From Echinarachnius parma (taxonomy: Eukaryota; Echinodermata; Echinoidea; Clypeasteroida; Echinarachniidae), in contig JBAMJV010000859.1 of assembly GCA_037951105.1 (NCBI GenBank), forward strand, positions 53,127 through 117,126: DNA of 64,000 nt. The letters run 5' to 3'. The notes below the pieces were generated by a model. That model searched no databases, was not told the origin of the DNA, and saw nothing but the letters and a program-made list of their open reading frames with translations. This document shows positions 1-64,000 of the stretch, in pieces (the stretch's first letter is position 1; the number at the start of each line of letters is the position of its first letter). Made by a program: the position numbers and the translations under genes.

Positions 1-121
1 CTGTATACATTCGTTCCTTTATTTGATTTACGATGAAGTGAAAACAAATCAAACCTGTGAAAATATGTTTTAAAAACTGTTATATGACCACGCCATCTAG
101 CGGTCAGACTCAGTCTAACTT

Positions 122-151
122 CTGATGAAGGACATCGAAGATGTTCGAAAC
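122..151 (+). other. Hammerhead-like CTGATGA...GAAAC motif
   Basis: CTGATGA is followed by a 7-bp stem (GGACATC / GATGTTC, GAA loop) and then GAAAC. This resembles the catalytic core of hammerhead ribozymes carried by Penelope-like retroelements. An extra A sits between the core and stem II, and I could not find a convincing stem III, so it may be only a retroelement-tail motif or coincidence. Confidence 0.2.
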
Positions 152-369
152 GTCAAGCTAAAACAAGTTAGTTGATTGTGTGAGAATAACATATTGTTTT
201 AAGTACCAATTTCACAATCAAATGAATCTTATCCCCCAAAAAGTATGAGATGACTGTTGATATGAAAGCTAGTTATTCCCGGCTTTGGCAAAATCAGTCT
301 CTTGTCCGCAAAAATCAAAATTTACATTGTTATGCCAATTATTAGAACGCATTATTAGTTTTCATTTAA

Positions 370-850
370 AGGGGTAGTGCAGTTTTGTTAAGGCTGAACT
401 TTAGTAACCAAATCCTGCACAGTAACATTACAAACTAATAGTTATAACTCCACCATGCTCGAAAGGTATACAAAATTGCAAACGACTAAGTAAAAAGCCT
501 GCTCTCATTCAAAAAGAGCCATTAAACACAAGAGGACGCTCTCTAAAAAGGCATTGGTTTCAACCATTTTTCATACAAAATTTTGCATGTGGTTTTGTTG
601 AAATAATGATTAAATAGTGTAAGCATTTTATTAATAAAAAAAAAAAACATCAAATAAATTTGGGGCCCAAATTTATTACGATCGGATATATTTATTGATA
701 TTTCAGCCATTTCTGAACCGATTTTGACCAAATAAAGTGTATTCAGCAATATAAATTGCATGTTCTTTCTAATCCGACACTCAGTTTGACATTACCTCAC
801 AAAAGAATTGTGTTGTGCAACGCCCTTTCTACCAAAACTGAACTACCCCT
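370..850. mobile_element. piggyBac-type MITE, TTAA flanked
   Basis: The ends AGGGGTAGT... and ...ACTACCCCT are inverted repeats, each flanked by TTAA (366-369 and 851-854). The element is 481 bp, non-coding, and related to those at 3996-4531, 41115-42090, 59959-61017 and 61171-61680. TTAA duplication is the hallmark of piggyBac (and Kolobok) transposition. There is no transposase, so it must have been moved in trans. Confidence 0.7.
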
Positions 851-2889
851 TTAATACAAAAACCATGACCATTGTTAATAATTGGTATACATATGTTCAC
901 TTTAATATTATGCTGACGCGTGTAAATGAGCACATAATTTGTGTCACTTTAAAAGTTAATTTCTGTTCGTCTGATCATTTATCATGTTTATGATATATTA
1001 AATTACAGTTTTATTTGTTTATATTTATATTCCTTGCATTATTGTATTAACCTAACTGAATGTATTTACTTTAAAATAATCGATGTATGCAATCTAATTC
1101 AGTGACAAGGTTGGTCGAACTGACTTACATGCACACAAATTATTGGAGGCATTATGTACTTCACTAATTTGTAAATGATTTCCCCTTCATGTTTTGGTTT
1201 TGTTTTGTCAAATATTATTTAGTAGCACATGTCCCCACGTCCCCTTCCCTCTCAGCTCTGTCACTGATATAGTACATAATGTTGATATTGCTTTAACTAA
1301 ATTAAATCTTAATGGAAAAAGACATTCTAACTGAAACACACCACATTTACACGATGGTGGTGGTGCATATAGCTGTACTTTTAAATGTAATTGGTAATTG
1401 ATAAAAGGTAATTGTATTACACATGATTACAACCGACTTTAGTTTGAAACTATATTTAATGTTATGTAGATCAGCGATATCTCAACCATTTCAGGCAGTC
1501 GTTTATTGGATTTATCTAACGATCAAGTATGTTATATTTGAAATTGTCTATTTTTGAAAAAAATAGAGAGAACCGATCTCGACTGGCACGTTAACCAGTA
1601 GGATTGGTTGTATATATATACATTTTTATGTTGTAATTGTTTCATGTGTTATATTATGTAAGCATTAATTAAACTACTCGATAAAAGTAGTTCATTTGGA
1701 ATGATTAATATGCAATTGGTATTTCAATCATTCGTCTTGCACGTATTTCATGATGTATATATGATATATACATTTTTGTGTAGTAAATAATCCGATAAAG
1801 GTCAATATCGAACATCGTAAAGTAGTAGTTGTGGAGTTGTTCATAACAGGCCATGATATACATCGCACCAAAGGCATATCTTAATTTTTGAGAGACAGGT
1901 ATGTTATTAAGTTTGTTCCGTATGATGACATCTATAAATCTCTTTACAACGTTAACTTTAAGAATAACAACTCATGTATACATTCCTCTTTTTACAAAGC
2001 TACACAGATGTGCAGTACATACACACTCATTCACACTCATTAGTCGACATTAAGGACCATCAACCTTGTTCCTTATCGTGACATCAATAAGTCTCTTGAA
2101 TATTTAATATTGCAAATCATGATAATATATATATTTTGTATACTATAAGTATAGTAACTTTTCTAAGTCAGACAAACTGTTTCGCCTTATGGCTCTTCAG
2201 TGACTAATCTTTTTGTACAGTATATACCCAGGGAGGGTGTAAAAAGGTGTATATGAAGGGGGGAGAACTTATAAAGAAACTACTTAACAATACAATGGGT
2301 ATACTAGTCAGAAATAACCGAATCTACATGGGGCAATTGTCAGATCTAGATACTGTATTTACCAAGTCTGACTTGATAGGTGTGGTTCTGTTATAAATAT
2401 GTGATATACTCAAAGAAATAAGGCAGCAACAAACAAGATATATAATTCAAGATATTCTTTTAATCCGAGCACCCAGCTCTAAATATCTATCAAATCTCAA
2501 TAAATCATCATTGGTTAAAGGGTTAACATACACTGAATGTACAAATAGGCTTTATCACATGAATTCACATACTGAGCAGTATAGACAATGTATAATCATC
2601 TTGTTTTCAAATGATCACGATTATTGATCCAATCTTATTCTGGAAATAATTGGTCAATCCAAACAAAGCATAACACAAAGTAATTTAATTACAGCATAAT
2701 CGTTCACAAACTAGAGCAAACAAAACAAAAGTAGGTAATCGTATCAAATTAACAAACTGAACTAAACATAACTATCATGGCGCCATTAATCACAAAATAA
2801 TAATCAGAGATAAGTTCAGTTATCATTATTATTTCTATTATGGGAATACATTAATGGGTGGATAGCACCTTGAAGTTCAGTTGTAGCTG

Positions 2890-3400
2890 TTGACACCAAC
2901 CCTCGTGAAGACCAGAGGGTGAAGTATTCGCGACAGTTCAAGTTAGGGTTGCAGACCCAGTCTGCGTATAAAAACATGCTGCAAAGGTATGCCTGGGCGT
3001 ACGCGTCGGCTGTAGTGCTCGCGACAGTTCATCACGTCGAAGTTGCAGACCCAGTCAGCAATGATGTGAAGCGCGCGGTGGTTGAATTCAACATGACGGG
3101 TGTCGTGGACGACGATCAACGACTGCACCGCGATACTGTGGAGATCTATGCCCATGCATAGTGGAGATATCCGTTGAGCAGCCAGGCCGGAGCCGGATGG
3201 AGGTCGGTATGACAGTTGGAGCATTGGAGCTCGGGTCAGATGAACGGCGGATTGGAGCATTGGAGCTCGGGTCAGATGAACGGCGGACTGGAGCATTGGA
3301 GCTCGGGTCAGATGAACGGCGGACTGGAGCATTGGAGCTCGGGTCAGATGAACGGCGGATTGGAGCCCAGCCGGTTCAGAATTTATGTTGACTGATGGAT
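2890..3400. other. GC-rich island of unknown nature
   Basis: GC content is clearly higher than in the flanks, with many CpG. The sequence is open in one + frame over 2919-3161 and in another over 3161-3391, and also on the - strand, so frame openness is not diagnostic. I recognise no protein family. It could be a transposon fragment or an orphan CpG island. It ends in the 36-bp minisatellite at 3218-3361. Confidence 0.35.
3218..3361. repeat. 36-bp minisatellite, four copies
   Basis: Four tandem units begin GGAGCATTGGAGCTCGGGTC and end CGGCGGA(T/C)T. They are nearly identical, differing at one alternating T/C position. The unit is a multiple of three, so the + frame reads GALELGSDERR(I/T) four times. 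That is a consequence of unit length and not proof of coding. Confidence 0.85.
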
Positions 3401-3995
3401 TAATGAAGAGTTATGGTGACGGCAAGGGTGGCGTACGACTCTACTCAGCATGGTGGTTCTTGGTAGCTTTCCAGGGTACATAGCATAAAGTGAAATGCCT
3501 ATAAGAACTTCACAGTTCTAGCACAGAATTTGGCTATTCCCTGGTGTATCCATGCCCACTCTGATAAGCATGTCTTGCTCTCTCAATCTCTGATAGCTAT
3601 CTGTGCCTTTTGACTTTTTTCTAACATCCACTATAATTCACAGCACCCACATCCAACGCACATGAACAAAAGGATGTTCCCGCCCAAAATCATACTAAAT
3701 ACATCTCATTGGAGATGACCCAATCACACAAAACTAGGCAAAACCAGTTCCACTCTTCTTCACTACCCTGAATAGGTAATATGTATTACATACCAAAGCT
3801 ATTCAACCATCACTTTGAATGAACACTTTCACAATTGTCCCATCTCAACTTCACTCACGTGTACAATAAACAATATACATTCAGCTTCTGTACACACTAT
3901 CTCTATACAATTCTCACTTAGCATGAACACACTCACTATTGTTCCAACAGGGAAGGTTCCATCTAAAGCTAAACCATATATACAATAACCCTTAA

Positions 3996-4531
3996 AGGGG
4001 TAGTTTAGTTTTGGTAGAGAGGGCGCTGCACATCACAATTTTTTTGTGAGGTAATGAAAAACTGAATGTCGAGTTTGAGAGAACATGCAATTTTAATGGC
4101 AGAATAAACTTTATTTGGTCAAAATCGACCCAGAAACGGCTGAAATATCAATAAATATATCTGATCTTATAATTATTTGGGGCCCAAATAATTAGATGAT
4201 TTTTAGAATTTTTTTTTTAAATGCTTGCACTTTTTCAAAAATGTTCAAAGGCGTTTTTTAAATAGTTGTTGATGATCTCGCTATTTAATCATTATATCAA
4301 TAAAACATCACATGCATAATTTTGTATGAAAAATGGTTGAAACAAATGCCTTTTAAAAAAGCGCCCTCTTGTGTTTGAATGGCACTTTTTGAATGATAAC
4401 AGGCTTTTTACTTAGTCGTTTGTAATTTTGTATACCTTTCGAGCATGGTGGAGTTATAACTATTAGTTTATAATGTTACTGTGCAGGTTTTAGCTACTTA
4501 AGTTCAGCCTTACCAAAACTAAACTACCCCT
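3996..4531. mobile_element. piggyBac-type MITE, TTAA flanked
   Basis: The termini AGGGGTAGTTTAGTTTTGG and CCAAAACTAAACTACCCCT are 19-bp perfect inverted repeats. TTAA target copies lie at 3992-3995 and 4532-4535. The inside carries the family's signature blocks: 'TTTCGAGCATGGTGGAGTTATAACTATTAG' split over 4437-4466, and 'GGGGCCCAA' near 4180. Confidence 0.8.
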
Positions 4532-4931
4532 TTAACATTGTGCTTGTGTACACACAAAATATATACAAATCCGGGGCATTATAGCCTAAAACACATGCTC
4601 ACACATTAAATAAAAAGAAAGCAGTCACACATGACTAAATTTATGGTCAAGTGTGGATGCCCAAATTTCTTAAAACGAAGTCACTCTGTGACAGGGCTTT
4701 CTTTTATAAATCTGACTTCATATAGCCATCCCCAACCATCGGAACAAACACTGATGTTTCGGTATAAATACATACACATTTCCAAAATCTTCCATAGAGT
4801 CATTCAAACACATTATCATTAGTTCAGGTCAAAACCAAATAGAATACAAGACAAGTTGAACTGTTCAAATTAATTTGTGTTTGGATTTTCATCCTAAAAT
4901 CCCTCTCACGTAGGAAATATGGTTGGATACA

Positions 4932-4961
4932 GAGAGAGAGAGAGAGAAAGAGAGGGTGAGA
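4932..4961. repeat. (GA)n microsatellite
   Basis: AGAGAGAG-type repeat with one AAAG interruption. A matching GA tract sits at the equivalent place in the gene A 3' flank (28640-28680). Confidence 0.8.
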
Positions 4962-5089
4962 AAGAGGATAGTTATGTATGAGCAATGCAAATACAAGCAG
5001 ATAACTGTTACTTTTTTTTCTTCTTAAATTTTGGAAAATATTAAATGCTAGCTAGAAGCATTTAATACAAACATCCAAACTGTTTTTCA

Positions 5090-5400
5090 GTGGCGGATCT
5101 ACGGGGGGGGGGGGGGGGGGGTTAAACCGCCCCCCCCCCCCCCCCCCCTTGGACTGCCAAGTGAAAATGTGATGTGGAAAACAGCACTTACGGGGGTTCA
5201 AAATAGCCAAAAAAATCGCCGCTTCTCGACTAAACACCCCCCCCCCCCCCCCCTTGGGCTGCCAAGTGAAAATGTTATGTGGAAACATCACTTACGGGGG
5301 TTCAAAATAGCAAAAAAAATCGCCGCTTCGCGGCTCGTGGACGATGCTCTGCACTTTCATTGGGTCAAACCCCCTTGCCAAAAAGCTAGTTCCACCCCTG
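5090..5400. repeat. Dispersed repeat with long G and C runs
   Basis: It begins 'AGTGGCGGATCTACGGG', then a G run of about 19, a C run of about 19 and a second C run of about 16. The unit 'CTTGG.CTGCCAAGTGAAAATGT' (about 5150 and 5255) and the block 'CTTACGGGGGTTCAAAATAG' are each present twice, so there is an internal tandem duplication of about 105 bp. The same start motif recurs at 59770. Confidence 0.65.
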
Positions 5401-5944
5401 TTATTAAATGACAAATGAGTGGCAGAATAAAGTATGACCGAACACAATGACTACATTGTGAAACTCTAGAGTACTCAATTCTTTTCTATAGTATAGTCAC
5501 ACATAATTTACATGTTTATTTTCACTGGTAGTAAACGCATATGCCACATCGTTTATCAGGCAAGTCAATCAATCCATATTTGATACTCACTATACACCCA
5601 GATGTATAAATTGGTATCATATGGCCGGGTGTTAATGATTCGTATTATAATTGATTCCAAATTTTCAATGTATATCATGTAGTAATGTTCAATTGTTTTT
5701 GTGCTTTTAAATGTCTTAGATAAAATGTATTTTTTAAAAATAAAACGACAATGAAATAGGAACCTGAATTATGAGCGTCATGCGGATATTAATTGACCCT
5801 ACATGAACAGTATATGCTTCTACACGCAAGGCGTAAAAATGTTATATAATTCTCAATACTATTGAGAATTATTGAATTCTTATCTTAAGTCAAATACTCT
5901 GAGATAACACAAATTGAAGCTCAATTATTATATTAATGTTTGCT

Positions 5945-6065
5945 CTATGCGTTACGAAGGTCATACTTGTACATACAAATTATACATTTTAAGCATTTTG
6001 ATCGTGTAACGTACCATGGTGTTGTTTGACACGGTGGTATATTACTGCAACGTTGTGTAGCAAAC
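5945..6065 (+). promoter_or_regulatory. Conserved 5' region of gene A
   Basis: This block matches the region before gene B (31640-31757): 'TACGAAGGTCATAC', then 'TTTTGAT', then 'CAACGTTGTGTA.CAAAC' directly before the ATG. Flanking intergenic DNA does not align, so this is probably the promoter and 5' UTR carried along with each gene copy. I see no clear TATA box at a fixed distance, and the transcription start is unknown. Confidence 0.5.
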
Positions 6066-6126
6066 ATGGCGGAAGGTGGTAGTACGCAGAAACCAAGCCC
6101 CAGCACTTCAGGTGGAAAGCACGGAG
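6066..6126 (+). CDS. Gene A exon 1 (start exon)
   Basis: Encodes MAEGGSTQKPSPSTSGGKHG plus one base (phase 1). It is Ser/Thr/Gly-rich and probably disordered. The first 8 residues and the sequence before the ATG match gene B exon 1 nearly exactly, which fixes the start. Donor: GGAG|GTATTT. Confidence 0.75.
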
Positions 6127-9100
6127 GTATTTCAAAACAACTACCGTTGAATTTTTTTTAACAAGTCTATATAATTTATCTGAGAAACATTTAAATGAAA
6201 GATTGTACAATACAATGATATTACTGCTTGTATTACAACTTGGTGTAGACCAATGTATAATAATGTGCAGTTCGCGTTAGTATCACAATATTCAATGCAC
6301 CGGTTTTCCGAAAGTCTTTACCATGTTTATAATACCGTGCATATTGTGCACACGGTGCTTACATGTGTATCTGTATTCAAGATTAAACCTTTGAGGCAAG
6401 GGAACTATTATAGGATTTTCCGGTCAATGTCGGAAGTTGGACACACGTATTCATTTTGTGTGCATTCATTTTCGCCGATTTTGTCACCGCAGCTGTATTT
6501 TGTCATTCAAATTCGTTTTTTAGCATTTTAATTCATATAACGATCATTCGAAAACATTGTGTTTGCGTTCGATTTAAAACGTGTTTCGATTTAGGGCGAG
6601 AAATTTCATGATTAAGTAATACCGTCTACCGGTTGAATGCTATAAATTGAATGTTATAAATGCTAAATCACTTGACCGAAGAGCTAAATAGAATGAAGGA
6701 AATGCAATTTTAAACGACAGTTTTAAGCCTTCAGCTTAATTTCGCAAAGTTGAATGAACAGCTTATCAAAACGAATGCAAAGTTTACGAAATTGGCCGAG
6801 AACACCTATATTATCGTAACAACTCGTACATTGCTTTATTTAACAGAGAAAAAAAACCGGTTCAATGATGTATATATAGATATATCATCAAATATAATAT
6901 TAAAAAAGGAAAGCCAAGGTATAGTACAAGTATTAAAGGGGAGAGTAAGTGTATAAACAGAAATCAAGAGAAAGGGTAGAAGGTGTGAGCTAGTTTACCC
7001 GTTCACTACGGGAACCTTGTAACCGTGTTATAAAGTACGTATTTAATGTGTTAAAGAATGAAGGTGTGAGAAAATGCATTACATTGTAAAACAAAAAGTA
7101 TTACTGAAAGATTATAAGTGAAGGAACAAGGAAAATGCGCAAGATTACTGCAGTTAAATTTGAGACCTGCATTATTCCACACATGTTAAAATTGTAAAGG
7201 TTCACTTGAGTATTGGTACTTCCCAAAATGCCTCTTAACACTAATTTGGTTGGTTTTAATTCCATTTGAAAGTTCATTGAATAAAACATGTGAAATGAGA
7301 ACCATTCCCTTTCGAATGCTCTTATATTGTGAAATTTGATTTCAAAATATTGATTTATAAGTCTATCTTGCCACGGGACATCTAATGCTTATAGACTCCT
7401 TTTGAAAACAAATACATTTTTTGTAAATGGTTGTTGATGATTTCACTATTTAATCATTTTCAGAAAGCACCCTATTGAGCGGTAACGGCTCGTTTTGAAT
7501 GAAAACCGGGTTTTTACTTAGTCGTTTGTAATTGTGTATACGTTTCGAGCATGGTGGAGTTATAACTATTAGTTTGTACCGCAATGGTGCATGTTTTGGT
7601 TACTAAAATCAGGTTTGACCAAAACTCAACTATCCCTTCAAACTGTGCTTATATGCTCATCTGATTCAGAAACATATCCAGGAGTGAGTCGAGATGTAAC
7701 AGATTTCAGTGAGGACGAGTTGGCAGATCTTATCCCGAAGGTGGCATCGTGGGACAGGGTGTTCAATCACCTGAGCCATGCTGGATCAGACGCTCCGTCT
7801 TGGGAGGTATGCCGAGATCCACGAGTGTTTCTAGCAAAAGCCATTATGAAGCAAGAAATAACAAGGCTAGAACTTGCAGCGACTTTTATGCAGATTGGGG
7901 AAAGTCACATCTCGGAACAAATTTTATTTGGCGATAGTCACAACTCGGAACAAATTTTATTTGGCGATAGTCACAACTCGGGACAAATTGTATTGGAAGG
8001 TGAGTTTTTATTACCCGTTATGTATCACATAAACATCATCATGGTAATCATTATAATGACGTTCATAAAACAACTGGCTTAATATATATGATGTGGTCTG
8101 CGTTAGTAATGTTTAATATTATTTTAACACAAAATGAATAAAAAACTAATAATGCATATAATTGTCTCGTTATGCCAGTGAAACCACATGACACACTCCC
8201 GATTTCAACAAAGTTTATTACACTTTCTTTCCAACAGAATTGACTCGGAATGTGCTTGAAGGAATCTATTTCAACCATGATATACATGGAGACCTAAACA
8301 ATGAGATGAACTGCTCCAACGCATTACTTGAGGCGCGACAACCGCAGAAGTTTCAGGAAACTGTCAGACATCGAAGTTACAGCTCCAGTTCGTCTTCCCT
8401 TGAGGAAAATATCCAAACTAGGTGTTCCGCAGAACTTAAGGAATGTCTGACCGCCATGAAAAGTAAATATATTACCTATTTAAATAGTGTTTAACCACCA
8501 ACAGAACCTTCCACCGTCTTTACCTGCCCAAAATGCAGAAGACAATGCCTCTTAAGGCTCGGCCTAGCAACACCAGGCGCTGTATAATCCGGCCCCGTAA
8601 ACTCGACTTGACGCATACCCATTGTCTCGAGACAGAAGGGGCCAACAACTGTAATTACTGGGGAAAAAAATAACAAAACGCACCCCCCGTGATTCATTCC
8701 ATCCTGTCAATATTTGGCAGTTGCGGATGATCAAACCTGTTTTGTGCTTATTTTTGTATTTCGTCAAAATAATGTACAATGGATAAGGGATCCCCGAGCG
8801 TATCGAGCCAAGATAATAATTACATGTATTTTTATTTGTCATCAAACGTGTACAGTGGCGTAGACAGGTTCCAACACCTGGGGGGAGGGGGATGATTTGC
8901 CGTTCACCGGAGACCAAATTTTTCGCGCCCGAGACCGCCTGAAAAAAAATTTCGAGACCGAAGAAATTGCTTGAAAGTCTTCTCAGTTGGGGGTGGGGGG
9001 GGGGGGGGGGGGGGGAGTGTCCGTCGCCAATTTTTTTCCCGGCCAGGAACGCCTGCCTAATTTTTTCGAGACCGAGGGAATTTGTTGAAAGTCCTCTCAG

Positions 9101-12100
9101 GGGGGGGGGGGGGGGCAGGGGGGGAGGGGGTGGGGCTCTCGTCAATTTTGTTTTCGCAGCCAAGTTCATTCATTAAGATGGTCGAGACCAGGCGCGCCGG
9201 AAGCAGTTTTGAATTGGGGGGGGGGGGGGCAAAAACCTAAGGGGGATCACGATTTTATGTGTGTAGGGGCTCATGTCCATTCACATTCACAGGGCTGCCA
9301 ACCTAGAGCCAGATGTGAGAGTGAGACATTGCGAGGGAGCGAAGTGACTGAGCGGGGGGAGGGTGTGGGACTGGGAGGGGGTGTCCCCCTTCCCACGGTA
9401 GGGAGCTTTTCCATTTTGGACATGAAATTGTGCAATCTGGTGCTTACCTAGAAAGGGAATTCAGGCTTAACATTGACTGTATCTGGAAAAGCGTGTTATG
9501 ATTTGATCGACCATACATTTTAAATATATTTTCACCAAGAAAACAAATAATTGACACACTAATACATATGTACCCCAGCACACAAACAAATATTGTATTT
9601 ATATTGTAGTGTCATACACAGTTTCAACATAAACCATATGCCACATTATGTATCATCCAACAACATAGCCTATAACCAAGAATGAGTCCCGAGGGGGGTG
9701 CAGCTACCGAGGGCTGGGGCAGAGCCAACTAGGGAGGGTTTGGGAGGGGGTATCCCCCTCCCAAGGAGAAGATTTTGCATGTATATACTTGGAATGGTGC
9801 AATTTGGTGCACGTCACACAAGCAGCCAGAGAAATGCCAGCCTACACTGGAACTACGTAGCCCGGTACAGAACAAAATACTCTCCCCAGACCATACGCAA
9901 GTTACACAACAAACTGAGATAATCTGTTCTCGCGCGAAGCGCTCAGCGAAAATTTAGAAAAGTAGATTTATAAATTACCTTTTGAACGTTAGAATTAACA
10001 AGTCTTAGTTCATATAATTATTTTTTTCTTTCCCACTCGTATACAGATACACAAAAGAAAAATATATATCCTTGCCTAAAACTTGGGGGAAGATTGTACA
10101 TGTCATCCCCCCCCCCCCACCTTGTGAGATGGGGGGGGGGGGGGGGGGGGTGCATACCCCGCACCCCCCGTGTAACAAAGCTATATTTGTAAATGGTGCT
10201 ACATACAAGCTTCACCCTAAAAAGGCCGGGTTATTTGAGGTCTTCCTACGGCGGGGGGGGGGGGGGGGCATTATGGCCCCCTGTGAAGTGTATAGAATAC
10301 AATGGTAATAAAAACAAATTGAAAAAATTATTAATTTGCATATTTATGGTAATTTATGCAAATAAGGTCATACAATTCATATTTTTACCCATAAATCATA
10401 TATTCTTCATAATTAAACTGTGGTTTTGACTACATATATTCTTTAGAGCATTTGGAATAATAATACGGCAAATTCTTTTTGGAAGAGCCAGGATATTCCT
10501 TATGTTTTCTATTGTTTTTATAATTTCTTATGTATTTCTTTGTTTTTTTTTACTTGGTATGTATTTTGTTGTTTTTGTTGTTTATTTTATTTTTAACTAT
10601 AATTCAACTATTTTGAACCCCAAAACAAACATATCAAATGTAAACAAGACCCAAAAACCAATGATATACCTCCTTATACGAAAACTGATATTTCCATGTT
10701 TTGTACATAAATCACGAAATTGAGCGATTTTCGGGCTGACATGCATAGACAAAAGGTCACGTGACTTCGTAACGGTATGTCCGACTTTCAAAATGTTTGT
10801 TTTTAAATATGCGCAAGACCCAAAAGAAAAAAGTCACCAAGCAGCTGCGCGTCATCTTACCGCGTTTTGGAGCAATAAAAAAAAATCGCGGAGGGGGGGG
10901 GGGGGGCATTATGCCCCCCCCCCCCCCCCCCCCCCCCGGCCGCATTTCCGAACATTGAGCACGAGTTTGGCTTGATTCGGGGCGGAACAGAAGGGGTTTT
11001 GTCTTAGTTTCGGGGGATATACCCTAACCTAAACCCTAACCCTAACCCTAATTTGGTGGCTATAGGTCAGATTAGTGGCTATAGGTAAGATTTAGTGTCT
11101 ATAGGTCAGATTTAGTGGCTATAGGTCAGATTTAGTGGCTATAAGTATATTTATAACTCGAATTGAATACGCGCGCATTAGTCTCCATTCAAGTCGCCCG
11201 ATTCCAATTAAACGGGCATACCTTATGCGTTAGTGCCATAGTAAACCTGTTTGGGAAAAAAAATTCGCCCCCCCCGGCCTTATTAGGGTTAACACTATTC
11301 ATAATGTTTAACATTTTATTGTATTTGCAGTGTTGACGTATAAAGGAGCCGGATGGGCAGAAGGGAAGATGAAGGCATGGCGTGATGTTCAACGCCGGGT
11401 TGAGTCGTGGAATGAGTGCATTCGCGAGCTCGACTTAATTGGCAAGATGTATGGTGGCCGAAGAATGGCAACTAATATCCATTTACGGAATTGGATACTG
11501 CATAGAACAATACACGGACCAAGAAGTCTTTCACGATCAGACATCGAAATACAATCTGCCCAGAAAAGATGTTCTTATTTCAAAAACATATTGAGATCAT
11601 ATTCGTCAGGGAAATTCGAAAAACGACTCGCAGAAAATCTCGAAAGGACAGGTGAAATTAATGATACTGTGTTTATTTACATTTAGCATTTATTGTATTA
11701 TATAATTTCATATGAAACACGATTATATTAACATTACATTTAATTTGTACAATGATTGCGGTAATGTACGTAAATTTAACAAGTTCACCAATATTGTAAG
11801 TAATCTAATTTTTTGACAAAGATTATATATTAAATAGTTCAGTATTTGTATAACATGATATGCTAATACAAATGTAAACGTATACATTGTTTTCTTTAGT
11901 TTAGCATAAATAAAATGTAAGTGTCGAAACACGTAATAATTACTCGATCACTACATTCTAATAAAAGCATATCTCATGAATCCCCGTCACTCCCACCGAT
12001 TCAATTATTATTTATATATCTTAAATAGAACTGCAAATATCTGAAACGGAGATAAGTGTCTAACCAAGGAGACCACGAGAATAGTCGACCTGTGCAAAAG

Positions 12101-15100
12101 GTTGCTCCCTGAAACAGTTAAAAATCAAGTACATGTAATAATAAGAATAGATCACTGCATTGTTTTAAAAGCACATTTCATCACTTTCTCGACCTATTAT
12201 CATTTATATTATTCAAATAGAACTGCATGTATCTGAAACGGAGATAAGGCGTCTAACCAAGGAGACCATGAATATATACGATTTGTTCAAAATAATGCAA
12301 ATCCCTGGACCATTCGATGTGCAGGAATACATCAAGAAATACATCACGAGACACGAACTCTTTCTAGCACTCCGTCTCTCGGGATACGGTCAGAAAGCAA
12401 GACTGCTCTATGGTATGACATTAATCACTTGGCAATGATTTGTTTTTACTTTAATCTGACAGATATACATTCGAAATATAAAATCGACTAGATTTTAGAA
12501 GCATAAGATATTACTTAGATATGAATTCAAAAAAGAGCATTGAGCTTTACAACATTGACATGCTTATGGTTCCGTACACATTATGTATAATTGTAAGCCC
12601 TAGTCCAATACTCACAGTTTTCACGGCAAATCGCAAAGATTTGGCATTCGTGGAGAAAATCGCTTAGGTCGTTCTGCATCGTTGTACATCGTAGTTGTTC
12701 TTTCCCAAAATCGTTGCGCATCGAGAAGAAAATCGTGAAAGCGGGGCCAAAACCGCTAACACGATTAAATCAAAATCGTGACAAGTTGCCGTTGCGAGTT
12801 CTTGTTAAGTAATTTTCACACCGTTGCAATTCTCGTACCACGTCGTCGCACGTATTTTCGCTTTCCTTTTTGGTTCGTTTTATGTCGTGGCGATTTGAGG
12901 CGAACTGCAACGAATCAGTACGACACAGAACGGGGTAGAGAGTCGCCGTAATATTGCAATTCGTTCTGAGCCGTACCGCGTCGTTGCAAATATCGTCGCT
13001 TTCCTTTCTGGTTAATATTAGGTCGTGGCGATTTTAGGTCGCAAAACGTGACACACATTGACTGCGCGGAAAATGCGAAGTAGACGGAGAATTTTACTTG
13101 AAATCAAGTCGGGCCTCGCCAAACAAGAACAACGTGTCCCAGTGACACATTCCCGTAAAGTAGTCCCGTTAGAGGCAGAGCTGAAACAATATCCATATCT
13201 AAGAATTTGTTTTGAATATTATGAAAATGCTGCTCTGCCTTCCCTTATGTGATGGGAAAAACAGGAACTGCCACGGTTAAGACACGATATAGCCATGATA
13301 TTGCCACCGGATAGCCTCATTTCATTGTATTCTACAGACATTCCAAAACGTGGCCCTATAGGGGAAGGCTGTACAGGTGCATGTGACTGGGGCATTAGCG
13401 ATGAGCTGGTATAATTCACAACAAATAGCAACGATGAACAACAATTGTGATCAAATCGTTGCGGCATGGCGACATTACAGCGACTCGCAACTACCTGAGC
13501 GATTTTCTCCTCAAATGCTAATCCGTTGCGATACGCCGTAGAAATCGCCACTATGGAACCGATTTTTTTTTTCTACCACGATTTTTCTACCGCAATGGTT
13601 GAAGAAAGATCGGACGAACTGACTCGTTGAGCAAGGACAAAGAACGACTATTCCGTTCAATTCTTCCAAACCCGTTGTTGAACCGTGGCTAAATCGAGTA
13701 GATTCGTTGATGTAAATCGTTGTGATTCGTTGCAGTTCGCCGTAAAAACTTAAGTATGGGACTGGGCCTTTTTTGTACGCCAACAATACAACGTGCATCA
13801 AGCTGACGTGCATGTATATAAAGGCCCCGTCCCATACTGACGGTTTTCACGGCGACTCACAACGATTTGACTTTCGTCGAGAAAATCGCTTTATATGTCG
13901 TTTGCATCGTGTTACATCGTATCGGATCAATCCCACAACCGTTGCGCATCGTGAAGAAAATCGTGAAAGCAGGGCCAAAACTAGTCCGGAAAGATCCGAC
14001 AATGTTTCGAGGGTTCTTTGACGATTATGTTTTGATAACCTACTCTCTCCATAGTCTGAAGGTTCAGTGATTCGCTTGTGTTTTGTAGATCTTCGAGGCA
14101 ACAAAATCAATTAAATACTAACCCGAAAGTACCCCAATTCACTACCTATCAAATGCACATACATGCACGTTGAATTGCTGTTATACAAATATAACGGAAA
14201 TTATCCTACATTATCAATTCACAAATCAAGTTCTTCACTTACTAAATCAATCTCTCTCAGTTCCTTTTCATTGGCCTTTTTCGTTGTAAAAGTCACGTAA
14301 TTCATTCGCACTCGATGGTCGCCATTTTCTAATGAATTATTCATAACGTACGCGTACGAGTGCTGAAGCCCAGTGTTATCGATGCTCGTGCCCTTCGGCA
14401 CGTATTTAATTTTCGCAACGGGCACATACATCCCACAGCGAGTTGGCATATCAAAATATGAATATTCATGAGTTTGATTTTCTTAAGCAGTGGGATTGGT
14501 CAAGCTTGTGTTGGGTTTATTTAAACCCAACACAAAAAGTAACTTCACCCCTAAGCAATTGCCCATAATTTCATAACCGATTATTGTTTCAAGATGTCCT
14601 CTTACCACAATATTGGTACAGTTGTTATGTTCGATGTGTGCGAAGATCAGAGATATTCATTACTTTATGGCTGAATGAGCACAGATTAAAGACAAAATGG
14701 CCCAATTTAAAAGTCACAAGGTATTGTGTGCCTGTACATTGTTTTGAATCCACACATGTGGCGGAATGCATTGAGCATGGTTTATGAAACAATGCTGTTT
14801 GATAGTCTATTCATTTTGATTTTTTGATGGCATATGTGGTAAACTGCATTAATTGCAATTGTAAAACAGCGCATTTTTTTTAATTTTCCAACCCTCAATA
14901 ATTTGTAATAATGATAATACTTTTGCGAATTTTGAAATATGACTATTTTTTCTGTAATGTGTGCTCACTCAACCATGGATTAATAGTTACCTCTTATTTG
15001 TACACATTGTTTTCCTAACTACCATATGGATACATTGGCAAGACGAAATTTTGAAACGATTCTTGGTTATGAAATTATGGGCAATTGCTTAGGGGTGAAG

Positions 15101-18100
15101 TTACTTTTTATGTTCGGTTTATATTCATTTTCTAGTTAACGGTTCTCACTGCTCGCTAAAGGAAAATTTGACATCGAGAGAGTAAGTTCCCGAGATCTGA
15201 CTTTTTTACATTTATTTCAATTGATTTGGTGGTGGAGGGGATTGCATGACGTCATAATATTAAAGAACCCATCCAGAACGAGATGGATATTTCTGTCTAG
15301 GCCAAAACCACCGTCTTAGAACAGTCGCCGCGCCAACACGATTGTATCAAAATCGTGACAAGTTGCCGCTGCGAATTCGGGATGAGTCATTTTCACACCG
15401 TTGTAATTTGTTCTGACTCGTACCGCGTCGTTGCACAGACCGTTCTGGTTCGTATTATGTCGTGGCGATTTGAGTTGAACTGCAACGAATCAGTAATACT
15501 CAGAACGGTTTAAAAAGTCACAACACGTTGCATACGATGACTGCGCGGAAAACAAAAAGTAGACGGAGAATTTTCTTTCGAATCGAGTGAGGTCGTCCCG
15601 CAATCGTCTGTTTTCCCTCGCCGAACAAGAACCACATGTCCCAGTAACACATTCCCGTAAAGCATTCCCGTTAAAAGCATAGCTCGAGTCTTTGCGAGTC
15701 GCCGTGAAAACCGTGAGTATGGAACTGTGCCATTACATACATCATTTTTTAATAGCGCTTCATTATTTTCATAAATGAAGTGAAATGTGAAATTTCTATA
15801 TTTTCACAGATTACAATAATTATTGAAGACATGCGCAAGTATGTCCAACCATGAAGCAATGTTTTTAATTCTCGTACTAATATGAAATATTTGTACACTA
15901 TATAAGATCCACTTTATTTTCATAATTTATTTTTCAGGTGTGAACATGAATGACGACTTTTGTACCAAAACCGTAAGCCACCGTGGCGAGATGTTCGAAA
16001 TAGAAGGCTGGGGCATTCATATCAAAGTTCCCTTGGGCTCACTTGCGAAGGCTCAAAAGGTCACGTTTCATCGTCTTTCCGAGGTACCCAGTGAGAACAA
16101 ATTGAAGGACGAAGTAGCCATCGTGCCTGGGATCCGATGTTGTCCTTCTGGACTGCAGCTCAATTCGCCATTGCAGCTATCCATCGAACATTGTGCATCC
16201 ATCACCGATCTCGGAAAGCGCACAGAAGACGCAGTTGTGGTCTACCAGAGACAGGAAATAGGTCCTAAAGGTATGCTAAGGAACTGTATGGAAATATCAA
16301 TAAATTTAGCGCTTAATTTTGATTCATTTTATTTTCACAGATCAATTTCTTCCTTTAACTCTCTGCAACTGTTTCAATATCCCCAATATCCAGAATTATT
16401 CTCTTTTTAGACCAAATTGCATGTTCCGCGTTTGTAATATGAAACTACTAAATATAAACAACATGCGAGTAATCTCTTACCGGTAAATGGACATGTAAAA
16501 GCATGTTTAACTAACCGTAACGTTTAAATATATAGATACACATGCGAATAACGAAGGTCACACCCGTCACAACCAACCCAGATCACCCTGTTTTGACACA
16601 AGCGCAACCATGCCAATGTGAAGATGGGGTAAAATCAAAGCTGAAATTTGGTCTTGTAAACGCCCGTTCTGTGCGAAACAAGTTCTCTTGTTGACTATGT
16701 CATGGATGAGAAATTTGACCTCTTCGCAATTACAGAAACCTGGTTGAAGGACATTGATGATGCTCACAGGGCTGAAGTAACTCCAGCAGGATACAAGCTT
16801 TTTGATGTTCCCCGACCATCACGCCCTGGAGGTGGTATTGCACTCGTGCGAGACCACATAACCGTCAAGCAACATGATATGCGGCAGTTCCAATCATTTG
16901 AATACTGTGAGTGGAGCATCAAAAGTGACACTTTTCGTATACATCTAGCCTTGGTTTATAGGCCACCATACTCGCCAAATCATCCTGTTTCAATTGGTAC
17001 GTTCGTCAAGGAGTTTGCTGAATACTTGGAACCCCTCATTTTGACCGCCGACCCGCTTTTGATTACGGGTGATGTCAACATTCATGTTGATACTCCCAGT
17101 GACCCTTCCTCATCTCAGTTCATGGATCTGTTGGAATCTTTTGGTCTACAACAACATGTTACTGATTCTACTCATGAATCGGGTCACATCCTTGATCTGT
17201 TGATCTCTCGGCAGTCAGGAAACATCATTTCTTGCCCACCCTCACCCCATCATCTCTTCTCGGATCACTTGTCTGTGATTTGTCATCTGGATGCTGAGAA
17301 GCCCAACGTTCCCATCAAGGAAATCTCGTACCGGAAGATAAAGTCTATAAATCTAGACGCGATGAAGGATGATCTCCGGTCATCACAACTTTGCACTGAC
17401 TCTCCAAGTGAACTCGTTACTTGTTATAATGCCACACTATCTGTGACTTTAGACAAGCATGCCCCCCTCCATACGCATAGAATTTCCTCACGTAACCTTG
17501 TTCCTTGGTACAACAGCGACATGCGGACGGCTAAGCAGTGTAAAACCCCTTTTTAATTGGAGAACGTGTTTTCTACCTCGCTTTTACCCGAGTGAGATTT
17601 CCATAAAAACAGTAGGAGGTCATGTCGTAAAACACGCAGTGAGAGGTTGTGCAGCGTTTTTAATCAAAAATGTTTCTCCGAGTCACACGGGTAAGGTTAC
17701 TATAGCAACCGCACCTCTCTCATCATGCGACCAGCTGGCGTGACATGTGCTAATCGGCGCGCGCTGGTATACGTTAGCGCGGGAAATGTTGACGGTCAAT
17801 TCATATCGGGTATATACATACAACAGGCAATCGGGAGCGCAATTGTCAGTCTACTATAGTCACGCTAGTTTTTTTTTCGCTGCATAATTATAGCGCATGT
17901 AATAATACTATACCGGTTTATATTCCTTACACGTACGGTACGAATCTATTATTCTTCAATCCGACTTCAAACTTCAACAGTAATCATGGATTTGCGGTGG
18001 GTAGCCATAATGCTACTGTTCCGTGCAATTCACAGCATGCAAACTTGTTAAACTTCCAATTTTTATATTCATAGTATTATAACTTGTATTATTTGGGCAA

Positions 18101-21100
18101 ATTTAAGTCTAAAATTAGGAGTATGTGGAATAATGTTTGTGTGTGAACTTACAGCAGTTTAAATTGGCAACCTTGTATACAAGAGTACCACATGTTCCCG
18201 ATCCAAAACGCGATCGCTGCAATGTTTACATTTTTTACGGCCATGACGTCATCTACCCGGGTAACGTTCTGCGCGCTTTTTAATACAATGTTTATCAGCT
18301 TAACATCCTGACAACGTCCTGACGTTACCTCGCTATTACCCTAGCCCGACTAGGTTGAATCCTACCGCGCTGTTGTCAGGACGTTACCCCGATTGGACCT
18401 TTTTAATACAAACGCGGTAGAATGTCTTCCTGACAACGTCCGGACGTTACCGCGACTATTTTCCTCAATTAAAAAGGGGTTTAAGAGACGCGCTGAACGT
18501 AGATGGAGACGTACAAGATCCGACGCGGATCTTGCTACATACAAGGAAAAGAGGAACATTGCTAATAATGTGCTTGCTGATGCACAGCAGGACTTCTTCA
18601 CATCTCTTATAGACCAACACAAATCCAATCCTAGACGCCTTTTCTAGTACACAAGCAAACTCCTTGGACGTTGCAAGGATATGCCTCTTCCTTCTGATCC
18701 TGATCCCCGGAAATTAGCGAACGATTTTGGAGAATTCTTCACTCAGAAGATTGAAGGTATTCATCACAAAATAGTTGAACTTACTCCTGATTCATCTACT
18801 CTTGAACCACCATCTGCTTCAAGTCCCACAACTGCAAATCAGGAAGAAGACATTCTACTGGAACATTTTGACATGATGTCAACTGCAGATGTCAGAACCC
18901 TTGTTCTGAAGTGTGGAAAGAAGACTTGTCAACTCGATCCAGTGCCATCTCAACTCATCGTGAGCTGTCTTGATCTTCTTCTTCCTGTCTTAACTTCCAT
19001 CGTCAACCTCTCCCTTCAGTCGGGGGTCTTCATTGATGACTGGAAATATGCAGTTGTGACGCCTTTGTTAAAGAAGGAGAATCTAGACTGTGAGTTCAAG
19101 AACTACTGCCCGATAAGCAACTTGTGTTTCCTATCAAAGTTGGTAGAGTGCGCAGTTTGCGACCAGCTCCATCGCCACATGCAGGACCATTCACTAATTC
19201 CTCCTCTCCAGCCAGCGTACAGGAAGAATCACAGTACTGAGACTGCGTTGTTAAAAATCAAGAATGACATTCTCCTCAACATGAACTCACAGCAAGTAAC
19301 TCTCCTGGTATTGCTTGATCTGTCCTCCGCTTTCGACACTGTTGATCACTCCATCCTCATCTCACGCCTTCACACCAAGATTGGACTCTCCGGAAATGCC
19401 TTGGATTGGTTCCGGTCTTATCTGAGTGAAAGGAGTCAGCGTGTGACAGTCCGTGGATCCCAATCAGACAAGTTCGCCCTTAACTGTGGGGTTCCACAAG
19501 GGTCTTGCCTGGGCCCTCTCCTTTTTTCAATATACACATCTGAGCTGTTTGATGTCATTGGAAAGCATCTTCCAGATGTCCATTGCTATGCGGATGACAC
19601 TCAATTATACTTTTCTTTCAAGCCTGATCATGATGGAAGTGAGGCTGCAGCTATTGCAGCTATGGAGACCTGCCTTGGTGACATTCGATCATGGATGCTG
19701 AAAAATAAACTTCTGATCAACGACAGCAAGACAGAGTTTATCATGATTGGAACAAGGCAGCAGCTACAGAAGATCAACACTTCACACATCAAGATTGGTA
19801 GTGCTGAAATCACCCCTTCTGCCAGAGTTACAAACCTAGGCTTTGTGTTCGACCAGAACCTGAACATGGATAAACATGTCTCTGCAACTTGCAGGATAGC
19901 CTTCTTTCACCTGCATAACATTCGTCACATCAGCAAGTACCTAGACCAGAAGTCACTTCTCACCCTCATCCATGCGTTCGTTACTAGCCGCCTGGACTAC
20001 TGCAACAGCCTGCTGTACGGTGCCACTGCAACCCACACTGAAAAGCTGCAGCGTGTCCAGAATGCAGCAGCAAGACTTGCCACAAAATCCCCCAAATTCT
20101 CTGACATGAAACCTGTTCTCCGTCAACTCAACTGGCTCCCCATCAGGTCCAGAGTCCAGTTCAAGATTCTTATTTTCACTTTCAAATGTATTCATGGCCT
20201 GGCCCCTCTATATCTCACTGAACTAATTACAATTAGCCAGCCGTCCCGGTACTCACTCCGCTCCTCACAAGGCACTCTGCTGAACCATCCAACTGCCAAG
20301 ATGCTTCCCACACTTGGGGATAAAGCCTTCGCTTATCTTACGGCAATAACCAGACACTTACATTTGAGCCATACTGCCTTTCCCTCTCACAAAATACAAT
20401 TGATATAATACATTTTCCAATTCGTGAACGCTGTCACCATGTTACCATAAGTTTCCGTAATTAACAGAGCAGTGGACAATTGAGCGCTACATCTTCGGCC
20501 CGGGGACAAGTCACCCAACCAATGTCACGCTCCTGGACAACAAGGTGGTACTCCACATCACGCACTTCACATCGATATGGGTCTTTGTCAAGAGGATCTT
20601 CTTAAGGTATAAAAGAATCTATGTCGTGCCTTACCTACCAGTGGCAATGCCATCTACAGGAGCCCCTGTGCTTCATCTCCATGTCTACAGCACCAAAGAT
20701 CTACCAAAGGTAAACGCTTTATTTTATATAAAAGAATAAATAGATTATATGGTATTGAAAATGACAGTATAATATTTGTTTCAGCGTGATGCACATTTAA
20801 CTAAAAAGCCAACATTTCTAAACATAATAATAAAAAAAAGAACTCTACGTGGGAAAATTCAGATGTATAAATGTTACTTTCCCAAGGGTAATGTTTAACT
20901 AACATATCGTTTGAAAGAGAAAAACAAATCAGAAACAGATGGCTCGAACTTTATTGCGATGCCTCCTATCGTAGGCATTGTTATATGTTCTTACACTTCG
21001 ATATTATGAGTCAAATTTCATGTTGGATTATATAATATATATATTTTTTAATTACATGTAAACTTTCACATATTTGTGTATACAATCAAGAAAATCAAAG

Positions 21101-23653
21101 ACGAGGAAGAAAGGGCGAAGCCCCCTTACTGTATGGTTAGGTGCTCTCTGCCATTTGACATGAAGTACAATGAGACTGACCTGACTGCGACCTGCATCTA
21201 TGATGGCAACGCATTGGTTGAGGTGATTTTAATTGAATTCTGTAGCCATTCATTTATTTACGATGACTTTGATTTAGAGTTGCGATAGTCGTATTAAAGG
21301 AAACATTCACATTGAAACGATCTTATGAGACATTTTTAAATATCTGTATATATATTTTGCAGGGGTATTCCATAGGATGAATGGAGCATTTAATCTGTTG
21401 TTTAATCAATTCAATAATTGTACTGATTCTAGTATTCTGATAATCAAGTTTCCTTGCCGCAATAATATAATATATGTGTGGTATTTAAATTCCAGACGCT
21501 GCCATATGAAAGTCTTGAATCCATGTTACCAAATCAAATGGTATTCAAGTTGGACTTCACCGCCATACACAAGGACAAGAATATGGATGTAAACATTCAT
21601 CTCTCCCAAGGCAATGCACGAAATGAAAAGGATATGGACATTCCAACATCATACAGAGGTAAGACAAACTGGATTATATACACTAACTTCATGAGTCTCC
21701 TTTAACATATGATAGGGAAAAGGGGTCTTGTCATATAGTTAACTAAAGCGGCTGGAAATTGTTTCTTACCATTTTTAACTAATTTATATAGTTCTACCTT
21801 ACCTGATCATAGACAGATATCTAAAATTGTAAATGAAAATTATTCAGTAAAATAAAATATTTATTAACATTGGAGCCGTAAACGCGAGAGGCGCTATTCA
21901 GAAACCTATAGAGATTCAACTTGCTTTCCTGCCAAAAAATGCATTTTTCTTTTAAATAAAATTTAAAAAAATAAATCATCGGAATACAACAAAGGCCACT
22001 TTTGTTAATGTTTACTAATGTGTAGATTTGTATAAGTATTTCATTTAGAATGGACCTTTATTTGTGTTGTTTCTGACAATTTGTAAGAACGATCTTGTGA
22101 GATGTATGGTTGATGTTCTTAACATAATTGAAAGGTACTATGGTAATGTCATTTCAGTTGGAAGAATATGTGGTTCTGATTCACATAAAGAATCCACGAT
22201 GGCTATCTCGGAGCAGAAACTTCGTAGAATAGCGAATAAGCTACCATTTGGCAAAGAGAAGATCACGGATCTTGGTTTGGAACTCGGCTTTCCGTACAAC
22301 GATGTCAAGAAGTACTCATCAATGAACGTGTCGGGTGATACATTCAATCGAATTGGAACATTCGACATGTTAATGGAGTGGAAAGGGAAGACAGAAGCAG
22401 CGAACCAGGTCACACTCTTGCGGCAAGCCCTTCTGAACGTAAAGTGTGTCATGCTTGTCGAGGAACATTTCTCAGACACGCCGACAGAAGGTATGATCAT
22501 GCGCGTGAGGAAAGATGTTTGATGATGGCCAACTTTATTTATTGCATTGATATAGTAACCGGGATATTGCATGGTGTGTTATTTCGCTAGTTTGCCTTTT
22601 AAGCACCTCGTATTACATCTTGTATTGCACATAGTACTACAACTAAAATGGGCTATTAGTGGTACTTTTGTGATTTATTATTTTCTATGTTTAGGCTAAA
22701 ATCGCAATGCCTCGATTAATTTTGTTTAGACCGGCGGAAATCGACATGGTTCATAAAGAAATTTCAAGAATAGTATCAGCTATTTGAATGTATTTAGAAG
22801 ATAGGTCATCATGATGATAGTTCACAGCTATCAATATTTTCATTCCAACAGTTGAACCAGGAACTCGAGGCAAGAGAAAAAAGAAGCGGAAATGGGTTGA
22901 AGATGAAGATCAGTTTGCCACACCAAGCTCGAGTTCTTCTGCGGGTGACACCAAATATTCTTCTGGGTAAGTATTAATCCGTTAAAGGGATAGTTAATTT
23001 TTAAATGGTGAAAACCAATGGGTTTTTAGATTGCGCCATCTTGAGTTTTAATGGCTCTTTTTTTAATGATAACAGGCTTTTTACTTAGTCGTTTGTAATT
23101 TGTTATTCCTTTCGAGTATGGTGGATTTATAACTGTTAGTTTGTAATGTAATGGTGCAGGTTTTGGTTACTACAAATCAGTTTGACCTTTAATGTATTAT
23201 TTCCAATGATTTAATTAAATCTTTGTCACATGTTATCAATTTTCCTACACAATGTTTAGGCAGAGAACATATTTAACAGTTCATGCAAATTTTCTGTAAC
23301 AATAACAATGAATTATAAATGAGTATGTCCTATTATTAATATTTCTTTTCAGCGTACCTGATGATGATGATGCATTGACTTACTCAGACCAAATCTCGGA
23401 GAACGGAAAAGAGGAAATAGCTGGACGTATTTCTCGAGAAGCCTTTAGGCAATTCTTCCTCGATCTTGGATGTGATGCGGATCGTGTGGATGAAGTCCTC
23501 CTACAGTGGAGCGAAAGTTACAGCAGTGCATCTCGTGAGCTCCTGAACAAATGCATCGATAAGCACAAACTCGGCAAAATCGCCATTCGTGGTGCGATAA
23601 AGAAAAACAAACTTACCCCCATCATGAAGAATATCAAGGAGTTAAACCTTTAA
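6066..23653 (+). CDS. Gene A: ZU5-UPA-death domain protein with extra N- and C-terminal helical modules
   Basis: Predicted 12 coding exons: 6066-6126, 7682-7999, 8238-8462, 11331-11651, 12221-12412, 15938-16270, 20468-20709, 21091-21222, 21496-21658, 22158-22490, 22852-22966, 23353-23653. The total of 2736 nt gives 911 aa and a stop. All introns are GT-AG and phases match throughout (mostly phase 1). Start choice: ATG in MAEGGSTQ, identical in gene B. Modules: helical blocks (about aa 22-373), ZU5 (about 387-480), UPA-like (484-663), death domain (about 685-770), basic linker (775-812), C-terminal helical module (813-911). No signal peptide or transmembrane segment is visible, so a cytosolic or nuclear adaptor in death-domain signalling is likely by analogy with PIDD and UNC5CL. 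Exon 8 has a weak acceptor and is the least certain. Large introns hold transposons. No internal stop or frameshift was found. Confidence 0.8.
6127..7681 (+). other. Gene A intron 1
   Basis: Contains a stretch (about 6385-6620) that recurs inverted at about 44070-44300 in gene B intron 9. The stretch 7195-7310 resembles 50030-50110. A TTAA-family MITE right half (about 7430-7636) ends only about 45 bp before the exon 2 acceptor. The segment 6225-6340 matches gene B intron 1 (about 31915-31975), which is shared ancestry of the two genes. Confidence 0.55.
7682..8462 (+). CDS. Gene A exons 2-3: N-terminal helical module
   Basis: Exon 2 is 7682-7999 and exon 3 is 8238-8462, both phase 1 to 1. 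Exon 2 has the conserved core DELADLIPKVASWDRVF, then AGSDAPSW and ITRLELAA.FMQ.GE. The last looks like the closing helix of a death-fold domain, but that is inference. Its C-terminal part carries three tandem 33-bp units (7903-7999), of which gene B has one. Exon 3 has a Ser run (SSSSSS) and ends SAELKECLTAMKS, matching SAELEECLTAMES in B. Exact family not recognised. Confidence 0.65.
7903..7999 (+). repeat. 33-bp coding tandem repeat in exon 2
   Basis: Two full units starting AGTCACA(T/A)CTCGGAACAA plus a diverged third encode SH(I/N)SEQILFGD-type 11-residue repeats. The unit length keeps the frame. Gene B has a single equivalent (YRISINVIFG). Confidence 0.85.
11022..11051. repeat. Interstitial telomere-like (CCCTAA)n
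   Basis: CCCTAACCTAAACCCTAACC... gives five near-perfect CCCTAA units. This is the complement of the vertebrate/deuterostome telomere repeat TTAGGG. Confidence 0.8.
11052..11146. repeat. 20-bp tandem repeat, about five copies
   Basis: The unit AGTGGCTATAGGTCAGATTT, with minor changes, directly follows the telomere-like tract. Confidence 0.8.
11331..11651 (+). CDS. Gene A exon 4: helical module 2, first half
   Basis: Phase 1 to 1. Conserved with gene B: GP(E)WAEG.MK..D.QRRVESW near the start, then (I)E(I/L).SAQKR...F...I.RSY and a final E.TG. It is mainly charged helix by eye. The middle (about 30 residues) diverges strongly between A and B. Family not recognised. Confidence 0.65.
12029..12118 (+). 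pseudogene. Ghost copy of exon 5
   Basis: It starts after a TAAATAG acceptor-like site with AACTGCA.ATATCTGAAACGGAGATAAG, as exon 5 does, then loses one base (AAGTGTCTAACC against AAGGCGTCTAACC), which puts a stop in frame. The following 'AGAATAG..GACCTGTGCAAAA' and 'GCTCCCTGA' are closer to gene B exon 5 than to A exon 5. Homology then stops and there is no donor. This is a decayed tandem exon duplicate. Confidence 0.7.
12221..12412 (+). CDS. Gene A exon 5: helical module 2, second half
   Basis: 192 nt, phase 1 to 1, same length as gene B exon 5. Encodes ELHVSETEIRRL..., then DVQEYIKKYITRHELF and LALRLSGYGQKARLLY. The pattern 'RHELFLALRLSGY..QA.RLY' looks like the last helices of a death-fold domain. 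That assignment is inference. Confidence 0.7.
12597..13768. mobile_element. TIR element with ATCG-rich interior
   Basis: The left end (..AGTCCAATACTCACAGTTTTCACGGC) and right end (GCCGTAAAAACTTAAGTATGGGACTGGGCC) are imperfect inverted repeats of about 30 bp. The inside is rich in 'AAAATCGT' and 'CGTTGC' words. No transposase seen. A second member lies at 13822-15731. Confidence 0.6.
13982..15299. mobile_element. 1.3-kb insertion with 9-bp target duplication
   Basis: GGCCAAAAC stands at both borders (13973-13981 and 15300-15308) while the intact relative has it once (near 12750). So this 1318-bp segment inserted with a 9-bp duplication, a length typical of Mutator-like elements. The ends start TAG and finish CTA with weak further inverted similarity. 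It contains a smaller TIR element (14532-15112). A 76-codon - strand frame (14219-14449, MPTRCGMY...) looks protein-like, but I recognise no family. Confidence 0.6.
14532..15112. mobile_element. MITE with about 47-bp inverted repeats
   Basis: The left end ACAAAAAGTAACTTCACCCC and right end GGGGTGAAGTTACTTTTTATGT continue through 'TAAGCAATTGCCCATAATTTCATAACC' and its complement (longer arm 14532-14579 / 15065-15112). A decayed relative of its left part is at 37590-37925. Confidence 0.75.
15938..16270 (+). CDS. Gene A exon 6: ZU5 domain
   Basis: 333 nt, phase 1 to 1. The reading GEMFEIEGWGIHIKVPLGSL, then VAIVPGIRCCPSGLQL and PLQLSIEHCAS, fits the ZU5 fold of ankyrin, UNC5 and PIDD: a 'G..l.vP.GaL' start and a 'L..PV.L.ipHCA' end. 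Gene B has the same length and PGIRCCPSGL. I do not see the HFS autocleavage motif of PIDD: A has EHCAS and B has QHDLT at that place. Confidence 0.85.
16590..20338 (+). mobile_element. CR1/L2-like LINE in gene A intron 6
   Basis: The first part (16610-17540) is an AP-endonuclease: 'GLVNARSVRNK', 'AITETWL', 'LITGDVNIH' and 'SDHLSVI'. The second part (18485-20338) is reverse transcriptase: 'LLDLSSAFDTVDHSI', 'GVPQGSCLGPLLFS' and the catalytic 'YADD' at about 19588. Damage: a frameshift near 16685, a DNA-element insertion at 17544-18481, one TAG at 18645, and loss of the usual end after 'LGDKAFAY'. It is therefore dead, and 3'-truncated, which is unusual for a LINE. It lies sense to gene A and makes the intron 4.2 kb against 0.7 kb in gene B. 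Confidence 0.85.
17544..18481. mobile_element. 938-bp TIR element inside the LINE, TAA duplication
   Basis: The ends AACCCCTTTTTAATTG and CAATTAAAAAGGGGTT are perfect 16-bp inverted repeats, flanked by TAA at 17541-17543 and 18482-18484. Removing the element and one TAA rejoins the LINE frame exactly (AKQC then KRRAER). Near the right end, 'CCTGACAACGTCC.GACGTTACC' is repeated in both orientations (about 18308, 18375 and 18430). A 3-bp TAA/TWA duplication suggests PIF/Harbinger-type mobilisation. It is non-autonomous. Confidence 0.8.
20468..21658 (+). CDS. Gene A exons 7-9: UPA-like region
   Basis: Exons 20468-20709, 21091-21222 and 21496-21658 (phases 1-0, 0-0, 0-1). They follow ZU5 directly, where UNC5, PIDD and ankyrins carry the UPA domain. 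The reading is beta-rich: HFTSIWVFVKR, PVLHLHVYSTKDLPK, LPFDMKYNETDLTATC and MVFKLDFTAIH. Gene B aligns throughout (HFTSLWFYVER, ILHLHVYSTKRLSK, FKVKYNDTPLTVTC, LEFELDFTRG) but with lower identity than the death-domain exon. The exon 8 acceptor (ATCAAG|AAA) is weak and chosen by alignment to B. Confidence 0.7.
22158..22490 (+). CDS. Gene A exon 10: death domain
   Basis: 333 nt, phase 1 to 1. Pattern: LRRIANKLPFGKEKITDLGL (helices 1-2), GFPYNDVKKYSSM, GTFDMLMEWKGKTEA (the 'ML..W' of helix 4) and QVTLLRQALLNV (helix 5), ending LVEEH. This is a good fit to death domains as adaptor interaction modules. It is one of the most conserved exons between A and B. Confidence 0.8.
22852..22966 (+). CDS. 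Gene A exon 11: basic and acidic linker
   Basis: 115 nt, phase 1 to 2. Encodes GTRGKRKKKRKWVEDEDQFA then a Ser run. KRKKKRK is a strong monopartite nuclear-localisation candidate. Gene B keeps KRKMKRK and the DQFATPSSSS tail. Confidence 0.75.
22986..23193. mobile_element. Shortened TTAA-family MITE in gene A intron 11
   Basis: Begins AGGGATAGTTAATTTT after TTAA and contains the family blocks 'AGGCTTTTTACTTAGTCGTTTG' (split) and 'GAGTATGGTGGATTTATAACTGTTAG'. Gene B intron 11 lacks it, so it arrived after the copies separated or was lost from B. Confidence 0.65.
23353..23653 (+). CDS. Gene A exon 12: C-terminal helical module and stop
   Basis: Encodes a D4 stretch (VPDDDDAL), then EEIAGRISREAFRQFFLDLG, ADRVDEVLLQW, SASRELLNKCIDKHKLGKIA, ending IKELNL and a stop. 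Helix spacing ('LGC..DRVDEVL..W..S', 'LL..C') suggests a second death-fold domain. That is inference, but conservation in B and the broken copy C shows it is a real module. Confidence 0.75.
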
Positions 23654-25137
23654 ATAAGAGACAGTCATGACAGTGTCCGTGTGTATCCGAGTATAGTTAT
23701 TGGTGGTGTTAGGCTGGTGCTGTTAATAATATATGTAACTAGAGCGAGGGCGATAAGTACATGTATTTCCACATGATTTGTACTCAAATTCCTTCACTGA
23801 AAGGCATGCATGCCTTCTCATAGCTACAGGTCATTTAAATAGTTTGTAGTCCATCATTGCTCAGATGTACAGTTCATTATTATTATGAACGAAATCTCAT
23901 TTTTAAAATTTGAAGACCAGTACCCTTTCTATAAATTCACATCCAACTCCCTTGAATAAGTAAGTAGCTCATGAATAATTGATACCGTGCGACTTACGGG
24001 AAAAGAATGAATTTTCAGACCTTCTCATAAATCACTATCATTGGTTTAAGTAAATTTGTCCCAAATGTTCAGAACATTTATTAGATCTACAGCGCCCATG
24101 GTATTACTTAAGGTTAAAAGGATAAACAGTTTTCAAAATGAGAATTATCATGCCCAAACCTAATCCTTTGACAAGTTGATCATTTTCCAAAAGCGATATT
24201 TCAGACTTCAATCATATTCGAATACAATTCTCAGATTCTTCTCAATGATGTGTGAAAGTTTTATGAAATGGATCATAGTTTACCTAGTAAAATGTGACTA
24301 TTATGTGAGATATTATCGGGCCTAGTGCCATTGATTTTTTTACTACAATCGAATAGCGGTCCAGAACACTTTACATTGAGTCATAAATATATCCTGCCAT
24401 AATCATGATAATACGGGAAACACGTACACAATCAAGACTCATTTCTTTTTTCTGTTACCATAAGCCAAACAACGAGATACAAGAGAAATAATTATTTATG
24501 AACAATCCATGTGAATTAAGTTGAATACGACAACGTTTATGAATCACTTGAAGGATCAAATACAATATTTGTTCAACTAAAAGTGTTTATATATTATATG
24601 TATGCAATATGTATCAGACAAAAACATAGATGTTCGTTCTAAATTCCTTTAAAAATAACATTATATCATAATGACAATGTTTCAAAAAGATCACATACAA
24701 TACACTCTAATTTGAATGCAAATGATTATTTAAAATTATTCAAGACACAATCATGTAGTTCAAGTGGTTTCTAAAGAATGTCATAGTGGGCACAAAATGC
24801 TATGATTCAAACAATGTTGTAGATGATACAAACTGACTAGATGGAGATAGACAATAAGCAATACGAGAGACGGAAACGCATTCACCAGTGACTTGAGTAT
24901 TAACTAACCGAACAATTCTGGAATTATCTTATTTATACGGTATTAGCACGTAACAAACAACATTTGTAAACGTTAATATGATTGATAATAATGACGTTAT
25001 ATAGACATAGTATATATTATGGTGTAGTCTATGAGGAATTTGCGATGAAAATATTTTGTTTTAAATAGCAAGTATATACACAACATTCTCCATTTACATT
25101 ACACCCAAATGTTTGTTGAGTATACTCGCCGTTTTTG

Positions 25138-25143
25138 AATAAA
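25138..25143 (+). terminator. Candidate polyadenylation signal AATAAA
   Basis: AATAAA in 'CGCCGTTTTTGAATAAA' is kept in the C flank at 51496-51501 and in its duplicate at 53572-53577 ('CGCCGTTTCCGAATAAA'). It lies about 1.5 kb after the gene A stop. Conservation between decaying copies is suggestive only. Gene B lacks the segment. Confidence 0.3.
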
Positions 25144-27200
25144 CCTCATCTATTTATTTGATGCAAGTTATGTCATTTAAATCAATGAAAATAATGTTAT
25201 ATTAGAACAATTTTGGTGCAATATTGGTATGACGCTTTTTAGTTTTATCCTATAACATTACTGTATTGTACAATTACATAAGTAAGTAGATGTGACATAT
25301 TATACTCTTTTGGAAAGATACGTTTCACAACAAAGTTTTGCCGTATTGAGATATACTGCAATAGTAATGATTTCTTATCAATAACATGTGAATTAATTAA
25401 CAAACTTGTTAGCAATGTAAGAATCGGATGATAAAATGGCTCAGCATCAGACGGTGGCGTATCATGCTCGGACTGATTGGGGACACCCGAACTATTGTGG
25501 ACACACTCCATGTATTAACATATGGGAAGAAATTCCCTTTATGTTTTTTGTCAAAAATTGTGTGGTACGTATCTGTAAGTACGTGTGTGTCCCTGCAGCT
25601 ACGTCACCGGCGTCAGAGTTATTAGACGACGAGAAATGAGAGAGAATAATTATTGTATACACTTGATATTTTGTATCAATTTGTAAAGCTATAGTAAAGC
25701 ATTTTATTTTAGCGTTAAGCCCATACATGTATTAGTCTTTCAATAGTCTTTGTGTGTACATGATGATGTATTATTCATATGTATTTTGTATGCATGTATT
25801 TGTATGCTCTTTTCACAAAGACAATATTTGTATCACTTTGTATAACTTAAAATATATATATTTGTTTAATATTTGTACATGAATTTGATCAGTCTTCCAA
25901 TTTGTATACTTGTAAAGTATTATTCATGAACGAATTAATTATAGATTGTATGCATGTATATATATGGTGAGATATGTCATCACAAATTAGTTTGTAATCA
26001 AATTTCGTTTGAAAAGCACATCATATATAACCAATTTCACTGGATTATATAAAATGGTAAATGACTCAAAGAGTCTTTGTTTATTTATATACTTATAGTA
26101 GTAAACTGTTTTATTTTTCACGTACGAACTAACTGTTTATTATATACCGCGGTCAAACTATTTCGAGCTTTTTCATAACAATTTAGTTTGAGACCAAATT
26201 TGGTATTCAAAGCATACTAAAATAACTCACATTATAATGTACATGTATTTAGTGAACATGTTAAGTATCATGCATGTAAGAATGTGCCCTGATATGCATT
26301 TAAACTCTATTATAGACCAAGCTATTTAATTACAATTTTTTTTTTTGCATCAAAATCTGGTAGAAATGTCTCGTAAGTTTGTTGAGTATTGAATATTCAT
26401 CTCTACTATTAACATGATTAAAAGGTTAAAATGTAATTCAGGAAAAACCCCATTCATTGTTATTGTATATTGACATTTGTGCCAAACGACACTGATAACA
26501 CATACGGTGTTAATTAAAGCGAGTGAAATTAAATGAATTAATGTACATTTGAAACTATTTCAGTTCTTATGAAAGAAATTCTTGACAACTATTGATCGAT
26601 GTGTATGCTAGCTGAAAACGGCTCTGGATAAATCAGTCTCCGTTTTGGAAAACCAGCATTAACATGTGTACATTATTTGTTATATACCAATCAAAATAAA
26701 CAATTATTGGCTTCCATTCGATACAATAATGATGAAAAGGACGTATTTGGTATAATTCTGGCACTTCAATGTTTCCTGATGAGTCTAAATAAATATATTT
26801 TTGTTTTTACTTTTTAATAGCCAATATCTGCAAAACTGAAGTTACCAACAAGAATCTAATTTAGCAAGTCTTGACTTGATACGTTTGTATCATATATGAT
26901 ACATAGCATTACAGATGTGTATGTTTATTTTGATATTCATATTCCATATAATATATATTCATAAGTTACATTTACTAAATGTATGTATCTGTAATCTCAT
27001 TCACTGACAAGGTTTAATCGAACTGAGTGGTAGCACAAGAGTTATTGGGGGAATATACATGACATATAAACCTCATTATTTTGTAAATGATTGTTCCATG
27101 TTTTCATTGTCTTGTCACGTACTATTTGGGGGCATTTATCCCTATGCTTCCACCCCCGTAGCTATGCCACTGATAGTACATAATTATGTTATGGTCGCTT

Positions 27201-27623
27201 GTGCGTGTGCCTGCTGTATGACTGTGAGGTGTTCTGTCATGTCTGTGTTGACATTGTTCTGCTTGACTGATAATCACGTGCTAGCTGGAGTAACCAAAAC
27301 AATTTATTTCTCTCTTTCGTAAAAATTAGTATATTTAGACTGTATATATATATAGAAACTTAATTGTGTTTTTATGATTTGAAATAAATTGAAACTATTT
27401 TAATACAACTTTGTCCAAAATTTTAATAAAGTATATCTTGAATCTGCTGGTCATATGCTATTTGTACATATTTTTATATTTATATTTATCATATTAATGA
27501 ATTATTGTTTTATGTATATTGTATGATGTTATATCAGGACCCTGACGAAAAACAGTATTCTTGCTGATCAGGCTATCCTGTATAAATATATTTGAATAAA
27601 TAATAAATAAATAAATAAATAAA
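27201..27623 (+). mobile_element. LINE 3' end with (AATA)n tail
   Basis: The C flank reads straight through 'ATGGTCGCTT|ATCTATCGGG' (about 57350) while the A flank has about 423 bp between these words. The inserted segment ends 'GACCCTGACGAAAAACAG', 'GATCAGGCTATCCTG', then AATAAATAAATAAA. This is the usual 3' end of CR1/L2-type LINEs. The 5' end is truncated. Confidence 0.7.
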
Positions 27624-28639
27624 ATCTATCGGGAATGATTATGAAAATGAAATTCAAAGTGAAACACACCAAATAGGTACCATGATAGTGGTGCATAATA
27701 CTTGTACTATTGAATTGAACTGTAGTGCGCATGATTAAAAATCGATTGTTTATTGAAGTTATATTTCATGTTCTATTCATAAGTGATATAATATCGACCA
27801 TGAACTGGCAGTATTCAATACTAACTTCTTTTGTTACATTATTATATTATGTAAATATTGATTAAGTAAACTAAAAGATAATAGTTCATTGTTGTATTTA
27901 TAATTTACAGTTTGTATTTCAACAATTGTTCTTGTTCATATTTCATAATGTATATATGATATGTTTGTTATTGTTAATAAACTTCAAACCATCAATACCA
28001 AACACCATTAAGTAGTTGTGGAGCATTGAATAATAGGCCATGATACATATCTACATCACACCATACCAACAATAGATGTTGGGCAAGTAAAATTTCATAA
28101 ATTGTCTAGTTTGCTTGCCCGATCGGGCAACTAAATAGTTGTTCAACTATCAGAGAACAATGTTATTTCATATGCTTTATTCCCATCATGGACTAAGAGG
28201 GCAATTACATTTTATATTGGAGCAAGCAAAATTTCAAAATGTATGATTTTACTTGTCCAACTGAGCCAGTAACGAAAAACAGTTAGTGTGGAGGCTTGCC
28301 ATAGCCATATATATATTTTAGGTGAGAGCTAGACTATCAAGCTTACTCCGTTGGTGACATCTATAAATCTCTTGACAAAGTTGTATGCATACAAATATTA
28401 CAAATTATGTTCATATTCCATTTGTTCACATAGAAAGCCACACACACACACATGCAATATACAGTACAGTACATACACACTTCCAAGAACTTCCATAAAC
28501 TCATTCACACGTATATAATCAGCAATGAAGAGCAGACATAACACATAATCAATGTAAACCAGACAAGGTAACTGTTCAAGTTGATGTTTGTTTGAGTTTC
28601 TTCCTAAAATCCATCTCACATAGGAGATATGTTGGGATA

Positions 28640-28680
28640 CAGAGAGAGAGAAAGATAGAGAGATAGAGAGATAGATATCT
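28640..28680. repeat. (GA)n / (GATA)n microsatellite
   Basis: AGAGAGAGAAAGATAGAGAG-type tract, positionally equivalent to 4932-4961. Confidence 0.75.
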
Positions 28681-30031
28681 TATTTCCAACAGCAATATAA
28701 TCACATTATAACCATTTTAAAAGCCTACCGCAATTGAGTATGTGCAAGAGAGAGTGTACGTATAATAGGCAAAGCAAATACAAGTCAATACTGTTATTTT
28801 TTGTCTTCAATTTAGGAAAATATACAATACTAGCTAGAAGCATTTATTACTAACATCCAAACTCTTTATGACAAACAATTCACCCTACACAATGAATAAA
28901 CGATCAACTCTAGAGAACGCATCTAATCTACCAAAGTAAAGTCAATTTCATTTGGTTATTTAATTTTGTAATTGGGATTTATAACGATATAAGTCATTAT
29001 GTTTAAACACCCAAGAGCATATAAGTATGACATAAATACTGAATGACCTAGTTTGTCGGAAGCACACCACCTTCCATTAATTCTGCTCCCAACAATACAT
29101 GAAGGGCTAAAGGCAATAGGAATGTTATCATTACAAACTAATATCATTGAACGGTGTGGTACACTCTAACAAATGACTAGTCAAAATGACCAGAAACCTA
29201 GTCAGCCGGGAACCTGCACTATTCTAGTAAAAATGATCCGGGAAATCAAGTCAAATACATTGATGATCTAATTTGATATGACCTTTGTACACAGAAAACA
29301 AAAAACAAAATTGAAATTATACTCAAAGACCTAAAAACGCTATTGAGAATGATTTTTAAATATGTTTGCTATATCCAAAGACAATAATTATTGAATTAGA
29401 ACATTAATGTATTTGACTAGATTTTCCGAATCATTTATTTTACTAGAATACTGCATGAGCCCGGTCGACTAGGTTTTTGGTCAATTTTACTACCTGTCGT
29501 TATTTTTGTTAGAGTGTAGAAAACATACGTATAAGCGGAAGTAATGAAGTGAAGAAAAACAAATATATAAAGCTTTGGAAACAAATATGGTAAATAGTCC
29601 GAAGAAAAATGATGTGCCTTCATGGTTTCATGCACTCTTTCCGATCAGTCATTATGTCGTTTAAACCGTCTCATCTTTCAGCACTGTGCTCAGCCTTTTG
29701 TTCACAAAGATGACAAAGGAGGGCTGGGTTTATGTATACAGGTCTGGAAACGAACGCGGTATAATCTACAGTGTCATTTTGCGGCAATTCGAATTCCTGA
29801 CACAAACTGAATCAATCCTAATTCAAATGGGGCCAGGGTTGAATTTGCCATTTTTATCAGGTCTGGAAAAGTACATAATTCTAAAATAAATTTGCTCAAG
29901 TGTAATCATCTTCAAATTAGTGATAGCCACTTTAAATGATCAAGACAAATGTCCTGTTCATAATACGAGGCAGATAGAAAGGGCGACGCAGCTCACCTCC
30001 AAGTACAGTAGGTCCTCGATTGAATATTGTA

Positions 30032-30168
30032 ACCCCCCATGTCCGCTCTTGCCCGCTAGATGGCGACAAACCCCACATAACCTCCTAGTGATCCATCCAA
30101 GTGGATCTCTCACGTTAGGTGCATACGAGGGGTGTATCGCCATCTAGCGGGCAAGAGCGGATAGGGGA
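30032..30168. mobile_element. Short palindromic MITE
   Basis: CCGCTCTTGCCCGCTAGATG (GCGA) at 30043-30066 and its complement at 30137-30160 form a perfect 24-bp inverted repeat, with weaker C/G extensions outside. Confidence 0.75.
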
Positions 30169-31639
30169 ACAGTACATTTTTGGTTTACCACAGTCCTTAC
30201 TGGAATACACACCTCCCCGAAGCTTTATGAAGACACAAATGTTATCTTTTGGGACCTTATTAATTAACTGTGCGTAACATTCGGTCATCTATGGGACAGA
30301 ATCTGTACAATGTTATCCTGGCAGATGCCTTTCACCCCTGGATATAATTGCTTGTACATCATCTGATTGCAACATACAAACAGATTTTGTGGGGATCTAA
30401 ATTTGAGCAACATTGTCAAAATCCACAAAACTTACTATTTACAGTTGTCTAGCGGTTCTCAGCATCCTCATCAATTCCCCCTCGTCAAGATATGTTTAAT
30501 TGGTAAGTTCCTATTTGATAATCAGTGGTGGACACTTGATTGCGTATAAAGTCAATGCAATTAGTTAGCGAATATCATTTGGCATTTTCGCACATTAATT
30601 TGCTCGGTCATATGACATTCTTATTCCATTGAATTTCCTAAATAATCACTCAGTCACAGATCACAGATTATACATTTTATCAACCTTTCCTCAATTTGTG
30701 GTCATCTCAACAAATTTACTACACTGTTTATCCCTTTCAAATGAACATCACCTATATATATTGAATACATTAAACTACAGCTTAAACCACAGTTTTGCAA
30801 CCTCCAACAATTTAACAATAACTTCTGCCCCCCCTGAAAAAAAAAAACAAGAGCGGGTAGGCAGAATTAATCCCTTGAAAAATATTTATTTATCATCAGT
30901 AGTAGTAGTAGTATTAATAGTAGTAGTAGTAGTAGTAGTTCAAATTTTAGCTGATCTCGAGACCCAATTTTAGTGGTCTTGACCGTAATTTTCTATGGCC
31001 TCGACCTCGGAAAGTGAGAAAAAACCGTGGTACCGACCTCGAAAAGGGCAAAAAAACCGTGATTGCGACCTTGAAAATATCAAAATTTGTTGGTCTCGTC
31101 TTCGAAAAAAGCGAAAAACCGAGGTCTCAGCCTCGAAAATGGCAAACATTTTCTACGACTACCCCCTCCCTTTAAAACAAATCCTGGGTACGCCATTGAG
31201 TAGTAGTAGTTATATTATTATTATTATTATTAGGCTGTTATTACTGTTAGTATTATTATTATTTTGCTTATAACAGCCACCTTCTGTTTTCATACTGGCT
31301 CATCATATTCCCTATTCAAGATTTCTATAATTGTGTTGATTGATTTGTGTAAGATAATGAAAAACTGACGAACGAACGAATTCGAACGAACATACATTTT
31401 CAATTTTTAATCAAGTTTGGCCAATGCTCAACTGTCCCTTCAACCTCCATTCACTCGTAATAATGATAATCATATTACATACATGTTGTGCTACCAGTTG
31501 GACAAACATGTACCACATATTATGATCCGATGACACGTATACATTTCTTCCTAATATACAGTCAATTACAATGAATTTATTGAGGAAGACAACAATCAAT
31601 GGTTCATAATACCATCTCAGTGTGATTCACATGCATGTA

Positions 31640-31757
31640 TTTGTTTTGTGCGGTACGAAGGTCATACATTCCGCTCAACTGATAAATCCTTTTGATGGTG
31701 TTAAGTAGTATTTTTTGCTGACATGACGATATATAACTACAACGTTGTGTAACAAAC
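31640..31757 (+). promoter_or_regulatory. Conserved 5' region of gene B
   Basis: Counterpart of 5945-6065. Shares 'TACGAAGGTCATAC', 'CCTTTTGATGGTGT' in part, and 'CAACGTTGTGTAACAAAC' abutting the ATG. Taken as promoter and 5' UTR, with the start site unknown. Confidence 0.5.
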
Positions 31758-34700
31758 ATGGCGGAAGGTGGTAGTACGCAGACGCTAAGTACCAGTACTT
31801 CAGGTGGAACCTACAAAGGTATTTACCAAATTTACAAATCAATATCGTTTAAACTATTTGACAACTTTTAATATATAGTCCATGTCAATGCAAACTGTTA
31901 TGATGTGATGACGACACTGCTACAGCCTGATGTAGATCTATATTTCATAATGTGCAGTTCGCGTTAGTATCGGAATAACGGAATAATTCCACGCTTTATT
32001 TTACACGGTATGCCGTTTATATTGTATACAAGGTGTTCCAAGCCAAAGAAGTGAGGCGGGGATTAAGTATAGATAAACAAGAACGGGTGAAATATAAATG
32101 GTGAGATAATTAGAGAAGTAAGGTATTGTGAAAACAGATTATAGTATTGAGATCAGATAGAGTATATAGTCAAACAGAGAGAGACGAGATTGATTAACCA
32201 AATATTGAACGTAAGAGAAAAAAGAACACATACAATACATCAGTGCTTGGAATGTACATGTAAAAGGTACAGAAACAAGTATACAACATATGTGGACAAT
32301 ACTGGGGAGTAGGGAAAGGACAAGATGTAAAATTACACCACATAGCATAGACACATAGCATGATAGAGGGATTTTGTAACTCTGTTGACATGTGCAACAA
32401 CTATTGGTCATATGTGTAATTTGTGAGCTGATATATCCAATGCGTGATGTGTGAAAATGTATCGTTAAACATGTGTAATGAAAAGGCAAATAGCTCAGTA
32501 AGGAGCGACATTCCCGGGTGGGGGGGGGGGGGGGGGGAGGGTCTGTTCTCGTAGAAAGGATAAGAGTAAGTATGATTATCGGTAATTTGATACCCTAAGC
32601 AAGTAATCAATTTTTTGTAAACTCCTAAGCAAGTATTTTTGATACCGTAAGCAAGTAATCATTTTTTGTAAACCCCTAAGCAAGTTAAAACTTGATACCC
32701 TAAGCAAGTAATCTTTTTTTGTTAACCCCTATTAAAAGCAAGTTATAAATATTGTTGATACCCTAAGCAAGTAAGCTGAGTTTTTGAGACCCTAAACGAG
32801 TAATTCATCTTTTTGAGACCCTAAACGAGTAGTTCATCAGCCTAAAAAAGCATACCCCTTTTCCTGATTTTGTGTGATTTTGAGATCCTAAACGAGATAC
32901 TCGAGTATCGCGCCTGATCGTGAAAAACCACCCTAATTACTCGTTTTCTTGGTCACGCATGATACCCCCCTTTCAATGAGGACAGACCAATTGCGTAGTG
33001 ACAATCGATAACTCATTGCACTGCTTTTTTGTACCTGTTTAAAAACCTCCACCATAGACTTATCCAAACACTTCAATCATCCATGTCTTTATAACGACAT
33101 AGACATGCTTATATTTGTAATACGAATACAACGATGCTACGGTATGTGATAACCACTAGGGGTTTGTTAATAGGGACAATGTTACTTAATATTTTCATAT
33201 TGTATTATGAATAGAGCTCCATTCTTAGCGATATATTATAATACGAAATCTTCTATTCTTGTACGCTTGATATACCAAGGAGCAACTCGAGCCGTATCCG
33301 ATTTCAGTGATGACGAGTTGGCAGATCTGATCCCGAAGGTGGCATCGTGGGACAGGGTGTTCTACCATCTCAACCATGCTGGATCAGACGCTCCGTCTTG
33401 GAAGGAACTCCAAGGTAGTATTCGACGAAGCAGTCTAGTTGACACCATTTTGAAGAAGGAACCACACATAACTAGGCTGGAACTTGCAGCGGCTTTTATG
33501 CAAAATGGCGAATATCGCATTTCAATAAATGTTATATTTGGAGGTGAGTTAATCGAAAACTATGAACGATGTGAAATTATATAATCATGGTAACTAGTAT
33601 AATGGGTAACATAATCATTATGTTTATGTATGCCTTGTGATATGGATCCATTTTATTAGCACACAATTTTGCATCAATGTATTGTTTTGATTCTATGTTA
33701 TACAGTAGATCAGACCTCATTCTCCCGAAGCTATTACACAATCCATTTCATTGTCCATTCTACAGACAAATGTTATGATGAAGCCATCCATTTCCACGAC
33801 GACATAATGAATTTCTTGGTCATGGAAAGTCGCAGGTCGGAAAAAATAATTGATGCGAGTCATTCTCCACACACGTTTCAGGAAACAATCAAACAACGAC
33901 GTTACAGCGCTCTCTCTCTGTACAATGAAGAAATCCGAGGGAAATCTTCCGCAGAACTTGAAGAATGTCTGACGGCAATGGAAAGTAATAATATAAGCAT
34001 TTATTTCTTTCAATTAGTTAATGCAATCTAATCACTGTACACTAATAATCACCCCGCGAATCGTTAACACATTATACCTGTCTCTGGCAATTGCGTATGA
34101 GCAATGTTTGAGTTATGATGCGATGACGACACTGCTACAGCCTGAAGTAGATCCATATTTCATAATGTGCAGTTCGCGTCAGTATCGGAATAATAACGGA
34201 ATAACGGAATAATTCAACCAATGCTTTATTTTACACGGTATACCGTTTATATTGTATACACAGTGTTTCAAGCCCAAGAAGTGAGAAATACTTTAAAGGC
34301 GGGGATTAAGTATAGATAAACAAGAACGGGTGAAATATAAATGGTGAGATTATTAGAGAAGTAAGGTATTGGGAAATCAGATTTTACTATTGAGATCAAA
34401 TAGAGTATATAGTCAAACAGAGAGAGACGAGATAGACGTGAGTCCTTAGCACATTCTACCTGTCTCTGGCAATTGCGTTTGAGCAATGTCTGTTTTGAGT
34501 TTGTTCTCTTTGTTTCTTTTCATCTTTTTGTTGTATTTGTTTGGGGGCTGCTGTTCCTATGGTATATAAATTTACTTTGAGTAATGAAAATGTATCTGTA
34601 GGGCGTCAACTAAAGTTTTAATGTAAAGTGTGTCCCTTCATTATCTGATTCATTTATTTATAATTCTACTCTTTAATAAATATTGATAAATGAAAATAAA

Positions 34701-37700
34701 ACATATATTAAACCACATGACAGAAGATTCATCAACTTGGTCGTGAGAATATGAAACAGTGCCGGCTTAGAGATATCTCCATTATTATCTGATTGCCATG
34801 TAACAGTGCCATGTAATACTCAAAAATATTACATGGCAGCTCATGTACTGTATTTACTATAAAGTCAGGTAATAAAGTTCGATATAATTATATAATGCTC
34901 TTGATGTGTAACACGACTAAACAATTTTATATCGTGTATTCTGCTATATGTACAAACTTTAACAAAATTCATGAAACATTTATTTTTGACATGTGTTTAA
35001 TTTGCAGGGTTGGCAGACACAGGACCTGAATGGGCAGAGGGGGAGATGAAGGAATGTCATGATATTCAACGTCGAGTTGAGTCCTGGAAGGAAGACATTA
35101 CAAATCTACATGCGACCCTTAATAGACATCTTCGTGACGATCTTCCTCACGATGATCTTCTTCGGCAATTAGTGGGGTGGATTCTGTTTGGACTCGGAGA
35201 GTCGTGGTATTCAATGGCACACATCGAATTAAAATCTGCCCAGAAAAGAATTTCTTTTCTTGGAATGATTTTTAGATCATATACGAGAGAGGAAACCGGA
35301 AAACAGATGGCAGAATGTCTCGAAATGACAGGTGAAACTATTGATACAGCGCTGTTTGATTATGTATTCAACGCGACATCACTTAAACATGATGCACGAT
35401 TTATTGACATTGCATTGTACTTTTGTTTAATTATTGCACTAATGCAGTGGCGTAGCGTGGTCAGACTGCTTGGGGGGGGGGGGGGGGGGGTGGTGCATGC
35501 AAAAGTATTGGGGGGGCACACATTATGTATTTCTTTGTTTTTTCAAAAAAATACCCCTTATGTATACTATTGTTTTTTTTCTTCAAAGTATTAGGGGGGG
35601 GGGGGGGGGGCACGTGCCCCCGTCGCTACGCCACTGCACTTATGCATTTAACTTTTATTAGCTCATCAATATGAGACTAATCCAACTTTGTCTAAGAGAG
35701 ATTATATATTGTTTCAGTATTTTTTATCAGTAATGGAACATGAAATACAATAGGAACGCAAATTTGTTTTCCTTCCTTTCCCTTTTTTTTGGCATTTACA
35801 AAATATTTACCAATAATAAAGTAATGTCAAAGCAAGTTTGTATAAATAATCGATTATGAAATCATTAAAATACCATATCCCATGACTTTCATGACCTTTA
35901 TAATTCTTTTTCTACTTAGAACTATCTGAAACAGAGATCAGGCATGTAGCCGAGAAGACCAATACACATAGAATAGATGGCCTGTGCAAAATATTGCAGC
36001 TCCCTGAGCCAGTCGATGTGCAGGAATACATCAAGAGATACACCTCGAGACACGAACTCTTCCTCGCTCTCCGTCTCTCGGGATACAGCGGCCAAGCAGG
36101 ACGGCTTTATGGTATGATATCCTTCGTTTATGTATTTTATATAGTGGAACATCTCATAATTTAACTAGTGGTATCGTTGGGTTTTCTTAGATTTGTCGTA
36201 AAGGTTCCCTGACATGCCAATACAGGGTTGACGTGTGTTTATTTGTATAATATTATACAACAAATATCTGTAAAAGTTTTGACCTACATATGCGTCCGTA
36301 TATTCAAAACAAAGATTACAATTATTTTCTTAAGTTTGCTATGCCCCAAACTCTTAACAAAAAACCTCCAGAGTAAAAATCCCCCAGTGACTTCACCGGT
36401 TCATCATTGGTCATCTCACCGGAGATGAACAATTGACATGTTTTACAATATACTTTATGCTTCTTCTTCTACTTTTCTTTCCAGTCCTCATCATGGTAGA
36501 GCATATGAGACATAGCAACGGCTATTGAATTCCAAAGTGTGCCTTTTAGTATTGTTATTACAACCTGTGATGTTAATGGGTCATTCAATGTAAAATCACC
36601 CAATATATTAATTATTTCAATCGCACTCCCTTCAAATTTGTTCATATTGGATTTATATATGATATTTAAACCATATAAAGCACAAGATAATGTCAAGTTT
36701 GAGCCCAATTCTGCCAACGGTTGTGGCGCTATGGTCGATTCTGCTGGGGGACAGGGGGGGGGGGGGGGGGATGGTTGTATAAGAAAAATGTGCTTGCATG
36801 GGCACCGTTTTTCAAATCGCCATTGTCCGTTAACCGTTCGGTCAATTATTTTTGTAATGGTGTCAGTGGACTGGTTATGTTACATGCAATAAATTTATGC
36901 CATCTGTTTTCATGCATGAGTGAGTTTGGATACGATAACCTTTGACCTTAGACTTTGACTTTTCGTTTTACCTCGTGGATCAAATAATTTTGAGATTGTT
37001 AAAGCTTTAATCTTGGCTTGATATTATTTCCACAAAAATGAGAGAATTTGAGATATATATTTTGTTTTTTCTACAGCCTTGTTTTAAGTTTGCAACTTTC
37101 ACGCAATATTCATTATTTTAGACCTACACCCATGTCCAAGAATTTCATTGGGGTGTAATGGGATGTATTCACACTCTGGCTAACCTTAGTTTATTGGACC
37201 TGCTAATTTACTTTTTTTATAAATCGAGACAAATGTCATCATGGTACTTGTATTGATGTTCTAATGATACCACATGTTTCCAACCTGACAAGGTCCCTGT
37301 TGCAGAAAGAGATACAATCAATTGTGAGTCAGATCAAATGTTCTAAATGCACACATCTGATTGGTTGAAAGGCAGAAAATGTCTCTCTCTATAGGTGTAG
37401 ATCTTTTCTTGAATACAAACTTTCAAGTTCAAGTTCAAAATGAAAACTTGTACATCAACCATGAAAGCAAATATCTACAGGTATCCCTTTTCAATACATT
37501 TCATTATTTCTATGCAACATACATGTATGCAATAGTTACATGATTTAAAATCTGTAAACATTCAAACCTGATTCTTTCCAACTAAACCGAACACAAAAAG
37601 TTACTACCCCCTAGACAACTGCTCCTAATTTCATTATCAATAATTGTTTCAAGATGTCATCTTACCACAATATTTACACAGTTGTGTTGTACATTACATG

Positions 37701-40700
37701 TGAAAATCATCTGTTTATGGCCGAATGAGCACAGATTAAAGACAAAATAACGCAATTTCAAAAGTCACAAGAATTTGTGCGTGTCTGTCCATTTGTGTGA
37801 AACAGCACGTAATTATGGCCCAACATGCTTAATGCATTATTTATGGTTAGTGAAATTTCAAATTGTACTGTGTTACGATTGCAACTAATGCCATTAAAAA
37901 TCAAAATTAGTGGAATATCAAACAGCATTGTGATGTCTACACTATACAGGGTGGCTCCCCAAAAAGGGAACGGGGCGCTTCCCGAAACAATATAGTAGCA
38001 AAATGATTATGTCCATCAGATATGGTATATCAATAACAGTCATGTTGGTGGTGTATTTTTTAGGGCGATGTGAGTGACACCAAATCAGTGCCTGATAAAT
38101 CGGACTTACTTCCCGTCATAGTATCGAATAACTATGTATATTCTCTTGGCACTCAGCTGAATGCACACTAACTATGGCGCGCGTATTGCTCGTTGCTCGA
38201 TGCTATGACGGGCAGTTAGTGCGATTTATTTGACACTGACTTGGTATCACTCACAGCGCCCTAACACAAAAACTACATAACCAAAATGAATGTTCTTGGT
38301 ACCGTGTATCATTGGTAAAGACACCGTATCCGATGGACATAATCATTATGTTACTTTATTTTGGGAAATGCCCCCTTCCGTTTTTTTGGGGCCATCCTGT
38401 ATAGAGATCAGTTGAAGAAAACATGCATTTTAATTTCAAGGAACCGTTAAAGCCTTCCATCCGCTCGGTAAGTGATTGTTTAGAAATGACCATCTCTATC
38501 CAGGACAGTGTTTGTTTCTCTCACGAAGTGCTGGTCGGCGTTGCATTACCTACACGCACTCATATGGTTTTGAAATTGACATGTGTGGTCATTCGGGGTC
38601 AAAGTCATTTCATTGTAGGACACACTTAAAAGTTGGGAGTGGCGATAATCTTTTGATATATATCCCAATATTCAAAACGCACTGAAACACTCAGGAGTCC
38701 ATTTTTAAATCATACTTATTATGCAGATGTAGAGAAGCATGCGGAATACATTACAAAAACGATGGGCGTATCGTCAGATAGAACGTTTGACATGGAGGAC
38801 TGGGGCGCACATGTCAAGGTTCCGTACGGCTCACTGTCGAAGCAACAAAAGATAACGCTCCAGCGTCTATCTGAAGAGCCGAGCGGGAAAGGCGCCGATG
38901 AAATAGCCATAGTGCCTGGAATCAGATGCTGTCCTTCGGGTCTCAGGTTCAACTCTCCACTGATCTTATCTTTCCAGCATGACCTGACATTTGCCGAGGA
39001 CGAAAAGCTGTCCAACGACGGAGTTGTCATCTATTTGAGACAAGAGGAAGGCCGAAAAGGTACTATCGTACAGCTCACGTTTATTCTAAAAAATTTGGTA
39101 AAACGCGTTTAAATTTACAGCTTGATAATTAGCTCAAAACTTTAGAATGGACAATAGTGACCCCGAATTTTCCTTCAATTTTTATCAGATGATATCTTTA
39201 AAGTGTACAATTTCTTGAGTACAGTTGTGATTTGTATTTATGCGGTGCATAATGATTTATAGATATTTTGGAGAGAGGTTTTATCGAGCAAAATAGGATT
39301 TTGGAGCTTGTCTTTTTATTAATATACTGCACCAGGATCACGGATTCAAACTATGCCTACGAAAAGTGTGCATTAATTACTTATCATCTGTTTTTATCAC
39401 TGGGTTAAACCGTTCCATAATGTTGGAGCATTTTATCAAATTTATTATTATTTTGAGATTATATTTCTTTGTAAAATGTATACTATTTATGTACGTATGC
39501 ATGGAAATCGGAATTTACAAACCAGTTTACATATTGAATTCAAGAAAAACTTACTCTTACTGATTTATGTGCATATATACATGGAACGTTACGATCTTAG
39601 TACTGGTAGTTGTAAAGATCATCCATTTAAGTTCGCTCTCCATCAAGGTATAACAATATCAGAACATTTAACATATCAATCACAAAACGCGAAAATGGCA
39701 AACTGATTTGACAAACCATTTGATATATCCAAGAGCATATTGTTCTTACTGATTTGTGTACACAGAAACGTGGAAGACTGAACGTTACGATCTTAGTACT
39801 GGCAGTTCTAAAGATCTTCCGTTCAAGTTCGTTCTCCATCGAGACAGGATAGAAATTACCCTCGATCACTTCACTTCACTCTGGTTCTACGTCGAGAGGT
39901 ACATCATTCGCTACAAAACATTCAGGTGCAGACCATTCCTTCCAGAAAGGATGCCTTCGACAAAAATGCCCATCCTTCACCTACACGTGTACAGCACAAA
40001 AAGACTTTCCAAGGTAAAGTGTTACAAGTTAATAAACAATATAGTATGTTTACGATATTAATCATGAAATGTATTCGTTAGCCTCATAAAAATATGGAGA
40101 TGAACAGAGCCTATGACAAATGAATAATCACTTAGTTACCTAATACAATTTCTGATTTGTTGCCGAACAGGAAATTGAGCAGGAAGAGCACAGCTCAAAA
40201 CGCGCATACCACGAGGCCAGAGTCAGTCAGCCATTCAAAGTGAAGTACAACGATACTCCATTGACGGTCACCTGCCAACACAGTATCGCAGAACCTCAGG
40301 TAAAAGCAGTGAAAGGGGTAATCCAGTATCGATGCTGTCTGGAAAATCGCTCGTATTCAATTAATTTATCTTTATTTATTTATTTCTTCTCATAGGGTGG
40401 ATGGCCCATTTGTTTAAATTGCGTTCAAGTTTGCTTTTAAGGTAGCCCGTTCGCATATATATACATATATTTGCTGATTGTGGGTTTGTATTTAGTGCCT
40501 GATATGGTAGGTTTGTACAGTATCTGTTTATTGTCCGTATATTTGTTTTCATACACTATGTTAGTCTTTGTTATATCCGTCTTGTATTTCTTTGCTTGAT
40601 AATACAACCCAATCTTTCATGCATCTAATCTCTTTTACAGACCATTCCATACGCTGATCTTGCCAGCCCAAATCCAGGTCTGTTAGAATTTGAACTCGAT

Positions 40701-43700
40701 TTCACGCGCGGCGAATATGAACGAAATCTGAGAGTAAGTCTTCGTCAGGGCAATGACGCAACGCATCCACCTGCATCGTTCATGTTCTCTACGACATTTG
40801 AAGGTAAACTCCTCATGCAGAAATAATGATGAATGATGGCAGAATGGATGGTTATAAGAAAACAAATCAGAAGATTTTCATGATTACATTTGATTTGATT
40901 ATGTTGAACAAAACGAAGTTTAGAGTAAAGAAAAGTATGTAATTATTTCAGTAAGCGATTTCAACTACTGAACTACAAATCCCTTTATAAAGATCTTACC
41001 CATTTTTGCAAGGCAAGTTTCTAACGTTGCGAGAGAAAGAAAATGTCATTTAAGACCTAGCCTGAACAAATTGGGGCTGGAAACGTCGTGGAGTTATACT
41101 GACTAAGAACTTAAAGGGATAGTTCAGTTTTGGTATAGAGGGTGCTACACAAAATAATTTTTTGTGAGATAATGAAAAATTGTCGAATTTGAAAGAGTGT
41201 TGAATCTGAGAGAACATACAATTTTAATGACAGAATAAACCTTATTTGATCAAAATCGGTTCAGAAATGGCTGAAATATACATAAACAAAACCATCTGTA
41301 ATAATTGTGGGGCCCCACAATTTTTCGATAATTTTGAACGAGCCGTAACCAAAAAGAAATGTTTCCTCTTTTCAAAAATGTACAAAAGAGGTTTTAAAAT
41401 ATAGGTTTTCCCGCTCAATTTTGCACTTTTTTCAATCGAATTAATTTAGGGTCATTCGAATTCGCGCGTTGCCGCGTAATCGTTGGTATCGGTCTTCCAA
41501 ATTCCGAATAAGTGCATGCGAATTCATGCATACGAACACGCTTTCGTGAATAGACACAGAATTTCATTTATGGGCATTCGAATTCGCGAATGTGCAGCCA
41601 ACTGTCAACGGCCTTTCGCGAATTCGAATGACCATTGATGAAAAGGTATGCACTTTGTGCAAATTCACTTGCTCCTACGTGATTTTGAACGACTATTTAC
41701 GAATTCGAATGCTGCTTTGGTACGGCGATCGCAAATCGCGCGAATTCGTTTGCTCCTATTATCAATTCGATTGACACAATCGCGAAATTGAGCGGGAAAA
41801 CCTATAGTTGTTGATTATCTCTCTATCTAATCACTATTTCAAGAAAATATCACTTGCACAATATTTGAATTTAAATGGTAGAAACCAATGAGTTTTTAGA
41901 GAGCGCCCTCTTGAGTTTTAACGACTCTCTTTGAATGATAACAACGCTTTTTACTTAGTCATTTGTAGTGTTGCATTCCTTTCGAGCATGATGGAGTTAT
42001 AACTATTAGTAATGTAATTGTGCAGGTTTTGTTTACTAAAATTCAGTTTGACCAAAACTGTACTCTCTTTACCAAAACTCAACTATCCCTTTAAGGTCGG
42101 ACCGTACTTTTCTTCTGATTAAAGGGACAGTTCCTTTTTTACAAAACGTCTAAACAGTTTCCAGTTGACGGATGGGGATGAATGTAACACACAACACAAA
42201 ATCAGATCGAACAGCCCGGATTCTACGAATGAAAAACGAATGCGTCCCTCCATCAAACTATATATCGGTCAATAAAGGAGTTTAACTGATTATGCATAAT
42301 ATTACAATAATATTGTACTAATTCTGGTATAGGTATTGTGTAGCCGACATTTGTAAAGGTATGTCACGGAAAAAGATAAAAAAAATGAAGAATATGAAAT
42401 TACATGTTGTCAGTTTAAGCGAGGTTTGGTTATTTTGTTTAGTATCCGCTTATGCCGTTGTTATTTATGCGCGGGTCACGTAGCTAGCGCGGGTCACGTA
42501 GGGGTCACGCATAGCGTTGTAGTACTCCGTGGAATCCGTGTGCGAACTTTTTCACCGGGTGAATACACGTATAATGCACAATTAAATGTTGGACGACGAT
42601 ATATTAGTTTTAGGTCTATAACTCCACGAAAAAGAGATCTCAAGCCCTAATTTTTGCAGGCACGCTATTAAATGACATTTTCTTTCATATAAGACAATAA
42701 CCTCGCAACTTGTAAAATTTGGCTTGCCTTCGTTTATGTATGGTTTTACTCACATTATCTATCAGCGTGGTGTGGCTGTGTGGCAAGCCCATGTTCGCAT
42801 GGTGCGGTTATATCACAACAACGGCGAAAGCAGAAGACTAAAAAATAACCAAGATTAAAACCTATTTGTTCATTCTTTAATTACGAGACTTTTCTATTGC
42901 ACATTTGAAAGAAAGGTTGTTTATGCAATAACTAAACATGAATAACAACAACATGGTTATATTATGCTAAATCAGTTTTAAATTTTCTTTTGTCTGAAAT
43001 GAAGCTCATTTAAGAGATGATTTTTTCCATGTGTTCATATTCCTTTTTGTATTTTTAGAACCTAAGTTACAGGGCTGTTACTGTTAGATGTAAAATAATG
43101 GGGGTGTTACATTCATCCTCAGTCGACTGGAAACTATTTGTAAATCGCGGGTACCCTTTTCAAAAGCCCAAACTATAAGTCAAAAAGTTAATGTTGTCAT
43201 TTAAAATCAAAATTGTTCGATATTTATAACATTCTGGTTTTCATTCCTTTCTTCACTACCATGGACGTTTTGTAAGAAACGTAAAGATAACTGATGTGTG
43301 AACTATAAGCAGGACCCTTGGAGGCTATCATTTCATTGAGGTGGTACATACCCTCGGACACGTCCTTGCTTCTCTTCACACAACTAAACCGGAGACCTCG
43401 GACACGGTCATTCCCAATACCACCCCCCCACCCCCCCTCCCCCCCCCCCCCCCCGCTCAAACAACTACAGCTGAGTTCCCGGACACCATCGCTTGCACAA
43501 CTAAACGGAAAGTCTCCTATACATCCCACTCTGCACCCACACTCACATAAGTAAACCAATTGCCACCCCAAACATCGACCTCCACAACCCTACAAGTGAA
43601 TAACGACCACCTTTTCGTCGTATAAATGGTGGCCCTTAAAGGACAATGAAATCCGAAATGAAAAGTGTTGCTTGCACTATTAGACACTACATATGATGAA

Positions 43701-46700
43701 TAGTCCCTGAAAATTTGAGCACAATCGGTCAAGAAATATCTACGAGTAACTCAAATTCGCAACACACACTGGAAATATATTTTTTTAATTTTATTTTTTA
43801 AAATATACGTTTACTCTTCGTTTCAGCTCAACTTATATTCTGTATAATGCATTTATACACAACATATCATGATTTGGGGGAATGGAAAAGTGGGACTATG
43901 AAGAAAACTGTAAAAATGTGAATATGTGTGTACAAAACATATGGGGATAGTCCGCAAACTTATCAGAGTGCGTTGCCAATTCGGTCAAGTGATTAACCAC
44001 TTTTAGCATTCAATTAAAAAAACACGCTATTTGAAATTAATTTCGCAAACGGATTTCACGGAAGGCGGTATTACGTAATCACACATTTTCTCGCTTCAAA
44101 TTGAATGACAATTGTATTAAATAAAAACACGTTTTAAATCGAATGCAAACAACATGTTTTTGAATGATTGTTATATGAATTCGAATGCTAAAAATTGAAT
44201 TTGAACTGCAAAATACAGCTGCAGTGACAAAATCGGCGAAATTGAATGCACACAAAATGAATTCATGTGGCCAACTTACGTAATTGACGAAGAAATCCTA
44301 TAATATATATTACCGTACTTTTGTAATGTATTATTTCCTATGTTTAGGCTAACATCTTAATTCTTCGATTTTTTTTTAGACGGGCAGACATCAAGATGGT
44401 TCATAAATACATTCCAAGAATAACATTAGCTAGTTTGAATTCAAAAAGAAAATATGTATTAACATTAGAGCCGTTAACGCGAGAGGCGCTAATCAGAAAC
44501 CTGTAAAGATTTAACTTGTTTGTTTGTTTTACATTCAATAAACCAAAAGCAACTTCTGTTAATTGTACTTATGTGTGGGTTTATATAAATATTTAATTTA
44601 GAATGGGGCTTTATTTGTGTTAATGCTGACAATTTGTAAGAACGATATTGCGAGATGTACGGTTAATGTTCTTAACATAATTTAAATGTACTATGGTAAT
44701 GTCATTTCAGCTGGAAGAATATGTGGTTCTGATTCACATAAAGAATCCACGACGGGACTCTCGGAAGATAAACTTCGTAGAATAGCGAAGGCGATACCAT
44801 TTGGTGAAGATAAGATCATGGATCTAGGTATGGCCCTCGGCTTTCTGTACAAGGATGTCAAAACGTACTCATCAATGAACGTGTCGGGTGGTACAATCGA
44901 TAGAAGTGGGACATTCGACATGTTAATGGAGTGGACAGGGAAGACAGAAGCAGCAGACCAGGTCACACTCTTGCGGCAAGCCCTTCTGAGCGTAGAGTGG
45001 GTTACGGTTGTCGAGGAACATTTACCAGACACGTCAACAAAAGGTATGATCATACGCGTGAGGAAAGATGTTTGATGATGACAAACTTTGTTAATTGATT
45101 TCATATAAACTCCTCTGAAAAAGTTTGACAAGTTTTTTAAGCCACCTAATTCTCATTTATTTGAGACCTGTTTGTATCCTTTTATGCATCAGTGGATTAG
45201 ATAATTATCTCCTCTATAAAATGACACCACCTTTGAAACAATTGCTTGCTCTATGGCTGAGTACCTTCCCTTTGTTTTCAGGTGGGTCGCAAACAGAATG
45301 TTTGCCGAGAAATGCCACCTGCGAGATGCTGAAACCTCCGCCCCACACCCAGACGAAGTCACAGCAACCACCTTCCACAATGTCATCTTCAAGCCGAAGA
45401 TCATCAATAAACTGTTGAAGCAGCTTGCACCCGACAAAGCAACTGGCCCAGACCAAATCCCTGCAAGAATTCTTAAAGAGTGCAGTGCAGAGCTTGCCAG
45501 CCCACTTAGTCGCTTATTCCATCTCTGCTTTTCGCAAGGTGCTTTCCCAGGTCGATGGAAGACTGCTACAGTGACACCAATACACAAGAGGGACTCAAAG
45601 GCAGACCCATCCAACTATCGTCCCATCTCCCTACTCAGCATCATTAGCAAGGTCATGGAAGCAGCAGTAAACTTGCAGCTACAAAGATACATGTTCCAGA
45701 ATGACCTTATCTCAAACAGACAGTTTGGTTTCAGTCCAGGCCACAGCACTGCAGATCTTCTCACATACTGTCTCAGAAGTGGAACAACGCCATGGACAAA
45801 GGAGAGGAGGTGTGTGTCATAGCCCTGGATATCAAGGGAGCCTTTAACAAGGTGTGGCACAATGGCCTGCTAGCCAAACTTCGGTCAAAGGGCGTCTGCG
45901 GAAAACTGCGGACATGGCTACACAGCTACCTTTCAGGGAGATCAATCAGAGTCGTCATGTCGGGCCAGACTTCAGAAGCGTCGCCAATCAACGCTTCTGT
46001 TCCCCAGGGATCCATTCTCTGGCCTCTGCTATTCTCTATCTACATTGACGATATTGTTGACATGTGCGAGAATGAACTCTATCTATATGCAGATGACTCG
46101 ACACTGTTTGCTCCCATCCACTCACCTAAGTACATCAACGCTGTTGCTGCCGGTCTAAACAAGGATCTTGCCAAGATGAAAGCATGGGCTGACAAATGGA
46201 AGGTCACCTTTCAGCCAGCAAAGTGCAGGACAATGACAATATCAAGAAAACGAACTTCATCAAAACTGAACATCTATCTCGGGGACTGTCAGCTGGACGC
46301 GAATGACCAACTTGATATTCTGGGAGTCACGTTTGACTGCAAGCTCTCTTGGTCCAAACAAATTTCAGCTATCGCCACCAGAGATGGACAGAAAATAGGA
46401 GCTCTGAGGAGAGTTACTGGCAAGCTAGACACTACAGGCAGATCTACTGTCTACAAGTCACAAGTCAGGAGCATTATGGAATATGCCTGCCTATGCTGGA
46501 CAAACGCCCCACCAACCACTCTCAGCCAACTCGACAACATCCAGAAGAAAGCTCTCAAAATAATAGGAATCGATGAGACCACTGCACGCAACCTATTCTC
46601 CATCCCTAGCCTGTCCCACCGACGACAGATTGCTGCAGTGTCAACACTCTACAAAATGCATACTAGCAACTGCCCACAAGACCTGGCTGATATGCTTCCT

Positions 46701-48137
46701 CCTCCTCTGGATAGACGGCGTGTGACTAGGTACAGCACATCCTTGCCAGACCACGCACTCACCATTCCTGATGCTCGAACATACACTCTGGATAGAAGTT
46801 TTATTCACTCGGCTGTTCGAACATGGAACACTCTTCCAGATCATATTGTTGGCAACATAACAACCATTGGTCTTCAATCATTTAAAGGCCATGCGCATGT
46901 TCACCTCCTGTTAAAGTAGTTGTTAGTATTGATATATATATATTTATATTTTGTTAAATTTTACTTTTTTAGTTAAATGCAGTGGACCATTTGATTGGCC
47001 CTCTAGCGTCACAATAACACTCTGGAGGGCTATTGTTCACATTTGCACCTTATATAAAAAAAAAATTTAAAAAATGTGCCAACATTTTTCATTACTCTAA
47101 TGCAGTCAGGCCTGAATGCAGTATACTCATTCATTCACCCATTCATTGATTCATTCAATAGTATTATCCAAACTTTTTGTGAGGAGTTTAGTAACCGGGA
47201 TATTGCATTGTGTGTGTTTGTTAGTTGTACCTTTTCCTTGGATTTATTTTGTTATTTATACAATTATGTTATTTCTCTAAAGCACCTCGTATTGCACATT
47301 GCACTGCAACTGAAATTGGCTATTAGTGGTCCTTTTGTAATTTATTATTTCCTATGTTTAGGCAAAAATCGCAATGCCTCGAGTCGTTAAGACCGGCAGA
47401 AATCGACATGGCTCATAAAGACATTTCAAGAATAGTATCAGCTATTTCGAATGTGTTTAGAGAATAGTTCATCATGATGATAGTTCACAGCTATCATTAT
47501 TTTAATTCCAACAGTCGAACCAGTAACTCGAGGCAAGAGGAAAATGAAGCGAAAACTGGTTGAAGATGATGATCAGTTTGCCACACCAAGCTCGAGTTCT
47601 TTAACGCGTGACGCCAGATATTCTTCTGGGTAAGTATTAATCCGTTTATAAGATTAAACACAAATATGACGGAAAATCAGTGTTTCCTACAAAATATTTT
47701 GCCAAAGAACATAATTATTAACAGTTCATTCTCATTCTCTGTAACAATTACAATGAATTATAAATGATTCTCTCATAGTATTAATATTTCTTTTCAGCTT
47801 ACTACCATATGCATTGACTTACTCAGACCGAATCTCGGAGAACGGAAAAGAGGAAATAGCTGGACGTATTTCTCAATTAGCCTTTAGGCAATTCTTCCTC
47901 GATCTTGGATGTAATGCGGATCGTGTGGATGAAGTCCTTCTTCAGTGGAGCGAAAGTTACAGCAGTGCGTCTCGTCAGCTCCTGAACGAATGCATCGATG
48001 AGCGCAAACTCGGCAAAATCGCCATCCGTCTTGCAATGAAATATTATACTCTTTTGGAAAGATACGTTTCACAATTATTATCAATAACATGTGAATTAAT
48101 TTACAAACTTGTTAGCAATGAAAGAATCGGAGGATAA
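31758..48137 (+). CDS. Gene B: ZU5-UPA-death domain protein, paralogue of gene A with altered C-terminus
   Basis: Predicted exons: 31758-31818, 33280-33543, 33766-33984, 35008-35331, 35920-36111, 38727-39059, 39766-40013, 40171-40299, 40641-40803, 44711-45043, 47515-47629, 47798-48137. The total of 2721 nt gives 906 aa and a stop. Splice phases are identical to gene A at every junction, and exons 1, 5, 6, 9, 10 and 11 have exactly the same length. Modules as in A: helical blocks, ZU5 (about aa 365-455), UPA-like (465-645), death domain (about 665-752), NLS-like linker, C-terminal module. The last about 33 residues come from former 3' flank, joined by a deletion. Intron 9 holds a nested MITE and a 1-kb TIR element, and intron 10 a LINE. 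No signal peptide or membrane segment. Expression of the changed tail is unproven. Confidence 0.78.
31819..33279 (+). other. Gene B intron 1
   Basis: The segment 31900-32195 is repeated at about 34115-34430 in intron 3 ('GACGACACTGCTACAGCCTGA', 'ATAATGTGCAGTTCGCGT', 'GATTAAGTATAGATAAACAA'). A G run at 32519-32538 and a decayed tandem array at 32580-32900 follow. Confidence 0.6.
32580..32900. repeat. Decayed tandem array 'CCCTAAGCAAGTA / CCCTAAACGAGTA'
   Basis: About eight degenerate units carry 'GATACC(C/G)TAAGCAAGTAATC' or 'GAGACCCTAAACGAGTA' separated by T-rich spacers. Not CRISPR-like, because the spacing is irregular and the units diverge. Confidence 0.7.
33280..33984 (+). CDS. Gene B exons 2-3: N-terminal helical module
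   Basis: Exon 2 (33280-33543) keeps DELADLIPKVASWDRVFYHL, SDAPSW and HITRLELAAAFMQNGE. Exon 3 (33766-33984) keeps TFQET...R.YS and SSAELEECLTAMES. An in-frame alternative acceptor for exon 3 exists at 33705. I prefer 33765 because the length then matches gene A and the pyrimidine tract is better. Confidence 0.65.
35008..36111 (+). CDS. Gene B exons 4-5: helical module 2
   Basis: Exon 4 (35008-35331): GPEWAEGEMKECHDIQRRVE, then LLRQLVGWILFGLGESWYSM, IELKSAQKR and LEMTG. Exon 5 (35920-36111): ELSETEIRHVAEK, VDVQEYIKRYTSRHELF and LALRLSGYSGQAGRLY. Both are phase 1 to 1. Confidence 0.7.
35446..35637. mobile_element. Small MITE with G runs, gene B intron 4
   Basis: GCAGTGGCGTAGCG and CGCTACGCCACTGC are perfect 14-bp ends facing each other about 190 bp apart. 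The inside has two runs of about 17 G. The same 'GTGGCGTAGC' end motif is seen near other G-run repeats in the window. Confidence 0.75.
36112..38726 (+). other. Gene B intron 5
   Basis: Contains a G run (36756-36770), a decayed relative of the 14532-15112 MITE (37590-37925) and a mariner-type MITE (37945-38401). The stretch 37290-37345 resembles 55505-55590 ('TTGCAGAAAGAG.T.CAATCAATTG'). No exon seen. Confidence 0.55.
37945..38401. mobile_element. Tc1/mariner-type MITE, TA flanked
   Basis: The ends TACAGGGTGGCTCCCCAAAA and TTTTTTTGGGGCCATCCTGTA are imperfect inverted repeats with TA on both sides (37943-37944, 38402-38403). 457 bp, with inner symmetry around the two 'TTTGACACTGAC' / 'GTGACACCAAATCAGTG' regions. 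No transposase. Confidence 0.75.
38727..39059 (+). CDS. Gene B exon 6: ZU5 domain
   Basis: Same 333-nt length and phases as in A. Encodes FDMEDWGAHVKVPYGSLSKQ, EIAIVPGIRCCPSGLRFNSP and LILSFQHDLTF. The 'PHCA' of typical ZU5 ends is changed to QHDL here, so B may differ in surface or stability at this strand. Confidence 0.82.
39569..39646 (+). pseudogene. Ghost copy of exon 7
   Basis: 'GAACGTTACGATCTTAGTACTGG' (split) then 'AGTTGTAAAGATCATCC.TT.AAGTTCG' repeats the start of the true exon 7, about 190 bp downstream, together with the preceding 'CTTACTGATTT.TGT'. The acceptor AG is lost, and homology ends at CATC(A/G)AG. A broken tandem duplicate. Confidence 0.65.
39766..40803 (+). CDS. Gene B exons 7-9: UPA-like region
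   Basis: Exons 39766-40013, 40171-40299 and 40641-40803. Key readings: HFTSLWFYVERYIIRYKTFR, PILHLHVYSTKRLSK, QPFKVKYNDTPLTVTC, LEFELDFTRGEYERN and VSLRQGNDAT. Phases 1-0, 0-0, 0-1 as in gene A. Confidence 0.75.
41115..42090. mobile_element. TTAA-family MITE with a nested element
   Basis: TTAA at 41111-41114 and 42091-42094. Ends AGGGATAGTTCAGTTTTGGT and ACCAAAACTCAACTATCCCT. It is longer than its relatives because of the 403-bp insertion at 41402-41804. Confidence 0.8.
41402..41804. mobile_element. Nested TA-flanked element rich in ATTCGAATTCGCG
   Basis: The ends TAGGTTTTCCCGCTCAATTT and AAATTGAGCGGGAAAACCTA are perfect 20-bp inverted repeats flanked by TA. Removing it restores the 'AAATAGTTGTTGAT' block seen in other family members. 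The inside is built of self-complementary 'ATTCGAATTCGC'-like words. Confidence 0.8.
42140..43146. mobile_element. About 1-kb TIR element, gene B intron 9
   Basis: The left end 'ACAGTTTCCAGTTGACGGAT' continuing 'GATGAATGTAACAC', and the right end 'GTGTTACATTCATC' then 'AGTCGACTGGAAACTATTTGT', are imperfect inverted repeats of about 37 bp. There is a local 'GCGGGTCACGTAG' repeat at 42470-42510. No coding capacity seen. Confidence 0.65.
43420..43460. repeat. C-rich run in gene B intron 9
   Basis: Near-uninterrupted C tract (with A and T breaks) of about 35 bases. On the - strand it is a G-quadruplex candidate. Confidence 0.7.
44320..44445 (+). pseudogene. Relic of intron 10 sequence placed before exon 10
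   Basis: 'TATTTCCTATGTTTAGGCTAA' (split), 'GACGGGCAGACATCAAGATGG' in part, and 'TCATAAA.ACATT.CAAGAATA' match gene A intron 10 (22665-22790) and B's own intron 10 (47331-47455). Here they lie upstream of exon 10. This is best explained by a past duplication of the exon 10 block with loss of one copy. Confidence 0.6.
44711..45043 (+). CDS. Gene B exon 10: death domain
   Basis: Encodes AGRICGSDSHKEST, LRRIAKAIPFGEDKIMDLGM, SSMNVSGGT, GTFDMLMEWTGKTEAADQVT and LLRQALLSVEW, ending VVEEH. Same length as in A, with about three quarters of residues identical by eye. Confidence 0.8.
45256..47060 (+). mobile_element. 5'-truncated LINE in gene B intron 10
   Basis: Only the reverse-transcriptase part is present: 'LAPDKATGPDQIPARIL', 'SNYRPISLLSIISKVME', 'ALDIKGAFNKVWH', 'SVPQGSILWPLLFSIYIDDI' and the catalytic 'YADD' near 46087, ending HVHLLLK and a stop at 46919. 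It is followed by an AT-rich tail and A runs. A one-base frameshift lies near 45780 (TPWTKE against NNAMDKGEE). It differs from the LINE in gene A, being closer to Jockey-type RTs by motif. No endonuclease, so it is dead on arrival. Confidence 0.8.
47130..47162. repeat. (ATTC)n microsatellite
   Basis: CATTCATTCACCCATTCATT-type tract just after the LINE tail. Confidence 0.7.
47515..47629 (+). CDS. Gene B exon 11: basic linker
   Basis: Same length as in A. Encodes TRGKRKMKRKLVEDDDQFAT then a Ser run. A nuclear-localisation candidate is kept. The exon and both flanking introns are nearly as similar to A as the coding sequence. Confidence 0.75.
47798..48137 (+). CDS. Gene B exon 12 with a replaced C-terminus
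   Basis: It follows gene A through LNECIDERKLGKIAIRLAM (to about 48040), then switches to sequence equal to the gene A 3' flank at about 25296 ('TATTATACTCTTTTGGAAAG'). The old ending (IMKNIKELNL in A) is lost and a new tail of about 33 residues, YYTLLERYVSQLL..., runs to a stop at 48135-48137. A smaller deletion relative to A (about 35 bp, near 25360) lies within the new tail. Confidence 0.7.
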
Positions 48138-49366
48138 AATGGCTCAGCATCAGACGGTGGCGTATCATGCTCGAACTGATTGGGGACACCCGAACTATTG
48201 TGGACACACTCCATGTATTTCCATATGGGAAGGAATTCCCTTTATGTTTTTTTGTCAAAAGTTGTGGGGTACGTATCTGTAAGTACGTGTGTGTCCCTGC
48301 AGCTACGTCACCGGCGTCAGAGTTATTAGACGACGAGAAATGAGAGAGAATAATTATTGTATACACTTGATATTTTGTATCAATTTGTAAAGCTATAGTA
48401 AAGCATTTTATTTTAGCGTTAAGCCCATACATGTATTAGTCTTTCAATAGTCTTTGTGTGTACATGATGATGTATTATTCATATGTATTTTGTATGCATG
48501 TATTTGTATGCTCTTTTCACAAAGACAATATTTGTATCACTTTGTATAACTTAAAATATATATTTTGTTTAAATATTTGTACATGAATTTGATCAGTCTT
48601 CCAATTTATATACTTGTAAAGTATTATTCATGAACGAATTAATTATACATTGTATGCCTATATATATATGGTGAGATATGTCATCACAAATTAGTTTGTA
48701 ATCAAATTTCGTTTGAAAAGCACATCATATATAACCAATTTCACTGGATTATATAAAATGGTAAATGACTCAAAGAGTCTTTGTTTATTTATATACATAT
48801 AGTAGTAAACTATTTTATTTTTTCACGTACGAACTAACTGTTTATTATATACCGCGGTCAAACTATTTCGAGCTTTTTCATAACAATTTAGTTTGAGACC
48901 AAATTTGGTATTCAAAGCATACTAAAATAAGTCACATTATAATGTACATGTATTTAGTAAACATGTTACGTATCATGCATGTAAGAATGTGCCCTGATAT
49001 GCATTTAAACTCTATTATAGGCCAAGCTATTTAATTACAATTTAGTTTTTTGTATCAAAATCTGGTAGAAATGTCTCGTAAGTTTGTTGAGTATTGAATA
49101 TTCATCTCTAAGTGAGATTTGGCATCAGGAAATTAGTCTTAAATCAGTACTGTGTTTATTTTCATGGATTTTTTTCGGCAGACCTATGTTTCAAGTCATC
49201 AACTATGGAATAAGTGTCAAAGTACGTTGTATTCTTTAGGTCCTTTAAGAATGGTACTTGTATATATTATAGTACATCTCGCTTTAAGGTTTGATTATTG
49301 AGGCCTTGTTTACCAAAAACATATAATTGTAATGATATCTATTTTAACAATATTCACACTTTCAGC
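48138..49366. other. Flank of gene B
   Basis: Positions 48138-49108 are near-identical to 25430-26405 behind gene A. Similarity stops abruptly after 'ATATTCATCTCTA'. Positions 49109-49366 are unrelated AT-rich DNA leading to copy C. No gene. Confidence 0.65.
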
Positions 49367-49624
49367 CGTACCGTCTATGCACGGGGTTATTCAGATCAAC
49401 TATCAAATGACGTAAAAGAGAAAATAGCTGGACGTATTTCTCAATTAGCCTTCAAGCAATTCTTCCTCGATCTTGGATGTGAAGCGAATCGTGTGATTCG
49501 TTGAACAAATACAAATTTGAACGAATGCATCGATGAGCGCAAACTCGGCAAAGTCGCTATTACATGGGCGATAGAGAAAAATAATCTTATTCCCGTCATG
49601 AAGAGTATCAAGGAGTTAAAGTTA
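49367..49624 (+). pseudogene. Copy C: orphan, broken exon 12
   Basis: After a TTTCAG acceptor it reads ...KEKIAGRISQLAFKQFFLDL and GCEANRV. It then lacks the 'DEVLLQWSESYSSASR' part (replaced by a short unrelated stretch with a stop) and resumes at LNECIDERKLGKVAITWAIE, ending MKSIKELKL and a stop. No exons 1-11 are seen nearby. It keeps the ancestral ending that gene B has lost, and its flank matches that of gene A. Confidence 0.75.
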
Positions 49625-49728
49625 TGAATGGGAAATAGCCATAACAGTATCAGGTGTTTGAAATTACGGTTGCCGGTGGCGCTATAGGTTATAGTTGTTA
49701 ATATGTATAACTAGAGCGAGGGCGATTA

Positions 49729-51803
49729 TTTCCAGGTGGTTGGTACTCGTTTTTCCTCACAGCAATCACATTCCTTCCCTAAAAGGCATGCATTTCCATA
49801 GCTACAGATCACTTTAATGTTTAGTTTCACCTTTCCACCATCACTCGATTTTACAGTTCATTACTACTATGAACAAAATTTCACATAAAATACCATTGAA
49901 GACCAATATACCTTTTCTGAAAATTCTTATTCAACTGTGTTTTTTAATAACAAAGTTTATATTCCGGCCTTCCTTGAATGAGTTCATGAATAATTAGCAA
50001 ATGACTAATACTGTACAGGCGTATACTTGAGTATTGGTACTTCAAGACAAAAGGGGTTCTGGTTGGTTTTAATTCAATTTGAAAGAAAAACATGTGAAAT
50101 GAGAACCATTCCCTTTCAAATATTTTCAAAGTTGTAAAAATATTGTATTGACAAATCGTCTAGCCAGGCAATATATTGAGAAAATACATAAAAGCTCATA
50201 CAATTTTGTCAAAAATTTCAAAAGAGGTTTTTTAAATAGTTGCTGATAACATCTCTATAATCTTTATTTTAACAAAACATCACATGCACAATTTTGCATG
50301 AAAAGTGACTGAAACTAAGAAAGTTCAAAAAGCGCTCTGCTCTTTCTGAATGATAACGGGTTAGTATTTTGTAATTATGTATACCTTTCGAACAAGGTGG
50401 GATTATAACTATTAGTTTGTAAAGCAGGTTTCGGTTACTATAATTCAGTTTGACCAAAACTCAACTATAAAACTGGACAAATTGAACATTTTCTGAAATC
50501 GATATTTTAGACATCAATATCATATTCGAATAACATTCAAAGATTCTTCTCAATGAAATGGATCACAGTTTCCCTAGTAAAATGTGACTACTATGTGAGA
50601 TGTTATCAGGCCTAGTGACATTGGTTTTTAATTATAATCAAAAAGCATTCCAGAGCACTTTACATCGAATCATAATATCTCGCCATAATTATGGAAATAC
50701 TAACAAAATCAAGACTCATTTAATTCTTCTGTTACCATAAGCAAAACAACAAGATACAAGAGAAATATGAAAAGTCCAAGTGAATATAGTTGGATATGAC
50801 AACATTCATGAATTACTTTTAGGGTCATATAAATATTTGTTCAACTAAAAGTGTTTATATATTAAATGTGTGCAATATATATTAGAAAGAAAAACATAAA
50901 TATTTGTTCTAAGTTCCTTGAAAAATAACACAATATCACAATGCCAATGTTTCAACAAGAACACATACAATACATTCCCATTTGAATGCCAATTGTTATT
51001 TTTGATTGTTCAAGACACAATCATGTACCTCCAAGTGATTTCTAAAGTTCTAAAGTTGGTCATCGCGGGCACGGAATGCAAAGATTCAAATAATGCTGCA
51101 GATGACTCAAACTGACTAAATAGAAATAGACAGTAAGCAATGTGAGAGACGGGAACTCATTCATTTGTATTATATACATGTACAATTTCTTGCACCTCCT
51201 GACGACACATCAGCTTTAAACGATCCCAGTAAAGCTTTACATAGCTGCTTCAAGGGATTACTGCATCAAGTATCAAGTATCAAGTGACTTGAGTATGAAC
51301 TAACTAAACACTTCTGGAATAAATGTATTAACGTTAATATGATTGATATAATGACATTATACAGACATATCCTATCTTATGTTGTAATCTACGGGGAATT
51401 CGCGATGAATTTGTTTTCTTCTAAAAAGCAACTATACAAAACATTATCCATTTACATTACACCCAAGTGTGTGTTGAGTACCTTCGCCGTTTCCGAATAA
51501 AGCCTATGCAAGATATGTTATTTAAAGTAATTGAGATCTCCATTGTCTTCGTTTGAGTTTATGTGGAAAAATGTTGTATTCGATATACATGCAATATCAT
51601 AATTTAATTCAATAAATATACTGAAATGAATTTAACGTATGGTGAAGATATTAATTCATATTATAATTTGAGTAGTATCCTTTTTTAAAGCTGGTAAACT
51701 ATATTTACAATGTGTATGGAAATTTCAGAATCTCAAAGGAAATCGGTTAACAGTCTGTTAAAGCTAAAAATGTCCTGATTCTATTTATTAACCCATTGCC
51801 CAA
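49729..51803. repeat. 2.08-kb tandem duplication, copy 1
   Basis: Starts TTTCCAGGTGGTTGGTACTC and ends CCCATTGCCC. It repeats from 51804 with an offset of 2075-2077 and very few differences. It is non-coding flank of copy C, including a decayed TTAA-family MITE part (about 50218-50465). Confidence 0.9.
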
Positions 51804-54800
51804 TTTCCAGGTGGTTGGTACTCGTTTTTCATCACAGCAATCACATTCCTTCCCTAAAAGGCATGCATTTCCATAGCTACAGATCACTCTTATGTTTAGT
51901 TTCACCTTTCCACCATCATCGATTTTACAGTTCATTACTACTATGAACAAAATTTCACATAAAATACCATTGAAGACCAATATACCTTTTCTGAAAATTC
52001 TTATTCAACTGTGTTTTTCAGTAACAAAGTTTATATTCCGGCCTTCCTTGAATGAGTTCATGAATAATTAGCAAATGACTAATACTGTACAGGCGTATAC
52101 TTGAGTATTGGTACTTCAAGACAAAAGGGGTTCTGGTTGGTTTTAATTCAATTTGAAAGAAAAACATGTGAAATGAGAACCATTCCCTTTCAAATATTTT
52201 CAAAGTTGTAAAAATATTGTATTGACAAATCGTCTAGCCAGGCAATATATTGAGAAAATACATAAAAGCTCATACAATTTTGTCAAAAATTTCAAAAGAC
52301 GTTTTTAAATAGTTGCTGATAACATCTTTATAATCTTTATTATTTTTAACAAAACATCACATGCACAATTTTGCATGAAAAGTGATTGAAACTAAGAAAG
52401 TTCAAAAAGCGCTCTGCTCTTTCTGAATGATAACGGGTTAGTATTTTGTAATTATGTATACCTTTCGAACAAGGTGGGAATATAACTATTAGTTTGTAAA
52501 GCAGGTTTCGGTTACTATAATTCAGTTTGACCAAAACTCAACTATAAAACTGGACAAATTGAACATTTTCTGAAATCGATATTTTAGACATCAATATCAT
52601 ATTCGAATAACATTCAAAGATTCTTCTCAATGAAATGGATCACAGTTTCCCTAGTAAAATGTGACTATTATGTGAGATGTTATCCGGCCTAGTGACATTG
52701 GTGTTAATTATAATCAACAAGTATTCCAGAGCACTTTACATCGAATCATAATATCTCGCCATAATTATGGAAATACTAACAAAATCAAGACTCATTTAAT
52801 TCTTCTGTTACCATAAGCAAAACAACAAGATACAAGAGAAATATGAAAAGTCCAAGTGAATATAGTTGGATATGACAACATTCATGAATTACTTTTAGGG
52901 TCATATAAATATTTGTTCAACTAAAAGTGTTTATATATTAAATGTGTGCAATATATATTAGAAAGAAAAACATAAATATTTGTTCTAAGTTCCTTGAAAA
53001 ATAACACAATATCACAATGCCAATGTTTCAACAAGAACACATACAATACATTCTCATTTGAATGCCAATTGTTATTTTTGATTGTTCAAGACACAATCAT
53101 GTACCTCCAAGTCATTTCTAAAGTTCTAAAGTTGGTCATCGCGGGCACGAAATGCAATGATTCAAATAATGCTGCAGATGACTCAAACTGACTAAATAGA
53201 AATAGACAGTAAGCAATGTGAGAGACGGGAACTCATTCATTGGTATTATATACATGTACAATTTCTTGCACCTCCTGACGACACATCAGCTTTAAACGAT
53301 CCCAGTAAAGCTTTACATAGCTGCTTCAAGGGATTACTGCATCAAGTATCAAGTATCAAGTGACTTGAGTATGAACTAACTAAACACTTCTGGAATAAAT
53401 GTATTAACGTTAATATGATTGATATAATGACATTATACAGACATATCATATCTTATGTTGTAATCTACGGGGAATTCGCGATGAATTTGTTTTCTTCTAA
53501 AAAGCAACTATACAAAACATTATCCATTTACATTACACCCAAGTGTGTGTTGAGTACCTTCGCCGTTTCCGAATAAAGCCTATGCAAGATATGTTATTTA
53601 AAGTAATTGAGATCTCCATTGTCTTCGTTTGAGTTTATGTGGAAAAATGTTGTATTCGATATACATGCAATATCATAATTTAATTCAATAAATATACTGA
53701 AATGAATTTAACGTATGGTGAAGATATTAATATACAACTAACAAATGGGCTTCTTGTGATAGTCAAATTTATTACCGAGGTGGGCTCAAAATGATTATTA
53801 CCCGAAGCGTAGCTGAGGGTAATAGTCATTTTGAGCCCACCGAGGTAATAGATTGCCTATCACAATCAAGCACATTCGTTAGTTGTTTTATATCACTCAT
53901 CAATATCACGCATTGTGTTCATCTTATAGCAAAATAAGTAAAAATCTCTTTAATATTTCATAAAATTGCTTGTAAATTTTGATCTAAAAATCAATCGACA
54001 TTGATGAAGCCAGTATGAGCCTCCACAACCATGGCGCATCTAATACGCTTAAAGTCATTGTTATTTTGCGCATACAATCACAAAAACGCAAAACTGAGTG
54101 CGCATCAACGCGCTGGCAGTTGCGCACATACGCGATGAATGCGTGCTAGCGCTCCCACGGATGTGCTTATTGGCTGTCTTGGCGTTCTTCTTCCTAGGGT
54201 GTTAGTTTTTACCAGCAATGTCAATCACGTGACTAGAACGTGTGCGCCATAGAGTACTGCACAAATTTGATCGCGTGTGCATTTTGCTAAAACACATGAT
54301 CTATGGGACGAACGCGTAACGAACTTTTAGTGTTAGTTTTTGCCATCAAGCCCGGTCACGTGATTGCGCGGGGATTGCGCGTGTTGTCCAAAACTATCAT
54401 TTGTCAAATACAATGGTAAAACGATCTTATGAGGGATATAATTCATATTATATCCCTCATAAGATCGTTTTACCATTGTATTTGACAAATGATAGTTTTG
54501 GACAACACGCGCAATCCCCGCGCAATCATGTGACCGGGCTGTTAGCAAAAAATTAACACTAAAAGTTCGTTACGCGTTCGTCCCATAGATCATGTGTTTA
54601 AGCAAAATGCACACGCGATCAAATTTGTGCAGTACTCTATGGCGCACACGTTCTAGTCACGTGATTGACATTACTGGTAAAAACTAATACCCTGGGAAGA
54701 AGAACGCCAAGACAGCCAATAAGCACATCCGTGGGAGCGCTAGCACGCATTCATCGCGTATGTGCGCAACTGCCAGCGCGTTGGTGCGCACTCAGTTTTG

Positions 54801-55297
54801 CGTCTTTGTGATTGTGTGCGCAAAATAACAATGACTTTAAGCGTATTAGATGCGCCGTGGTTCTGGAGGCTCATACTGGCTTCATTAATGTCGATTGATT
54901 TTTATATCAAAATTTACAAGCGATTTTATGAAATATTCAGAGATTATCACTTATTTTGCTATAAGCTGAACACAATCACTGATATTGATGAGTGATATAA
55001 AACAACTAACGAATGTGCTTGATTGTGATAGGCAATCTATTACCTCGGTGGGCTCAAAATGACTATTACCCTCAGCTACGCTTCGGGTAATAATCATTTT
55101 GAGCCCACCTCGGTAATAGATTTGACTATCACAAGAAGCCCATTCGTTAGTTGTATATTATAATTTGAGTAGTATCCTTTTTTAAAGCTGGTAAACTATA
55201 TTTACAATGTGTATGGAAATTTCAGAATCTCAAAGGAAATCGGTTAACAGTCTGTTAAAGCTAAAAATGTCCTGATTCTATTTATTAACCCATTGCC
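51804..55297. repeat. 2.08-kb tandem duplication, copy 2, split by a palindrome
   Basis: Copy 2 occupies 51804-53733 and 55155-55297. The palindrome 53734-55154 sits between them and is absent from copy 1 (site 51650-51670), so it inserted after the duplication. Confidence 0.9.
53734..55154. mobile_element. 1.42-kb near-perfect palindrome (foldback-like element)
   Basis: Arms of about 705 bp are reverse complements with few mismatches (for example CCGGTCACGTGATTGCGCGG against CCGCGCAATCATGTGACCGG) and a 4-base centre TCAT (54443-54446). Ends ACAACTAAC / GTTAGTTGT. Each arm begins with a smaller imperfect palindrome of about 170 bp (53734-53887, mirrored at the right end), bounded by the same ACAACTAAC / GTTAGTTGT ends. 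That smaller palindrome holds a hairpin around 'CCGAGGTGGGCTCAAAATGA'. No transposase or plausible gene, since the frames across it are mirror artefacts. Confidence 0.88.
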
Positions 55298-57669
55298 TAC
55301 AGGGAATCTCACATGTCCTATATTAGCTCTATAGTGATTTCAGAATCTTGATGGGGGCAGGTAAACATTCTCTTTCATGCTTCTGTTCTGGTTATATGGA
55401 TTAACTGCTGATGTAGCTCAGTTGTATCCTTGGTAGCATACACTATGAGATTTAATGTAACCGAAAGAGAAGGGAACAAGTTAACAGTTTGATGATGCTC
55501 CTGGACCCTATTGCAGAAAGAGTTGCAATCAATTGGAAAGTTGCAACTAATTGCAAGTCAGAAAGTATCCACATGTGAACCAATCGGATGGTGTGTTTTG
55601 TCTCATCATTGCTTGCACAGTCCATGTATTTCCTTATTCGAAGCACTTCCCTTTATATTTGTGTTTGTCCAAATGTTTTAGTGTACGTATATAATTATGT
55701 ACGTATCCGTATACATGTGTCTGCACAGCTACACCACAGCGATGGAGTGATTAGACGATGAGAAATGAGCGAGAATAAATATTCTATACAATTGATACTT
55801 TTTTTCAATTTGTAAACCTAGAGGAAAGCATTTTATTCTAGCTTTAAGCCCATACATGTATTAGGCTTTCAATAGTATTTTGTACATGCTGATGTATTAT
55901 TCATATGTATTTCTTTTTATTTATGAATGTATTTGTGTGCTCTTTTCACAAAGACAATGTGAAAGAGTAATTGAGTTAAACACACTTCCAATATTTGTAT
56001 CACTTTGTATAACTTAAAATATATATATATATATATATTTGTAATATTTGTACATTGATTTGATCAGTCTTTCAATGTGTATACTTGTAAAGTATTATTC
56101 ATGAACGAACCAATTGTAAACTGTATGCCTTTGTGTACCGGGATCGGACCGAGATGTCATCATAAATTAGTTTGCAATCAAATTTTGTTCGAAAAGCACA
56201 TCATATATGACTGATTTCAATGGATTATAAAACAGAGTCTATGTTTATTATTACACATATTTATTATTTATACAAATTATATCTTTCACGTACGAACAAA
56301 TTGTTTATAATATACCACGGTCGAACTATTTGAAATCTTTTTCCATAACAATTTCGTTTGAGACCAAATGTGGTATAAAAAGCATATTTAAAAACAACCA
56401 CTTTAACTAGAATATAGAAATGATTTATGACTCACATTATAATGTACATGTATTAAGTAAACATGTTAAGTATCATTCATGTAAGAATGTGCTTTGATAT
56501 GCATTTAAACTCTATTACAGGCCAAGCGATCTAATTACAATTTAGTTCATTGCAACAAAATTTGGTAGAAATGTCTCATAAGTTTGCTGAGTAATGAATA
56601 TTCATCTCTACTATTAGGAGGTTACAATGTAATTCAGGAAAACCCAATTCATTGTTATTGTATATTGACATTTGTGCTAAACGACACTGATAACTCATAA
56701 GGTGTTGATTAAAACATTTTAAACTATTTGAGTTCGTATAAAATACATTTTTGAAATATATTGATTGATGTGTATGCTAGCTGTAAACGGCTCTCAATAA
56801 ATCAGTCTCCGTTTTGGAAAACCAGCATTGACATTTACCAATCAAAATAAACAACTATTGACTTCCATTCGATACAATAATTATGAAAAGAGGGTATTTG
56901 GTATAATTTGGGCGCTTCAATGTTTGCTGATGAGTGTAAATAAATACATTTTTGTTCTTACTGTTTAATAGCCAATATCTGCAAAACTGAAGTTACCAAC
57001 AAGAATCTTATTTAACAAGTCTTGACTTGGTATGTTTGTATCATATTTGATACATATCATTACAGATGTGTATGTTTATTTCGATATTTATATTCCATAT
57101 AATATATATTCATAAGTTACATTTACTAAATGCATATGTATCTGTAATCTCATTCAGTGACAAAGTGTAATCGAACTGAGTGGTAGAACATGAGTTATTG
57201 GGGGCATGTACATGACATATGTACCTCATTATTTTGTAAATGATTGTTCCATGTTTTCATTGTCTTGTCACGTACTATTTGGGGGCATGTGTCCCTATGC
57301 CCCCACCCCCGTAGCTATGCCACTGATAGTACACTGTTATGTTATGGTCGCTTATCTATCGGGAAACATAATGATTATGAAAATTAAATTCAAAGTGAAA
57401 CACACCAAATAGATACCATGATAGTGGTGCATATACCTGTACTATTGAATTGAACTGTAGTGCGCATGATTAAAAATCGATTGTTTATTGAAGTCATATT
57501 TCATGTTATATTCATTAGTGATATAATATCGACCATGAACTGGTTATATCCAATACTAACTTATTTTGTTTACATTGTTATATTATGTTGATTGAGTAAA
57601 CATTTACATAATAGTTCGCTGTTGTATTTATAATTAACAGTTTGTATTTCAAAAATTGTTCTTGTTCAT
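55298..57669. other. Second part of the copy C flank
   Basis: From about 55490 it aligns with 25490-27954 behind gene A, minus the LINE 3' end at 27201. At 57669 ('CTTGTTCATGA') alignment stops and different DNA begins. No gene seen. Confidence 0.6.
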
Positions 57670-57790
57670 GATGGGTGCCGGACAACTCGGCCAACGGATA
57701 ACTCGACCCTTACCAACTCGGCCAACGACCCTTACATACTCGGCCAACCCGAGTTGGTAGGGGTCCGGTCTGACTTCGGACAACTCGACC
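57670..57790. repeat. 'ACTCGGCCAAC' repeat cluster
   Basis: Four copies of ACTCGGCCAAC or close variants, plus an inverted 'CCAACCCGAGTTGG', lie in 120 bp right where homology to the gene A flank ends. Possibly the outer edge of the large element that follows. Confidence 0.55.
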
Positions 57791-57981
57791 CCTTTTATTT
57801 TTGTTTAATTTTCGACATTTTAAATATTTTTTTCTAAATAAAAAGTAATAAAATGGGAAGAAACGGTCTTCACGGGCATCATGTGTAAATGTTGTTACGT
57901 GAAATAAAGTATTTGTGGAGATAATTTGATTTTTGAAAGGTCATACTTCTGGTGGGTTTTTTTCCTCGTCGCAAAGATTTT

Positions 57982-58650
57982 GTCACGTGATATCCTCCGC
58001 ACTCGAACCCACTCGACAGTCGATTTGTGCCTATTTTTCAATCAATTCGCCTTGAAACAAAATATTTAATAACTCTGCGCTTAAATTGGAGTTTTGTGAG
58101 TCTCAAGCTGTTAAATTTGTGTTGACATGAACTCTTAAACGTACATTTTCAAGCACAAAACTCTCCTAATCGCGAGTGGCTTCAAGCCCAGTTCGTATGA
58201 CATCCTCCGCACTCGGCCGTTATTGGTAAGTGACGAAGTCGATTTGTGTCTAATTTTCAATCAATTCGCCTTGAAACAAAATATTTAATAACTGTTCGCT
58301 TAAATTGGAGTTTTGTGAGTCTCAAGCTGTTAAATTGTGTTGACATGAACTCTTAAACGTACATTTTCAAGCTCAAAACTCTCCTAATCGCGAGTGGCTT
58401 CAAGCCTAGTTCGTATGCCGTGCAGTGGCGCCGCGGTGCCCTAAGCTCCAGGGCGGCCTCGCATCGACAAGTCCGCCCGCCGCAGGGGCCTGCCCTTGTT
58501 CTGGGACTACGCTACGCTGTGTTCGCAAGTGGGTCGTATTGACCGAGTATTTTTGTATGAAATTCTCCTTTTTTTAGACCAAATTACAGTCCCCTATGCA
58601 AAGATTGAACCCCACATTTTCATATTTGATGGACGATTCTTTGGATTTAG
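57982..58650. repeat. Left arm of a large inverted repeat
   Basis: Reverse complement of 63340-64000. Each arm holds two direct copies of a unit of about 210 bp ('CGATTTGTG.CTA.TTTTCAATCAATTCG' to 'GAGTGGCTTCAAGCC.AGTTCG'), then a CpG-rich block ('GGGCGGCCTCGCATCGACAA'). Confidence 0.85.
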
Positions 58651-59958
58651 TTTCTGGTGGCCATAATAAACAACAAATTGAGCCTGGGTAAGGCCAGTAA
58701 AAATGAACCGTTGCTGCGAATTGTGTTAGACTCTGTCTAGTGCAGTGCATGGTCGAGTCATTTTCTAAATTTGTAACAAATTATAATAAATGCATAGAAT
58801 AGATAGCAAACAAATAAATGGAATTTGTCTGACATTTTGTCCCCCCGGAGTAACCAAGACAACAGTGGCGCGGTGTACCCTGCAAGTGGTTTGGGGGGGG
58901 GGGGGGAGCATGTGCCCCCCCTCCCATGAAACGCGTAGCTGTGCCACCGCAAGACAATGACGTAGCGTGGGCAGTTGGACGGTGGGCACTGAATATCGAA
59001 GAGGGGTACTACGTTGAGAAAGCGAGGCAACCGATTTGGGGGCAGGGCCTTCGATCTTCATGTTGACTATTTTTTGTAATGTTTTGAAAATTAATTTTGT
59101 TCATTTTCTCACATTTTGAATTATATCCCACTGATTTGGTAATGTAGTGGTCAAGTAACAAAGATACCAGTGGCTTGGCGTAGTCGGAGTGATGGGGGCC
59201 ATATGACTTGTGAGTTATTAATTGTGGGGCCGGGCACAGCCTATTGATGTTTCTCTATATTTTCACAGATAAACAATCAGATTGTTTTATTTTTTTTGCA
59301 AATCATTATTTTTTGTTTTTGTTTGGGGGGGGGGGGGGGGGGGCGGGTAGTTAGGCCACCACAAGACAATGACTTAGCGTGGGCAGTTGGATGGTGAGCA
59401 CCAAATATTGGAGAGGGGTGCTACATTGAGGAGGCGAGGCAACCTAGTAGGGGGCAGGGCGTTCTTCTTTTTGTTTTTGTTTGGGGGGGGGGGGGGTAGT
59501 TAGGCCACCACAAGACAATGACTTAGCGTGGGCAGTTGGACGGTGAGCACCAAATATTGGAGAGGCAACCTAGTAGGGGGCAGGGCGTTCTTCATGTTTA
59601 CTATTTTGTCACATGTTTTTAACATTTATTTTGTTCATTTTCTCACACCCAGATTTGATAATGTGGCGGTCAAGTAACCTAGACAATGACGTAATGTGGA
59701 ACCAGATTTGGGGCAGTGTACATCAGAGAGGAGGTAATTAGTGATAGAGCTGGGAGCAGGGTATACTTGACAGTGGCGGATCTACGGGGGGGGGGGGGGG
59801 GGGTTAGGGGGTTTAAACCCCCCCCCCCCCTTGGTTCTGCCACCCCTGCATGTGATGTTTTGTTGAAATAGTGATTAGATAGAGAGATAATCAACAACTA
59901 TATAAAAACCTCTTTTGTAAATTTTTAAAAAGAGGTAGCACTTTTTATATTTTGTTAA

Positions 59959-61017
59959 AGGGATAGTTGAGTATTGGTCAAACTTAACTTTAGTAACCAA
60001 AACCTGCACGATTACGATACAAACTAATAGTTATAACTTCACCATGCTCGAAAAGTATACACAATTACAAACGACATAGTAAAACCCCTGTTATCATTCA
60101 AAAAGAGCCGTTACAACTCGAAGTGTCAAATTAACTCGGCGCGAAGCACTAGCGTTGTAGGTCCTAATACGGGATTGTATAGTGCAGTGTGCGGTAATAC
60201 GGGACTGTAGTGCAGTCACTGTGTGCGTAATACTATACAGTAGTACGTGTATATTATGTATCGCAACCATAGAAGTATGACTCCAACACTGCCGTTGACG
60301 CAACTCGCAAGCCCCATTCGCATTCGTTCGCCTTTCGTTCACAGTCGCGCTAACACACGGAGAGACTGGTCCATGAGGCGCATATATCACTGATTTTTTG
60401 CGGAATGGAAGGAAAAATCATAATCTTAATCCACCCGGTAGTTGGATCACATATTGGAGAGTAAATTGCTGGTAAGTACCGTATCATATGTATAGTTTTA
60501 AGCACAATTAGCGTGCACACAAATATTTGGTTTCAGTCTTTTATTAGGAGAACATAGAACGCTAGTGCCTCGCACTAGCGGTTCTAAAAAGTGATACCCG
60601 GGCGTCAACCACTTTTATATGATATTTTGAAAGCAAATTTCACAACGATTAGAGCATTTGAATGGAAATTATTATTATTTCCCATGTTTTTTTCGATGAT
60701 CTTTCATATGGAATTGAAATCAACCAAATCCGTTACAATCGATGTTGGGGGGGCACTTTGGAAATTACCAAAACTCAACTTGGCCTTTAACGTCTGGTTC
60801 AAAATTATAAAATGATTGTGGGGCCCCACAATTATTACAAATGGTTATGTTTATGGATATTTCGGCCATTTCTGAACCGATTTTGATCAAGTTTATTCTG
60901 TCATTAAATCATATGCTCTTACAAATTTGACACTTAAGTTTCTCATTATCTCACAAACAAATTAGTAGGCCTATTTGTTTGTGTAGCGCCCTCTATACCA
61001 AAACTCAACTATCGCTT
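59959..61017. mobile_element. TTAA-family MITE with a replaced middle
   Basis: TTAA at 59955-59958 and 61018-61021. Ends AGGGATAGTTGAGTATTGG and CCAAAACTCAACTATCGCT. The centre (about 60125-60800) is not shared with other members and carries 'GAACGCTAGTGCCTCGCACTAGCGG' (a hairpin near 60560). Confidence 0.65.
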
Positions 61018-61170
61018 TAAAACTTGATTATCTGATATAGGGAGAATCAAAAATTACCACCTCTCTAATCAGTTACCTGTAAAATGAGTTTTATTGGTCT
61101 TGTTTGGCTGCCCTTCTTTTGATTATTCCAACAAGTTTATTCATTAGTAGCCAGAGAACAAACGTATTAA

Positions 61171-61680
61171 AGGGATAGTTGAGTTTTGGTAGAGAGGGCG
61201 CTAGACTACTTTTTTTTTTGTGAGGTAATGAAAAACTGAGTGTAAAATTTGAAAGAGCATAATATTTAAATAATAATAAATGTTGTAATAAAGCTGGGGC
61301 CCCAGGTTTATTAGAGAATTTTGAACCAGCCATTGAAATTTGTTTTAAAATGCTTCCTCTTTTAAAAAATGTTCAAAAGAGGTTTTTAGATCGTTGTTGA
61401 TTATCTCTCTATCTAATCACTATTTAAACAAAACATCACATGCACAATATGTTATTTAAAATGGTTTAAACAAATGCATTTTTTGAAAGCGGCCTCTTTA
61501 GTTTAAACAGCTCTTTTTGAATGATAACAGGCTTTTTACTTAGTCGTTTGTAATTGTTGTATTCCTTTTGAGCATGATGGAGTTATAATTATTAGTTTGT
61601 AATGTAATGGTGCATGTTTTGGTTACTAAAATTCAGTTTGACTAAAACTGTACTCTCTCTACCAGAACTCAACTATCCCT
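61171..61680. mobile_element. piggyBac-type MITE, TTAA flanked
   Basis: TTAA at 61167-61170 and 61681-61684. Ends AGGGATAGTTGAGTTTTGGT and CCAGAACTCAACTATCCCT. The clearest full-length member in this part. Confidence 0.8.
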
Positions 61681-61976
61681 TTAAAGTAAGCTTTTAGAAA
61701 AAATGTACTTTAGATATTTGGGACCACCAAAGGGACTGGTATGACATCTTCATTTGCCTGCCTTCAATGTCTAAGCTGGAAGAACAGATGCTGGACTCTG
61801 CTACATTGATATCTTCTTCATTTGAAACCGTGAAAAAGAAAGTCTCCATGCATGTATTAATCACACAAATTATTTAGTCAGAATATAGAAAATGAAAATC
61901 AGTCATTCACAAAGTTGCTAAGACTCGACCGACATGTTTTTATGGCATTCTACACTAAATGAAACGGAACTGAACC

Positions 61977-62255
61977 AAGCCGCCACACTAACTTTTTTTT
62001 TGTACTTGCCCTCTTACTTCTAGATGAGATCAACACATATGAAATAACATTGTTCTCTTTTAGTTGGAACAGTTATTTATTTGCCCAATCAGGCAAGCAA
62101 ACTAGACAATTCATACCTAGCAGAATTAATTTGTCTTTTTTGTTCACATTGTTTTTATGGACAAGTAATTTTCTCTTCAGACATGTAAAACTTGAACATT
62201 CCTGATTTTGCTTGCCCAAATGGGCAAGTAGAAAGAAAAGTTAGTGTGGAGGCTT
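61977..62255. mobile_element. MITE with AAGCC.CCACACTAAC ends
   Basis: Left AAGCCGCCACACTAACTTTT, right AAAAGTTAGTGTGGAGGCTT. Inner 'CTTGCCC...GGGCAAG' blocks are also inverted. A half copy with the same right end lies at about 28090-28300. Confidence 0.7.
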
Positions 62256-62309
62256 GATTTATTTATATGTTATCTGTTCTTTTTCAATTTGTTTCTTTCA
62301 CAGCTGGAA

Positions 62310-63090
62310 TTGGAATCTAATCTCCTTCACTAGAGGCCAAGATTGGATCAACTATAGAAGATGAAACCAGAGGCATTATGTTTTCGGGTTGTCCGTCCGT
62401 CCGTCCCTACGTACATATGTACGTCCCGTTCTCGTGATCGCGATATCTCCAGAACCGGTTGACAGATTTTAACTTATATGTATGTATCTCGAGGTCATTA
62501 GGTTAAAGGTCAAAGATCATAGTTCTCATTATATATGAGAAAATATGTAATTTATTTCTGCCACTCATGTATGCCTATCACCATGGCAACCGACCTAAAT
62601 CTGAGATGGAAGGACAAATCACTGGAAATTAGAACAATATTGGTCAAGGAACAAGAACAGTAAGCAAGTTATGACTCATTTAAGATGTCCATTTGGGGTA
62701 CTCAAATCGGCAACTTTAATAGGTTTGTGGACAACTCCCCATATGTTTTGTACACAAATTTCTCATCGTTCAGTTTTATATTTCTATTTAATTGTAAACA
62801 AAGGTTCATTCATATTTTTACAATACATGTAGCATATTTAACAATTGCCCTATGGCACTTAGTCAGGTATAATTATTAGTTAATGTACCATGTTTTTCAA
62901 GTGGAGTTTAATTTCATTAAAAGAATGAAATAGCATAAATTAATATGATTGTCTGTCTTATCTATATTGTTGCAGATGTATGTCTGTCTTATCTATATTT
63001 TTGCAGATGTATGTGTGCATGAAAGCACATGAATAAGCTGCTCTCCACCTAACTCTAGTGAACGCTAGCGCGGAGCGCTAGCGTTCTAGG
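62310..63090. repeat. Dispersed repeat with (GTCC)n and an ACGCTAGCGC hairpin
   Basis: 'TTCGGGTTGTCCGTCCGTCC' followed by 'GATCGCGATATCTCCAGAAC' marks a repeat type I have seen described in many invertebrates. It ends in GAACGCTAGCGC-GGA-GCGCTAGCGTTC (63060-63086), a near-perfect hairpin. Confidence 0.5.
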
Positions 63091-63339
63091 TCGATATGTG
63101 TGTGAGTGTGTGTGGGCGTATGTGTGTGTGCGTGGGGTGGGGGGTGGTGTCCCTTATTTGATCACATAAGTGTTGGAATGAATAAAGGGGATGAAATATG
63201 GGGAACATGAGGAAATCTTTTTAAAAATACATTATTACAAAGAGTGTGCCCCCAATCAATCATGTCTCCCCCAATCAGAAAGGGCAGTTACAGGGGACAG
63301 GGTGGGGGGGGGGGGGGGGCACATGCACCTGACGAAAAA

Positions 63340-64000
63340 TTCATAGAATCGTTCATCAAATATGAAAATGTGGGGTTCAATCTTTGCATAGGGGACTGTA
63401 ATTTGGTCTAAAAAAAGGAGAATTTCATACAAAAATACTCGGTCAATACGACCCACTTGCGAACACAGCGTAGCGTAGTCCCAGAACAAGGGCAGGCCCC
63501 TGCGGCGGGCGGACTTGTCGATGCGAGGCCGCCCTGGAGCTTAGGGCACCGCGGCGCCACTGCACGGCATACGAACTAGGCTTGAAGCCACTCGCGATTA
63601 GGAGAGTTTTGAGCTTGAAAATGTACGTTTAAGAGTTCATGTCAACACAATTTAACAGCTTGAGACTCACAAAACTCCAATTTATGCGAACAGTTATTAA
63701 ATATTTTGTTTCAAGGCGAATTGATTGAAAATTAGACACAAATCGACTTCGTCACTTACCAATAACGGCCGAGTGCGGATGATGTCATACGAACTGGGCT
63801 TGAAGCCACTCGCGATTAGGAGAGTTTTGTGCTTGAAAATGTACGTTTAAGAGTTCATGTCAACACAAATTTAACAGCTTGAGACTCACAAAACTCCAAT
63901 TTAAGCGCAGAGTTATTAAATATTTGTTTCAAGGCGAATGATTGAAAAATAGGCACAAATCGACTGTCGAGTGGGTTTCGAGTGCGGAGGATATCAGTGA
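63340..64000. repeat. Right arm of the large inverted repeat, cut by window end
   Basis: Mirror of 57982-58650, including both units of about 210 bp and the CpG-rich block. The arm still matches at position 64000, so the full length is unknown. Confidence 0.85.

Follow-up and report, generated by a model that had tools for sequence, protein, structure and literature searches.

Structure of the gene pair

The window (the whole stretch of DNA analysed, 64,000 nucleotides) contains two neighbouring 12-exon genes on the plus strand, gene A at positions 6066–23653 (911 aa) and gene B at positions 31758–48137 (906 aa); all features described below lie on that strand. The exon chains were rebuilt on the basis of the sequence, from pairwise similarity between the window halves together with splice sites. 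GT and AG bound 22/22 introns of the two genes, the intron phases of A are those of B, intron by intron, and no internal stop interrupts either chain. The two copies share 57% identity in protein and 70% in DNA (867 aligned codons). Comparison of the window with itself also aligned the surroundings of exon 1, positions 5939–6290 with 31640–31977, at 70%. Exon 1 of gene A (6066–6126), which supplies the start codon (MAEGGSTQ...), pairs with exon 1 of the gene B model (31758–31818). The coordinates, the GT/AG ends of the 22 introns, the matching phases and the open frames bear out the two complete 12-exon genes that a first-pass annotation had described, and as far as sequence can tell A and B are real homologous genes. 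Neither an Rfam family at gathering score nor a tRNA was found in the window.

ZU5 domain and presumed UPA region

The Pfam scan revealed one ZU5 stretch (PF00791) per protein, encoded by exon 6 (A, 15938–16270; B, 38727–39059). The match in A spans aa 383–462 (E = 1.1e-9), and that in B passes narrowly, with 21.8 bits against a cut-off of 21 (E = 2.3e-4). The ZU5 domain previously read from the sequence is therefore above the Pfam cut-off in both genes, in B only just. A region of ~137 residues sits where UPA is expected, between ZU5 and the death domain, and by this position exons 7–9 are presumed to contain UPA. Exon 7 of A (20468–20709) is presumed from its position to complete ZU5 and begin UPA. 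Exons 8 (21091–21222) and 9 (21496–21658) of A are presumed UPA by position only, as are their counterparts in the gene B model (40171–40299 and 40641–40803). The UPA of the first-pass annotation thus has a region in the right place, but no Pfam match to UPA appears in A or B at E up to 10. A ZU5-UPA profile compared with PDB sequences gave nothing significant, the best being the ZU5 of ZO-1 at 0.062.

Both ZU5 domains have an HF/T sequence in common, which by position falls at the end of ZU5: H516-F517-T518 in A (20563–20571) and H499-F500-T501 in B (39867–39875, in exon 7, 39766–40013). We liken this candidate autocleavage site to the HF/S of PIDD. PIDD is described as cut at HF/S and CARD8 and NLRP1 at SF/S, and such self-cleavage reactions can begin from Ser, Thr or Cys (PMC3210808). 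By analogy, A and B may cleave themselves at HF/T. A cut there would yield 517 + 394 residues from A and 500 + 406 from B, and the C-terminal product would take the basic linker together with the death domains on either side of it. Because the His/Glu spacing of CARD8 is not kept in A or B and the CxH motif, which PMC3482391 ascribes to the ZU5 superfamily, is absent at the HF/T site, cleavage stays a prediction.

The altered His/Glu spacing would also suit an autoinhibited ZU5-UPA-DD protein of the UNC5b type that is never self-cut, with HFT as a structural run at the end of ZU5; UNC5b is described as having Leu in place of Phe and as a template for the same fold (PMC3210808). HFT is identical in A and B despite their diverged ZU5 block, which argues against this reading, and we consider it unlikely.

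Proposed death domains and basic linker

Exon 10 (A, 22158–22490; B, 44711–45043) is assigned to a first death domain. In A, Pfam Death reaches 14.7 bits, short of its 22.6-bit cut-off (E = 0.035, or 0.015 when exon 10 is scanned by itself). B exon 10 has no match of its own, either within the whole protein or as the exon alone, and is assigned through its 72% aa identity with A exon 10. A death domain had been reported as directly seen; it stands as a weak match below the cut-off in A, but B offers none. Exon 11 (A, 22852–22966; B, 47515–47629) encodes a basic, NLS-like linker with KRKKKRK in A (22872–22892) and KRKMKRK in B (47535–47555).

Exon 12 (A, 23353–23653, including the stop codon; B, 47798–48137) probably encodes a second death domain, as a structural model and fold comparison suggest. 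The AF2 model of A exon 12 alone has six helices at low confidence (pLDDT 51.8). Death domains account for 28/42 of its Foldseek matches and take ranks 1–25, every E being above 0.7, and they fill rows 1–22 of 36 with a second structure aligner. Fold comparison thus favours the death fold once conjectured here, with a low-confidence model and no single match significant. By sequence, exon 12 of neither gene matches a Pfam death domain at a useful score, and the profiles of exons 10 and 12 have no significant match among PDB sequences. Local alignments of exon 10 with exon 12 were equalled by 42, 14, 216 and 158 of 500 shuffles. The second death domain is accordingly supported but not proven.

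N-terminal half

In A, exon 2 (7682–7999), named helical module 1, contains three repeats of 33 bases each at the 3´ end and is followed in the gene model by exon 3 (8238–8462) and the presumed helical regions of exons 4 (11331–11651) and 5 (12221–12412). In B, helical module 1 is exon 2 (33280–33543; gene model and AF2), and the gene model continues with exons 3 (33766–33984), 4 (35008–35331) and 5 (35920–36111). The AF2 model of B exon 2 shows six helices and is poor (pLDDT 55.1). Death folds occur in 0/27 of its Foldseek rows and 0/7 rows of the second aligner, which speaks against the idea that exon 2 is a death fold, although this null is not decisive because the model is poor.

No Pfam family scores usefully against exons 2, 4, 5 or 12 of either gene (best 0.12; A exon 5, 0.19), exon 3 having been scanned as part of the whole proteins only. 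Profiles of exon 2 and of exons 4–5 gave nothing significant against PDB sequences. The profiles of exon 2, exons 4–5, exon 10 and exon 12 show no mutual similarity (probabilities 0.2–1.9%) in the five module pairs compared, which comprise all six but exon 12 with exons 4–5. Twelve module pairs were also aligned locally and set against 500 shuffles, in four A/B combinations each, and scored weakly. The best-scoring pair, exon 3 with exon 4, was equalled by 7, 145, 281 and 16 of 500 shuffles. For exon 2 with exon 5 the counts were 23, 425, 16 and 421 of 500, and a module common to these two exons was dropped on account of the weak alignments. No relatives were found in the collections of viral, bacterial and archaeal contigs. 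The N-terminal half is probably helical, without a known relative among the collections searched. In order from the N-terminus, the proteins likely comprise an unplaced helical half, then ZU5(-UPA) and a first death domain, and after the basic linker a second one.

Mosaic divergence and late 3´ exchange

At synonymous sites, A and B have diverged to strongly differing degrees from block to block. pS is 0.39 in exons 2–5 (95%, 0.32–0.46; 313 codons), 0.69 and near saturation in exons 6–9 (0.61–0.76; 288 codons), and 0.13 in exons 10–12 (0.08–0.18; 222 codons). In the last block, exon 12 contributes 72 of its 96 aligned codons, counted from its start, and exon 1 (20 codons) is excluded. With all of exon 12 included, 0/5000 shuffles of the block labels matched the observed range, which argues that exons 10–12 were exchanged late. 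The introns show a comparable pattern. Introns 2, 3, 4, 6, 7 and 8 have none at E up to 0.001, and introns 1 and 5 have one matching piece each, of 57 and 230 bases. In the 3´ part of intron 9 and in introns 10 and 11, pieces align at 75–88%, together with one 17-base piece at 100%. The window self-comparison delimits a block in B from the last part of intron 9 through exon 12 (44439–48040) that matches A 21842–23601 in pieces 82–88% identical, consistent with a late common origin. A late exchange of this cassette between A and B is well supported.

A second junction lies inside B exon 12, where the sequence from 48037 onward matches that from 25293 onward, ~1.6 kb 3´ of gene A. The copied flank extends over 48037–49110 in B and 25293–26405 downstream of A, with 97.4% identity between 48075–49110 and 25372–26405 (1037 columns). 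The last ~32 residues of B therefore come from the copied flank, and the A-type tail is lost. The C-terminal module proposed to be common to both proteins holds for exon 12, but not for these last residues of B. Identity in the flank (97.4%) greatly exceeds that in exons 10–12 and their introns (82–88%), so a minimum of two late events is required: exchange of the exon 10–12 block, then copying of the flank, which replaced the end of B exon 12. The same difference in identity led us to drop a single recent event that copied the entire 3´ block along with the flank.

The flank was more likely copied from A to B, because the flank of A runs on collinear with an older similarity at 55616–57669 and the copy in B ends at 49110. 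For the exon 10–12 block, the A-to-B direction is likewise the likelier one, supported but not proven; it is suggested only by a degenerate exon-12 relic at 49376–49624, which contains an in-frame stop and has a tail of the A type (tblastn 2e-26).

This older relic lies 1.2 kb beyond gene B. It could instead be the remnant of a third gene copy.

Gene B might be a decaying or rewired copy, its tail the accidental coding of copied flank, instead of functioning as a second scaffold. In favour of this, the last exon of B continues into sequence copied from the 3´ flank of A, the degenerate relic lies 1.2 kb further on, and dN/dS is near 1 in exons 10–12 (0.87; 0.53–1.48). Yet B has no stop or frameshift across 906 codons, and dN/dS is 0.28 in exons 6–9 and 0.58 in exons 2–5, values that are pairwise averages across A and B, with exons 6–9 near saturation. 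We consider this reading of B unlikely.

Proposed scaffold function

We favour the explanation that a single gene for an intracellular signalling scaffold was duplicated in tandem long ago and that its two copies, A and B, work as outlined here and underwent late 3´ exchange; we give it about an even chance. The N-terminal half would hold the protein inactive or sense a partner. ZU5 would cut itself at HF/T, or clamp the death domain uncut, as in UNC5b. Once released, the C-terminal part would recruit adaptors through its two death domains in the cytosol or nucleus, and this recruitment would serve cell-death or immune signalling, a role that we infer from the protein families. Long after the genes split, exons 10–12 with their introns would have been copied between them, more likely from A to B, and still later the flank from downstream of A would have been joined into the last exon of B. 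The proposed way of working does not depend on how many such events took place. As a result of the exon 10–12 copying, the two proteins would share their output modules, and their ZU5 modules would be old and distinct.

If the layout is right, ZU5 proteins gain a double-death-domain member without SH3, and the pair is an example of a death-domain output module moving alone between paralogues. Two testable questions arise: whether HF/T is able to replace HF/S in ZU5 autocleavage, and whether invertebrate death-fold output modules are homogenised while regulatory modules diverge. A bolder proposal, which we regard as doubtful, is that A and B represent a hitherto undescribed family of invertebrate ZU5 scaffolds that cleave themselves, with Thr in place of Ser at the cut, and carry at least two death folds; in this family the death-domain cassette would be copied between neighbours and the ZU5 switch would stay gene-specific.

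Comparison with known ZU5 proteins

UNC5 carries an Ig/TSP ectodomain and a membrane helix, and ankyrins carry ankyrin repeats. Pfam matches neither Ig/TSP nor ankyrin repeats in A or B. The best 19-residue hydropathy is 1.29 in A and 0.97 in B, and with no sign of a membrane helix A and B are likely to be soluble scaffolds.

The claim that in known ZU5-UPA-DD proteins nothing follows the death domain was overstated, since MACC1 is described as having ZU5, an SH3 and, near the C-terminus, two death domains; it can enter the nucleus, and its described roles are in endocytosis and transcription (PMC11585957). A and B may accordingly be compared to MACC1/SH3BP4, and could be adaptors of that kind, which would not cut themselves and would serve trafficking or gene regulation in the nucleus. 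In A and B, ZU5 is followed by the death domain assigned to exon 10, a basic linker and probably a second death domain. However, Pfam matches no SH3 in A or B up to E = 10 (a very diverged SH3 could escape), the basic linker parts death domains that in MACC1 are described as partially overlapping, and the N-terminal half is probably helical, whereas that of MACC1 is described as disordered, without helical modules. We consider this reading unlikely.

PIDD1 resembles A and B in its ZU5-UPA-DD order, which in A and B is presumed, and in the HF/S at the end of ZU5 (PMC3210808). It differs in having LRRs, two ZU5 domains and Ser at the cut, where A and B have one ZU5, Thr and a probable second death domain; Pfam finds no LRR in A or B, although very diverged LRRs could escape. 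CARD8 and NLRP1 are described as self-cleaving, with a ZU5-UPA-like FIIND before a death-fold domain (PMC3210808), but that domain is a CARD, the cut site is SF/S, and NLRP1 also has LRRs.

Among invertebrates, UPA-ZU5 and FIIND are described as fused to TRADD-N (PMC8195603), NACHT-ZU5 fusions occur in sponges and cnidarians (PMC12909245, PMC8260672), and sponge ZU5 proteins form an expanded group (PMC3482391). These fusions likewise join ZU5 to death or immunity modules, with some families expanded, but as described they have no double death domain behind ZU5 with this N-terminal half. In the literature searched, mostly outside subscription journals and supplements aside, no description of the exact layout was found. 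Since A and B have no detectable LRRs, a single ZU5, and no detectable ectodomain or membrane helix, ankyrin repeats or SH3, they fall outside PIDD, UNC5, ankyrin and MACC1. We conclude that A and B are ZU5-DD proteins of animal type, with a layout related to that of the known cell-death and immune scaffolds.

Repeats within and around the two genes

Exon 2 of gene A, the upstream of the two tandem genes for proteins with a ZU5 domain and probable death domains, contains three in-frame 33-base tandem repeats (7895-7994), and the extra copies are absent from exon 2 of its paralogue, gene B. A short distance 5´ of gene A exon 5 lies a degenerate second copy of the start of this exon and the intron upstream (11929-12099), which matches 12131-12292 at 74% in the window self-comparison. 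Pfam revealed LINE-type retrotransposon pieces within introns of both genes: an endonuclease and a reverse transcriptase in intron 6 of gene A (16660-20408), and a reverse transcriptase in intron 10 of gene B (45220-46919).

Upstream of gene A, a near-perfect tandem array comprises 4.2 copies of a 36-base unit (3216-3366). Downstream of gene B, the self-comparison identified a recent 1.9 kb tandem duplication (49728-53731), the copies of which (49728-51655 and 51803-53731) share 98.6% identity, and an inverted repeat with arms at 57983-58648 and 63337-64000 (98.7% identity over 667 columns), the second of which extends to the right edge of the window.
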